A stretch of 64,000 nucleotides of DNA from Tricholoma matsutake (taxonomy: Eukaryota > Basidiomycota > Agaricomycetes > Agaricales > Tricholomataceae): NCBI GenBank assembly GCA_026075535.2, contig AP026542.1, positions 12,710,001-12,774,000 on the forward strand. Reading direction: 5' to 3'. The stretch's first letter is position 1. Every line of letters begins with the position of its first letter. The notes beneath the pieces are model-generated. The model made no database searches, was not told where the DNA came from, and worked only from the letters and a program-made list of their open reading frames with translations. Positions 1 to 64,000 of the stretch are shown here, one piece after another. Made by a program: the position numbers and the translations under genes.

Positions 1-3000
1 GAATATGTCGCCGTCATGAATGAAAAAAAGAAAAAAAACATATCCAAAACTCTGTACAAACCACTAATTTACGACCTGTCAAACTTTACACCGCTTTTGG
101 TATATGTTTACTCCTTTTGGAAGTGTTTTTCCACGGTCCAACGGAACCAATATGTTGGCTGTGCCTTGTCGTTAACACGTGAGCTTTGTCCTTTGTTCAA
201 TAACAACTTTCCTTGGCTTCAAAGTTTGTTCACCTCCTCTCGAATCGCGGCATTCTACGCCACTTTTCCGGTAACGACATAATTCTCACGTCTTACCTGC
301 CCTCGGTTTGACACTTCTCTGCAACATTCATTCTTTCACCATTGGACTCTAGTAAATCTTGATCCCCCCCCGTATCCTCGGCTAGAGCAACTTTCACCAT
401 TCAATCACCCCTGTTCAGTCCTCTTTCCGGAAATGCACTCGGCCCCGGGATTGTGACGGGCCTCTTTGGATCCCTGATGTATCTCGGTATCAATAGAGAG
501 ACCTGACGTGATTTTGATGGACGTGGCTAGACCATCTGCTCCTCTCTGTTATATACATCGCTCTGAATCTAACAATCAACCCCAGGCAAACAAGATAAAG
601 ATATTTTGGTTCAAGTGGTGTCATATCCTTCGCTTGGCTTTTCAAAGGCCATGAGCAGCGGAGCACATACGAGATCCCCGGGGACAGTTTACTCCTTTCG
701 ATTACTCCCACTCACGCATCCCCAGGAGTGGGAAAAGCGGCATTGTCGGTTTTCTAAAGTACATAATGACATCTGACATCGTATCGTCTGACCTTTGCCA
801 CCCAACAACCATCCTCCATCCTCCAATGAAAAACTGTGCGAACCACCGGCCCCTCAGTGATTAGTCGACAATAATGTCGCATCCTCGCACCATGCGGAAC
901 GTTCCTAAATCTCAACCGGGCCACCAGCACTTCCCCACTTACCGAGGCCTGTCATACATGTATTCGTAATCTGATCCGACCCTGAAACATTCCAATCGAT
1001 CACCTGCCATCATATATCTATTCTACTACGTTATGTTCCATTCGCGATACACTTTCTTTTCGTCAGTCCAAGGCGCCACAAATGCTCCAACGACTCCCGA
1101 CAAGCAATTTAAACTAGCATTTTACCGTGGTCCCGAAATCTACGAAGATCAGTAAGTACATCCTTTGTAACGGAGGCTTATCCAAGCTTATCCAATGTTG
1201 ATAAGGAAATGATGTAGCCAGGGTGACCTATTTTGACCTATTTAAATAAGTAGGTTACTCTCAAAAGCACGCCTCGGTACTATGTAGCAAATCGTTCATG
1301 TCGGGCTGGTGAGTTTCCTCAACAATTCCTCGTGCATCCCACAGAAACCTCTATGATGGAATAGGGATCTGATTACTAGCGCTTGAATTCCATGCCTCAG
1401 TTGATAAATTGAAGATTGTAAGTGGTTTAAGGAGAAGATGTCATGTGACTTGCGATCGGCCATCATACCGCGTGAGGTGCCTTCGGCAAATCCCATAAAC
1501 GTCATGCATATACTTCTAATCCTTTTCGGGTTACAACCGGAGCATCTGTCACAGAAAACAGCAAACTTTCAAAGCCTTAGATAGTTAGCCCGCATCACTA
1601 TCGCTCACCGAACTTGCATCAGATAAATCGAGAACCACTTGACCAGAGATTGAACTAGGCTTGAGGACACAAGGCTTGCACAAGGCCTTGAGGTCTTGGG
1701 CTCAGGCTTCTAGCCGCTGGCCTTTCGGGAAAGCGACCCCCTTGAACTAGGTTATTGCTGAGAAGAAAACTACTTTGCTGCCCTTTCACTCCGGGTTGAT
1801 CTTGGAATATTATCGATGTATCACATATCACCATGTATCACGTTCATCCACGCATGCAATTGCAGGAATGATCGCGTCCGGACCTTCTTGTAATTCGCCG
1901 AACGGGAGGGCAACTTGTGCGTTTTTTTTTACTTGCTTCTGGAGGATGTTGAGTTCGCCTCACCAACGTGCAGTTTAACAGCGTGACGGTAACCATTCGA
2001 CCTGCAGCTATATCGCTATTCTGAAACATTCCCCAAGGCGTTCCCTCCGTTTTCCTTTGCCGGATTCTTGTTGGAAAAGCCCAATAGAAATGTGTTGTCC
2101 CCGCGAAACTGCCTACAACTCTCAGACTTGGGTAAAGCAAAGGCATGTGGCTTTCGCCTGGACGAAGAGCTAACCTTGCTTCTTTGCCATGCAGTTGTTG
2201 TTGTTTTTTTTTTAGCAAGTGCTTTATTTTATGTTTATTTGCGATCTACTGTTCTGCAATGCTCCGGAGCTTGACAAGGGCCCCCAGCGCGGGTTTATCA
2301 ACTTCCGAACTTCCCATGATTCAGCTTTTGATCAACTTTCACCTATCTTATCGGTGTTGTCACTTTATCACATTTGTCTGTTAATTAGCCTTTTGAAGTG
2401 GCGACTCGGAATAGAAGCACTAGCGTCCAAACATCACTTCATCACCCGCCCACGAGATCAACACGGACGAGCCATCCCTAGTCGTCGCAGTTGGAAATCG
2501 GAGGACCCTGAAAAAGATAGCTCACAGTCGCTACATATGTCCCTCACAAGTAACAGACCTTCTCTCGATAGCAGATAGAGATGCATTACTGGACGGTTCT
2601 CTCCATCTCAGTCCTCAGGCTTGGTTAGCTGACGGCGTGCTGAGAGGTTTCCACTGTTATCAAAGATTCAAGGTTTTTAACGCTAGGTTTTTGACTCGTG
2701 TTGATGTGCATGTTGGTACGTAGTCTATGGGAGCAATTTCGTAATGCAACACGTCTTTCTTGCCTTGCCTTCTTCTGCAGGTTTGCAAGTTTTCTTTACA
2801 TTTCGTACGAACCGCGAAGTTGCTATTGGTGAGTCGAACCTGCTATTACATAAGATCGAATAATGTGACCTGTCGCCCGATGATTGCGTATACCATAGTG
2901 CGAGATCACGATCTCGAAGCCATACGTGGTGCGTTTCAAGCCTGATAAGAGATGTTATGGCCTAATCCACGGACATGTGTATTTCACATTTATTTTAACG

Positions 3001-4760
3001 TTTGCGTCCGCTTTTCTCGATAAGATTTGGTTGCAGATGCTCAACAGATGCTGCGATGCATCACGAGGACGTTGTGAAAATCAAAGCACGCTCAACATAA
3101 AACTTAAATGACATCACTTGATATATCAAGATATCAAATATCCACGGAGTGCGTAATTCCGCAGTCTTGCACAGCATCAGGTTAAAGCCGTCCAGTCACC
3201 GGCAAGTTTGGAGTCGCATTTCCATCATGATGACAGGTCTCGTGAGAAAGGAGCTCGACCAAGGCCTGCTGAGCGAGAAATCGGGCGGGAAAGACATGCT
3301 GAATTGTCAACCCTTTCAAGTTGGCATGCACCGTCAGATGAACAGATGTGGTGCACAAGACAAATGGCCTCTCAATCCCATGGTGTTCCTCCCGCAGCAT
3401 GTGACCCACCCAATTCACCCATGGTTGCCATAGGTAGCCGGCAGGTTGGCGGGTCGGCGGGTCGGAAAATGTTTTAGTTCGATATCGCCTGAATCACAGT
3501 GCGGGTCCTCAAAAAGATCGAGCAGCTTTGGTCCCTAGTAAAGTAAGTGATCAGCATGAAGTATGCGGGAAAAAAAAGAAGTCGATGATCAATTCTGGGA
3601 TGTGGGAGTGGTCAGTTATCGAAATTTTTAACTTATGCCATGCCTACAACGAAAACAGATTTTTAAGCTACAAACATAACGGAATCGCTCACCATCTCCG
3701 AAATATCGTCTCGATCAATCTGATATCCAACGTAGTCCTTGAGCTGGACCTTGTACCACATTGCGTTCTTTGACGATCCGATTTCGAGAACCTCGTATAC
3801 GTTTCGCTCTTGGAGAATGAACAAGTTGAAACAACATCCCAACGGGTTGAAATGAGTTGCCCTTGATTGACTGCACCCGTCCCGCGGTGTGCAATAATGA
3901 CTCGAGGGCCTTGCTAAAGCCTAAGGCATAAGGCATAAGGGCTAACAGTTCCTGTTTCTTTTCCAAGACTCTTAGAACTCAACTTGTGAGCGGAAATACC
4001 CCGCGAGTCTGCGATTATGGAACGGAAGAATGCGAATCCTTCTAGGCAGAATCGACGGGAAACCAGTGGTCTCCAGATTGGGCCCCGTGGTAAAATCATG
4101 CTGATCACGTTAACGCATAGTACACTACTTCGAAGTTCGTAATTCACCAGTGCGTAATCACCGCTCCAACTTGATCCACGTTGGTTGGGCACACTCTTCA
4201 ACAATATAATATATTAGGGGGTCTGGATCCAGAGACATGCGAAAAAAAACCCAAGATTCGTTACACGTTACTTTGTCTGGATGAGTGACACTGACAACTA
4301 CAAACCACTTGAAACCACCTCGAGCCACGTGATGCAGGAAATCGTGTAAGCTTCCTCATGGGTGTGTATCTTCGGAACCTTATACTATACTTACTTTTTC
4401 GATTGCTACCGATACTTCCGCCTCGCCCTGATCGATTCATTGTCATCAAAATGATCCGCAACCTGTTTTTAGATCGAGGCGCATGTCGGGACAAGTCGGA
4501 TACATGTGCGGCGGGACCTACCGGAATTAAAATCATTTAAGTTTGCTCCGTTCTATGTGGGTCGTCCCTTGTTGGCTGTCAGCGCGAGAACTCTCCAAGA
4601 CAAGACACTTGACAAGTTCCATATGCCGTTCCAACAATCACATTATCATGATTTTACTTCTTATCATGATTTTACTTCTTACTATGTACTATGTAGTAAA
4701 AGAAAACACTTATCAAAGTGATCATACAGTCGACACTCCCATAAACCATACCTCAGGAGG
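1..4760. other. CpG-rich flank without a recognisable intact gene
   Basis: This stretch has a more even base composition and many more CpG dinucleotides than the sequence that follows about 4760. Reading both strands I found only short reading frames, none of which I recognise and none longer than about 124 codons. A small tandem repeat (an 18-bp unit, two copies) lies near 4645-4682. One exon-like segment on the minus strand is listed separately. It may be intergenic host DNA or the remains of genes whose exons are too short to recognise. Confidence 0.5.
3693..3806 (-). CDS. possible isolated exon, SH3-like reading frame
   Basis: On the minus strand a short open stretch is bounded by a plausible acceptor (..CTCCAAG) and a donor (GTGAGC). 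It encodes VYEVLEIGSSKNAMWYKV followed by a further YVGYQ segment. The spacing of hydrophobic and WYKV residues recalls an SH3-like strand pattern, but I do not recognise the protein. No flanking exon could be tied to it, so it may be a relic or chance. It is reported because the surrounding 4.7 kb has nothing else coding-like. Confidence 0.2.
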
Positions 4761-5094
4761 CAGCTGAAAGTATAGGTTATTGGGGTATGGGAAGGGTTGT
4801 TCTAAAAATAAATCAGAAAAAATCAAAAAATCAAATTGTCATTAAATGACTGTAGAGTGTTATTATTCTATGTACCAGATATAATAATCCTTATATACTG
4901 CAAGCTGTGTACTACAGACAGTGGCAAATAGTCAGGATGTGGTGAAAAAGCAAATGTGGCACTGATAAACACTGGTGCTGTGTGTTGGCTATGCAGTCAG
5001 GAATTGCTTTATCTGGTTCAGCTGCCAATAGGGAAACTTTTTTGCAGTGGCCATTGACAGATATTGTGGCCCATCAGTGTTCCCAATGACCAAT
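4761..5094. other. AT-rich transition into the repeat compartment
   Basis: CpG becomes rare here and A/T runs appear. I see no reading frame, terminal repeat or RNA signature that I can name. It lies between the CpG-rich flank and the 3' LTR of a Gypsy element. Confidence 0.4.
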
Positions 5095-5515
5095 TATAAG
5101 GGCAACCTTAGAGGCCACTTAATTAATGGACTAGCAAAGGGAAATCCAAAGTTAAAATTATAGCACATATCACAGGGATTGGAGGTGCACCTAGCAAAGG
5201 GAAATCCAAAGAGAAAACTTTAAGGACCCCTTTGCCAATGCCCAGTATATGTGAAGACTGCAAAAATCAAATAATAACCTAAAAATAGAAAAGACAGAGA
5301 TAGGCAGATCAAGGCCGCTGAATGACATCATACCAAGGGGTAGATGTCAGAAAGGGTACTCCACCTCTAAATATAAAACTGTCAACATGCACAAATGTGA
5401 TATAAAGGAAAATTAGTAATAAAATAAGGAAAAATGAAGAATAGAAGGAAATGAAGTGAGGAAAAATATAGGACAAACATAAAAAATAGGAGAAACACCC
5501 CCTAGTCCCCTGACA
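5095..5515 (-). mobile_element. 3' LTR of truncated Ty3/Gypsy element E (family A)
   Basis: In minus orientation it starts TGTCAGGGGACTAGG after the purine tract GAGGGGGCG and ends GGTTGCCCTTATA. The same sequence recurs at 14733-15178 (minus), 19175-19550 (minus) and 25622-26075 (plus), so it is a multi-copy LTR family. Termini form a short inverted repeat (TGTMAGGG / CCCTTATA). It belongs to the chromodomain-bearing coding end just above it. Confidence 0.75.
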
Positions 5516-5610
5516 TCACGCCCCCTCAAAGATGCATTGCCCCAATGCATTCGAAATTGCATACAACCAAAGTCAGTGACTTGAATGGGACATGGTGCAG
5601 CAGTGTGCCA

Positions 5611-5731
5611 TCAGTGGAATTCCTTGACTAACTGAGGGGCATTCACATTGGACTCCTCGACCCATGAGTTCTCCTCATACCCATAACCCTTCCAGTGCAC
5701 CAAATACTGGAGTTTTCCTCAATGCAACCAG
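5611..5731 (-). pseudogene. Gypsy pol C-terminus: chromodomain, element E
   Basis: The minus-strand reading frame contains [17 protein letters not shown] followed by VEESNV and LVKEFH, then a stop. This is the aromatic-cage and W..GY..E.SW core of the chromodomains found at the integrase C-terminus of fungal chromoviruses, which are thought to direct insertion to modified chromatin. The frame is cut at 5731 by an LTR of another family, so the integrase core that should precede it is missing here. A zinc-finger piece of the same element type lies at 7745-8010. The same tail recurs in element A near 15180-15345. Confidence 0.7.
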
Positions 5732-6372
5732 TGATAGGTCCACCTTGCACTCTAAGCTCTGGGAACATCTCCAAATGCATCAACACATCACCACACATGC
5801 TCCCAACCCCTACAAACCCCTACAAACCCCTACAAACCCCTACAAACCCCTACAAACCACTCCAAGACTATTTTGAACAATTTTGCAACACTTCGAGCAA
5901 GTTCAAACGACTTTGCAGCACCTTGAATGCCTTTGGCCACTGTATGCTTATCGCACCACCCTTCAGACACATGCAGCACACCTTGTATGAGTTAGTGCAT
6001 CACATATTGAGCACCACCGGACATGAGGAGACACAATGACGGGATTTTAGGACATGATTGTGGCACTTTGATGTCTTGATGATATATTGGATCAATAGGA
6101 CAGGTACCCATGATAAATTGTGACTCTATATGTTTCTCTTCTCATCCTCTTTCATTTATTTTATGATTTGCAAAGTTCTTTATTGTTTTATATCTTGCCT
6201 CATGTTTTCCTCATGTTTTATTTCCTTTTAAGTACCATCTCTTCCAAACATATATAGCCTTGTACTAGTTACTTAGAAGGACAGAATAGATCATCCTCTC
6301 ACATCAATCGTCTGATTTAAGAGGAATTCTCTTGAGTCCAAGCCTCTCCTCTTAGTCCCAAAGTCCAGTGTT
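5732..6372 (+). mobile_element. truncated LTR, family D, with minisatellite expansion
   Basis: Starts TGATAGGTCC and is collinear for about 640 bp with the complete solo LTR at 48281-49338, then diverges after GTGTTTTAT. Compared with that copy it carries an expansion of a 10-bp unit (CCCCTACAAA, about five copies, 5807-5858). It interrupts the chromodomain of element E. The right end is lost, so no target duplication can be read. Confidence 0.65.
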
Positions 6373-6570
6373 TTATTTGTGGGAGCCTGAAGAGAATTGT
6401 AAGCGAGCGCATAACATGATTGCCCAATTCTTTAAATGTAATCTGAATGCTCCACATCACATTGTGAGAATGGTGTATGAGGGGATGAGATTCTGGCCTT
6501 ACCAAAATTTCATGGAGGGGACAGACACAATACTTTCTTGCCTGGAAGTCAAGGCATAAAAGGGGGGTAA
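6373..6570 (+). other. unassigned 3' end of an LTR element, with polypurine tract
   Basis: A 63-codon open frame (6368-6559) ends just before AAAAGGGGGG (about 6559-6568), which directly precedes the LTR start TGTTAGG at 6571. A purine tract abutting an LTR is the expected plus-strand primer of a retrotransposon, so this may be the tail of the element that owned that LTR. I do not recognise the short protein. Confidence 0.35.
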
Positions 6571-6954
6571 TGTTAGGAAACTGCCACATTACCTAATAAA
6601 ATTTCATTTTTATTTTACTATGTCAAATTATGCCCAATGACACCCAATGACACCAAATGACACTACACTTTGATAGCATGAGAATTTTATTTCACACACA
6701 TTGGTAACAACAATGTACAATATATGTAACATAGTATATAAACCCTAAATATACACCTAGGGAACCCCAGTTGTGTTCTCTTAGGTATTCCACCTACACT
6801 TGTGGTGTGAATGGCCTATCTCAACAAACTCATCTATAAATAACCCCTTGCATCAAAACCATCAATCCCCCCATCACATGCATGCATCCCGCCCCCTTCT
6901 TGTAGAGAGAACCTGCACAGTCTTAGCTAGCAGATAATGGGTGTCACCCTAACA
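6571..6954 (+). mobile_element. Copia-type LTR
   Basis: Bounded by a perfect 7-bp inverted repeat TGTTAGG ... CCTAACA, with a TATATAAACC promoter-like segment in the middle. A diverged copy lies in reverse orientation at 22484-22858 inside Copia gag sequence. The purine tract upstream suggests this is a 3' LTR. No target duplication is evident (GGTAA versus GACAC), consistent with it being one end of a broken element and not a solo LTR. Confidence 0.65.
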
Positions 6955-7690
6955 GACACCCTGGTCATCCCTGGTCATCCCCACATTGTTGTTCAGTTTC
7001 CTTTTCCTTGTGTTGCCATTGTCATCATCCATAGCAACTGTATTCCACCCTGCAAGCAGTAGCTCACAGTGGTGGGGACAGGTGCTGGGTCTGGGTCATT
7101 GTCATGCTCCTCCCTGTCTTTCCTGGTCCTCATTCTTCCTGTTGTTCCTGTCATTGTCATCCTCTTTATTTGTCATTGTCATTCCTTTCATTGTTCTTGT
7201 CCCTTAGTCATTGTCATCCGGCATCCTTCATCTTCATGAGGTAGCCCTTCTATCATCTCCTATACCCAAATGAGAGGCGGTCCTCAGCCAGTGGGTGGAG
7301 GTGTGGCGCATTGGTTGTTGTTGTAGTGTTGTTGTTAGATAAGACCTGTAGATAATAAGAATAGTTGAATAAAGAAAATGAGAAAGGAGACATAAAAAAT
7401 ACTTACCTGGGCCTGTGCCTCATCCTCATACCCTCATCCCATTCCCGTGGTCGGATTCTCACCATTTGTTTGTCCATGGTGGTGGCCATGTGGTCTCCTC
7501 AGCACTGTCATCATCATTGTCTTGATAATGAGATGAGCTCGCTGCTCATGTCATTGTTGAGTTTGTCTTTGTTGATTGTTTGGTCAACCAAATTTGTCAG
7601 CATTTCTATTTTTGAGATTCAGTATACTCACTGTAACCATATGCATGGCCATGATGGCCCTCTTTTGATGGTCAATATGGCATAAATCCA
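6955..7690 (-). repeat. minus-strand copy of the hairpin/intron repeat
   Basis: Read on the minus strand this region has GACAATGACAATGAC-type simple repeats, a GAGCTACTGCTTGCAGGGTGG motif (around 7050-7085) and an intron-like GGCCCAG/GTAAGT...CTACAG/GTCTTAT unit. All are shared with the hAT-like elements at 23710-25222 and 52319-54050 and with 59520-60240. No terminal inverted repeats could be assigned, so it is probably a truncated copy. Confidence 0.45.
7346..7406 (-). other. intron-like unit of the repeat cassette
   Basis: Donor GTAAGT, an internal TTCAACT candidate branch site and acceptor CTACAG/GTCTTAT, 61 nt, on the minus strand. It corresponds to the intron in the cassettes at 24195-24250, 24970-25017, 50293-50358, 52821-52869 and 60139-60204. 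The hairpin that precedes the other copies is reduced to CAGGCCCAG here. Confidence 0.4.
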
Positions 7691-7744
7691 TACTGTACAC
7701 CATACTGTTAAGGCAAGGCTCAAGCTCCTGACAGTATGGGTACT

Positions 7745-8010
7745 GTAACTGTCAGACGGCACTGTGTAATCGTGAGTGTATGGCACAGTGTTTGTGACAA
7801 GGAATCTTGGTGCATAAGCAAAGGTCACAAGTACGACAATACTGACCAATGAGCCATGACATTTGTGGCCACCAATAATTCCAAGAGGTGAGCTCCAAGG
7901 TCTTCCAGCATCCAGGATGACTGGCAATCTGTGAGTCATGGTGTTGGGATATGATGTGCCAGCAATGGTCTAGGTCATTGGGGACATAGATGTGATCCCT
8001 GAAATACAAC
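7745..8010 (-). pseudogene. Gypsy integrase zinc-binding domain fragment (element E)
   Basis: The minus-strand frame reads FRDHIYVPNDLDHCWHI, then HHDSQIASHPG, NYWWPQM and YCRTCDLCL. This is the H..H..C..C zinc-binding domain at the integrase N-terminus of Gypsy elements (HHDS...HPG and CxxC). Downstream in the same sense the frame decays, and the DDE core cannot be found before the repeat at 6955-7690. It probably belongs with the chromodomain and LTR at 5095-5731, split by later insertions. Element A has a deletion exactly at the matching RDHI position (about 15345). Confidence 0.65.
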
Positions 8011-9150
8011 CACTGTGCTCACTAAGAAGTCCCCCCCTCATGGTTAATATCCCAATAGATTGCTACAGAACAACAGCTGATATTTGCTAGAATATATCAT
8101 CTATATACTACTTGATTATAGATCACAAAAAAAATAAGAAGTTCTATTGTGCTTGCTTTGTGATGTTGCTGATATTACAAGGGAGTACCAAGGGGGTGAC
8201 AGGCTGCGAATTTTAGACATCCACTCATAATTTTTTTAAAGTGGCCATCGGGGACCCCCCTCCCTGTCCTTCTATATATGGTAGTTTCCCATCATGTGTC
8301 GGCCTATTTTGGGTAACTCCCTGAATCAAAATCATCAACCAGCCTGTCACACACATGTCAAACTATTAGTCAATGAGTGGACGAGGTGTTTCGCGACCTG
8401 TGTGATCAACTCCCTCAGTCATCACACCTCCTATACACCTTCAGTGTCTGCTACCTTGTGCACTGAAGGCTCTTCTGTAATTTTCCCATTCTTCCTCTCT
8501 TATCAGCTGGGTATTTACACTTGATTTACTAGTAATACACCAGTGCACCTATCACTTATTTGGTAATCTTGCAAAGGTGAAACAACCCTAATCAGATATT
8601 TTTGTTTGGCATTGGTGAGGTCGCAAGGCAAACAGATTGTGTGTCAACTGCAAACCATAATGAGAAACCTAAGAAAACTAAATGTAGAAAACAAATAACA
8701 GGGGGCAGCATCATGCAACTTGCAAACCCAAGTTCCAACAATTTAAATACTTTGAAAGAATTGACAAGGTTTGGTGGTATTTCCAGTACAATGATGCCAA
8801 TGCATTATTATAATATACTAGGGAAGGTCAGGAACAACACCGAGGGTGGGCTGGAGGCCAAATCTGCTGCATTGGGTGGGGAAACCAAGAGACAGAACAT
8901 GTTTTGGAGCTGAATTTGCAGCTCTAGAGCACCCTAGACATGACCTGACCTTTCAAAACTTTGATGTCAAAATTTTTTTTAGCGGGTCCTCTGGACCCCC
9001 ACCTGATGTGTGGGATTTGGGTGCCGACACCCCCTTGGGGAGTACTCAAAATCTGATTAAAACAGTCCCAGCTTTAAGCATCACTGAGCAGAAAACTGTA
9101 AAATTTTCAAAATATCATCTACGTATGTCATTAAAGCCCCATCTAAAATT
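8011..9150. other. repeat-compartment spacer, nothing assigned
   Basis: CpG-poor sequence with short frames only. A segment near 8290-8345 is weakly like the promoter-distal part of the Copia LTR at 6830-6880, but too diverged to call. No gene, tRNA or terminal repeat was seen. Confidence 0.4.
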
Positions 9151-9922
9151 GTAGAGCATTCAGAGCAACGAGAGGGAAGATACAGAAAAAAGACTAAATT
9201 TGCGTGACGAAGTGTGCTTGACATCAGATTTTAAAGTCCGCCAATCTGCGATTCTCACAGCGGCGGAGATACAATCCGCTGAGTCAGCGTGACGATCCGT
9301 GACAAAAGTTTTGAACTCCCAATTTTTTGGACTTGCAACACTCGGCTTTCTTCCGACACAACCACCTCACCTTATACCAAAGTGACACTTCAGGGGGCTA
9401 GTTCATATTTTATCACGTCGACTCCAAGAGTCCGATTGGCAAGAGGTGCTTCCGATGTTTTTTTAATTCATGATTTGGTAAAAGTTTTGAAACTCCCAAC
9501 TCATGATAGTATCATAAAGCACGAAAACGATATCGTGTACGAAACAAGGAACGGAATACTGAATTTTTTACTTCGGGCCTATCCACGTCCAGGGGTCCTG
9601 AGCCTACCTTGGAGTAAAGAGATGGGTACGGGAGGGATAGGTAGAGTAAAGGCAGAGGGAGAGGGAGACAGGGAGAGGGGAGAGGGAGGGGAGAGGCCAA
9701 GGGAAAAAAGCTGCAGTGTTAAGTAAGGATTACAAAGACGACCAAAACCGAAAAAAAAAAAAATACGGGGGAATAGGATAGAATACGACTTTGGATATAG
9801 TTCGGAACATTGAGTATATCAACGTCGACGTTGGAATGTTGATACTGGAGCAGTTACAGCTGTAAGCAATCTTTTCTGTGATGAGGGCAGAGTGGGTGAA
9901 CTGTGGCACAGATGGCGATCGA
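9151..9922. other. 3' flank of the PWWP gene
   Basis: CpG-richer sequence resumes here. A 145-codon plus-strand frame (9289-9726) ends in a low-complexity Glu/Gly/Arg tail from a GGGAGA-rich tract and looks non-genic. The rest is probably the 3' untranslated and intergenic part of the minus-strand gene that ends at 9923. Confidence 0.35.
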
Positions 9923-11847
9923 TCACATCCCAGCCTCGGACATCGAAACGTCCGCAAGCACCGACTCATCGCCGACAGCATCAGCATCGCCCTCTGCTTC
10001 AAGAGCCGCATCCACAGGAGGATTAACTGAAAAACGCGGCATCAGCCCATCGCCTCGTCCACACAACAAAGAAAACGAAAAAAAAACGCACCATCCCCAT
10101 TAGCACCAGGATTCGAATTCGAATTCTTCATCCCATCCATAGCCTTCTCGTCCTTTAGCTTCTCCTCTCTCCCTCCCCACGCTGCCACCGCCGACCCAGT
10201 ATCTCCATTCGCCTCCTTCTCCCCTGTCCCCGGTTTCCCTGCATTCAATACCCCATGCCATTTATCCACCAAGGCCTTTGCTCTGTCTCTAAATCTATGC
10301 TTGTCATCGCCAGGCACCTTGTCGTCCGTTAGAACCGCAATGTGCCGCATCACTTTCCCGATCTTGGAAAATTGGAGGTAGGGGACGGACATGTGTTCGT
10401 AGGACTCGACAATGGAGAAGAGGTGGTCGAGGTTTGGGATATCCTGTAGATAAGGGAGGGTTAGTTTACGGTGAAGCGGGAGTGAGGATGAGAAAGGGAA
10501 GAGAAATATAACGATGAAGGAAAAATGGAATGGAGCGGCGCAAAAACAAACACGGCTCGCAATGGCGGTAAAACGGGAAAATGACGAGGAAGCAGCGGCG
10601 AAATATAAGGGATGGACGCCGGCAAGGATGATGTGGAGAGGGATGAGATGGAGGGTGGGATAGTAAACCAGAAAGCAGGAAAAGGTTAATAGGCGGGCGG
10701 ACGGGGGGCGAAAAGAAGTCAGATACCAGAGGCCAGAACGCCGAAACGAACGAAAGTATGAACGTGATGGCTAGACGCCAGCACAAAAACACAAAGACGG
10801 AGATGCAAAAGACGAACGGCAGACGAAATAACATAAAACGAGAGGACAGACCTTATCGGCTGGTACTGTTTTGCTGAGGAATGCCTTTTGTAGCTTGTGC
10901 CGCCAGTCACGGACCCTTCCTGCCTCGGGATCGTTGCCCAAAACTGCAATATAAGCGTTTGCACCTGAAAGATGAAAGAGAATGAGCGACAAAGACTGAC
11001 CATCGTCCGCCTCTTCTTCCTTATCGCGTTTCACTTTCTTCACAGGCGGAGGAGAGGCCTTCTTACTCGGGCCCACGTCTTCGTCTGCCTCTCCCTCGGC
11101 TTCCGCCTCGGCCTCTCCTTCTGCTTCAGCACCGCCCTCATCCTCACTCTCCACCATATCCTTCGACTTGTTGCCATTCTTCCTCTTGCCAGGCCTCTTC
11201 TTTGGCTCTCTCTCCTTCTTCACGCTACTCTTCCTGCCTTTGATAGAAGCAGAAGCAGCATCAGACTCGCGCTTCCTCTTCCTAGACTTGCCCTTCTTCT
11301 CTCCAGGATCCACATCGATATCTTCGTGCTCGCTAGGCATGAGTTCGTCAACTTCTGCACTGGCAGCAGCAGCCTCGGCTTCAGCAATAGCGGCCTCTCG
11401 GTCAAGTTCCCATTTGCGAGGATCAAGTGCGACACGGTAGCCAGAGAGAAGTTCACCAGACTTTTTGTATGGTTCGTTGATGTAAGACTCGATCTCGTGA
11501 GTTTGTAGCTTTGAAATGTCTTTAGATACTAGCCATGCACTGCATTATAGGTTAGATAAAGTAAGAATGAAAGAGAATGAGATTACTAGTCTCCTGTTGG
11601 GAAAAACTGGACACAATAAAAAGCGGCTTTTTTACTGCTGGGTCGTTCTTTGTATACGACAGATGGAACAGAATCTGGGTCAACCACCTAACGCGTGCTA
11701 TTAGCCGACAAACTCCAAACAACACTTGTACGCGACACCGACCATGCCAGGCCAAGGTGGGTAACCGCGTACTTTCCCGAGGACAATATCACGAGTTCCA
11801 TAAGATGAAACCTCTTTCGACGATGATTTTGCGCCCTTTTTGCTCAT
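9923..11847 (-). CDS. PWWP-domain chromatin protein (LEDGF/Ioc4-like), six exons
   Basis: A complete gene can be spliced on the minus strand: exons 11847-11743, 11687-11587, 11539-11001, 10964-10852, 10443-10092 and 10026-9923. The exon sum is 1314 nt, exactly 438 codons with stop (437 aa). The protein starts MSKKGAKSSSKEVSSYGTRD, then GKVRGYPPWPGM (about 25-35), the PWWP motif with PPWPG in place of PWWP, followed by KKAAFYCVQFFPTGDYAWL. PWWP folds read methylated histone H3 tails on DNA. A long charged linker with NLS-like KSRKRKRE and PPPVKKVKRDKEEE runs to about residue 248. The rest of exons 4-5 gives a helical segment (DWRHKLQKAFL to FRDRAKALVDKWHGVL) like the TFIIS-N/integrase-binding domain of LEDGF-type proteins, and the end is acidic. 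Intron 1 has an atypical donor (GTCGGT). Introns are 36-65 nt except intron 4 (408 nt). It is the only intact gene seen. Confidence 0.85.
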
Positions 11848-12780
11848 TTGCAAACTTGATATCGCAGTAGGAATTGCGGAGATCCAGGGAAGCTGAGGAA
11901 GCTGTGAATGAGTTTTGGTTCAAGCACGAAGCACGAGATCTTTCGATTTTTCGTGTCACGCTGGCCTTTCCACGGAGGCCCGTGCACATCAGCAATAGCT
12001 TTCCCACGGATACAGACGTGCCTTGTACGGGGAGTCGGGACTGAAAGCATGTGGCAAACTCGAGAGAAACTTCCGAATGTATGTTCGTTCTCCAAAAGTA
12101 CTTGCGATTTTACATTTGACGGAACGTGAGCACCATAAATCAATATCTATTGACTGTATGAAACGACTCGAAGTGGCCACCCAGCGTCTCGTGATTGAAT
12201 ACAGGCTGTGTATATTCTGCAGACTGCGTAGGCTCAGAGTAGCTACCTCTGCATGCTGGGTTTGGGCGTTAATACCTACTCGTAATGCTGCTCTCTGTTG
12301 AGAAATGCCGATTATCACACCGTGAGCATACACGATCACATCTTTGATCCATGTACTATTTTAATGTACTATTTTAGAATAACAACCGAAGCGCGCTGCT
12401 ACTGTGACGTTGATGTGGTTTTTTAATAATAAAAATGCGGTTTAAGTTGGCCGTGCTTAAAATTGGTATTGTTATGGACGTGTTGGCACGTCCACAGAAA
12501 TTAGGTTGTATAACTTGTATTAGTACGGTGAGAGGAAGAGAAGGGGAGGGTTAGCTATGAAAATACGGTAGGATGGTGCTAATAATTTGATTGCTTGGGA
12601 ACAGTGTTTGGTGGAAGGGGTCGTATGACTATCAAAGCATATTGTGGTACGTAATTGCAGCGCGGCGGATGATCCAATTGCTCTCAAGAGTCTCAACGTA
12701 CTGCGGCAGCTGCAACACAAATGATGCAAAGAGGTTTTTTTTTGTCAGCGAAGATTTGTAAGCTAAATTGCCTTATTAGG
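11848..12780. other. upstream region of the PWWP gene
   Basis: CpG-rich sequence above the minus-strand start at 11847, so it should hold the promoter and 5' untranslated region. I see no clear TATA box at a fixed distance and no second gene. Frames up to 116 codons overlap one another on both strands and look accidental. A GTTAGTTAGTTAGTT run at about 12798-12810 lies just beyond, where the CpG-poor compartment restarts. Confidence 0.3.
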
Positions 12781-14732
12781 AAAGTGGTTCCCACAGTTAG
12801 TTAGTTAGTTCCCCACTTCATGGCTTAAAAAAAATTCAACCTGGTATCCCTAATTTTTTTTCTGACACCCCCTTGTCCTATTGTCAAATCCAACCATTCC
12901 ACCCTGGCCAGGGCTAGGCTTCAGCCTTACGTTGTCTTCTTTCTGATTTCATCCCCACCCTCCCATCATCTTTAAAAGTTTCATTCGCATTCAAATTGCT
13001 GCATGCATGGGAAATTTCTCCTTCTCCAACAACTGTCTTCATAATGTTTGGAACTCTTTCCAGTGTTTGCAGGACTGGCATATCATACATGTAGGTTTAC
13101 CTTGTATAGCAGGATTTTGGCGAAGCTTGAGGATTGGCATGTAAGCTCGTGAGTTGGAGCTAAGATGAGTGAATCATTATAGTTGACCTCGACTAAAACA
13201 ATAAAAAAGCTCTATGTGCTCATTAGTTTTATAAGTGGTCATACTGTACCAACAATTCAATTCATCAGTCATGGGTCATAGGTAGAATAAAGCGCAGTCA
13301 TAGTGGGGGCACCAAATTCCCATGACCAGATGGTGGTGGTTAAAGATCAAGAAGTGGTTGACAACTGAGGTCTCCTTGTTCGTCATCATCATTGTGCGTG
13401 ACTTCTGTGACCTTTTGTTTCGACACAAAGGCCCAACACCTCCTCACTAGTTGTTGTTGGGCCTCTCTCATGGCTCAAGCCATCATCCTTTATAAACTAC
13501 CCCTTCATTTTATCTTATCAGAGTTCATCGCAACGATTTGCATGGTGGACCCCACATGCTCTTGCTGGTGGCAGGAATGCCCTGCTATCCATCTTACTCT
13601 CAATGCAACTCGGGCACAGTTTTTGAGGCCTCAGCATACTGCCACCAGCTCTGCTTAGCGCAGCCCTTGGCCTTGTGTCAAGGGCACAATCCGTTGTTGA
13701 TTGGGTAGAGACCTATGTACAACCTTTGGGAAGGAAGACCAATAGCGGAAGGTCACCAATGGCCAATCATAGGACTGTCCCTGCATGGCCCACACCCTAT
13801 TGGGAGAGCATTGGCATACTCAACTTGGGACTTCATCAGCAAGGGGTGGACTGCAGACGTATATACCATGGGAGGAATAGATGGGGAACAGGGGGAGTAT
13901 TGGTTGAGGGGGATGGGGGGCAGAACTGCAGAGTAAAGGCAAGGGTCGTTCGTTTAACCATGATCATTTTTTCTTTTCAGACAGGTGCAAGTTAAGCCTT
14001 CCTGTGATCAATCCCGTGTTTATACACCAACTATGGAGCTCACTGACAGCTGGAAGCCTTGGCGCTCATGTGGGCTTGGGAAGTATAGAATACTGTAGTG
14101 GGAGGAAGCACAGCAGCCAGTCCTGTGAGCCTGAGAGCATGGTAGTGGTTCAGGCACTTGTCAATGAGGAGGGTTCTTTAGGTGTAGCCTACTTCTGGGG
14201 GATTGTGTTCAGGCGCCCTTTTAAAAAAGGAAAAACTCCTTAATCTAAAAACAAAAACAAAAGGAGACCACAGTTGAGTATTAAGGGGACAAGTCACAGA
14301 CAGTTCATGACTTGCCACTTACAACATGTGGAAGGTCACAATGCTGGGTGACCTCTAATGGGGCATAGCTGTGGGCAGTAGGATTCTGATGTGCTACCTA
14401 CTTCCTCTGGTAGCACTTCATGCCTGTACTGTACTTTCAATCACAACTTGAACCTTCAGCTTTGCTCACAACTTACATTTCTATTCCTATCTAATCAAAG
14501 TTTGATGGACAGCAATATTCCCATTGATCCATCCCTGTTACCATGCATGCTATCACCAACTATTCAGCCACTGCCACCATTCACGCAATCCATAACTAGG
14601 ACAGACTCTGATGGAAATATGCTCATTTCCCCCGCACAGGATGAAAACAGCCAGTCGATCCCAACTGGATTTGAATTTTGTGAGTGACTGTAAGTATTAC
14701 TTTTTATCTTAGCCCTTTACATGTCTGGCACA
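12781..14732. other. repeat-compartment spacer between PWWP gene and element A
   Basis: CpG-poor sequence with no recognised transposon or gene. The only coding-like part is the segment at 13660-13936, listed separately. The sequence then enters element A's 3' LTR at 14733. Confidence 0.35.
13720..13936 (+). CDS. unidentified coding-like segment
   Basis: A plus-strand frame reads MYNLWEGRPIAEGHQWPIIG and continues through GPHPIGRALAYSTWDFISKG and GGIDGEQGEYWLRGM to a stop. Composition and the run of aromatic and Gly residues look protein-like, and the frame is open for some 16 codons upstream apart from one stop. I do not recognise the family, see no start context or clear splice sites, and cannot exclude chance. 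Confidence 0.2.
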
Positions 14733-15178
14733 TATAAGGGCAACCTCAGCCTCTAGCAAAGGGAAATCCAAAGTTAAAATTATACTACATAGTACAGGGA
14801 TTGGGGACACACCTAGCAAAGGGAAATCCGAAGAGAAAACTCTAAGGATCCCTTTGCCAATGCCCAGTATATGTGAAGATGACAAAAATCAAATAATAAC
14901 CTAAAAATAGAAAAGGTGGAGATAGGCAGATCAAGGCTGCCGAATGACATCATACCAAGGGGTAGATGTTGGAAGGGGTGCTCTGCTTCTAAATATAAAA
15001 CTGTCAACATGCACAAACATGATAGAAAGGGAAAATTAGCAATAAAATCCGGAAAAATCATAGAAAATGAAGAATAGAAGGAAATGAAGTGAGGAAAAAT
15101 ATAGAATGAATGTAAAAAATAGGAGAAACACACAGGGCACCCCCCTAGTCCCCTTACAACCCCCCTAGTCCCCTTACA
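14733..15178 (-). mobile_element. 3' LTR of element A
   Basis: In minus sense it begins TGTAAGGGGACTAGG after GAGAGGGGGTGA and ends GGTTGCCCTTATA. The first 20 bases are tandemly duplicated (15139-15158 and 15159-15178), a feature not seen in the copies at 5095-5515 or 25622-26075. It is followed on the coding side by the chromodomain remnant. Confidence 0.75.
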
Positions 15179-15372
15179 TCACCCCCTCTCTAAGATGCAT
15201 CACCCCAATGCATTCAAAATCGCATACAACCAAAGTCCATGACTTGAATGTGATGTGGTGCAGCAGTGTGCCATCAGTGGAATTCCTTGACTAACCGAGG
15301 GGCATTCACGTCAGACTCTTCAACCCATGAGTTCTCCTCATACCCATAAAGATGTGGTCCCTGAAATACAAC
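15179..15372 (-). pseudogene. element A pol tail with integrase-deletion junction
   Basis: On the minus strand the sequence AAEWAEKEDLLYFRDHI (before the zinc finger) runs at about 15345 straight into the chromodomain segment MGMRRTHG, which is out of frame with the GYGYEENSW of element E. The whole integrase zinc finger and DDE core, more than 1 kb in related elements, is therefore deleted. The rest of the tail matches 5516-5640. Confidence 0.65.
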
Positions 15373-15617
15373 AAGTCCTCTTTTTCAGCCCACTCTGCTG
15401 CATGCAAGGAAAGGGTGGATCCCTTCCTCAGTTCTTTAACAGCTCAGGCAACAACATCCTCATGTAAACCGCTATGGTTTGCATGATGAATGTCACATGG
15501 GATGTCCTGCTCCTTGCCCTGGGGTGCAATGCCTTCCTGTGCCTGAATGGTGAACAGGTCTGGCTGCAACAACACAATGTTTTGGTTGTCATTGCTGCCA
15601 TCCCCATGGTCTGCATG

Positions 15618-16100
15618 TCAGGAGAGGGCATTGGTCTTCCCCATGCTGCGACCCGGATGGTGGTGCAAGGAGAAGTTGAATCTGGATAGATACAGGGACC
15701 AATGAGCTTGACGACAGTTCAATTTCTTGGCCATCATAAAGTACTCGAGATTCTTGTGATCTGTCCAAATTTCCACCTTGTGTTGGGCACCCTCAAGGAA
15801 GTGTTGCCACTCCTCAAGTGCACGCATTATCGCCAACATCTCCTTGTCATGGATCTCATAATTTCGCTCTACAGCACTAAGGCTTTTGGAGTAGAATGCA
15901 ACAGGATGCCACTTCTGGTCCTCTGGAGACTGCTGAGACAACACAGCGCCCGTCACAAAGTCAGAACTGTTGGCTTCTACACTAAAAGGATGCAAATTGT
16001 CAGCAAAGGTAAGGATGGGAGCAGAAGTGACCATCTCTTTAAGCCTTTCAAATGCCTCCTGTTGTGAATTATCCCACCTCCATGCCTCCTTTCCTGTCAA
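15618..16100 (-). pseudogene. Gypsy RNase H, element A
   Basis: A 160-codon frame with KEAWRWDNSQQEAFERLK, FSVEANSSDFVTGAVLSQQ, NYEIHDKEMLAIMRALEEW and WTDHKNLEYFM, the order of the RNase H domain that follows RT in Gypsy pol. The catalytic Glu (HDKE) and the third Asp (TDHKN) are present. The first Asp, expected in the VETDASDF-like segment, is replaced (VEANSSDF). The frame ends at MGKTNALS, near where DALS usually sits. It overlaps the RT frame by 4 nt, reflecting a frameshift. Confidence 0.75.
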
Positions 16101-17315
16101 GTCGAACAGTGGTCATGCATGATGTGAGAAATCTTGATAAAATGCTGATAGAAATTGATGAAGCCTAGGAAAGACTGCACCTCTTTCTTGTTCCTGGGCA
16201 TCGGCCAAGCCATGACCCCATTCACCTTGATAGGATCCATCTCCACCTGACCCTCCGAGATAATCAGGCCGAGGTACTTGATCTTGGTCTTCTCAAACTC
16301 GCACTTGTCCTGACAAAGGTAGAGTTTGTACTGTCGAAGCCGTTCTAGGACGAGGCATGTGATGTGACGGTGCTCTTCAACTGTGCGAGTAAAGATGAGG
16401 ATATTGTCAAGATAGATGCAGACAATGCCTTCGAGGATGAGGTCATGGAAAATGTCATTTATCATGGTTTGAAAGGTGGCAGGGCTATTAGTAAGGCCAA
16501 AGAACATGACAAGCAGTTCAAAAAGACCACGGTTGGTACAAAAGGCTGCCTTCCACTCATCTCCCCTCCTTTATCCTCACATTATTGTAGCCCCAATGGA
16601 TGTTGAGCTTGGTGAAGTATTGGGCTCCATGGAGCTGGTTCACGAGTTCAGAGATGAGAGGTAATGGGTAGTGATTTTTGACCATGATGTTGTTGAGCCT
16701 TCTGTAGTCTTGAACCGGTCGAAGTGAGCCATCCTTCTTCTTGACAAGGAAAAAGGGAGAGGCCATGGGTGACTTCGATGGTCAAATATGTCCAGAGGCC
16801 AGGTGTTTGTCGATGAACTGGTCAAGCTGTCGTTGTTCTTCAGGAGAGAGAGGATAGACCTTGCAGGATGAAGGGGTTGCACCGGGGGTGAGTTCGATCG
16901 TGTGATCCCATGGCTTGCACACAGGGAGAGAGTCAAACGATTCCTTGGAGAACACATCTCCAAACTCATGGAGATGAGGGAGCAAGGAATTAGTAGAGGA
17001 TTTAGCAGCATTGTTTTTGTGGAAGGCCTCAGCGAGGCGCTGGGATATGTTTGATGTAGCACACACCTCATGCAATGGACAAATCACAGTGTAGAAGATC
17101 CGATCATCTTCCTCCACTTCCTCTGGCTCCTCCTCATCATCATCATCATCATCCGAGTCCGGCATCAGATCAGGAACCCCTTCCAATTCCACTTCAGGTA
17201 TAGGCAGGGGTCCAGCACAACACTTCTGAGTACATTGTATCGCCGCCTTCTGTCCACGATGTTCTTGCCTGGCTTCTGTGAAACAAGTACAACAGTGGGA
17301 TGGACATTGGCTCAT
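16097..17315 (-). pseudogene. Gypsy reverse transcriptase, element A
   Basis: Three frames make up RT. 16782-17315 holds the protease-RT linker with a run of Asp/Glu and TIELTPGATPSSCKVYPLSP. 16557-16766 holds [20 protein letters not shown] and [16 protein letters not shown]. 16097-16507 holds FGLTNSPATFQTMINDIF and IYLDNILIF (residues 31-39), then KTKIKYLGLIISEG and the thumb. Two catalytic aspartates are lost: KLDIRWGY has become KLNIHWGY and YLDD has become YLDN. All three changes fit CpG to CpA. Frame breaks lie near 16530 and 16770. Confidence 0.8.
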
Positions 17316-17465
17316 GGTAACCTCCCTGGTACGCCAGTTGACCTCTGGGTTATGGTCTCGAGGCTACAGATAGCCCAAAATCACCTTTTGCTTTTCTAAT
17401 TGAGTGACAGCAAAAAGGGCATGCTCACTATGATCTTTGTAATGGAGGACCAGGTCTACAACCTC

Positions 17466-17903
17466 TCAGATGGCACCAGCTTCATTTGGGGACCCATCCA
17501 CATTATACACAGGTATCGGACGCAAGAGTGAGCGAGTATTTGGGCAATGTTGTTGTGCGAGATGGGCATCGATGAAGAGACCGGTCGCACCAGAGTCCAG
17601 GAGCACAGAGACACCAAGTATCTGTCCAGTGTCAGTCATCTGCAGTTTGATTGCTAGGTTCAAGGAATGTGTAGAAGGAGTGGATGCAACAATATATTTG
17701 CATGGTAGTTTACGCTCCCATGATTTAATTTTGGGGTGTGGAGCAGAGGGAGAGATGGGAAGAGCAGGTACGTCTTCAGCCAACTTCGAAGGGTCAGAGA
17801 GGGGAACAGTCACAGAAATGGATTCATCCTCCAGGGATTCAACTGACAAGACTTCAAAGTGGTTATGGACAGGCAGTGAGGGCATACAATTTACTGGCTG
17901 CAA
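17466..17903 (-). pseudogene. Gypsy aspartic protease, element A
   Basis: The 145-codon frame contains LGVSVLLDSGATGLFIDAHL (residues about 101-120), the pepsin-like flap and active site DSGAT of retroelement proteases that cut Gag-Pol. It lies between the CCHC knuckle and RT, as expected. Active-site Asp, Ser and Gly are kept. The frame stops at 17466 and the next recognisable pol frame starts after a gap. Confidence 0.7.
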
Positions 17904-18010
17904 ATAGAAAAATCCTGCTCCTCTACAACTTCTGACTTGATCTCCTCTGCAACCTGATCCTTCACTTCCTCAACATCTACAAGTGCCAACAAGTCTTGGA
18001 GGAGTTCATC

Positions 18011-19170
18011 TCACCCCTCGGGGGTGAGCATGCAGATATCCTGATGATGGGGACACACTCCAGCCCTGTGCCCAGTTTCCCCACAACAGTAGCAGAGATC
18101 CAACCTACATGCACAGCCGCAGGCTGCATCAACATCCATTGGTACTGGGACATTGATGGCTGGTGTGGGAGTTTGACAAACAGGAATGGGGTTAAGGTAG
18201 GGAAGGGTTCGATTGAAGGTGTAGGGCACATGAGTGGTAGTCGGAGCACAGAATGCAGCATTAAATGCCGCATTTGTGAGTTGGTTCTTGTCACAGAGTG
18301 AAGCAGCTTCATACCAAGCATAGATATCATCATCCGCTGGGCGCCCCTCCAACATCTGTGCAATCTGGTCCTGAATTTCTTGGTTAAGGCCCCATCAGAA
18401 CTTCACCACCACTGGTAGCCCACTCCCATATCCTGCCATGTCCACCAAATCCTTAAACTCATTGATATAATCGTCCATGGATCAATGTGCCTGGTGGTAA
18501 GAGGATGACTCAAGTTGTGTCACTGCTTGGTGGCACTTGTTGAGGGGACAAAAGTGGCATACAAACTTGGCTCGAAAGTCACCCCAAGTGGAGAAAGATA
18601 GAGAACCGAGTTCTTTAGTTTGACACAGAATATGGTCCACGTAGAGATAGGCACGTTCAGATTTCATGTATGTGAAGGCCCAATAAATTTTTGCAGCCTC
18701 ATTGATGAGTTGATGCAACTGGAGACTGATGTATAACTCACAGGAATTAAGGAATGCATGTCCCTGTGCACGTGCACCATTAAATTCAGTGGGGGGGGAT
18801 GGTTTGATCTGGGCGCACTCTTTAGTGGGTGCATTTGGTGGTACATCGTTGTTGGGTGCGCTTGGAGTTGCAATGGGGGGAATATTGGTCATAGGGTTAG
18901 TCTGGAGGGTCCTACCAAAGTTTTTGATCATAGATTTAAGCGAATCAATTTGCATGCATATTCCGGAAACATTGCTTTCAAGTGCGTCGAGGCGCTCTGA
19001 TGCATCCATGTCGCTAGGGGGCACATTTGGCGAAAATGGTGGCACAGTAAAGGCGAGACTGTCTGGAACAGTGTGTAGGGAGTCTGTGGAGCTTTGGGAA
19101 GCGTCATCCACTCTGTACCTGCCTATCTTGGGCAGTGTGTTCATGATTTTGGGCCTTAGGGGAGAGTTTT
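18011..19170 (-). pseudogene. Gypsy gag with CCHC knuckle, element A
   Basis: The frame at 18482-19327 starts inside the LTR and includes NTLPKIGRYRVDDASQSST, a Pro-rich linker and the capsid-like segment LYISLQLHQLINEAAKIYW to WGDFRAKFVCHFCPLNKCH. A TGA where the related gag has Arg breaks it (AH*SMDD). The second frame (18011-18355) has LEGRPADDDIYAWYE and the zinc knuckle CYCCGETGHRAGVC, a proper C-x2-C-x4-H-x4-C. Gag coats the RNA in the particle and the knuckle binds it. Element G carries the same gag at 26107-26938. Confidence 0.7.
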
Positions 19171-19174
19171 CTAC

Positions 19175-19550
19175 TATAAGGGCAACCTCAGCCTCTAGCA
19201 AAGGGAAATCTGAAGTTAAAATTATACTACATAGTACAGGGATTGGGGACACACCTAGCAAAGGGAAATCCAAAGAGAAAACTCTAAGGATCCCTTTGCC
19301 GATGCCCAGTATATGTGAAGACGACAAAAATCAAATAATAACCTAAAATAGAAAAGGTGGAGATAGGCAGATCAAGGCTGCCGAATGACATCATACCAAG
19401 GGGTAGATGTCAGAAGGGGTGCTCTGCCTCTAAATATAAAACTGTCAACATGCACAAACATGATAGAAAGGGAAAATTAGTAATAAAATCCGGAAAAATC
19501 ATAGAAAATGAAGAATAGAAGGAAATGAAGTGAGGAAAAATATAGAATAG
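19175..19550 (-). mobile_element. 5' LTR of element A, truncated
   Basis: Matches the 3' LTR at 14733-15178 almost base for base from the TATA end upward, but stops at about 19550, where TATAGAATAG runs into a foreign LTR fragment. The first 70 or so bases of the LTR are gone. The gag frame opens within it. Confidence 0.7.
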
Positions 19551-19610
19551 AATAACTAGAAAGGCCATGAGTAACTAAGAGTCTGTGGTCTGAAGACCAT
19601 GACCCTCACA
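19551..19610 (-). mobile_element. fragment of element B LTR
   Basis: The reverse complement starts TGTGAGGGTCATGGTCTTCA and matches the first 60 bases of the LTR that begins at 50979. It is joined directly to the truncated 5' LTR of element A, which suggests LTR-LTR recombination or insertion of A into a solo LTR. Confidence 0.6.
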
Positions 19611-19984
19611 AATGGACTAACCTGAGAATTGAGTGAACAATTGATTGGACGCATGTAGAAAGCTAAGTTTTCATAAGGGAGAAGTCCGCCTTTTTTACTG
19701 CTGACATTTGCATGGTTGAGAACTCTTGAGAGTGTCTGGGAGTGGTCATTTATGTATGCAAGAAGAACCTGTTAATACAAAGTTACTGATTTGAATGAAA
19801 CATGGAGGTTGTAAAACATGCCTCTGATGCTATGTTAAACATCAGTGGGATCATCATCAGAGATGCAGGTGGTATTTTCACCTCAAAAAGGCACTGTTTT
19901 GAGATAAGGCTTCTTATGTATACGATTTGTTGGTCTGCTTTCACAAACTTCTTCATCTACATTTCATGAGTAATGCAAGTTATA
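19611..19984 (-). other. decayed sequence next to the Copia integrase fragment
   Basis: On the minus strand it follows the integrase fragment and has short Copia-like scraps (KKGGLLPYENL) but no continuous frame. No terminal repeat is seen. Confidence 0.3.
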
Positions 19985-20644
19985 GATTCCTTTGTATATA
20001 ATGAGATTATCTGATGGTAGTAACAAATCTTCTGATGGCTCTATTGAAGCACAGTTCATACATTCCACGATGCCATTCTGTGAAGGTGAGTATGGCATGG
20101 TTAAACAAATTTCTATACCATGTTCTTTGCACCAATTCCCCAGTTTCTTGTTTACAAATTCTTTTCCACAATCAATTTGTATCCCCTTCAGCTTTCAGTT
20201 TTGAGTTATCAGGTGAGCCAAATAATTGATTACACCTTGTGCTGCTCCTGATTTTTCCTTCAGACATTCCACAGTAATAAATCTCTTTGCATTGTCCACA
20301 AATAGCAGGTAATATTTAATAGATTTGATTGCATATTTTCCCCACAAGTCAATATGCATCAATTCTCCAGGTTTGGTATTTCATTTGGAAGTTTTAGGAA
20401 AGGGTTCAACATGTTGCTTTGCCTCAGTACATGCTATGCAATCTGGCTTTGGTGACTGGATATCAACATTGAATCCATTCACTAATTTGCTGTCCAATAA
20501 TTTTTGAAGTCCAGTATACCCAATATGTCTGAAACATTGGTGCCAAGTTTCCCAATTTGGAGGCACATTATTCTCAACAAATGTTTGAGCCCCCCCCCCC
20601 ACCAATTTTCTTTTTGATTTATAATTGTTGGCCTCCCCTTGCAT
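19985..20644 (-). pseudogene. Ty1/Copia integrase fragment
   Basis: The minus-strand frame 20381-20644 has WHQCFRHIGYTGLQKLLDSK and CIACTEAKQHVEPFP, the HHCC zinc-binding region that precedes Copia integrase. Continuing in shifting frames are a HIDLWGKYAIKS-like segment (first catalytic Asp), IDCGKEFVNKKL (second Asp) and MPYSPSQNGIVE (catalytic Glu). Stops and shifts break it at least three times. Protease and RT on either side are absent: the upstream side ends in an unrelated repeat at 20650. It is a dead fragment. Confidence 0.75.
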
Positions 20645-21639
20645 TCAATGTGGGGGGCTAGTTTTATATGTAGTTAGTTTTGTATGTAAAAGTTTGTAGC
20701 TAAAAGTTTGTAGCATTTTTTTTCTGTAGTTAATTGTATTGTATCCCTCATGTCTAATGCAAGGGATGTAGTTAATAAAAGTTATTTGTTTTTAACTGTG
20801 ACCTTCGAGAGATTAAATACTTGAGTTTTACTGACTTGATCCTTCAAAACCTTACCAGGAAGACCAGGACTCCACCAGGACTCCACCAGAAATCCTGGTA
20901 ACCCCTCCCCAAGTGATCATGTCATCTTGGTAACCCCCCTCCCTAGGTTAAAATGTACCAGGAAGACCAGGACTCTACCAGGAATCCACCAGGAATCCTG
21001 GTAACCCCCCTTTCAGCTGGTTAAAATGTGCCAGGAAGACCAGGACTCCACCAGGAATCTGCCAGGAATCCCCTCAGTCCTACCAGGAAGACCAGGAATC
21101 CTCCAGGAATACATGGGGCAGTGAAAAGTTCTGGACCACATTGTTTTTTACTGCAAGAAACTGTGTTGACAATGCAAAGAATTGTGATCAACACAGATCC
21201 ACTGCACTCACTGAGAAAATTGTCAGCATGGTGATCACATGTGATGCCCTTTTATGGAAAGAAAAAGCTATATTTATTCTGAGAAAAAAGTGACCATGTG
21301 AGTGCATTTCAGTGCTGGAGTAACCTACATGAACCCACTACTAAAGTAGTGGGAATATCACTTTGATGCATCATTTTTTATATTCTTTCATTCTTTCACT
21401 CTTTGTGTAGCTGGACTCACATATATATATAGGGTACATAGTTATCCAATCACTTCAGTCACTTGTCCAGAGACTGAGGTGAGTGTTCCTGATATTACTC
21501 AGATATGGATCATTACTCCCTGTACCTATAGTTGGACTCTGATTATGCTAGGATCTTATGGGGCATTCTCATTGTTAGAAACAACAGTAGAAATTTCCTA
21601 GCCATTTGTTATATATCATCTCATGCCCTTTGTTCAATC
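20645..21639. other. unassigned repeat region, possible LTR upstream of Copia gag
   Basis: Begins TGTGGGGGGCTAGTTTTATA, contains GTAGTTAATAAAAGTTATTTG-like AT-rich sequence, then the CCAGGAAGACC tandem array, and near 21421 a TATATATATAGGG promoter-like stretch ahead of the Copia gag. It may include a diverged 5' LTR, but I could not match either end to another copy in the window. Confidence 0.3.
20856..21112. repeat. ACCAGGAAGACCAGG short tandem/dispersed repeat array
   Basis: A Pro/Gly-rich-looking repeat of ACCAGGAAGACCAGGA, CTCCACCAGGAAT and CCTGGTAACCCCC modules occurs at least four times, partly in regular order. CCAGG and CCTGG alternate, so single strands could fold. No gene is seen in it. 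Confidence 0.6.
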
Positions 21640-22483
21640 ATTCTGATTGCCTTTCTTTCCATCCTGGATCACAGACCTCATTTTCAGCACAACTGACATT
21701 CCAGCATGCATACCCCTTTGCCGCTACACACAACTTCTTGCCACTGTACTAAACAGACCTCTGCTCTCAGCTATGATGGCTGAATTGCTTGATAAACTTA
21801 GATCTAACTACAAATATTGGTGTGAAGAGATTACTATTGCCTCTCTTTGAATGGGATCTATGAGTATGTTATTGGGGGCATCACCAAACCTTTCTTGAAT
21901 GAGCCCCATGCTCTTGTGAACTACAAAGCCAACTCATGCCTTGCTTATGCATTCATAGCATCTAGTGTTGCTCCCTCTCCATGTCCATTCCTTGATAAGT
22001 CAAAGGGACCTAGTGTCAACTAAACAACACTCCAAGTCCATCTTCAGAAGGAGGGTCAGGTTCAGCTTTTATAGCAGGCCCTTCAGTGCACAAAGGACAC
22101 CTTCTGAGACTGCTGATAAAATCAGCACCCTCATCAAATGTGTGATTCCCATGGGGGACATCAAAGTTGATCTTCTTTGCTGTATTGCACTCCCAAATTC
22201 CAGCAGTGAACATTTTCCTCATGCATGTTCTGTGACATTGCAGCTTCTACTGATACATCACCATACACTTCCTTGAAGGTTTGCAAATTCTTGGAGAATG
22301 AGCAGTCCCTTGTTGAAAACAACCTGTGCCATGACTTTTGCCCCTTAGTTGCACTTACCACTCACCTAAACTGACCAAATCATCTAATGGAGTCATATGC
22401 AGTAACCCTACTTGCAAGAAAACCAGACATACTATTGAGTACTGTATAAAGTCTGCTGGGAGTATGGTGAGTAAAACCATTGA

Positions 22484-22858
22484 TGAGAGGGCAACACCCA
22501 CTATCTACTAGCTAAGACCATGAAAGTTCTCTCCACAAGAAGGGGGCAGGATCCACGCGTGTGATGGGGGAATTGATGGTTTTGATGCAAGGGGTTATTA
22601 ATAGAATGGTTGGTTGAGAAAGGTGTTTCACACCGCAAGTATAGGTGGAATACCTAAGAGAACACAACTAGGGTTCCCTAGGTGTGTATTTGAGGTTTAT
22701 ATACTATGTTACATATATTGTACATTGATGCATGTAAAATAAAATTCTCATGCCCTGCACATGCAGTGTCATGTAGTGTCATTCAGCGTAATGTAGCATA
22801 ATTTGACATAGTAAAATAAAAATGAAATTTTATTAGGTAATGGGGCTCTTTCCTAATA
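22484..22858 (-). mobile_element. solo Copia-type LTR, reverse orientation
   Basis: The reverse complement is collinear with the LTR at 6571-6954, including TATATAAACC and the GGTATTCCACCTA block, and with decayed ends (TGAGAGG on the left, CCTAATA on the right in plus sense). It sits inside Copia gag in the opposite sense. No clean target duplication could be read. Confidence 0.65.
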
Positions 22859-22905
22859 AGTCCATAGCAGCTTATATGGCAGCTTCTAATCAGAAGAAGA
22901 CACAA

Positions 22906-23148
22906 GGCCAGCCTCATAATTCCTCCTTTCTGAAATATAGTTAGAAATTCTTTGTGAAATATTATATTTGAGACTAAATTTCTACAAACAGAAATTCAAA
23001 AAATTACTCATTAGAAATATTGATTTTCAAAGTGTATTTCTATGGGGTAATTTTTTGAATTTCTGTCTGTAGAAATTTAGTCTCAAATATAATATTTCAT
23101 CAAGAGTTTCTAACTACATTTCAGAAAGGAGAAATTATGAGGCTGGCC
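22906..23148. repeat. 243-bp inverted repeat (foldback)
   Basis: Left arm GGCCAGCCTCATAATTCC.. and right arm ..AATTATGAGGCTGGCC pair for about 100 bases with only a handful of mismatches, around a loop of roughly 40 bases. The outer part of both arms is Copia gag sequence, so it is a local inverted duplication and not a simple inserted MITE. Confidence 0.8.
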
Positions 23149-23570
23149 CATCACAAAAGCCTCCAATGTGTCCAATCTGAGCTTCACATGGGTCATAGGT
23201 TGGCACACAACACAAGGCCTCACTACCTCCAATATTCCCATAACCATGAAAGACATGAATGGCTGTGCATTCACCATCATGGTCAACCATAATTCCTCAT
23301 CAACAACTCCTTTGTCTCCTGAATTCACTGGTATCATGTGTGACCCCACTCCCACTACTGCACCTGATGACATAGAATTTGAGGGGTGGCTTGTTATCAA
23401 GGAGGAGCCAAGAATTATTGTTGACTAGGGGAAATACTCTGCTCCAGTGGACAATAGTATTTTCACCTTTGATCCTCTGAACCAGACTGGACACACTGAT
23501 ATATCATTGGCTGATTTTCCTTTTCTTGTCAACACTGGCCACAGTTAATATTTCCCCTAATCAATTGGAT

Positions 23571-23701
23571 TTCTCTCTACCCAATTCATTCTTTTTTTTT
23601 CTTTCTTTTTTTGGTGTCATTTTTTGGACCTCTCAGGGTACACCCTATTATGGTCTTTACATCTTAGAGTATCTACTTTAGGCCCTGTTGCCTTGCCCTT
23701 G
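23571..23701. other. short spacer between Copia remnant and hAT-like element
   Basis: Pyrimidine-rich sequence with no feature beyond the left target-site duplication CCCCAGTC at 23702-23709. Confidence 0.4.
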
Positions 23702-24159
23702 CCCCAGTCTAGGCAATAGCATGGGTATGGGTAGGCACGGGTACAGGTATGGGTCATGAAATCATAACCTGCAACCTGTGACCTACCTGTCACCAAGGAA
23801 GCAGCTCGTAGTAACCAATGTTAATCTATGTAAAATTATTTAACTAACTACATATTTAAAAATACAAGCGGGGTGAGCCCAGCTCATTGAGTAGAAAAGG
23901 GAGGGTTTATATACCCTGGGATGCGCATGGGCCATTTGGCCTTGTGTGCACCAAGGCACGTCTTCATTGATTGTTGACATGTTATTTACCTACATTTGTA
24001 CCTGCTTTGTTCTTAACCACAGACCCTCATCATTGACGCCGCTGCCTGCTCCTCCCTCATCCACCTACCACCACCATCACCTGCTCCTTCAACCCCCACT
24101 GCCACGGCCCCCATGCCCTTCAACATGCTGAACACAGCCACAGCCAACAGAAAGAAAAT

Positions 24160-24250
24160 GGGCCCAAATGCCATACATTGGTGTTTGGGCCCAGGTAAGT
24201 TTGTTTTCTTTTGTTCTTCTTTTTACTAACCACTTTGCATTCATTTTTAG
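24160..24250 (+). repeat. hairpin/intron cassette, copy 1
   Basis: Hairpin GGGCCCAAA ... TTTGGGCCC (24160-24192), then AG and a 56-nt intron-like segment (24195-24250) with donor GTAAGT, branch TTTACTAAC and acceptor TTTTTAG/GTTATAG. Confidence 0.6.
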
Positions 24251-24381
24251 GTTATAGTCATCTTGTAACAACAGGCCCAACTCTGCTACACCACCCTATG
24301 CACCGCTGTGAGCCCCTGCTTGCAGGGTGGATGGCAGGGTGACGACCAATGGCCGCAAACAAAGCCTCTCAGAAGCAATGC

Positions 24382-24459
24382 GGGCCAAATGACAATTGCA
24401 TTGTTTGGGCCCTAGGTATGTTTTTCTTGGTTTGTTTCATGTTTTTATCAACTAACTAG
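24382..24459 (+). repeat. hairpin/intron cassette, copy 2
   Basis: Hairpin GGGCCAAATG ... TTGTTTGGGCCC (24382-24412), followed by donor GTATGT (24416) and a CAACTAACTAG stretch. The acceptor is less certain than in the other copies because the branch-like CTAAC lies too near the first AG. Confidence 0.45.
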
Positions 24460-24940
24460 GGTTTTATTTCGAATTTTTACGATGGAATCTAGTGATAACA
24501 ATGGACACCAACAGGTGACAAACCATGCCCACCCTCCCCATCCAACCAGGATGTGAGGCCATGTGGTGGGGTTAGGAAGGCACAGAGGGATTCTGGGAGA
24601 CCCCTAGAGGAGGATACCCAACAGGTAAGCACCCCCTACCCATGCCACATCGCTAACCCCCCCTAACCCTGCTCACCTAGGACCTACCACCACCACCACC
24701 AGAGCCGATAATGCACCCCTGCCATGCCTATGAGCCACTGCTTGTAGGGTGGATCGCGGGTGTTGGCAGCCAACAATGAGGGACAACACAAACAGGCCCA
24801 ACACAACACAACATGAACAAGCCCAACACAACAAGGAGACGATCGGTGAGGGGACTGGCAGGGCAGCAAACACCACCACAATGGCATGGCGAGGACAGGG
24901 ATGGGGATGGGATGACAATGACAATGATGACAGGAGGTGT

Positions 24941-25017
24941 GCCCAAGAGATGTCAATGTCTCTTGGGCTGTACATATATTCTTTTTCTTCTTTATTCTTA
25001 CTAACTAATGTTTTTAG
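24941..25017 (+). repeat. hairpin/intron cassette, copy 3, with compensatory hairpin
   Basis: Hairpin GCCCAAGAGA ... TCTCTTGGGC (24941-24968): the arms differ from the other copies but still pair perfectly. Then a 48-nt intron-like segment with donor GTACAT, branch CTTACTAACTAA and acceptor TTTTTAG/GTTCTAATT. Confidence 0.55.
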
Positions 25018-25230
25018 GTTCTAATTAAGACTGGGATGATGTTGCGACTGCCACCCCCCTCTCGCTCGCAAATGCGAGTGGGGTTCTTAGTATAATAAAT
25101 AGCTATTAATGTAATTGAATTATGATATAATGTATATATACTTGGGGGTTGTATGAAACCCATGTGGGTACAGGTATGGGTAGAGCTCTGCATACCTGTG
25201 GGAGTACCCGTGCTATTGCCTACCCCAGTC

Positions 25231-25621
25231 CTAGCACCTCAGATGACATGCCCCAGGCAATCACTCCCCCTTCCAATTCCCCAAATTGTTTAGGACCACA
25301 GGACCTTCTTCAACCTCTTCTCTCATTCACTTGAGTTGTTTGCTCTGTATGACTATTAACTGCCTGGCCATTAGATGGCAGGCACAATTTGGACAGTGTA
25401 GACATTAGTGATCACTATTGCTGGTATCTTTAGCTGAACCCTTTGTGTATCTTCTGTAGCCCTCTGTGGGGCAGGCAAGGAATTTGATTTTGATTTTTAA
25501 GTCTGTGAGGACTCATGCCAGTGAGGAATTCTCTAAGTCATGAGGTATTCACCTTTAGCCAGGCACATGTGCCCCATTGCATTTATGTAGCTGGTTAGAG
25601 CTTTTACTCCCCTCTCGGTAC
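25231..25621. other. spacer between hAT-like element and element G
   Basis: Continuation of the sequence into which the hAT-like element inserted. Short frames only, and no repeat termini until the LTR at 25622. Confidence 0.35.
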
Positions 25622-26075
25622 TGTAAGGGGACGAGGGGGGACGAGGGGGGGTGCCCTGTGTATTTCTCCTATTTTTTATGTTTGTCCAATGTATTTTTCC
25701 TCACTTCATTTCCTTCTATTCTTCATTTTCTATGATTTTTCTTTATTAAACACTAATTTCCCTTTCTATCACATTTGTGCATGTTGACAGTTTTATATTT
25801 AGAAGTGGAGTACCCCTTCTGACATCTACCCCTGGGTATGATGTCATTCAGTGGCCTTGATCTGCCTATTTCTGCCTATTTCTATTTTTAGACTATTATT
25901 CGATTTTTGCAATCTTCACATATACTGGGCATTGGTAAAGGGGTCCTTAGAGTTTTCTTTTCAGATTTCTCTTTACTAGGTGTGCCTCCACTCCCTGTAA
26001 TATGTACCATAATTTCAACTTCGGATTTCCCTTTGCTAGTCCATTAATTAAGTGGCTTCTAAGGTTGCCCTTATA
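25622..26075 (+). mobile_element. 5' LTR of Gypsy element G (family A)
   Basis: Starts TGTAAGGGGACGAGG and ends AAGGTTGCCCTTATA, collinear with the LTRs of elements A and E. The 5 bases before it are GGTAC. A gag frame starts inside and continues out of it. No matching 3' LTR is in the window, because its gag fuses to element B at about 26938. Confidence 0.75.
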
Positions 26076-26106
26076 GTAGAAAACTCTCTCCTAAGGCCTG
26101 AAATCA

Positions 26107-26938
26107 TGAATGTGCTGCCCAGGATAGGCAGGTACAGAGTGGATGACACTTCCCAAAGCTCCATAGACTCCATACACACTGTTCCCAACAGTCCTGCCTT
26201 CAGTGTGCCACCATTTTCGCTTAATGTGCCCCCTAGCGCCATGGACACATCAGAGTGCCTCAACGTGCTTGAAAGCGACATTACCAGAATACGAACACAA
26301 TTTGATTTGCTTAAATCTATAATCAAAAACTTTGTCAGAACCCTTCAGACTAGCTCCACAACCAATATTCCCCCATTGTGACTCCAAGCACACCCAACAG
26401 CAACACACCACCTAACACACCCACTAAGGAGTGTGCCCAGATCAAACTGTCCCCCCTGCTGAATTTAATGGTGTGCATGCACAGGGGGATGCATTCCTTA
26501 ATTCCTGTCAGTTGTACATCAGTCTCCAGTCACATCAATTTGTTGACGATGCTGCAAAAATTTATTGTGCCTTCACATACATGAAATCTGAACACAACTA
26601 TCTCTATGTGGACCATATTCTGCACCAAATGAAAGAGCTTGGTTCTCTACCTTTCTCCACTTGGGGTGACTTTCGAGCAGAGTTTGTATGCCACTTTTGT
26701 CCCCTCAACGAGTGCCACCGAGCAGTGACACAGCTCAAGTCATCCTCTTACCATCAGGCATGTCAATCTGTGGATGATTATATTGATGAGTTTAAGGATT
26801 TGGTGGACATGGCAGGATATGGGAGTGGGCTGCCAGTTGTGGTAAAGTTCTGACAGGGCCTCAATCAAGAGATTCAGGACCAGATTGCACAGATGTTGGA
26901 AGGGCACCCAGCAGACAATGACATCTATGCTTGGTATG
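26107..26938 (+). pseudogene. Gypsy gag of element G (family A)
   Basis: Frames MNVLPRIGRYRVDDTSQSS, then AFLNSCQLYISLQSHQFVDD to WGDFRAEFVCHFCPLNECH, QSVDDYIDEFKDLVDMAGYG and LEGHPADNDIYAWYE. It aligns throughout with element A gag (18011-19170) and keeps the QSVDDY region open where A has a stop. It is broken by a shift near 26380-26430 and a TGA after VVVKF. At YAWYE it switches to a different gag (element B) without a stop. Confidence 0.7.
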
Positions 26939-27831
26939 AATTGTCACAACCTCACCTCAACAATTTCTCACTCTTTTGTCAACACTTTAAATCTCACTTT
27001 GGAAATCCCAATGTGGCTTCAGAAGCTACTAGGAGGATAGAATTCAGGATCTCAAACAAACTGGTTCTGCGGCTGCATCCTCTGCTCATTTTCATGAGCT
27101 CATTGTCCATGTCAAATGGAACGATGAGGTCAAGATTCATTTTTTTTATCAGAACCTCAAAACATCAGTCAAAGATATGATAGTGAACACAAAGGTTAAC
27201 AATCACCCTACTGACTTCGAACAGTACTCTGACTGGGTTATCAATGTTGACAATCATATCCACAACTGCAATCTCAAATGCAAAGCTGAAATGAAGTCCA
27301 CAAATCAAAAATCCACCTCTTCCTACAACAATTCCACCCCTCATCACTCATCGGTCCTACTATATTTTTTAAAATGAAAGACCAGCAACTGGACTGCAAA
27401 GACTGGTCCATAAATAGACCTCTGGTCTGGTCTTTTCCAGTCCAATTCAGTCCAGTTTGAGTCTTTTTTTTGGTCCTATAGACTGGACCTGCAAACACTA
27501 CCCATCAAACACATACCAGAGTGCATGCTGATCATTCTCACTCTTTGAACAGTGTTTACTCATCCACTCCTTCCTATGTACCTCCTCCTCCTTCAATATC
27601 TTCCACTCTACCTCCTGGCAAACCTATGGAGATTGATGCCAGCAAGACTGGCAAATTCTCTAAGCCTCATGGTCCTCTGACTACTGAGGAAAAAGAGGGC
27701 CAATGCAAGAATAAGCTTTGCATGTACTGCAGAGGTAGAAACCATTTTGCTGACAGCTGCCCTAACATGTCTAAAGTGGCAAAGAAACACCTTGTGGCTT
27801 TGAAGGCTTCTTCCCAATTGGGAAAAGCCTA
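26939..27831 (+). pseudogene. gag of Gypsy element B with CCHC knuckle
   Basis: Begins mid-domain with QPHLNNFSLFCQHFKSHFG, the capsid-like segment common in fungal Gypsy gag, then after a frameshift near 27040 FHELIVHVKWNDEVKIHFF and DMIVNTKVNNHPTDFEQYSD. The zinc knuckle CMYCRGRNHFADSC (about 27720-27765) is intact. A truncated hAT-like fragment (27358-27500) splits the Ser/Asn-rich linker. The true 5' part and 5' LTR of B are missing and replaced by element G's. Confidence 0.7.
27358..27500. mobile_element. truncated member of the TAGTGTTT hAT-like family
   Basis: Right end GGACCTGCAAACACTA matches the terminal repeat of the elements at 57620-58469 and 52319-54050, and about 140 bp are collinear with the reverse complement of 57620-57770. 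The left end is lost. It sits in the linker of element B gag. Confidence 0.6.
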
Positions 27832-28070
27832 ACTGAAGGTACCGCCATCCCAGGGCTTTCAGTTGATGTTGGGACACATCCTTCTGCTCCTTCTCGAGAG
27901 ATGGAGCCCCAATTTGTCCAAACTATGGTGAATCATTTGTTTCTAATTTCTCTTGTCTCACTGCTCCTGCTTTTATTTTTGCTTCTTCATCTTATTTATT
28001 CTCTTCAAACCATTTTTTCATCTCTGTTAAACTTTCATTTCCTAATTGTGCTCCCATTTGGACATACACC

Positions 28071-28520
28071 ATGATTGATTCTGGCACCACTGCTTCATGT
28101 ATCTTGGACTCTTTTGCTACTCGACATGGGTTATCTAGGCATCTAAATGACATTCCTGTTCCCATCATGGTGGTTGATGACTGTCCCATTGCATCTGAAT
28201 TGATCACCCAAGATGTTCTTACTAACATTTCTATTGGTTCTCATTCTGAAACTCAGGCACTTGCTGTCGTAGCTGTCAGTTACCTGCTTATTTTGGGACT
28301 TGACTGGCTGCAGCATCACAACCCACATATTTATTGGGCTGAGTCTCATCTCATGCTCAAATGCTGTGGTTCTCATGCCAAACCTACTATGGTGTATGCA
28401 AAGGGCTCCAGTCATGCGGTGCAGCCTTACTTGTCTGTGCATTCTTTTGCAAGTGTTGGTTTAGGCTTTGGTCTATCTAGCCCTCTTTTGTCTCCTTTGC
28501 ATTCTTCAGGAACTGGTTAA
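28071..28520 (+). pseudogene. aspartic protease of element B
   Basis: The frame opens with MIDSGTTASCILDSFATRHG, the D-S/T-G active site of retroelement proteases, and later has LLILGLDWLQHHNPHIYW, the conserved ILG.DWL..hNP.IDW segment where protease meets RT. Active-site residues are kept. A Ser/Leu-rich tail follows to the stop. It is out of frame with both gag and RT. Confidence 0.7.
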
Positions 28521-28778
28521 TCTCCACCTATGTTTCCTTCAGAATCTCCTACACACAAATCTACTGCACCCACAACTTCATTCCTCTCAGTTTTTGTTGC
28601 ATTGAATAGCTACAAAGCCCCCTGACCCACCTTCTACACCTAATGTGAAGGTGATCAGTGCTCTACAATTCTTCCATTCAAATAAAAATAATGGAGAAGT
28701 TTGCTTGTTATGTTTTCATGATTCCTCATCCCAGTTTGCATCAATTCTTTTCACTCTGACTCAACTACTCCTGATGGA

Positions 28779-30796
28779 TTGTCTGATGCCTTTTCTCTAC
28801 CCAAGAATGCTCACTCTGATTCCACTGATGATTATCATTCTTCTGTTCCACAGAAATATTGGCCTTGGGCAGACACTGTTTTCAACGCATCCAAATTTGA
28901 AAAGCTCCCTGAACATCATTCCTATGACATTGACATTGAGCTTGAAGAAGGGAAAGCACCTCCTTTCAGTCCAATCTATTGTCTCACACCTGTTGAATGC
29001 AAAGCCATTGCTGAGTATGTCAGCTCAAATCTCAGGCACAGCCATATTCATTGTTCCACATATTTGGCTGGAGCCCCAGTTCTTTTTACTTGCAAGAAGA
29101 CTGGAGATATTCGACTTTGTGTCGATTTTCATGGCCTCAATGCCATCACACATAAAAATTGGTATCCACTTCCTCTCATTAATGATCTTCTCAATCAAGT
29201 TCACCGCTGTAAAATTCTTACAGTCATTGATCTCAAATCCACTTACAGCCATCTTTGCATACATGAAGGTGACGAGTGGAAAACTGCTTTTTGAACACAC
29301 CTTGGTCTTTTTGAACATCTTATAGTTCCTTATGGTCTTACTAATGCCCCTGCTGCTTGGCCATCATTTATTCAGGATGTCCTTCAGGACCTACTGGATA
29401 TTGTTTGTGTTGTCTATCTTGATGATATTTTAATTTTTTTCAAAGCACAGAAAGAGCATGATATCTATGTTGGCATGGTCCTTGACTGCCTTCGAGATGC
29501 TCATCTCTGTGCTAATGCTGCTAAGTGCGAGTTTGACCACACTGAAGTAGAGTACTTGGGTTACATCATTAGTGCTGATGGCATTAAAATGAACCTCAAG
29601 AAACTTCAAACTATTTCTGATTGGCCTGAACCAACAAAGGTCAAAGAACTTCAATCTTTTCTTGGTTTTGCCAATTTTTATCATCATTTCATTGACGGTT
29701 TCTCTCATTTAATTCTCCCACTTATGGACCTAACCAAAAAATTCTCTCCTTGGAATTTTTCTGATGCTGCTCAAGATGCATTTCATGTGTTGAAAGCAAC
29801 ATTTACTTCTCCTCTTGTTCTGGTCCATTTCAATCCCCTTGCACCTTGTACAGTTGCTACTGATGCCTCTGATTTTGCCATCTCTGGTGTACTCCAACAA
29901 CCAGATGGTGAAGGTCACCTGCATCCCATTGCCTTCTACTCTCAGAAACTCTCCCCAAGTGAAATCAATTATGACATTCACAATAAAGAACTCCTTGGAG
30001 TGATCGACTCTTTTCATGACATGCATGCTTGGTTACTTGGGTCTCTGTTTCCCATTTCAGTCATTTGCGACCACAAAAATCTCAGGTATTTCATGACTTC
30101 CCAACTTCTTAATCATCATCAAGCCCATTGGGCTATGTGTCTTTCTGACTTTGATTTTCGTCTCGAGTGGGGTCTGGGTCATCAAAATGTTGTGGATGCT
30201 CCTTCTCGACACCCAGATTTCATCCCTCAAAGGGGGGATGAGCACCTTGAAGCTAAGCGACAGGTGTTACTCACTCCAAAACACACCCAAAATCTTTTTC
30301 CCTCTGAAAACATTCCCAAATCTACTAACCCAACTTTTAATGGGTTTACCACTCTTTCTATTGACAATTCTGGTCTCCTCGAGCATTTCAAAACTGCTTT
30401 TCAAGAGGATACAGAATGGCATAAAGCTCTCATAGCTGGGGACTCCAATTTCACCACAGAAGGCAGTCTTGTATTTCATTCTGGTCATCTTTATGTTCCT
30501 CCATCTATGCATGCTAACATTTTTGCTTCTCAACATGACACTGTAATTGGTGGTCACCCTGGGCATAATAGGACTTTTGGATCTGTGTCTCATGACTACT
30601 CATGGCCCAGCATGAACACTTATGTTTGGCACTATGTAGAGGCATGTCCCACTTGTCCTAGGATTAAAACTCCTTGCCACAAACCTTTTGGTCTTCTCCA
30701 ACCACTTGATATACCTGCTCAGCCTTGGCCATCCATCTCTATGGATTTTATTGTCAAACTTCCAACATCTCATTGTTACAACTCAATTTGGGTCAT
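28779..30796 (+). pseudogene. RT, RNase H and integrase N-half of element B
   Basis: RT has FEKLPEHHSYDIDIELEEGK, VLFTCKKTGDIRLCVDF, ILTVIDLKSTYSHL and VVYLDDILIF, so its catalytic Asp residues are intact. One TGA (29292-29294) replaces the Arg of AFRTHLG. The long frame 29475-31019 continues with thumb, RNase H (VATDASDFAISGVL, NKELLGVIDSF, CDHKNLRYF) and the integrase zinc finger (HDTVIGGHPGH, CPTCPRIK). It reaches SISMDFIVKLPTS, the first core Asp, then WVIV, where element C enters at 30797. The integrase resumes at 49570. Apart from that insertion this is the best preserved pol in the window. Confidence 0.85.
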
Positions 30797-31504
30797 TGTC
30801 AAGAACCGTTCCTTGCCCGATTGGAACCCACATCCACCTGACCCTTTTCTGCACCTCGAACCCAACATTCGTCAACTCCTCCCACTTTCATTCCCAGCTG
30901 CCTTGCACTGCCCACACTGCTGTGCTCCAGGCCACCTTGTACAGCAACCATGGCCACCTTCCCAAGGCTGCCATCCCTTTTGCAAATTTGACTACAGATT
31001 CCTGTGTTGCTCCCGCTAGGTAATTTATCTATGCAGTCGAGACACTCCTGCAGCCTCCGCTTCTGTTCCACCTTTATTCCAGACTACAGTATTTAAGCTT
31101 AGTTAGTTTCACCTTGTATCCCTCAGTTTGTATATCGACATAGACTTGACAAAGCCCCATCTTTAACTTGCCAATCTAAATCTTGTTCTACTCCTACCTC
31201 TGTCCTCTAAGAGTCTGAAACTTCCTTTGACTCAACCTCTAGTTCTTCCTTCCAAGCTTTGGTCTCACCTGAGCTTAACCCAAGTCCTTCTGTACATTTA
31301 CCTGCACTTCCCCACTCCTACCTCCAAACCTTTGTCTCAAAATTAGGACACCAGATGAGGTGAAGGGTGCAGCTTGTTATAAGCTGAAGCCGAGTCCTTT
31401 CTGTTCCCCTTCCCAGGACCCACTACAACCTGACAACTTTCCATTATCAACACCCACAGGGTCCGACTGGACTCCGATGTGCCTTCTAGGATCAGTTCTT
31501 AACA
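30797..31504 (+). mobile_element. 5' LTR of element C
   Basis: 708 bp, TGTCAAGAAC ... GTTCTTAACA. Matches the 3' LTR once the 1058-bp solo LTR there is removed. Contains TATTTAAGC (about 31090) as a promoter-like motif. Confidence 0.85.
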
Positions 31505-31567
31505 GTATATACGAACTCACACTTCACTCATCTCATTCCTCTCAATGACCCCTACTGAGACCCACCA

Positions 31568-32880
31568 GTGCACAACCAGAAATTCCCAATGCGCCAGTAC
31601 TATTCCTGGAATCTCTGCAATTCAGCGATCCACCCTTCCCAACCCTCGACCTGCCACTACTTTCAGAGTATCTTCCAGACCCTCAAACATTTTCCAACAA
31701 ATCAGCTCAGGAGCCCCTCAATCAGTGCTAATCTCATGTCCACCCATGCCCCGCACCCTTCTGCTGACCTGGAATGTTTTCGATCAAGAACTCCCCTTGA
31801 GTATGTAGGTGGCATCAACCAGCCTGAACACTTCAGGTTGGAAGATCCTGGTCTAGAGGATGGACCTCCCAGCAGACCTGATGACCCTAGTGGTCCCAAT
31901 GGCCCTGGGGGTGACCCCGATCCCAATGATCCAGATGATCAACCTCCCACGGTGGAAAACCCTGATCCAGGGGACAGGTTCATAGATGTCCTTTACAACC
32001 TCTTGGAGAGTATCCACACCCTTTGTCAGAACAATGCACCCAAGACTGAAAAAATCAAAGTTCGCGACCCTGACACTCTTGACAGTATCAACCCAAAGAA
32101 ACTTAGAGACTTTCTAGTCTCATGTAATATTCATTTCCACGACTGCCCACACATATTTTCCTCCAATGAGAAAAAGATCATATTTATCCTTTCTTATCTT
32201 AAGGGATCAGCTCTTAGTTGGTTTGAGCCTGGTCTTAATGACCTGACAGATTCTGCACACTGGATGTGGGACTATGAAGCTTTCCTTGCTGAGCTGGAAA
32301 GCAACTTCGGCCTGCACAACCCAGTCAGAGACATGGAAAAAGCTCTCTCTGACTTAGCAATGAAGAAAGGTGGTCATATCATGAAATATAATGTTGACTT
32401 TTGGGAATTAGCTTCTAGGGTCAACTGGAATGAAGCAGCCCTTTGTGATCGCTATTTCCACAGTCTTCCACTCTGACTTTGCATAGAAGTTCTCTGGGGT
32501 GGTAAACCCAATACTCTTCCAGAACTGCACTTGAAAGCGCAGGACAGTGACGACATCTATTGGATGCAAGAAGATGAATCCCGCTTTGAAACAAAGAATT
32601 CCAGTAACTTCACTAACCCTAGTCAGAAGGACACTTCCAAAAGTCCTTCCCCATCTACCAACCAATCCTCTTCGAACTCTGCCCATGGTAACACCTCCAA
32701 CCAGCAGTCTTCCATGACAAAGAACACTCCCTGGGACAAGCCGTCCACCTCCAATAAGTTGGGGAAGAACAGCAAGCTTACTGGGGAGGAACGAGAACAT
32801 CGCATGAGAGAATGACTTTGCCTCTACTGCGGTGAGGAAGGGTACATGGCAGGAAACTGCCCAAAATCCAAGGCCACAAA
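31568..32880 (+). pseudogene. gag of element C, altered zinc knuckle
   Basis: The main frame (302 aa) has a Pro/Asp-rich middle (GPGGDPDPNDPDDQPPT), then the capsid-like VRDPDTLDSINPKKLRDFL, FILSYLKGSALSWFEPGL, LAELESNFGLHNPVRDME and DRYFHSLPL. A TGA at about 32475 replaces Arg, and the frame goes on with SDDIYWMQEDESRFE, a Ser/Asn-rich stretch and, after another TGA (32813-32815), LCLYCGEEGYMAGNCPKS. This knuckle has Tyr where the zinc-binding His should be. Gag forms the particle shell. Confidence 0.75.
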
Positions 32881-32985
32881 AGACTGTGCTTCCACTGTCA
32901 TTCCAGACACTGTGGACTTGGAAAAATAGTCTGCAACCCTCAGGAAACAGCCATTGGGGCTGGGGGTTGCATTGACCTTACCCAT

Positions 32986-33225
32986 TTGGCTGCCTACATT
33001 CATCTCAATGCATCCACTCTTTCTGACCCTGACTCCCTGACCACTCTTTTAACCATTCCTGACAAATCCACTCCTGTCCAAACTCTTATTAATTCTGGTT
33101 CCTCCCATTGCTTCCTCAATTCCTCCTTTGTGTTGGATAACCAACTCAGCACAAAATCCATTAACCCAATTGGATTACGGCTCTTTGATGGATCTTGCAA
33201 CTCCACCATAACTCGAGTCATCCAG
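32986..33225 (+). pseudogene. protease N-half of element C, catalytic Asp lost
   Basis: The frame reads LTIPDKSTPVQTLINSGSSH and ..FLNSSFVLDNQL. The active site DSG has become NSG at residue 36 of the frame. It continues to TRVIQ, where element F enters (target TCCAG/TCCAA). It resumes at 43334 with LLVTFPTSEMFNLSFYV. Confidence 0.75.
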
Positions 33226-33426
33226 TGTTGTGAGTTGGAGGGGTCCTTTTACTTAAGGGTCACACAACACTAAACACAAATAACTGGTATTGTGTAAGTG
33301 TCTATGATGGTAGTAAAAAGATTTCAGATAGGTAGTAGGACTCGCGCTTATGTAGGCATGAGTCAAAGGCAATAACATGTAGATTAAACAACTATATACA
33401 TTGGGGCATTGCCCCAGATCACCACA
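33226..33426 (-). mobile_element. 3' LTR of element F
   Basis: 201 bp. In minus sense TGTGGTGATCTGGGGCAATG to CTCACAACA. Preceded by the purine tract at about 33427-33438. Near-identical to 43128-43328. Confidence 0.85.
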
Positions 33427-33517
33427 CCCTCCCCCTTAGGCTCCATCTAACAGAGAAGCATTTTTTGTTGAAGAAAAACGAGATGATCCAACTGGTTGTC
33501 AGATCGTCTAGATCAGT

Positions 33518-35975
33518 TCACTCATCGAGGTTCAACAGGGGACCAGCTATGTTGCTGTCTAGCAACATAGGTGCATCATCCAGAGGAAGGGAGATGGGCT
33601 GTTTGTACTCAGGAATGACTGGCATGGCAGGAAGAGGGGCTGTCTCATTGTCCGATGGCAGCGAGGGGACTTGGGAGATAGGAGTCTCTGAGGGGTTACC
33701 CAGTGCCAAGGTTTTGACCAACTGATCCCCTTCTAGGGGACCAGTGTTGCAGCGGTCAGCTTCCATGATGGGGTGGTTGTCATCGGATTCAGAGATGGAG
33801 TCCATGCATTCACTTTCTTTGCCTCCTCTTTTCCATCGCATGGTTCGCGCAAAGGTTCGGAAATGATTGTCAGATGCAGCTCCTCCGAACCCTCTCAGAG
33901 GAATGCCTGATGCGACCTGATGTTGGATTTTAATGGCCTTCTTTTGGGCCCGAGATGCTTTGATGGTGAATGGGAAACCTTCCCATCCACCCGTTGGGTT
34001 GGTCTCAAGGGGGTTCAGAAGTTGGAGCTGTGGTTGACAGACCGGACACAGCTGGTATTTGGGTGTCCATGCGGGAAGGACCCGCATGCATTGATTCCAA
34101 CAATTCTCCGAGGTACCCAGGAGAGATCGGGTAGGAGCTGGCACCTTTAGTGAGGGGTCTCACTGGATGGATGGGGGCTGCTCCCCTCCTGGGGGTGGTA
34201 GAGTTGCGATTCCTCCTCTGGCAGGGTACACGGAGGGCAACATCGCTGGCAGTGGGGATCCACCAGCAGGGTTCGGTCATCAGGGGAGCATCCCCGGGGA
34301 TGTTGTTAGGCGATTGCCTCAGATGATTCAAGATGTCTGAGGCAGTGGCAGGCTCCTCTGGCCATGGGGAGGTGGAGTTTGCCATCACTGTGAGCCAGCC
34401 AACAGCGTAGTGGTGCGCTTCTCGGACCTCTTGGTCCGAGACTCCCATATCCGCAAGGTGCCTTGCGACTTCCTTGACAGTGGTGTTGTCTGAGAGGTTC
34501 GACATGGGTTGTCGATGACATGTCTCTAGCACGAGGAGCCCGTGTCTCTCGCGCATCTGGCAGTACAGGCCAGGCATGGAAAAGACCTCCATCAATCTGA
34601 TGTAAAGTCCAAACTTTTGCCTCTGGGTGAGCACAGAGGGAACTTGCTGACATGTCAGGAGTTGTCCCCTGATGTGGGGAAGGGAGACCCACTGATGGTC
34701 CAACATGGTACCGGGTGAGTTCTGCCACTGGTACAGGTGTCGGTGCATGAACTGTGCCCAATGTTTGGGGGTGTCGGTAAGGCCTGGTTGTTCCAGGTGA
34801 TTGGGATCCTTGAGTCAGTGTATTCCTTGCGCTGACTGTTGGTCTTTGGGAAGCCAGCTGGGGAGTCTCCAGCTGGCAAGGACATGGTTCATCAGTGGGC
34901 TTCTAGCCCCTGGTGCAGTCTCGTTGACATATTGCACGTACTCGTGCACTCATTGCAACATCTGGTAGTTGCTGGCAATGTGCGCTGACTGAGCCCAGGT
35001 ATCAAATTCCTCAGCATTCTGAGGGATGGCAGAGGGGATTGACCCTGGCGGCAGAGGCACAGGGGTCCAGTTTGCTGACCTGGGAGGTCCTGGTACCGAA
35101 GCCTGGTACTTCGGTGGTGGTAGTTTGGGAAGAGGTGGGTAAGCCTCTTTCATGACAATGTCCCTGCTAGAATCGACATGGCGAGGTGCAGGGGGTGGAG
35201 CTACAGGCCAGGCGGCTGCAGGAGCAGGGTTGTAAGGTGCTGGCTGGGCAGCTGCACTGGCATAGTTATTTCCCTGAGGTCTCTCAGGGGAATGGGATGA
35301 CTCGTGCGTCCGCGCTTTCTTGTATTGACGACCGTCATCTCGATTGTCTAACTGGAGCTGCAGGCACCTTATCTGGCCCCTGAGCTTGTCGATATCATCC
35401 TCATACTGATTGTAATGACGATTGGCTCTGGAGATTTCTCCAGCCGCAATGTCCAAGTCTCGACGCTCCTTTGCATCGAGATATCTGATATCCTGGTCAA
35501 ACATGTGGTTGTACACATGCAGAGCGTATTCCTTGCATATCTTGCAAGGGTTCCTATGGACAAGGTTCCCTTGCCCATCTACTCCCCAAGACTCTGCGGT
35601 GCTGGAGCTCGTGCCCACACCATCTCGTCTCTGGTGAGATTCCCGAGCCGCACGATGGTTGGCACAGCTCTGTTCCTCTAGTTCGCCAGGGGATGGCAAA
35701 CGACTCCATTCTTTGTGTTCCTCTTCACTCAAGCTGGGTGGCTCAGGCCTTCTCCTCTTCTCCTTCCCCCTTCGAGACTGAGCCGGGGGCTCGGTCTCAC
35801 CTTTTTCTTGTAGTCGGTCATGTCTATTGTCCCCCATGGGGTCGTTGTCATCTTGCAGGGTCACCATGGGGTTGTTACCAAGTGATGAGGAAAAAAATTT
35901 GGGCTCCGCCATTTCAACTGTATAGTGGCGGAGTTTCAATTCGGAGTCGCACACATCACATGTCTGACATGACAT
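33518..35975 (-). pseudogene. extra 3' ORF (ORF3) of element F, unknown function
   Basis: Starts 22 bp after the pol stop and fills the space before the 3' LTR. Frame 34950-35975 (341 aa) has an acidic/basic N-part (MAEPKFFSSSLGNN, RRGKEKRRRPEPPSL), a CKICKEYALHVYNHM motif, a predicted coiled coil (ISRANRHYNQYEDDIDKLRG, QIRCLQLQLDNRDD) and a Pro/Ala-rich stretch. After two TGA stops the same frame runs on through QRQKFGLYIRLMEVFSMPGL and VKEVARHLADMGVSDQEVRE to 34005. A further 208-aa frame, shifted once, ends at 33518. I see no signal peptide or membrane segment, so it is not env-like. I do not recognise a domain. Confidence 0.6.
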
Positions 35976-35996
35976 AGAAACTTCTAAGTTAGGTTT

Positions 35997-36194
35997 CTAT
36001 CTTTGACGACCCGCAGTACCCGCTGCGCGTCTTGACAGATGTTGCCAATCCCTGGCCCCCATGAGGGCCAGGTACGCATCCATAGCTGCAAGCTCATTGC
36101 AGTTAGACAGAGGTTCCCAAGTGGTGTCGCCTAGACTCCACTTGACTTCGAACTCAATATTATGGCCCTTCCATCTATGGGCCATGATCTCCAT
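35997..36194 (-). pseudogene. chromodomain at the end of element F pol
   Basis: The 65-codon frame has MEIMAHRWKGHNIEFEVKWS, then LGDTTWEPLSNCNELAAMDA, the chromodomain core (E.L.HR..G....F.VKW...TWEP...L). It sits directly after integrase, the standard place for chromoviruses. A short Arg-rich tail precedes the stop. The frame is separate from the integrase frame because of a shift near 36200-36260. Confidence 0.75.
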
Positions 36195-36268
36195 TTGGTG
36201 TCATCTGGGGCGCTGAAGTCATATGGGTCAGGATAATGCCTGTTGGGAAACAGAGCATCATCGTTGGC

Positions 36269-37621
36269 CTAGTGAGGCCGTAACAGGCTCACATGGAAAC
36301 ACTGGTTCAATTGCCAGCATTTCAGTTCAGCTGGTAGCTCCAATTTGTAATTGGAGCTCTCAGGGCATGCACGTAGGACCTTGTAAGGACCTATGTACTT
36401 GGGAAGAAGTTTGCTGGCATGGCCTTTGGGCATCGCCAGGTTCTTTGTAGACAGGTAGACAAGTTCTGCCTGTCTAATGTCCAGTTCACCACGCCAATGC
36501 TTATTGGCGTGGTGACGCTGAAATACCCTTTCAGTGATGATACTGTTGTGTGCAACCACCATATTGCACAGTGCATTCATGGTGAATGTGCGCACCCCTG
36601 GAGGGACGTGCTTGGTTACTGGTAATTCATGCATCATATGAGGAATGAATCCATAGTTAATCTCGAATGGAGCCATCCCTGTTGCTCTATTGATCACAGA
36701 GTTAATGGCAAACTCTACCAGTGCGAGCCACTTCACCCAATCTTTCTGATTGGATGCTATGAATGCTCAGAGAATCTGAGCGATCAACCGATTCACGTGT
36801 TTGGTAATTCCATCCATTTGAGGGTGGAATGAGGTGGACATCAGAATCTTGACATTCAAGATTCTGTGTATTTCATGCCACCATTTGGATGTGAACTTGG
36901 AGTCTCAATTGTACACGATTGAGCTTGGGAGTCCATGTAAACACACAATCTCCTTTACAAATATTGGAGACAGCTGGGAGGCCATAGTTGTGGTGTTCAC
37001 CGGAACCAGGTGGACCATAGATGACAGGTGGCAGATGATTACCCAAAGGTAATCAAAACCGTTGGACTCTGGGAAGGGTCTGATAAAGTCCATGCTGATG
37101 GACTCCCATGGTCTCATGGGAGTGGGCAGGGAGTGCAATTTGCCCCTGGGTGGTCTGTATTTGCCTTGCGATCAAATACAGTGCTCGCAGGAGTCGCAGT
37201 ACCTCTCAACTTCGTACTGAAGTCGAGGCCACCAATACCAACGTCGGATATACTCTGATATCTTCAGTGGACTGAAATGCCCCACAATCAAGTGGGCTTG
37301 TTCTATGATATGACTGTGCAAGGTCATACTTTTGGATGTTGAGGTGGGAATGCAGAGCACGTCCTCACCGCCTCTGTTCTTCATCCAAATGAAGTTGTCC
37401 CAGATTTGGAATCTGGGGTGATCCTCGGGCTTCTCGAGGATCTTCTTGAACAGCTTGTCATCGATGTATCCTTTCTGGATATCGTCGTTCAGAGGTTCCT
37501 GCTCTGACATATGGACATGAAGATCAGGCCCCTTAGCCTGAGACTTGAAGATCGTGGGGTCATCCCCAGGATTATCCTGAGCAGAAGCCTCCTCTTCATT
37601 ATCTCTGGATGCCACAGCCAT
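36269..37621 (-). pseudogene. integrase of element F, active site damaged
   Basis: Zinc-binding part (37172-37621): HSHIIEQAHLIVGHFSPLKI, YIRRWYWWP and CDSCEHC. Core (36905-37138): ISMDFIRPFPESNGFDYLWV with the first Asp, then LPSSIVYN followed by a TGA and DSKFTSKWW (second Asp). Farther on comes FHPQMDGITKHVNR, where the catalytic Glu of DG.TER has become Lys. The C-terminal part (36269-36736) has WVKWLALVEFAINSVI, KLLPKYIGPYKVL and NQCFHVSLLRPH. The stop fits CGA to TGA and the Glu to Lys change is G to A. Confidence 0.8.
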
Positions 37622-37657
37622 GTTGGCTGCGATTGTCTCCTGCTCTTCGATTAGTTC

Positions 37658-38800
37658 TCAAAGAGCTTTCAGCTGTTCCCCTACTTGTTTCTGCTGTGCA
37701 GCTGTGGAACGAGTTTCGATTGTTCGATTCTTGATCTCGAGGAGCTGATCCCATGGGAGGTCCTTGTGGTTGGGATCCAATCTTATGTCTGCAAAGACGT
37801 AGTGCTGGACCAGCAGGGCATCCTCCCAAGAGTCGAACTGGTAGTAGCGGAACAGAGCATCCGCTACTTTATTCAATTTTCCTTTGATATATTGAATATC
37901 AAAGTCAAAATGCAATAGATATTCCATCCATCGCGTCTGCCTCAACGACAGCCGGCATTGCATCTGGAAGAATTCCAATGCCTAGTGATCAGTAACGACG
38001 TGAATGCGTCTACCAATCAGCTTGTCCTCCCATTTGAGGAGGGCCTCTAGTATGGTGATGGTTTCATGCTCAAAGGTACAGTAGTTCCTTTGAGTGTCAG
38101 AAAATGTCTTGGACAGGAAACCCACAGGGCAGCAATTCTGCCACTTGGGGCCCTGTCCATACATTGCTCCAATCCCAAAGACTGAAGCATCGCAGATCAC
38201 CCAGATCGGCTCAGATGACTCTGGTTCGATCAGTTTCAGCACAGGTGTTGTGCAGCAGATATCCTTGATCATCTGGAAACAGTGATCATGCAACACACGC
38301 CACAGAAAGGCCTGTCCATTCCTAGTCATCGCGGAGAGTGGACTAGTGTATGCACTGATATCTGGCAGAAAATGTGCCAGATATTGCACGAGTCCCAGGA
38401 AGTGCTGGACTTTGAGATAATTATGAGGTGTCTTCCACTCTCGTATATGGGCCATCTTGTCGCTATCAGCATGAAGCCTGCGCTCATCAATCATATGGCT
38501 GAGGCATTCCACCTTCTCGGCATATAGTTTGCACTTATCAGTGTGAAGGTAGAGCGAGTGTTTGCGCAGCTTGTTCAGCATGAGCTCCAGATGAGTCTGG
38601 TGTTCCTCTATGCTGTCGCTGAACACGAAGATGTTGTCCAAGTACACATGGATGAATACTCCAATGTAGTCTTGGAATATCATATTCATCAACCTTTGAA
38701 AGGTTGATGGTGCATTGCAGTCACCTTGTTGCATAACAAGACTTTTGTAGACGCCCTGAGCTGTGGTGAATGCAGTTTTCCAGATGTCCTCTGGTTCCAC
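37658..38800 (-). pseudogene. RT C-half and RNase H of element F
   Basis: Frame 37982-38800 has PEDIWKTAFTTAQGVYKSLV, NAPSTFQRLMNMIFQD and HVYLDNIFVFSD at residues 52-63, so YLDD has become YLDN. The thumb follows, then RNase H (WVICDASVFGIGAMYGQG, NYCTFEHETITILEALLKWE, HVVTDH). The tail frame 37658-37978 has FFQMQCRLSLRQTRWMEYLL, FDIQYIKGKLNKVADALF. A TGA just upstream (38801-38803) replaces Arg in DAYEQVRVEPED. Confidence 0.8.
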
Positions 38801-38861
38801 TCAGACTTGCTCATAGGCATCCAAGAGGTCTATCTTTGAGTGATATTTAGCTCAAGCCACA

Positions 38862-39563
38862 TCAAGGTGGATGAGGTCTTGATCTGGAAACAGTGTCACG
38901 TCTTTCACCATGTTTGCATTTCGCTTCTGGGCATTTACCACGGTGCGACTTCTTGGGAATGACAAGCATCAGGGCTGCCTGCTCCACTCGGGCAGGATGC
39001 CACCATCCTGCCTTGCAGTACTTGCTGATTTTCTTGGTGAGGGGCTTCCTCATCGAGTTGGGGCACTTCAGAAGATGATAATTGTATCTCTTCTGCTTGT
39101 CCACCAGCGGGATGTGGTGGTTTATCTCCCTTAATGGAGGGAGAGTGTTGGGCACTCCGCTCAGGATGTCCTGGCAGGAAGTTTTCCACTCCTCTCTGAG
39201 ATGTGGAATGTCCTTTTTCGTCAAGGGTCCTTTCACCCTTGCCTTTCCAGCCAAGTCTTTGCACATGGTGAAGAGGATGTCGTTGAGATCGTCCACTTGT
39301 TCCTGTGGCAGGATGGCAGGTATTGAGGCATCAAAGCCAATCAGTTCAAACCTTGGTCCATTGGGATACCTATCCCGAGTGAATTCCTGGATGATCTCCT
39401 CGGGATCATCCCTCTCTTCATTGCTAGCAGGTGCAAAGTCCCCTGCTTCTTCAGGCCCTAATAGAATAGGGTCTGAAAGTTTCAATCCTCCAGGCCGGGG
39501 TTGATCCTCGTCCTCTACCTCTTCCATTTCTGCCTTCCATCTTCGGATGGATGGAGGTTGCAC
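38862..39563 (-). pseudogene. RT N-half of element F
   Basis: The 233-codon frame carries an acidic linker, FDASIPAILPQEQVDDLNDI, ITKKDIPHLREEW-like text (LTKKDIPHLREEWKTSC) and INHHIPLVDKQKRYNYHLLK, the region before the RT fingers, then KAGWWHPARVEQAALMLVIP, the VKKKDG strand equivalent. A frameshift after VIPKKS ruins the next motif (the expected RxVxDxR comes out in another frame). It continues into 38800. Confidence 0.7.
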
Positions 39564-39683
39564 CTTTGTCGAGCTAGGACCCAGTTTGTCTGGGTCCTTT
39601 TTCTTCTTGACAGCGGCACCATGGCCACTGTCAAGTCACTCACCCTTTGGAGGGTGAGGTTGCATTGCGTACTGATGCACCTG

Positions 39684-40169
39684 TCAGAACATGCTCTTGC
39701 CCTCGATAATTGTCTCGAGGATCTTTCCCTTAACGTGAACTTTGTTGTGTTCGAAATCCAGAACTATACCATGTTTCCTCATGAACATGGTACCCAGGAT
39801 GGCGTCGTACCTGTCAATGTTAACTACATCAAAATAGTGGTTTCCATTCACCTGGCCAATTCCAAAATTGGTAAACAGTCCGAAGTTGATCTTCAAATGA
39901 CTGCCAACAGTGCCCAGTTGTAAGGGCACCAGTTCCTTTAGTTCATAGACCTTCAAATTTGTGGAAGTCGCAAATTCTGGGGACATCGAATCAGACGTAC
40001 AGCCTGAATCCAAGAGCACATATGCTTCTAGGTTGTGAAGCTTCATCTTCGTGATGATGCATCTGTTTTTCTTCTCCGTACAAGGAGGACATGCTATCTT
40101 TTTTGAGGACATCCTCAAAATTGGGGGGCCCTTGAACTTGGGCTTGGCTTTGAATAGGTTGTCTACCAT
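39684..40169 (-). pseudogene. aspartic protease of element F
   Basis: The 161-codon frame has LHNLEAYVLLDSGCTSDSMS (active site DSG at about residues 53-55) and NHYFDVVNIDRYDAILGTMF, the ..YD.ILG.PF segment of retroelement proteases. The active site is kept. It begins six bases after the acidic gag tail and ends in KILETIIEG. Confidence 0.8.
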
Positions 40170-40174
40170 GACAC

Positions 40175-42910
40175 CTAGTCTTCCTCGGAGGTCAAGACTT
40201 TCCTCAATTCTGACTCGTCATCAGAATCTTCCGAGTCAGACACCGACTGCGCTGACGGGCAGCTGTCGGATTTGTAGCCCAATCGACTTTCTTGGATGGC
40301 ACCAAAGTGCTCCGAGACTGAGTGGCCACTGGTCGGTGAACCATAGTCAGAGTCATAGCTGTACAGTTCGCCTTCCAAACTGTACTGTGATCTGACAGGG
40401 TCGATGTCTGATACCACTGAGGAATACTCAGAGGTGGAGTCCCTCTCTGAATCACTGCATGCTGCGGCGAGTCTTTCTCTTGTGGTGGATTCTGAACCAG
40501 AGTGATTGTCTGGTCCTTTAGCACACAAGCTGGTCGCCCGCTTGTGTCCATTGTTCGGCTGATGATCAGTCTCTGTTACTGATCCCTCTCGAGCGGTGTA
40601 CATTTTGCCGCTGGTTTTGGTTGCCCATATTTGGGGCATTTCTTGTCGGTGGAGTAATGTGCTCCACCGCAACTGTAGCAAGTTGGTTTCTTGCAGTCAT
40701 CAGCCTTCCCATCTGATTTATGGTTGTTGTGTCTGGAGGGTTTCCCTCCAGAGGAATAGCGTCGTTTGTCATGATGATCCTTATGGGGATGAGCTTTGTT
40801 GCCATGGCTTTGATGTTCTGTTTCTGGCACCTTCAAAGAATGGTGTCTGGATTTGTCATGATAATCTGGTTTATCATGCTTGTGAGAACGATCTTGATAT
40901 CATTCATGGGATCTCTCGGGAGAGCAATCCCTTTCTTTCGACAGTTTGTTTGAAGAGTTGGCGCTCTTCGATTTTGTCGAATCAATCATGCACTTTTTCT
41001 CTTGAAAGCGCCTGGTCATTTTCCCAATTTCCTCTGCCTCATGGGCAAAGTATAATATATCATCCACAGAGCTCGTCTCCGCAGTACAGCCTTTATCCAA
41101 GATAAAGGCTATTATATTTGCTGGCAGCCTAGCTACCAGTTGCATCTTGAACATGAAAATGTCAGGCACCTGAATCATCCTGGTAGCATACTGCTCCAGT
41201 TTGTAGTAGTAACTCATAATGCCCTCTTCAGCATTATATTCGACGTGCCCGAATTTATCGGTTGCATCATGTGTTGTGTTATCATGGACAAATCGGTCAT
41301 ACAGACCGGTGATGACTTCCTTGAAAGTCCATGATGAGTGTTGATGGTATGCGCTGTCAATCTTGTCTTTGAACCAAATGATCGTGGTGTTCTCCAAGAA
41401 CATTGCGGTGAACTCGATACAATCGGAGTCGTTCTCTGGTCCACAGATCTTGTTCACCTTCAGCCATCGAAGGAGACAGCTGAGCCATCTCTCAAATTCC
41501 TCAGAGTCCTGTAATCTTGCCATACTTTGGCAGATTGGGCACCTGAGGTCTGTTCTTGCCTCCCATGGCAGGAGTGTCTCATAAAACAGAGATGTTCCTG
41601 TCTATCTGTTTGTGAAACTTTGTGTGCATGGCCTTCAAATACTTTGAAGGCTGTCGAGAGCCACTCTCTTGATACGACTCTGCACTGCTGGTGCGAGCTT
41701 GTCGGTATGAGCTGCCCTGGTACAAGAAGGACTTGGAAGTTCCAGACCACATTCATCTGGAGTGTTGACTCGAGCCATCTTCCTCGTCCCCAATGCTCAA
41801 CGCATCAGACATCGAGTTGTCATCACTGCTGTTGTCCCCTCCAGAGTCGCCACCTCCTGGACTGCCTTTTGATCCTGCATGACTCAGTGCAGGTTTTCAG
41901 GGTGGTCCAGAAGAACTTTTCTCATGGCAGCTGTTGCAAGATGGAGACTTGTATTTATCCCAAGGACGTCCATCCTTGTCAAATCTAATCCCCTGGTCAG
42001 GGAGATTAGTGTGTTTTCCTTCACCAATTTCGCTGTCTTGAAATCGCTGCAATGCTATCCTATCGGTGGCATTGTAGTGTACTTTCTTTTTAGATGGTAC
42101 AGGGGTTGGAAGATCATCAGAATCTCGACACAGGGTACCACATCGAGGGCTTAACACTTCAGAACCTGTGGAAGTACCTTTCCTACACAGGCTTTCCTCC
42201 ACCTGGTCAGTTGGTGGAGAAGGGATAATGAGTGGAGCAGGGTATGGAGCAGACATCAGCTGATGTCTGCTCATGAATCCATCCAACAACTCTTTTAGTT
42301 GTCATCTCAATGATGTGGAATCGAAATTGGCCGCATCTTGGCAATGGAGCTCACAGACCTTGTGTACAAACTGTAAGTATTCCTCCATCGCATTATCTCT
42401 GCTTTCTTCTCCTACTCGAGGTGCCTCCTCAAGTCTTTTATTCTCTTCTTGTTGCTGGGCCCTGGAACCCTCAGACATCAGCATGGGTGGCGCCAATGCA
42501 TTTTGCACCTCAGGCCACTGGGCTGTAGTCAGTCGGGGGGTATTATGCTCCCGATTGGGCCCAGGTGGATTCCCAGATGGTATTTCTGGAGGTATCTCCT
42601 CCAGAGGTGAAAGTAAACTTTGTCCCAGAGGGTTATCTGGGCTGCGACGACCACATTTGTGACTACCTATTGGCGATGCAGATCCATTTGATCCATCGTT
42701 GCTGTCATATCCCTCGGTGGATGCACGTCGGCTGTGAAGACCGAGTACCTTTGAGGTGATTGGTCTCGAAACGACTGCATGCGCTTCGAGTGGTTGGTTA
42801 GACCTCCTCAGCAAGATACTGGTTCTCGAAGTGCAAACAGGCACTTCGAGAGGAGTGGTAATCACTTGGGAATTGGCCATGGTAGTCTGTCGGGTTTTTT
42901 GCCTACCCAT
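40175..42910 (-). pseudogene. gag of element F, long, with atypical zinc knuckle
   Basis: A multi-part frame. 42302-42910 (202 aa) is Pro/Ser-rich, ending MEEYLQFVHKVCELHCQDAA. 41897-42289 follows after a TGA. 40900-41523 is the capsid-like core (FERWLSCLLRWLKVNKICGP, FLENTTIIWFKDKIDSAYHQ, DNTTHDATDKFGHVEYNAEE, ILDKGCTAETSSVDDILYFA). Next is a His/Lys-rich stretch and CYSCGGAHYSTDKKCPKYG, whose C-x2-C-x3-H-x6-C spacing departs from the usual CCHC box. It ends in a Ser/Asp-rich acidic tail. Stops at the joins fit Arg CGA to TGA. Confidence 0.7.
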
Positions 42911-43127
42911 GGCAAAGGTCGTGGATTTTCTTGGTCTTCTATAGATGGGGATGAGGTTGAAAGACTTGCTAGGGGTTTTTTAGGGTCCATGCAGCAGATG
43001 TGTGCTCTTTGCAGATCACGATGGGAAGCTTCCCATTGTGGGAGAAGATTTTTGGACGTTGTTGTGATGTTCGCTGATGGGGTGAAGTCGAGCTTAAACT
43101 CAATACAAGTTTGAGTGTTTAAAAAAG

Positions 43128-43328
43128 TGTTGTGAGTTGGGAGGGTCCCTTTACTTAAGGGTCACACGACACCAAACACAAATAACTGGTATTGTGTAAG
43201 TGTCTATGATGGTAGTAAAAAGATTTCAGATAGGTAGTAGGACTCACGCTTATGTAGGCACAAGTCAAAGGCAATAACATGTAGATTAAACAACTATATA
43301 CATTGGGGCATTGCCCCAGATCACCACA
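43128..43328 (-). mobile_element. 5' LTR of element F
   Basis: 201 bp, matching 33226-33426. Just inside the element in minus sense comes CTTTTTTAAACACTCAAAC, where a tRNA primer site would be expected. I could not match it to a tRNA. Confidence 0.85.
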
Positions 43329-43333
43329 TCCAA

Positions 43334-44539
43334 CTTCTGGTCACCTTCCCTACCAGTGAAATGTTCAATCTGTCATTTTATGTAACCTCGCTAGACTCTT
43401 CCTGTTCCACCATACTCAGTCATAACTGGCTGAAGCAATACAATCCATTGATTGACTGGTCTTCAAGCCAAATCGCTTTCTGCTCTGCAGATCATAGAGG
43501 TCCAGCACCCCAGACATCACCTTTGTCCCTGAACCTTCCAGTAGATTCCCGTGGTTCACCCACACCTTTAGAACCACCCGTTCCACCTAAGTTTTCTCCT
43601 CCTGACATTTCATTCATCAATGCTGCCATGTATGCATGTGCTAGCAAACTTCCTGGGGCAGTAGCTTTCCAGATGACCTTCACTCCAGAAGAATTATCTG
43701 CCTGCTCTGCTCAATCTTCACACCCACCAGATTTATCCAACATTCCCGCTGAGTATCATGAATTTGCTGATGTCTTTAATAAGACTAAGGTGGACACCCT
43801 TCCTCCACATCGCACTTACAACCTCAAGATAGAGACAGAGGATAATGCTCCCCCTCCTCTGGGTCGCATGTATTCCCTCTCTCCCTCTGAATTAGAAGCC
43901 TTACGAGTCTTCATTGACAAAAATGTCTGCTCAGGTTTCATTCACCCCTCTAAATCCCTGCACGGTGCTCCTATTCTCTTTGTCAAGAAGAAAGACGGCA
44001 GCCTACAACTTTGTGTCACCTACCGAGGCCTCAACCATCTCACAAAGAAGGATTGCTACCCACTTCCACTCATTTCCAACCTCCTCGACTCCCCCCAAAA
44101 AGCCTGCTTGTTTACCAAGATAGACTTGCAGCACACCTATCACCTAGTCCACATTGCAGATGGTTACGAGTGGAAAACTACTTTCTGTACCCACTATGGA
44201 TCCTTCGAGTGGTTGGTAGTTCCATTCGGCCTCACTAATGCACCTGCAGCCTTCCAGCAGTTTATGAATGACATCTTCAGTGACATGCTGGATGTCTGTG
44301 TCATTGTCTACCTCGATGACATCCTGATTTACTCCAATGACAAATCACAGCATGGAACTCACGTCAAGGAAGTTCTTTGGAGACTCCAGAAGAATGGACT
44401 TTATGCTTCACCTCAGAAATGTGAGTTCCACAAAGACACCATGGAATACCTAGGTTTCATCCTTTCACCAGATGGGCTGCAGATGTCCAAAGATAAAGTC
44501 CCAAGCCTAGGAAAGTTAAGGATATTCAATCCTTCTTAG
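43334..44539 (+). pseudogene. protease end and RT of element C
   Basis: Resumes the protease with LLVTFPTSEMFNLSFYVTSL and ILSHNWLKQYNPLIDW. RT follows with [78 protein letters not shown] and VIVYLDDILIYS, so the catalytic Asp residues are present. The frame dies after MSKDKVPSLGKLRIFN because of a small deletion, and the thumb (VKDIQSFLGFCNFY equivalent) continues in another frame. Confidence 0.85.
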
Positions 44540-45100
44540 GCTTTTGCAATTTTTATTGCTGCTTCATTAACAGCTATTCAGACATTGTCATCCCACTCAC
44601 CCACTTGACATGGAAATCTGCACCCTGGGACTTCAACAAGAAGTGCCACAATGCTTTTGAAATGCTTAAACAAGAATTCACCCACACTCCCATCCTCACT
44701 CAATGGGTACCCGACTCTCAAATGGTTCTGGAAACTGACACTTCCGACTATGCCCTAGGGGCTATCCTCTCGGTTTACACTGTGGATGGAGAAATTCATC
44801 CAGTTGCTTTCCATTCCTGCTCCTTTAATCCTGCCAAACTGAATGATGATACACATGACAAGGAACTTCTGGCTATCTTCAAAGCCTTCAAGCATTGGTG
44901 GCAATATTTCAAGGGTTCCACAAACCCAATCGATGTGGTCACAGACCACAAAAGTCTGGAGTACTTCAGCACTACTAAATTGCTCACCCACCATCAAGCC
45001 AGATGATCTGAGTACCTCTCACAGTTCAATCTCATTATCTGCTTTTGCCCCGGAAAATTAGGGGCCAAGCCAGATGCGCTCACAAGACATTGGGACATCT
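44540..45100 (+). pseudogene. RNase H of element C
   Basis: SFLGFCNFYCCFINSYSDIV and THLTWKSAPWDFNKKCHNAF lead into VLETDTSDYALGAILSVYTV, HDKELLAIFKAFKHWWQYFK and VTDHKSLEYFSTTKLLTHHQ, the RNase H core with its acidic residues. A TGA at about 45004-45006 replaces the Trp of HHQARWSEYL. The segment ends GKLGAKPDALTRH, the usual border to integrase. Confidence 0.8.
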
Positions 45101-45190
45101 ACCACAAAGGGGGAAATAGCAACTTTGCCTCTGTAAACCTGACCAGCTTTCGACCTGTATTCACACAGGAACAACTCACCTCTTCCCTTC

Positions 45191-46339
45191 ATGCCACATA
45201 CCTTGCAATACATAGACAAGGCAGGTCTTCTCTGCCACTTTGACCAGATTTATGTTCCAGACATCACAGATCTCCACCTCAAGGTCCTTCAGTACAAACA
45301 TGATCATATCCTCTCAGGCCACTTCAGACAAAACAAAACCCAGCAGCTTGTCCACCAGGAATATGTCTGGCCAAACCTCTGCACCTTCATCCAGGAATTC
45401 TGCAAATCTTGTACCACTTGCAAGCAATCCAAATTGCCTTGACACAAGCCCTACGGGTTCCTAAAGCAACTTCCAGTTCTGGAACAACCTTGGAACTCAA
45501 TCTCCATGGATTTCATTGAGCAACTACCCAACTCCAATGGCCACACCACTATCCAGGTCATCGTTGACTGCCTCACCAAACAAGGCATCTTCATCCCAAC
45601 TGTCAATGAAATCACAGCCCAAGAATTAGCCAACCTGTTTGTCCTCCACATCTTCTCCAAGCATGGTGTCCTGTTGCATGTCACTTGCGACCAGGGATCC
45701 GAGTTTGTCTCCCATTTCTTCCGCTCCCTTGGAAAAGTGCTCGACATGCAGATCCACTTCACTTCTGGTTATCACCCCCAAGGTGATGGTCAGACGGAGC
45801 GACTTCATCAGACCCTGGAGCAGTACCTCTGGATATTCTGTAACTATCAGCAGGACGACTGGTCTCACCTCTTACTCTTGGGCAAATTTGCCTACAACAA
45901 TGCTCCCTCCACCTCTACAGGTGTATCCCCTTTCTTTGCCAACAAAGGCTACCACCTGAACATTTCTGTCTTCCCCAAATGCGACTTAGCCTCACAGCAC
46001 ACCCCTGAGTTTGTTGTTGACTTAGACGACCTTCATCAGGAACTTCGGAAACGGCTTGTGGCCACTAAAGAGTGTTATCAAGGCCCTGCAGACAAACATC
46101 TGGCACCCACTGCACCAGACTTCAACATTGGTGATTTTGCCTACGTCACTGCAGAAAATATCTGCACCACCTGTCCCTCCAAGAAACTTTCTGAAAAGAA
46201 CCATGGTCCCTTTGAAATCATCACCCACCTGGGTACTCACTCAGTCACCCTGTGGCTTCTGGACCACATGCGGGCCATCCACCCTGTTTTCCATGTCTCC
46301 CAACTAGAAAAACACTTCCCAAACACAATTATAAATTGA
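45191..46339 (+). pseudogene. integrase of element C, DDE triad intact
   Basis: Zinc finger (45191-45442): KHDHILSGHFRQNKTQQLVH and CKSCTTCKQSK. Core (45506 on): SISMDFIEQLPNSNGHTTIQ (Asp 1), LLHVTCDQGSEFVSHFFRSL (Asp 2) and GYHPQGDGQTERLHQTLEQY (Glu). The C-terminal GPFEIITHLGTHSVTLWL and IHPVFHVSQLEKHFPN are complete. A TGA at 46337-46339 replaces Arg and splits it from the chromodomain, and a frame change lies near 45440-45500. The catalytic core itself is open. Confidence 0.85.
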
Positions 46340-46584
46340 GCACAACCTCCACCTCCTCCGATCACTATTGATGACAAGCTTGAGCATGAGATCGCCAAAG
46401 TCCTCGACTCCAAGGTCAACAATCAACATCGCTGCAAGATTCTCTACCTCGTCCGATGGGAAGGTTACCAGGGAACTGATGAAGAAGCCTCCTGGCTACC
46501 TGTTACGGAACTTGACCATGCCCAAGAACTCCTCGCAGACTTTCACACCCACTACCCACAGAAACCCAGTCCATTACCCACTTA
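46340..46584 (+). pseudogene. chromodomain of element C
   Basis: After AQPPPPPITIDDKLEHEIAK and VLDSKVNNQHRCKILYLVRW come EGYQGTDEEASWLPVTELD and ELLADFHTHYP, a canonical YLVRW.GY....SWLP chromodomain, then a stop. It is in frame with the integrase across the TGA. Confidence 0.85.
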
Positions 46585-46687
46585 AAAGCCTATTCATGTT
46601 ACTCATTCACTCAGTCAGAACTCAGAAACAAATTTTATTGCAAACAAAAACAAAGTGAAAAGAAATTTTTTGGATCCAACCGGATCC

Positions 46688-47650
46688 CTACACTACCACT
46701 TCTGCTTCCCCCTCACCATCTTCATCACCCTCTCCCCCACCATCACCCTCTTCATCAACCTCACCCTCTTCCTCCTCCTCCTTGTCATCTGCCCACCTTT
46801 TCTCCAGATATCTCTGGAAGGCCGCCCAGTCAGCCCCAGACTGGCGGATCCCACGCCTTTCCCAGCAGGACTCTTGCACTGCCCACTCCACTTTGTCTTC
46901 ATCCTCATTGCTCTCCTCCCTGGTGCTGTCGTCCTCCACCCACTCTGGGTCCAATGTATCCCAGAGCTCCTCCATGGACTCCTGTACCACAGTTGCCCCC
47001 TCACCAAAACCCTTCTTCACCATCATCATCAGCTGCCACATCAGCTCTGCATTCTCCCTGCTATTCCCTGTCGACCCTGTTGGTCCCACCATTTTTGCTG
47101 CAGGGGCCTCCTGCCCCTCCCACACTACCTCTTTGCACTTGTGTTTGACACGCGTGCAGTTATTGCACACATGTCCCCTCGTGCTCATCTTGAAACAAGA
47201 AATATTTTGATATTTGCATCTAGGCCACTTATCAGTAAAAGAAGGCTGAGAAGTAAAACAAGAGGCTCACCTTTTGCAGGGCAAGGCGGCCTGGACCTGC
47301 TCTGGACCCGTGGACTCCTCTGACCCCACCTTCGCCTTCGACTTGGCAACTTTCTTCTTCTTTGGGGACTTTCTCCCCTCAGCCTCGTCCCCCAAACCCA
47401 TGGCTGCAGCCACCTGCTTCTTCTCTGCTTGTCTTGCGACCACTGCCTCCTTCTTCTGCACCTCTGCCTGGTATGCCTCCTCCACCTTTGCAGCCTCCTC
47501 TGCTGCTCTTTGCACCTCCTGCATCCTCCGCTTCTCCTCCCTCATCACTTCCTCCTCCAGCTCTCTCATCTCCCATTCCATTTGCTCCTTCATTGCCCGC
47601 TCCCTCTGTTTGTGTTGGGCCTTCATCATGGCCAATTTGATGTTCACAGA
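46688..47650 (-). CDS. antisense spliced ORF inside element C, unknown
   Basis: Between the chromodomain and the 3' LTR, on the strand opposite to C. Exon 47647-47270 encodes a Glu/Lys/Arg-rich coiled coil (MNIKLAMMKAQHKQRERAMK, then KKKKVAKSKAKVG). A GTGAGC...TTTCAAG intron of about 85 nt is followed by MSTRGHVCNNCTRVKHKCKE, a C-x2-C-x6-C cluster like half of a Zn2Cys6 or other small zinc motif. It ends in a strongly acidic tail (DDKEEEEEGEVDEEGDGGGE). Upstream, ACTCCCCCCCAG suggests an earlier exon. Both frames are open although the element's own genes are broken. I recall similar antisense frames in Agaricomycete genomes but cannot verify it. Confidence 0.5.
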
Positions 47651-47783
47651 GACTGCTGGGGGGGAGTAGGAAACAATGTGAAAATTTTTTCAACCAACTG
47701 CCACATTCAGAAATTCAACCAACTTCCTTATTCAGACTCAAACACTCATGTGCCTCATAGGCTCGGCACTAAGGGGGATATAC

Positions 47784-49564
47784 TGTCAAGAACCGTTCCT
47801 CACCCAATCAGAACCCACATCTGCCCAACCCTTTTCCACACCTCAAACCTGACATTCATCAACTCCTCCCGCTTTCATTCCTGGCTGCCTTGCTCTGCCC
47901 ACACTGCTGTGCACCAGGCCACCTTGTACAGCAACCACAGCCGCCTTCCCAAGGCTGCCGTCCCCTTTGCAAATTTGACTATGGATTCCTGTATGGCTCC
48001 CACTAGGTAATTTATCTATGCAGTCAAGACACTGCCACAGCCTCTGCTTCTGTTCCACCTTTATTCCAGACTACAGTATTTAAGCTTAGTTAGTTTTGCC
48101 TTGTATCCCTCAGTTCATATATTGACATAGACTCGACAAAGCCCTGTCTTTAACTTGCCAATCTAAATCTCATTCTACTCCTACCTCTGTCCTCTAAGAG
48201 TCTGAAACTTTATTTGACTCAACCTCTAGTTCTTCCTTCCAAGCTTTGGTCTCACCTGAGCTTAACCCAAGTCCCTCTGTTGATAGGTCCACCATGCACT
48301 CTAAGGATGATAGGTCCACTGTGCACTCTAAGCTCTGGGAATGTCCCCAAATGCATCGACACATCACCACACATGCTCCCAACCCCTACGAACCCCACAA
48401 GACCACGCCGAAACTACTTTGAATGACTTTGAACAATTTCAAACAATTTTGAATGACTTTGAACAACTTTGCAACACTTCGAGCAGGTTTGAACATCTTC
48501 ACAGCACCTTGAATGTCTTTGGCCACTGTATACCTATTGGACCGCCCTTCAGATACACGCAGCACACTTTGTATGAGTTAGTGCATCGCATATCAAGCAC
48601 CACTAGACATGGGGAGACACGACGACGGGATTCTAGGATGCAATAGTGGTGCTTTGACATCTTGATGATATATTGGATCAATAGGACAGGTACCCGCAAT
48701 AAATCGTGACTCTATACACTTCCCTTCTTATCATTTTTCATTTATTTTATGATTTGCAAAGTTCTTTATTGTTTTATATCTTGCCTTGTATTCCTCATGT
48801 TCTATTTCCTTTTAAGTACCACCTTTCCCAAACATATATAGCCTTGTACTAGCTACTTAGAACAACAGAATAGATCGTCCTCTCACATCAATCATCTGAT
48901 TTAAGAGCAATTCTCTTGAGTCTAAGCATCTTGACTTAGTCTTGAAGTTCAGTGTTTTATGCTGAACTTCTTTGAACTTCTCATACTAGTTTCTCAAAAC
49001 TATTGTCTATCATTCATCTTTTGAAATCCTTTCTACATCCTTATAGTCTATCCTCAGCCTTCATCAAAATTGTCCTCACCCTCTATAAGCCCCTCGAACT
49101 TCTTCAAACTCCTTTGAACATCTTCAAACCTCCTCAAACTTTCCTTGAACATCATCACAGTGCTTCAGACACTCTCAAATCTCATTGAACTTCATCAGAC
49201 CCCCTCTAAAGTCATTTCCCTAACCTTGGGTAGCAGCGGTGATATTTCATACCACCTTGCAACCTTCCCCTAACTAGTGTTATACTATTCGAGACCTTAT
49301 TGTGGGTTTTGTTTGGGTTTCCTGGTCGAGTATCATCACTGTACTCCTTCCCCACATTTACCCACACTTCCCCACTCCTACCTGCAAACCTTTGTCTCAA
49401 AATTACAACACCAGACGAGGTGAAGGGCACAGCTTCTTATAAGCTGAAGCCAAGTCCTTTCTGTTCCCCTTTGCAGGACCCACTACAACCCAACAACTGG
49501 CCATTATCAACACCCACAGGGTCCAACCGGATTCTGACGTGCCTTCTAGGATCAGTTCTTAACA
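47784..49564 (+). mobile_element. 3' LTR of element C, with nested solo LTR
   Basis: Starts TGTCAAGAACC after AAGGGGGATAC and ends GTTCTTAACA. 1781 bp, of which 1062 are the family D LTR plus its duplicated target. The rest matches 30797-31504. Confidence 0.85.
48281..49338 (+). mobile_element. solo LTR, family D, TSD CTGT
   Basis: Starts TGATAGGTCC and ends GAGTATCATCA, flanked by CTGT at 48277-48280 and 49339-49342. The matching position in the 5' LTR of C (about 31292) has CTGT once, so this is a clean insertion. The first 27 or so bases are tandemly duplicated (TGATAGGTCCACCATGCACT and again at about 48308). A truncated copy lies at 5732-6372. Confidence 0.8.
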
Positions 49565-49772
49565 GTCATTTGTGATTGGCTACCCCATGCCCACATTTCA
49601 TTCCCTGTAACAAGTCTTTATCTGCCCCAGATCTTCATAGATGTTTCTTGATTGCATTTTTCATCTTCACAGTCTTCTGAACTCAATCATTTCAGATCAT
49701 GGTTCCATTTTTGCTTCCACCTTCTGGAGAGCACTAACAAATATTTTAAATGTTGATCATACAGCTTATCAC
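49565..49772 (+). pseudogene. integrase core of element B, second part
   Basis: After the duplicated GTCAT the frame, with shifts, reads WLPHAH, FIPCNKSLSAPDLHRCFL, then LNSIISDHGSIFASTFWRAL and LNVDHTAYH. The ISDHGS segment carries the second catalytic Asp. It stops at an hAT-like insertion at 49773, before the catalytic Glu. Confidence 0.75.
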
Positions 49773-50465
49773 TAGTGTTTAAAGGTCCAGTTGGGTGGAC
49801 CGAAAAAATGACCACAACCCAACCAAACCCACTTGAATGCAACCAGACCATCAGTTGTGGTTGCCCACTTTTGTGGTCGGTTGGGTTGCTGGTTGCCTTA
49901 CTTCAAAAATATTTGAAAACTGTTAGAAAACCAGTTGCAATCAGTTGCAACTGGTCTCTTATAGTATATAATATGTACTTATAATTACATTGATAGTAAG
50001 AAAAAAGAACTAATAAAAGTACTAATTATTACTATCAATACTATGTTCACATGCAATGGGACAAGCTCAGGGGAAAAGTAGTCATTTCATGGGTGCTTAT
50101 ATACCCTGTGGCCATGCACAGACCATGTGGTCACATTTGTGCTCTCAGAAATGAAAATTGCACCACTTCCTGGATGATTTCCCATGACTACAACATCAAC
50201 ATCAACAATGCCACATCCACAAAAATGACCCACAACTGAACGAATACAAAGTAGGTGGCCCAAACAATGAATGAGTGTTGTTTGGGCCCTAGGGTACATT
50301 TTTTTATAGTTAATTTCTTCCTCTCGCTAACTAACCAACTAAGAGCCTTTTTTTTTAGGTACTTGTTAGTTTCATAACAAAATCACCCACCCCACCAACC
50401 CAAGCCCATTGCTGCCACTGTGAGCTGCTGCTCACAGGGTGGCAATGGGCCATTTCTGGACCACA
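49773..50465 (+). mobile_element. hAT-like element (TAGTGTTT family), right end lost
   Basis: Left end TAGTGTTTAAAGGTCCAGT follows CTTATCAC. About 690 bp on, element B coding sequence resumes at AFHVSLLEPYHNPS, but no right terminal repeat or second CTTATCAC is found, and roughly 250 codons of integrase are missing. It contains a hairpin/intron cassette (50256-50358) and a perfect-looking GTGAGCTGCTGCTCAC palindrome (about 50420). Confidence 0.6.
50256..50358 (+). repeat. hairpin/intron cassette, copy 4
   Basis: Hairpin GGCCCAAAC ... GTTTGGGCC (50256-50287), then an intron-like 66-nt segment (50293-50358) with donor GTACAT, CTAACTAACC branch-like sequence and acceptor TTTTTTTTTAG/GTACTTG. 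Confidence 0.5.
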
Positions 50466-50940
50466 ACAACTGCTTTCCATGTTTCTCTTCTTGAACCTTA
50501 CCACAACCCTTCTGTCTTACACTCCCATTCTGAACCTGAACCTTTTCAACTTGCCAATAACCCTGCCCTGAATATCCACTCTATTTATGATGATCACAAA
50601 ATTGGCCATTGATATGAATATTTTGTTTGTTGGAAAAACCAACCCAAATCCGAAAATTTGTGGATTCCCTTATCTGACATTCCTACCTCCCAAAATGAGC
50701 TCCTTGATCACTTCCATTGCCATCATCCTTGCGCTCCTCATCCACATACTTTAGTTCTGAACCAAGTCTTTTCTCCTTTGCCACTGACTTCTCTGACCAT
50801 TTCCCTCTACACAGATTCCATGCCCCAAGCTTCTCTACCAACACCTGACTTACTCCGTCCTCGCATCCTGCTGGCTGCCGCTCGTCCTGCCTCCTCCACT
50901 CGTATGACAGAGACAACACACTATGACCCCAAGTTACACT
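50466..50940 (+). pseudogene. integrase end and chromodomain of element B
   Basis: TAFHVSLLEPYHNPSVLHSH, then HSIYDDHKIGH, a stop, and YEYFVCWKNQPKSENLWIPL and NELLDHFHCHHP form a chromodomain with Y.VCWK and E..WIPL. The frame 50658-50942 continues for about 60 further residues (MPQASLPTPDLLRPRILLAA) to the stop, close to the purine tract. Confidence 0.75.
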
Positions 50941-50965
50941 AGCTCAATGCCCACATCTTTCCCTC

Positions 50966-50978
50966 AAAGGGGGGATAA
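50966..50978 (+). promoter_or_regulatory. polypurine tract of element B
   Basis: AAAGGGGGGATAA directly before the LTR start TGTGAGGG. It is the expected primer for plus-strand DNA synthesis. Confidence 0.65.
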
Positions 50979-51355
50979 TGTGAGGGTCATGGTCTTCAGA
51001 CCATGGACTCTTAGTTACTCATGGCCTTTCTAGTTATTCAATGCATCCTTTGTTACTCTATAGCCTTTCTTCTATATTCTATGTTCTCTCAGATGCTCTA
51101 TGGCCTTTCTTACTATGTTATGGGTACTCAGATATACTCGGTATCCTTGGCTATGTAGTTTCTGCACTATTTAGGTATGAGTTCCTGTTGTTTGTATTCC
51201 TCGTCAAATCAATGCCAGTGACTCGGACTCTCACACTCTTAGTCCTCACCTCGAGTTCTCATAACCTCATTTATTTCTTGCTGATTGGTCTTGGATGTGG
51301 CCTTGACCATCACACCATTGAAACTACTGTACCAATGCAATCAATTCATCAGGGG
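50979..51355 (+). mobile_element. 3' LTR of element B, right border unclear
   Basis: Starts TGTGAGGGTCATGGTCTTCA. A 60-bp copy of its start lies at 19551-19610 in reverse. No matching end (CCCTCACA) was found, so the border near 51355 is a guess. The 5' LTR of B is absent. Confidence 0.5.
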
Positions 51356-51953
51356 GTGTGACCTGTGACCAACCTGACGAAAAGTTATTTTCATCAGGTC
51401 ATGAAAATTTCTGTGACCTGGGTGAAAATTCAGTCAGAAACACGTCCAAATTGCCTTTTTTGAATGCTTTTGGCTCTCCTAAGTTCTATCAAGCATTTGT
51501 CATGACCCAGTGACCTGGGTGACCTGAGTCACCAATCAAATTCACACTGCCACTTCCCTTATCTGATCACTGTGACTCCCACATCCTGCTGGCACACCTG
51601 TTTTCTAATTTGTCCTCCTCCCTCATCAAATTCACGTTCCACCTCTGCTGAGCACCTGGGTCACAACTTTTCCATGCAGGATCAATCTCCTGGGTCACAA
51701 ACCTTTCCATTCCTGCTCCATTGTTGTGGACTTTCCAGCCTCAGCTTCAATCCACAGTGTGCATCCCTTGCAAGTGTGCTACATCTCAAGTACCACATTT
51801 GTGTTACTGTAAGGTTTTGTACTATCAAAATTACAATCTAACTATTACATATCTTAGATATACTTTATCTACTCATCAGTCAGGTCAGGTCAATCACATC
51901 CACAACATCTCTCTGATCAACCACACCCTCCAAACTTGAATCATACTGGTCAG
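51356..51953. other. spacer with GTGACCTGGGTGACC repeats
   Basis: Several TGACCTG / CAGGTCA units in both senses (51358-51410 and 51505-51535) suggest a degraded foldback repeat. No coding frame. The first copy of the 74-bp tandem repeat (51876-51949) lies at its end. Confidence 0.35.
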
Positions 51954-52023
51954 TCAGGTCAGGTCAATCATGTCCGCACCATCTCTCTGATCAGCCACAC
52001 CCTCCAAACTTGAATCTTCCTGC
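51876..52023. repeat. 74-bp tandem duplication at the XPG gene 3' end
   Basis: TCAGTCAGGTCAGGTCAAT starts both units (51876 and 51950) and the rest is nearly identical. The unit on the gene side encodes the last residues of the nuclease frame and its TGA, so the duplication copied the end of the reading frame into the 3' flank. Confidence 0.65.
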
Positions 52024-52786
52024 GTGAGATCAATGAAGCTGATATATTGACCCATCCACTGTGGTTGTAGAATGTAATCAGCCTGGAAGTAATATAACAT
52101 TATTTAAAATAAACTTACAATGGCTACTCTGCAAGAACATTTTGGTTTCTCCAACTTGATCATCAATGGGATGGCCACTGCTGTAAGAATTGGCTGAGGA
52201 ATCTGTACAACAATCAGCTCTGTCTCATCTGCAATCACTTCTTCATCTGTGTCTGTGTCCACGTCCCTGCAGCCCATAAGCCTAACAAAGTTGCTGGCAG
52301 AGAACTTGACATTGCTCGTAGAGTTTGAAGGTCCAGTCCCTTGGACTGAGGACCAGACTGGACCAGACTGGATTTTGAACTGGTCCAACAGGTCCAACAG
52401 GACCATCAGTCCCAGTTCAGGGTAGTCTCATAGCAGTCCAGTCCTCAGTCCTACTGATTCTCAATTTGACACAGACCGGGGGCAGACCAGTTCAGACCGG
52501 TTTGGTATTGAACTCACAGTCCAGCTATGGTATGTAATTTTATTATATAATATGCTAGGGGACAGAGGCCCAGGGGGTTACAATAGTGAAATCTTGAGGG
52601 TTTATATACAGTACACTAGTTGTGCATGTTTGTATTGTTTGCATCCATTTGTTTACAGTAAATGAACATGTGAACATGCATTATTTGCATCATGTGTGCA
52701 TGCATTTGTTTACAGTAAACAAACATGTGTTTGTTAAATGAACATGCACAAACAATGTGTTACATGGTCAATGTTAACCAACATCT

Positions 52787-52869
52787 GCCCAAATGATGTC
52801 CAGTGTTGTTTGGGCCCCAGGTATGTCTTCCTTTGTCATTTAACTATCATTTATCTTGTTTTTTCATAG
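52787..52869 (+). repeat. hairpin/intron cassette, copy 5
   Basis: Hairpin GCCCAAATGA ... GTTGTTTGGGC (52787-52815), then CCCAG and a 49-nt intron-like segment with donor GTATGT, TTTAACTATC and acceptor TTTTCATAG/GTTCTGACTGG. Confidence 0.55.
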
Positions 52870-53119
52870 GTTCTGACTGGTTATCATGCCGGTCCCACTC
52901 TCTGCCTTGCAGGGTGGATTGCAGGTACTACAAGGACAACAAACAGGAATGGCACCCACCTCCAGCCCCACGAGCCTCTGCTTGTGGAGTGGATTGTGGG
53001 TGCTAGCAAGTTGGGGTATTCAAATGGCTAATGCAGTCGACAAATGACAAATGGGAGGACATCAAAAAGGCATGCAAATGGCGAAGAGAGGGCAGGGGAT
53101 GGGAGAATGAGGTAGGGAT

Positions 53120-53680
53120 GGATGACAGCACCCACGACCACAATGACAACTACTCGACAATACAACAACAACAACTGGACAACTACAACTGGACAACTAC
53201 AACTACAACAACACCAATACCAACAATGATGACAGCAACAACAACATTGGCAACAACAACATTGGCAACACAACAAGGCAATGACAACAACAACAGCAGC
53301 AACAACAACAGCAACAACAGCAACAACCACCACCACCACTGCCCCCCAATAATGACAATGACAATGACAATGACAATGACAATGACAACAATGACAACAA
53401 TGACAACAACAACAGCAACAATGGCAATGACCACCACCACCACTGCCCCCCAATAACAACAATGACAACAATGACAATGAGACAATAACAATGCTAACGA
53501 CAATGCTAATGACAATGCTAATGACAATGCTAATGACAACAATGACAACAATGACAACAACAACAGCAACAATGGCAATGACCACCACCACCACTGCCCC
53601 CCAATAACAACAATGACAACAATGACAACAAGACAATAACAACGCTAACGACAATGCTAATGACAATGACAAAGGAGGCC
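53120..53680. repeat. ACAACA/GACAAT low-complexity tract
   Basis: Trinucleotide-like and hexanucleotide repeats (GACAATGACAATGAC, CAACAACAACAG) with a duplicated 50-60 bp block ending in CACTGCCCCCCAATAA at about 53340, 53450 and 53605. It opens long frames of single-residue runs on both strands that are not genes. Confidence 0.8.
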
Positions 53681-55545
53681 CATTTGCAACTCATGAACCA
53701 CCAAGACCATCACCATCCCCCCCTCCCTCAAAATGTGAGATGGAGGGAGTCATTTTCTTTTTTCTTTCCTTTTTCTACTAACCAAGCTTCATACATACAA
53801 TCCCCCTCCCTCGACACCCACCTCCAGCCTTGTGAGCCACTGCTTGTGGGGTGTGGGTGTTACTTAATAAATTAAATTAAATTAGTATCTATATTATTAT
53901 TTACATGTATATAGGCTGTAGACCAGTCTGAACCAGTCAATGGAATGCAAACGGGGTTCGATAGATAACTGAATAATATAGGACCAGGTTGGTCCACAGT
54001 TCGGCCTAAAAAAGCAAAAAGACTGGACCAAACTGGACTTTAAAACTCTAATTGCTCAAGGCAACCACATGCCTGGGATTGTGTCCAGTGCTTACTCTAC
54101 AATCTTTAACTTGTGTGACCATCACTTGTTTATCTGGCATGGCAAGGCATCAAGGACCAGGGTCATACAGAACAGTAGGCTGTGAAAGTCCAAACATGGT
54201 TACCATAGACAACACCTTTGAATTTGGGAGCTTACCATGCAAAACATATGAAAGCATACACTGCTCCAGAGATTAGCATGAAATCTTTTCAAGAGGTCTT
54301 TCCCTGTCATCCACCCAAGATCTTTTATCAAGAGCAAGGTGATTTCATGGATGGTGGGCTCGCATGGCTGCCAACCAGATGTATCAGGCAGAATGGAGCC
54401 AGGTGACCATGATGTAATAGGGTTTACATACAACTCTAACACTTTAGAGGAAGGAAACAAACTAGGAATTTGGACTACAAGGGTCCCATAGCAACATCCA
54501 AGGATCCCACAAGAGTCAGAGGCCAGTTCAGAACACATGTCTTCCCGCCAAGTTTTGATGAATTGCTGAAATCCTTCATCCCAATTCCCTGCCAGAGTTA
54601 CTTCAATCAACATGTCACCATATCCACACCTAGCAAGGCAATGTGCAATTTGTGCTCCAATGCCTACAACACCTTGATCATAGTCACCACTGGCGACTAG
54701 TGCAATTAAAATAGATCCACCTCACATGAGTGCCATGACATCACTGTGTTCAATGACATCAGAAGAGTAGACTTTGACTTGATCAAGGTCACAGCTCCCA
54801 GGTTTTCTAGAAAGATTACACATTGGGCAGGAATTCAAGTCCACATAACTAAGTATACTGTGACATACCTCTGAATAACATACTGAGCACCAAATGCCCA
54901 TGCATCACTATCATTGGTAATTACAGCATCAATTTGCCCCTCTGCATTGAGCTTTGCCAGCTCAGCTTCAGCTTCCCCAGATGCCTTCAACCAAAGATAT
55001 GAGTATTAGGCAACACTGGCCCATGATAATGGACCACTCACCTGGTGGAAGTAATATCCAAATGCCATGATAAGCTTCTTTGCATGCTCAGTAAGCTGGT
55101 GTGCATGATGAGTTGGCACCATTTGACCATGTTTAACAGAAGGTTGGTGAGGGCCATCAAATACAAATACTAAAGTAACTGGGCTCCTGAGGTAGTGATA
55201 CACCTTGAAAAAAAGTATTCAAAGCTCTGGATTCTCACCTGCTTGAGCTTGGAGAGTTGGGTTCTTGAAGACAGCTTCACAGCTGGCATACCAAATGCTG
55301 GAAAGATGACCAGTGTAAACACCATCTTGATTATACCCGAGCACAATCTGATGCACCTGATATCAACCCCAATGGTCAATGTACAGCTAGCTACCTTGAT
55401 GATTTTGTTGAAATCCTTCAATTGTTGTATGCTCCAAGAATGAATTTTCTTCATGGACAGCATCCAGCACCTTCAAGCAGTAGATGGTCAGTAATGAGAC
55501 ACCTAGATTTGAAGTGACAACCTCCCAAAGCCCAGTTATGCCCAT

Positions 55546-56042
55546 GTTGCCTGCAAAGTTTCATCTGAGACATTTGACTGTTTCCTACTGCTAAGAAAAC
55601 AGGAAACAAGGAAATACATCCATACATATCTGTATTGCATGTACAACCACACATACATTGTTGGTTGGCAGTGTGCATGGTCACCATACGACACTTGGCA
55701 TAGATTATCTCTCCAGCACACTACAGAGATCACACAGTAGTTTTTAAACATATGCTAGAGGCCGATAATTTTCTAGACAAATTCTTTTATTTGTAGTAAC
55801 TTATGGTTCCTACTTCCATGCAACAAAGATAATTTGATCCTGTCTTTTAGTAAACCTAAGTCTAGTGTAGGCTGCCAAACTCAGCATCCTTCCACAGCCC
55901 ATTCATATCAATGATGGTCACTCTAACACAAATCAACATTAAGGAAAGATCAAAATTCAGAGAAGAAACAGTGATACAGAGAAGGGAATATGACATAAAT
56001 ACAATGGGAAAAGGACATAGAAATACAAGTGTGGAAACATTT
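55546..56042. other. spacer between the two degraded genes
   Basis: Upstream of the XPG-type start and downstream of the 3' end of the next minus-strand gene, so it should contain the XPG promoter. The start has a favourable CAACATGG context. No other frame or repeat was recognised. Confidence 0.35.
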
Positions 56043-58997
56043 TCATGCAGCTTTCTTTTTCTTTCTTTGGGCATCCAATGGCACAGCCCATTGTTTCTTT
56101 TTCTCAACCCTGCTCGATGCAATATTCACCAGTGACAATGACAGAGCTAGCTCAGTACAGGAAGCAGCTGGAGGAAATGATGGTGGGATAAGCATGGAAG
56201 ATGTTGTGGGAGAGCAGGGTGGTTGCAGTGGTGGTGACTTTGAGGACAGATCGTTGTCAAAGTCTTTAGGTTGAGCATTTGCAAAGCGAAGCTTCTTCAC
56301 CTTGTTGTCAGAACCATGGCACATCTCCTCAAGCTCTCCAATGACAGTTGCTGGTGAAACAACTCATGCAGTTGAACACGACAGAATCCACTCAGGGATC
56401 TCACGAAAACATTCCCATTTCTTACAGTCCCAATACATCAAACAGGAACAACATGGATGGCATCAAACCAACTCACTCCTGCACTGTGGCCACACCATTT
56501 CAATTGAAAATATTGCTCGACAAGCTGAAGCAGTGGCTTAATTCCAGTTTGAGCTCTTGCCACATCAAAACAGGTTCTCCAAGGCTATAGCAGGTCCACA
56601 TTTCTTCAAAAGAATACTGGTCAAGAGATTTTGAGGGTTTCCAGCAGTCCCAGAGCAATTCTGGCCACTGCACAAGTGCAAAGACCTGATCCCATTGAAT
56701 AGACCTCTGACCAAGGATAGGCAGCCATAGAAGGCTTGGCTAACCTGGGACAAGATCAGGATGGTACATTTGAAGCTGACTATCATGCACCAAGCTTTGT
56801 GAATGCAGCAGCTGGAGGTAATACCAGGTCAACTTGTGATCTTGCTCAAGGAGTAGCAACTGTCTGGGGAGATTCATTGGCAAAGGCACAAAGTGTTGAA
56901 TCATCTGCCTGATATACACCCAGGTCATCCACCTGGAGAGGAGCACCTGGTTCATGGATTATGGCAGACAGAAGGAGCACATTGCCAGATTGTTCAATAC
57001 CCACTGCACACAAATTGTGAGCATCACAAGAAGCCAGATTTGGGGACCATTGAAACCTACCTCATTGAGAATATGTTGCTGTGGAAAATCCTTGAGTTGG
57101 AGATAGGGCTGCAGTGCACCGCTGGAACATTAGCATAAGCTTCTCTATCTGAACCTTCTGATCTTGCAGGAGGCTCCGAGTTTCCTCCAGTGCTTGCCAA
57201 AGATTCTCATTTTGAAGCTGTGCTAGATCCATGGAGCTACCGGCAGCAGCTTGCAGCACTGCAAGTTCTGACCAAAATGTCATCTTCATCCATGTCCTGA
57301 CATCTTTATTCACAAATGCAAGTAACTTGAAGAGGGCAGACTTCAGGCAAAGTTGATAGATTGCTGCTCTGCCCTAGTTCACTGTTTCAGCCATTGATGA
57401 TAAGAAAAATGATGAGACACACCTGGAAAACATATGGGCAAGTGGTCATGATCATTGACCAATACTTCACAGCACCTGTCAAGTTTTCTTCCCTAGTACA
57501 AATCTTTTGAACATCACATTTGCATTGGTAAGTAAAAAACTCACCAACAACTTCTGCATGAATACCCTCGGCCATCAGACAGACTAAGTTCAAAAACTGT
57601 TCAGGAATGTGTACATGGCTAGTGTTTAAAGGTCCAGTCCTATGAACCAGAAAAAGACTGAAACTGAACTGAACTGAACCAAAGTCTGGTTCACCAGGGG
57701 GCTATTTATAGGACCAGTCTTTTGCAGTCCAGTTGCCAGTCTTTCACTTTGAAGAATATCATTGAACCAATGAAAACCAGTTTAAACTGGTTGTACCCAG
57801 TTCATATGTTATGTGAGCTATACTCCCACATTTCCACACATAATCCCATCAATTTCACTCCCTGGATCATCGAAAACAGTTAAGAACTGAGAGAGATATG
57901 ACCAAATACATTTTGATGTGAGTATTGTGTTGTGATTTGAGTAGTTGTGATTGTACTGCTTATACCTTGTGCTACAAAAATATTGGGCACAATTGGACAT
58001 TATCCAGGGCAAAGGAGTAACATACATAAATGTTTGTACCATGTGCATTTGATTCATTTAACACCCCTGACAAGTTGTAAATACACATGACAAACTACAA
58101 ACTACAAACTGCAAACTACAACATGTAATTCAATGTACTTTTGTTCTGGTCATATCTCAGTCAGATCTTAATGAAATCTCTTAAAATTTAGACCAATCGC
58201 CGGGGAATTACAATGTCCAAGTGCCTACATAACAATTAAACTGTCCGCATAATAGTTACTGAGAAACAGGTAGGTTGTATTGGCATGACATATTTTACAA
58301 CAAAAAACTGTTTGGACCAGTTTTTTTTTCGGTCCATGGACCGATATGGACTGGTCCTATGTTGTCTGGTTGTGGTCCATCAATATATGGATTGGTCCTG
58401 GACTGGTTGTGGTTCCAGTTGCCCCATTTAGACGTAAAAAACTGGACTTAACCAGACCTTAAAACACTATACATGGTGCTATGCAGGGTCATACACTCCA
58501 CGTGACTTGTACCCATGGGCACCCAGAATCACCTGCAAAATCCAAGCCAGGCTAATGTCAAGATTATGTGATAAAACCAAATTGAACACCTGCCATCTTA
58601 GGTAGTGCTGGAGCATAAGTGTTGAAATAGGTTTCCCCTCATACCCAACCTAGTTTAGAGGTTTCTGTGGAATCAACACTGAGATTAATTTGAGTCAGCG
58701 GTGGTTGAGTGACAAACATGGAGGAATACTCACCCCATTGCTTCCTGCTTGTAGCCTAAGATGTGAGGTGGGATGTGGACCTTCATTCTTGAATCAAAGC
58801 CACCCTTGGCAAATGCTCGCACATAATGGTTGTAGAGATTTTGTTCAGCGTATGGTGTCATAGGAGATTTTGGGCCATGCAAGAATCAGATTAGTGTTGC
58901 CTTGACCAACTTGGGGCATTTTTGTATTCTTGAAGTAACTTGACACAATGGACTCAGCCTGCTTAGGACCCATCAACCTTTGGGGCTCCCTATCTAT
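56043..58997 (-). pseudogene. degraded recombinase-like family gene (K), split by hAT
   Basis: Minus-strand pieces in order: SIVSSYFKNTKMPQVGQGNT (inside the palindrome), SPMTPYAEQNLYNHYVRAFA, KVHIPPHILGYKQEAMG, an intron, ILGAHGYKSRGVYDPA, then the hAT-like element. After it come HIPEQFLNLVCLMAEGIHAE, LTGAVKYWSMIMTTCPYVFQ, DLAQLQNENLWQALEETRSL (coiled coil), LSPTQGFSTATYSQ, IKPLLQLVEQYFQLKW, REIPEWILSCSTA and ISPATVIGELEEMC-like text. From memory this order matches a multi-copy Agaricomycete family with tyrosine-recombinase/Ndc10-like (Crypton-type) features. The H..R of such enzymes would be HIPPH here, with Arg lost. I cannot verify the family. Stops and shifts are many. It could also be an unrelated host family. 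Confidence 0.45.
57620..58469. mobile_element. hAT-like element in gene K, TSD TACATGGY
   Basis: 850 bp with ends TAGTGTTTAAAGGTCCAGT and AGACCTTAAAACACTA. TACATGGC (57612-57619) and TACATGGT (58470-58477) are an 8-bp target duplication with one transition. Removing it brings GVYDPA..HHV next to HIPEQFLNLVC, so it entered an exon. No transposase frame and no hairpin/intron cassette in this shorter copy. Confidence 0.8.
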
Positions 58998-59115
58998 TCA
59001 CATAGATAGGGAGCCCCAAAGGTTGATGGGTCCTCTCTCAACACTAAGCAGGCTGAGTCCATTGTGTCAAGTTACTTCAGGAATACAAAAATGCCCCAAG
59101 TTGGTCAAGGCAACA
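58894..59115. repeat. 222-bp near-perfect palindrome from gene K sequence
   Basis: Arms 58894-58997 and 59002-59115 pair almost completely around the loop TCAC. The right arm has an 11-base extra segment (CTCTCTCAACA) and very few other differences. Each arm encodes the same stretch (SIVSSYF..TKMPQVGQGNT) outward from the centre on its own strand. It is an inverted duplication of coding sequence. Confidence 0.85.
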
Positions 59116-59389
59116 CTATGCAAGATGCAGATCTAAAATGAGAGATTGTCAGAAAATGTATCTAAAGGGACAAAGAAAGAAAGACCTGATGACAGCTATT
59201 GTTCATGGACCAGTTGATCTTCAGGGATGTCATGATATCTTTCACATCATGGAGATAATGATGATAAAAAGCAAAAGCACCAAGCAGGCACATTTCTGGC
59301 TGAAGGTGTGCAATGAAGATGGAGTAAACTGGGTTCACAACCTTCCCTTGATGTCAGCTCATTTCAAGTTGAATAAACACAAAACCTAG
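59010..59389 (+). pseudogene. N-terminal part of gene K, inverted copy
   Basis: The plus strand reads GAPKVDGSSLNTKQAESIVS and SYFRNTKMPQVGQGNTMQDA, a TGA after DLK, EIVRKCI, then after a shift LMTAIVHGPVDLQGCHDIFH, KSKSTKQAHFWLKVCNEDGV and NWVHNLPLMSAHFKLNKHKT with a stop. It continues the protein in the N-to-C sense past the point where the minus copy jumps to the later part. The two copies together look like one gene broken by inversion at the palindrome. Confidence 0.5.
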
Positions 59390-60240
59390 TCTTTGTGAGG
59401 GAGTAGATAACTAATATAGATTTAAAAAAAACCCCCATGCAAATGCAGGGGGGAGAATTAATTCTACTATTTAATTATACTATTTTAAATTCTACAAAAA
59501 AAACCCACCCCCCCATTTTGCAGGGGGGGGGGTGGTGGTGTATCATGTTGGCTGTCTTGTTTGTGTCTTGCCTCTCTCACCTCACCTCCCCCGTGGCTTC
59601 CCCCCCATCCCTCCTCTCCCCTCCCTCCTCTTCTGGTAGTCATCTCCCTTTCCCCTTGTCATTTTGTCCCCCCCCTCCTCATCACCCTCGTAGTTCATCC
59701 CCCTCATCGTCTGGACCCACAAACCACCCTATGGGCAGCTGCTCGTAGGTGTGTCATTTGGTGCCATTGTCATCCCTCCATGCTGTTCCCATGCTCTTGC
59801 ACCCCGTATGCACCCCACGAGCAGTTGCTCACCATGGTGATGGGGGGTGCTGGATGTCATGGGGGGTCCATGCACTCACAATCTACCCTACGAGCAGCAG
59901 CTCATAGGTGTGGGGTGTGTTGTCAGTTTGTCAGTGATGTGGCATGAGGGGAGGGGTCAGGTGGTGCTTACTGGGCAGGTATTCCCCTTCTGGGGTCTCC
60001 TGGTGTTGCTCCCCTCGCTCCTGACCATGATTGATACCCTCACATCCCATTTTGATGGGGAGGAGGGGGGTTGCCAGGGGCATCATTTGGTGTGGGTTTG
60101 GCACACGTCAGTCTGTCATTACTCATGTAGATTAGAACCTAGAAACAAAACAAATGAATTAGTTAGTTTACAAAAGTAAAAAACAAATGAAAAAAAAAAC
60201 TTACTATGGGCCCAAATGACAATTGCATCATTTGGGCATC
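59390..60240 (-). repeat. hairpin/intron repeat, minus orientation
   Basis: Contains an intron-like unit and hairpin (60139-60237), and three CACCCTAYGAGCAGCAGCTC-type palindromic motifs (about 59720, 59810 and 59885), as in the hAT-like elements. G-runs and C-runs (59440-59530) lie at one end. No terminal inverted repeats or target duplication could be found. Confidence 0.45.
60139..60237 (-). repeat. hairpin/intron cassette, copy 6
   Basis: On the minus strand: hairpin GCCCAAATGA ... TCATTTGGGC (60237-60208), then CCATA and a 66-nt intron-like segment (60204-60139) with donor GTAAGT, AAACTAACTAATTC branch-like sequence and acceptor TTTCTAG/GTTCTAATC. Confidence 0.55.
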
Positions 60241-60479
60241 ATTCAGCATCGAAGCCAGCCATTTCTGGTCTTGGGGGCTTGTCTAGAGATGGGGGTGAAG
60301 TGGGAGTGGTGGGAGTTGCTGGGTTGAGGTGGTTGAGGTGGGGGGGATGGAGGTGGCATGCTTGTCATCATTGGTGGTGGTGGTGGGAGTTGATGAGCTG
60401 GCAGGTGTGATGATGCGGCTATGTGCTTTGTCATCACACCTGTGGCAATGGTATGTAGTGTAGTATGATCACTTACCTG

Positions 60480-60576
60480 TAATGACTGTTTAGCCTAATG
60501 GTATTGTTGTCAGTTTAGGCTTACGTAATCTTCTGTAATGTCAAGGGTTCAATTCTGGTGTGTGCATTGACTTTTT
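60480..60576 (+). ncRNA. tRNA-like / possible SINE head
   Basis: TTTAGCCTAATGG (60489-60501) fits a pol III A box, GGTTCAATTCT (60546-60556) a B box at tRNA-like spacing, and TTTTT (60572-60576) a terminator. No clean acceptor stem or anticodon arm forms, so it is not a functional tRNA. A degraded tRNA or SINE head is the best reading. Confidence 0.35.
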
Positions 60577-62329
60577 CATACTATATTACTAAGCAAGGCT
60601 GCTTTCATTCCTATCGGAATGCTATGTTGTCTGATGTCTTAGCATAACTTTGGAATAGTCCTATGTGATTCCTATGACCAGAAATTTCTAGGAAATCCCT
60701 AGGAAATTCCGATAGTCTGATCGGACTCACATCAGACTGGACTAGGACTAAACCTGCTATTTCATGTCAATTTGGCTGGTGAAAATGACATTGGAATATA
60801 GTTGGATTCCTATAGGAATATGGGGGGGAGTGTAAAGACCTCCAACCAATGCAAAATTGATGTTGCCAATCCATGAACGATGTAACATCGAATTCATGTC
60901 TAAGGAAGGGTACAGAAGTCAAAAAACAATGAAACAGATGCTTACCTCATCAGAGACAATGTGCACAGCAAGACTTGTGGTGTGGATGGCATTGTGTGTG
61001 AGTCTGAGCAGTGAGTCTGTGGCAACATGGGTGACTCTGTTGATGATTGTTGCACAACATCCATGTTTATGGTTATTGTTGTGATTTGGGACTTATCACT
61101 TTCAAGTTTCCACTGCAACTGTGTATATTGCCTCCAATCCATTCAAGGTAAGATCTTTTTTCTATTTTTCTACTTCCTTTCACATGGCTTCGACATTGCG
61201 TCAGTCATCTTCTTCCAGGTTCTCAATTTTGCATCGGCTGCATCCCCTGGATTGACTCTGTGTTGCTTGGGGAGCCTATGTTTTGATCTTTCAGTGGACA
61301 AGGATATGTACTAACACTATTCTGTCCAGTCTCTCTGCAGCAGCTGACAGTGGTACTTACTTTCACTGCACTTGCTATTGCTGCTTTTGTTGTCGTTGGT
61401 GGGTTCTCTCTTGGTATTTCATCGTCCTACAATTCTAATCATATTTTCCCCCAGCTCTGCTACCGCAATTTGTTTTTTGCTCACTTTTGTTTGCTGTTTC
61501 TATCACTCATTTGGTGGAGTTTAATCTTAGCATTGCTCAGAATTTTCATTACTGAATGGTGAGGTTGGTTTTGTGGATTCAATTCAGATACTGATGCTCT
61601 ATACTCTCATCAAAAGGCTATGGATTTCTTTCAATTTAGCTCGTGCACTAGCATCTGGAACATCAGCAGAAGCACTTTGTCATTACAACTAGCTTAGCAT
61701 TAGCATAAGCTTGAATGTTACTTGTAGATTCTTTCACTGACTTGTGTTACTGGTAAACTTTCTGTTGTTCATGAGGCTTATTTACTGATGTTCCATCTCC
61801 CAGACGTGCTGCAAAGGCTCGAGCTCAGTCCTCTCTGCCACTGTTCATCCACTCTCCTGATTTGTCTTCCATTCTATGTTCCTAAATATGTTCATCTAAA
61901 GTACCCCACACTGCCCTAGTCTGCTCTCATCTTGTCAATGCCAATCATAAGCAGGACTAGGGCTTGAACATTAGCATTTGATTCATGCTCTTTTGAATTA
62001 CCTGTTGGTAAGTGTAGCTTGTTTTTTTGTTGTGGAACTCCTTTCGCTAACTAGAGGCTTGCAAGTCTTTGTCCAGCACCATTCATCAACTTTGGTTTCT
62101 ATTATCTGTATGTTTCACACTGTTCCCTACTATTCTCCACAGTCTAATGAGTAATTCAGCAACACTAATAATACTACACTTTCTATTGTTTTTACTCACA
62201 AATGAGTCTCTTATATTGACCCCTCTTATATAGCTGACTGTTGATATGCAGATGTCATACTTTGATATCCATCTCATCACACTTGAAATTCTGGTGAAAA
62301 ACCCGGAGATTTTGTTGCATAAGGCAGGC
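60577..62329. other. unassigned sequence upstream of gene L
   Basis: 60600-60830 has CCTATCGGAAT / ATTCCTATAGGAAT-like small palindromes that may be a short foldback repeat. 61140-61560 (plus) has hydrophobic frames with candidate splice sites (AAG/GTAAGATC and TTCCAG/GTTCTC) but no family I recognise. Nothing else is supported. Confidence 0.25.
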
Positions 62330-63195
62330 TCTGACTCTGACAGTGCGTGTAAACCCTTCCCACATGAAGATTTCAAATCTCAGATGTTACACTTTAGATG
62401 TAGGTGCTTTTGGCAGAAGAGTCAGCACCCTCCTCGAGGATGGCTTTTTCTTCATTATGAGCCCAAATATGGATGTTATATATGAACCTCTGTTTGGTCA
62501 AGAGCAACATATGCAATTCAGTCAGAATTTTCATTATGGAGATGACAATCTGCTGCTGTGGCCCCAACCTTATGTTATGTCAGAGTGTGATCTCCCAGTG
62601 ATACCTTTGTGTTTTGGTGCAGGTGACCCCATGGCTGTCATGTGGTGGCAGCTCACTCATGGTGACTTCATTTTGAGTATGGCTGGCATTGTTACTGGTG
62701 TTGGACTGATTAATGGAACAAATCTGGTGCAAATCACTGGCTTGTCAATTCTCTCCAGTCATGGACAAGGGCATACTTGAATGATGAGAAGTTCCCGAGG
62801 AAGGCTGAGGGTGCAATAACTCTCTCAAATGTGCTGAAGCAGGGGATGATGAAGCTTGAATCTTTGCCAATGACCCTTCAGCAGGCCGGATTTTGTCTTT
62901 CCCATGTTCAGCGGTTGTATCTGGAACTTGTCACATTGCTGGACTACATGACCTTATACAAGCCACAGATTGATGGTTGTATCCCAGTAGCCTCCCAGGT
63001 GGCCTCTACAGTTGGTGCCATCACTGAGAACCCCTTGGTTGCTCAGGATTTCATCTGTGCAGGACTTCCTGTCTGGTTGGTAAGGTCTTACAAGGAGGTT
63101 CTGTGACACAGATTAATTCTCTGAAGCCCATGCAACAACCTGCAGACTACAATGCTCAACCTGTGCAAAGGATGATGTTCATTGGAAAGGCTGAT
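62330..63195 (+). pseudogene. degraded Agaricomycete-type family gene (L)
   Basis: Frames DVGAFGRRVSTLLEDGFFFI, NMDVIYEPLFGQEQHMQFSQ, FHYGDDNLLLWPQPYVMSEC and DPMAVMWWQLTHGDFI are followed after one frameshift (about 62740) by YLNDEKFPRKAEGAI, LSHVQRLYLELVTLLDYMTL and VASTVGAITENPLVAQDFIC, then AGLPVWLVRSYKEV. From memory this resembles a much expanded hypothetical-protein family of Agaricomycetes, often found among repeats. Its function is not known to me. The 3' part is cut by the LTR at 63196, inside ..MMFIGKAD. The 5' end was not located. Confidence 0.45.
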
Positions 63196-63503
63196 TGTAA
63201 GTCTGGCCCCACAGACTCACAACATTATGACAAGTTAATTTACCTATGTAAAAGCCTGTCCAGTATTTGGATAGGCCACACCAAGAATGGCTTATAGGAA
63301 AAGAAAAAGATTAGAGACTCACTTCTAATCATGCAAAAATAACAAGATAAGGGCATGTATTTAGGAGTGAGTTATAATGCAAAAGCAGATTATAAAGAGG
63401 AAGCAAAAGGGGAAAGGGAAGGAAGAACTAATGTCCCTAGATGGTAGTATATAAAGTCCATGTACAAATGAATGTCAATAAGATGATGTAAGCCAGGCTT
63501 ACA
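63196..63503 (-). mobile_element. 3' L TR of Gypsy element H
   Basis: In minus sense starts TGTAAGCCTGGCTTACA and ends GGCCAGACTTACA, an 11-bp imperfect terminal inverted repeat. 308 bp. CTGAT lies at the outer side (63191-63195) as the likely target copy. The other LTR is beyond the window. Confidence 0.75.
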
Positions 63504-63517
63504 CCCTCCCACTCTTT
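63504..63517 (-). promoter_or_regulatory. polypurine tract of element H
   Basis: AAAGAGTGGGAGGG on the minus strand directly before the LTR start TGTAAGCC. Confidence 0.65.
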
Positions 63518-64000
63518 GAAAAATATATCAGTTAGTGTAGTTAAAAAAATCAACCCAACATCAACAACTAACATCAGGTGCATTAAAAAACCCAGTGGGA
63601 AAAAGCTACCATGTTCCCTTTGCCTTACTAGCCTTCCACCGATCCAAAGCCTCACAGTTTTATAGTTTGTGTTGTGGAAGCCACAGGTCGTTGCTTTCAG
63701 AGTAGCCAGACCATTGTACCAGGTATTGATATCCGCAACCTCATTTTCATGCATCGATGATCTTCTCGACGTGGTATTTTTTCGGTCATAACTGGCCCAG
63801 GTCATTCCAGTTCACAAGAAGGGAATAGCTCCATGTCATTTTCGATGTGGCACTTTAGCAAGGAGGCATGGTAAGTGGGGAACACATTTGGGGAGTTAGG
63901 CAGGTGAAGAGCATATGATGACATCTCAGGGAATGCTTTTGTAACCATGAAGGGACCATCATAGCATGGAAAAAATTTCGCCACTCTAGACTTGTCCCCA
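63518..64000 (-). pseudogene. integrase C-terminus and chromodomain of element H, cut by window end
   Basis: The frame at 63802-63984 has MAKFFPCYDGPFMVTKAFPE, SSYALHLPNSPNVFPTYHAS and LLKCHIENDMELFPSCELE, the Gypsy integrase C-terminal segment. In other frames below it YHVEKIIDA, YQYLVQWSGYSESNDLWLPQ and NCEALDRWKASKAKGTW give a chromodomain with two stops where Arg or Gln/Glu is expected. The element continues past 64000. Confidence 0.75.

Follow-up and report, generated by a model that had tools for sequence, protein, structure and literature searches.

The genome of Tricholoma matsutake contains, in many copies, a cassette in which a hairpin is directly followed by a short intron-like stretch, and this recurring layout is real and beyond chance. 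The cassette appears to be part of an internal body within non-autonomous DNA transposons whose ends are hAT-like. These elements have defined ends and target site duplications (TSDs) and a common body; the hairpin stems covary, and a further set of hairpins, the GAGC hairpins, bears a strand signature of RNA. Our preferred reading, which we rate at about even, is that the body may be a gene for a structured non-coding RNA that is spliced and that travels on hAT-type elements. The original prediction, made from the letters of one stretch of DNA, had proposed such a spliced non-coding RNA and is partly supported.

The window, that is, the whole 64-kb stretch that was analyzed (C5:12710001-12774000), was predicted to hold six main places with this layout. 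Five of them (24159-24250, 24941-25017, 50257-50358, 52786-52869, and, on the minus strand, 60237-60139) show a hairpin, a donor, a branch-like site, and an AG, whereas the place at 24382-24459 is weaker. Four of these five hairpins fold with z scores of −3.8 to −5.2, and the one near 52.8 kb has a z score of −2.4. Three cassettes lie in element E1 (23710-25222, plus strand, end class II), which is bounded by the terminal inverted repeats (TIRs) TAGGCAATAGCATGGG and TAGGCAATAGCACGGG (15 of 16 positions matching) and by the TSD CCCCAGTC at 23702-23709 and 25223-25230. The first cassette combines a hairpin at 24159-24193 (plus strand; −27.4 kcal/mol, z = −4.84) with a 56-nt candidate intron at 24195-24250 (plus strand; GTAAGT..CTAAC..TAG). 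The second is the weaker place: its hairpin (24382-24412, plus strand) is decayed, with an imperfect stem (z = −1.24; 24 of 200 shuffles fold equally well), and the acceptor given for its candidate intron (24416-24459, plus strand) is doubtful, position 24459 lying directly on the branch-like site. The homologous acceptor, at about 24480 on the plus strand, looks mutated on reading the sequence. The third cassette was held to have different arms that still pair, and it does: its hairpin (24941-24968, plus strand; GCCCAAGAGA / TCTCTTGGGC, z = −5.16) is of a second arm type, for which the pattern CCCAAGAG..GGG followed by GTAAGT gives 628 genome matches (298 + 330; control, 0). A 48-nt candidate intron with donor GTACAT follows at 24970-25017 (plus strand).

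The other elements of the window carry one cassette each at the predicted places. E4, on the plus strand, has a 5′ terminus of end class III at 49773-49788 (TAGTGTTTAAAGGTCC, 15 of 16), a hairpin at 50257-50288 (z = −3.86), and a 65-nt candidate intron with donor GTACAT at 50294-50358; a search for its 3′ end found none, and no TSD was found for it either. E2 (52319-54050, plus strand, end class III) is bounded by TAGAGTTTGAAGGTCC and TAGAGTTTTAAAGTCC (14 of 16) and by the TSD copies ATTGCTCG and ATTGCTCA, which differ by one mismatch, and contains a hairpin at 52786-52816 (plus strand; z = −2.36) and a 49-nt candidate intron at 52821-52869 (plus strand; GTATGT..ATAG). On the minus strand, E3 has a class I 5′ terminus at 60824-60842 (GAGGTCTTTACACTCCCCC, after ATTGGTTG), a hairpin at 60210-60237 (z = −3.79), and a 66-nt candidate intron at 60139-60204 (GTAAGT..CTAAC..CTAG); its 3′ end and a second TSD copy were searched for and not found. 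The three dissimilar end classes are thus all represented in the window, and the claim that the cassettes sit in elements with different terminal repeats is confirmed. A weaker seventh place, 7406-7346, has the intron-like stretch but lacks the hairpin. The arms, predicted at 9 to 10 bp, are 12 to 15 bp long by reading in better-kept copies elsewhere. By eye, much of the window (e.g., 28 to 31 kb and 43 to 46 kb) is filled with frames of retrotransposon type and with long repeats, both direct and inverted.

Across the genome (161,040,721 bases, 13 contigs), the exact 3′ arm TTTGGGCCC followed by GTANGT within 8 nt occurs 1,898 times (952 + 946), against 1 + 0 for the reversed control. The palindrome GGCCCAANNGA..TCNNTTGGGCC occurs 2,303 times per strand (reversed control, 0), and GAGC hairpins were counted 2,041 times (control, 0). 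The association was also recovered from the intron side. When we scanned the window together with 20 evenly spaced 10-kb loci on C1 to C5, an upstream stem score of at least 8 was found at 8 of 19 strict intron-like sites, whereas the control stretches further up and further down gave 1 of 19 each. The evenly spaced loci on C1 to C5 (200 kb) contained 23 hairpins, 7 with a standard donor, and by reading about 18 of the 23 precede an intron-like stretch; extrapolation from these loci gives a copy number on the order of 10,000 cassettes genome-wide. Neither a known RNA family nor a tRNA gene was matched as the identity of the cassette: Rfam 15 covariance models gave 0 matches in the window and, in the loci, 37 matches at E values up to 5 in seven loci, all under the gathering score. 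Among the open-access papers listed by our literature searches, we found no description of such a hairpin-intron layout.

The carriers were predicted to be non-autonomous transposons, and their 8-bp TSDs and TIRs bear this out; they fit non-autonomous, hAT-like DNA transposons. The 8-bp duplications and short TIRs are in line with the hAT superfamily, a TSD of 8 nt being reported for hAT elements (PMC8903248, PMC2803484). Alignment of copies located the ends sharply: in class I, the 5′ end is GAGGTCTTTACACTCCCCC and the 3′ end, read inward, CAGTACTTTACAGTCCCCC; class II has TAGGGCAYAGCATGGG and variants, and class III has TAGTGTTTGAAGGTCC and variants. TIRs match at 12 to 16 of 16 positions over the three classes (only 12 of 16 in class I), two of the classes begin with TAG, and all three have 8-bp TSDs, such as GGAAGGTT (L014), TAAACTAG (L013), ATTGTTAT (L045), and ATTTTACT (L051). 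The duplication is perfect in L008, L010, L011, L013, L014, L019, L022, L023, L028, L036, L038, L042, L045, L051, L052, and E1 and has one mismatch in L002, L006, L007, L018, L021, and E2. It lies, with the TIRs, at the ends of elements of about 1.1 to 2.9 kb. Exact end cores number 835 (class I), 100 (class II), and 561 (class III) genome-wide, with 0 in controls.

A blind search for a TSD plus TIR succeeded at 24 of 53 cassette rows; among 60 random anchors it succeeded once, at a class III element, and among 60 shuffles never. Of these 24 rows, 7 belong to class I, 13 to class II, and 3 to class III, and the last is an artifact on subterminal repeats, on which some best matches at class I loci also fell. 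Some rows share one element or are its two strands, and 17 distinct elements (7, 7, and 3, respectively) stand behind the 23 classed rows. At the other 29 of the 53 rows the blind search found nothing, so ends are not established for every cassette. Class III ends do not need the body, as indicated by a foldback class III element of 443 bp with a perfect TSD, ATCATGCT, and no cassette (L052, C1:1201080-1201550), and by at least 15 class III end pairs 427 to 428 bp apart among the 100 places listed. Separately, L015, L016, and L017 (C1, about 0.86, 0.96, and 1.05 Mb) are near-identical stretches about 95 kb apart, which looks like tandem segmental duplication rather than transposition.

We compared the bodies of 19 elements (8 of class I, 7 of class II, and 4 of class III). 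From the ends and subterminal repeats inward, one to three cassettes typically come first, with GAGC hairpins after them; a GAGC hairpin lies before or between cassettes in 4 of the 19, and module order is therefore not fixed. The first hairpin is at least 220 nt from the 5′ end, and upstream of the cassettes there is a CAC-rich leader motif in 8 of the 19 elements and a G-run/T-run in 7. BLAST matches between end classes fall on cassettes, GAGC hairpins, the leader, the TATA region, G/T stretches, and simple repeats; the ends are not matched, apart from a class II element nested in L051. Between end classes, it is the internal body that is homologous, and it is better kept than the ends. A regular expression for an antisense tRNA-like A-box/B-box pair matched 4 of 8 class I elements (L013, L019, L021, and L028) and 0 of 11 class II and III elements, about 260 to 380 nt from the 5′ end and upstream of the cassettes, and more degenerate pairs were seen elsewhere by eye. 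No part of the spliced-RNA-gene reading explains this pair.

The body might instead be a fossil: a remnant, 5′ or intergenic, of an ancient hAT gene, left behind when internal deletions gave rise to several families. The ends of these families would have diverged later, and the introns and hairpins, which had a role in the ancient gene, would now be passive. The 8-bp TSDs of all three end classes and the TAG start of two agree with this history, as do at least 151 matches to the hAT dimerization domain in the genome. In L041, one of the evenly spaced loci, a hAT transposase C-terminus (PF05699, 5.2e−11) is followed by an end beginning TAGTGTTT, with class III-like subterminal repeats (read by eye; one end, TSD not seen). 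This C-terminus is the sole candidate for an autonomous partner, and the end that follows it is class III-like, no transposase being linked to classes I and II. Two end cores lie within 2 to 3 kb of hAT matches (C1:11897128 and C5:11037810), about what chance gives by a rough hand estimate. However, the 3′ non-coding 1.36 kb of the L041 transposase element contains no cassette, simple descent predicts ends better kept than a useless interior when the reverse is observed, and pairing is maintained across subfamilies. We consider a fossil origin possible but improbable.

The original prediction suggested that the hairpin is kept by selection or by its mode of copying. At inner stem pairs 8 to 12 (37 hairpins, 185 cells), we counted 126 Watson-Crick and 32 G.U cells, where shuffles average 108 and 34; the Watson-Crick count was equaled or exceeded in 8 of 2,000 shuffles, the sum of the two in none. 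From one subfamily to another, both arms changed at pairs 7, 8, 9, and 11, with pairs 8 and 9 probably in one event. Single-copy arms, in contrast, decay independently: in the second arm family, the CpG decay of one arm is uncorrelated with that of the other (chi-square P = 0.81; 99 strings, 77 unique, 67 classified), in a genome for which CpG hypermutation has been reported (PMC6980582). Nor do the cassette hairpins show an excess of G.U over A.C at non-CpG cells (9 versus 11); the counts are 62 versus 41 at CpG cells and 48 versus 37 over all cells of the comparison between subfamilies. Both results count against a strong form of the original claim and come close to the outcome that was to refute it; between subfamilies the pairing is kept. 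Individual insertions decay as dead copies would. The independent CpG decay and the lack of a G.U excess imply that selection, if any, acts on source copies and not on each insertion.

The GAGC hairpins behave differently at non-CpG cells. Three tested pairs of their stem are Watson-Crick in 105 of 156 cells (52 unique sequences among the 100 listed), whereas 2,000 shuffles average 82 and reach at most 102. With orientation fixed, 63 of 65 unique sequences (2 were skipped as unpaired) gave 27 G.U versus 1 A.C at non-CpG cells on the intron-sense strand, a ratio that counts related sequences (15 arm types versus 1) and probably reflects few independent events. We use this count in place of a filtered one of 27 to 0, which is biased at pair 4. 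CpG cells gave 28 G.U versus 13 A.C. Retention of G.U with hardly any A.C points to RNA, and since the opposite strand would reverse the ratio, the strand with the intron signals seems to be the one on which the GAGC structure is read as RNA.

This wobble of RNA type counts against a DNA-level account, in which the hairpins would be palindromes serving as protein-binding or cruciform sites for transposition and the T-rich stretch would be no intron. The cassette hairpin itself is nearly symmetric and has no strand asymmetry at non-CpG cells, which fits a DNA palindrome. Yet in the copies listed the arrangement is one-sided, the T-rich stretch with its donor, branch-like site, and AG following the 3′ arm of one strand, and the 443-bp class III element has its TSD on both sides with no cassette between. 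We therefore regard DNA-level palindromes as unlikely.

The body was also predicted to lack any long frame, and this held: in 17 of the 19 elements, 8 or more of 100 shuffles equaled the longest spliced frame, the exceptions above 95% of shuffles being L006 and the element at 52 kb of the window, E2 (reached by 2 and 3 of 100, respectively). Ten frames from cassette-bearing loci, searched against Pfam, yielded one clear match, to the copia-type gag of a retrotransposon in L035; no transposase was matched. The cassette was rejected as a coding exon: some copies have an open frame running across hairpin and junction, but stops follow; hairpin length varies (30 to 34 nt in 36 of 37), as do internal exon lengths. 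The same frames weigh against capture and amplification of a fragment of one host locus with short introns, as in Pack-TYPE elements. Such elements exist in hAT (PMC8903248), and the layout of the body is exon-intron-like; still, a body that stands behind three end classes and has several arm types, with frames mostly no longer than those of shuffles, makes such a capture doubtful, and we give it little weight.

Intron signals were tallied in 41 diverse cassettes, three rows of which were later dropped as antisense or chance. The best-matching donor was GTAAGT in 15 and GTATGT in 6, the distance from arm to GT was 4 nt in 29, and a CTAAC branch-like site was present in 23; these counts are optimistic because best-match sites were taken and 30 loci had been fetched by the donor pattern. 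By reading, many departures from the donor resemble products of CpG decay (e.g., CATAAGT from CGTAAGT). The intron-like stretch has a median length of 65 nt (42 to 98) in the 31 cassettes, of 38, where it was measurable, with the branch-like site 11 to 48 nt before its end; the other 7 of 38 lack such a site or an AG. At these best-match sites, donor, branch, and AG stand at the normal spacing of a U2-type spliceosomal intron. A search for a spliced (retrocopied) form with one exon-start pattern returned 0 matches, which counts against the preferred reading, although the lack of a spliced copy is expected under DNA transposition.

These signals bear on the two weakest alternatives. A GC-rich stem followed by a T-run within about 10 nt could be a transcription terminator or pause site, and other hairpins in some elements also precede T-runs, but a terminator needs neither the recurring GTAAGT between stem and T-run nor the CTAAC site nor the pyrimidine-AG, and we think it very unlikely. 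An introner-like mobile intron that inserts beside the hairpin, suggested by the very many similar intron-like stretches, is scarcely credible given that TSDs and TIRs bound the long elements and not the intron, that the hairpin travels with the intron, and that one exon-start pattern found no intron-less junction.

Under the preferred reading of a non-coding RNA gene, we infer from the sequence that the body would be transcribed, spliced, and active in trans. It would be a non-coding transcription unit of short exons, each ending in a hairpin about 4 nt before a U2-type donor, which would open an intron of about 42 to 98 nt; an element would hold one to three such cassettes, with GAGC hairpins mostly downstream. 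Host Pol II may transcribe the body: in five class III copies (L002, L006, L051, and those at 50 and 52 kb of the window), a TATA-like box, TTATATAC, precedes the first hairpin by 159 to 183 nt, and in two class II copies (L038 and that at 24 kb of the window) one precedes a hairpin by 152 and 253 nt. Over all cassettes, TATATA within 500 nt is no commoner upstream (13 of 74) than downstream (14 of 74). The spliceosome would then remove the introns, and the structured RNA might act in trans at the level of source elements, possibly by serving as a silencing decoy or by binding a protein of the host or the transposase. An acting RNA would account for one body behind three dissimilar sets of ends.

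The recurrence of one body behind three ends, together with its closer conservation, argues either for exchange of bodies between families or for selection on the body. A bolder version, which we offer as speculative and rather improbable, is that the body may be a selfish non-coding RNA gene, a parasite of transposons that has moved between several hAT families and is maintained because selection favors its spliced, hairpin-ended RNA, for instance by blunting RNA silencing or biasing transposition toward its carriers.

The closest known systems share parts of this arrangement. Like non-autonomous hAT elements and hAT MITEs, the carriers have 8-bp TSDs, short TIRs, no transposase seen, and high copy number, and one end class appears, by eye, to resemble the end of an element with a hAT transposase C-terminus; unlike hAT MITEs, they have one complex body of hairpins and intron-like stretches that is common to three end classes and better kept than the ends. 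Pack-TYPE elements (Pack-hAT) are likewise described as non-autonomous hAT-type carriers of internal exon-intron-like sequence (PMC8903248), but here no host gene or coding frame was identified, and the cargo is structured, tandemly repeated, and present in thousands of copies. Introners, as described in PMC9860276, also comprise large numbers of similar short introns, and some of their families have TSDs and/or TIRs; an introner is itself the intron, whereas here the intron is a small internal part accompanied by an exonic hairpin. In the 19 elements compared, the ends of the element are not the ends of the intron.

Non-autonomous DNA transposons are usually viewed as ends with meaningless filling. 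The filling described here has structure, recurs between dissimilar ends, and is conserved more closely than they are. Should its RNA prove to be made and spliced, selection would be keeping a non-coding cargo in a transposon, and thousands of natural variants would be available to test how an exonic hairpin adjoining a 5′ splice site works. For T. matsutake itself, cassette-bearing elements may account for part of the 25.4% of the genome reported as unclassified repeats (PMC10211490).
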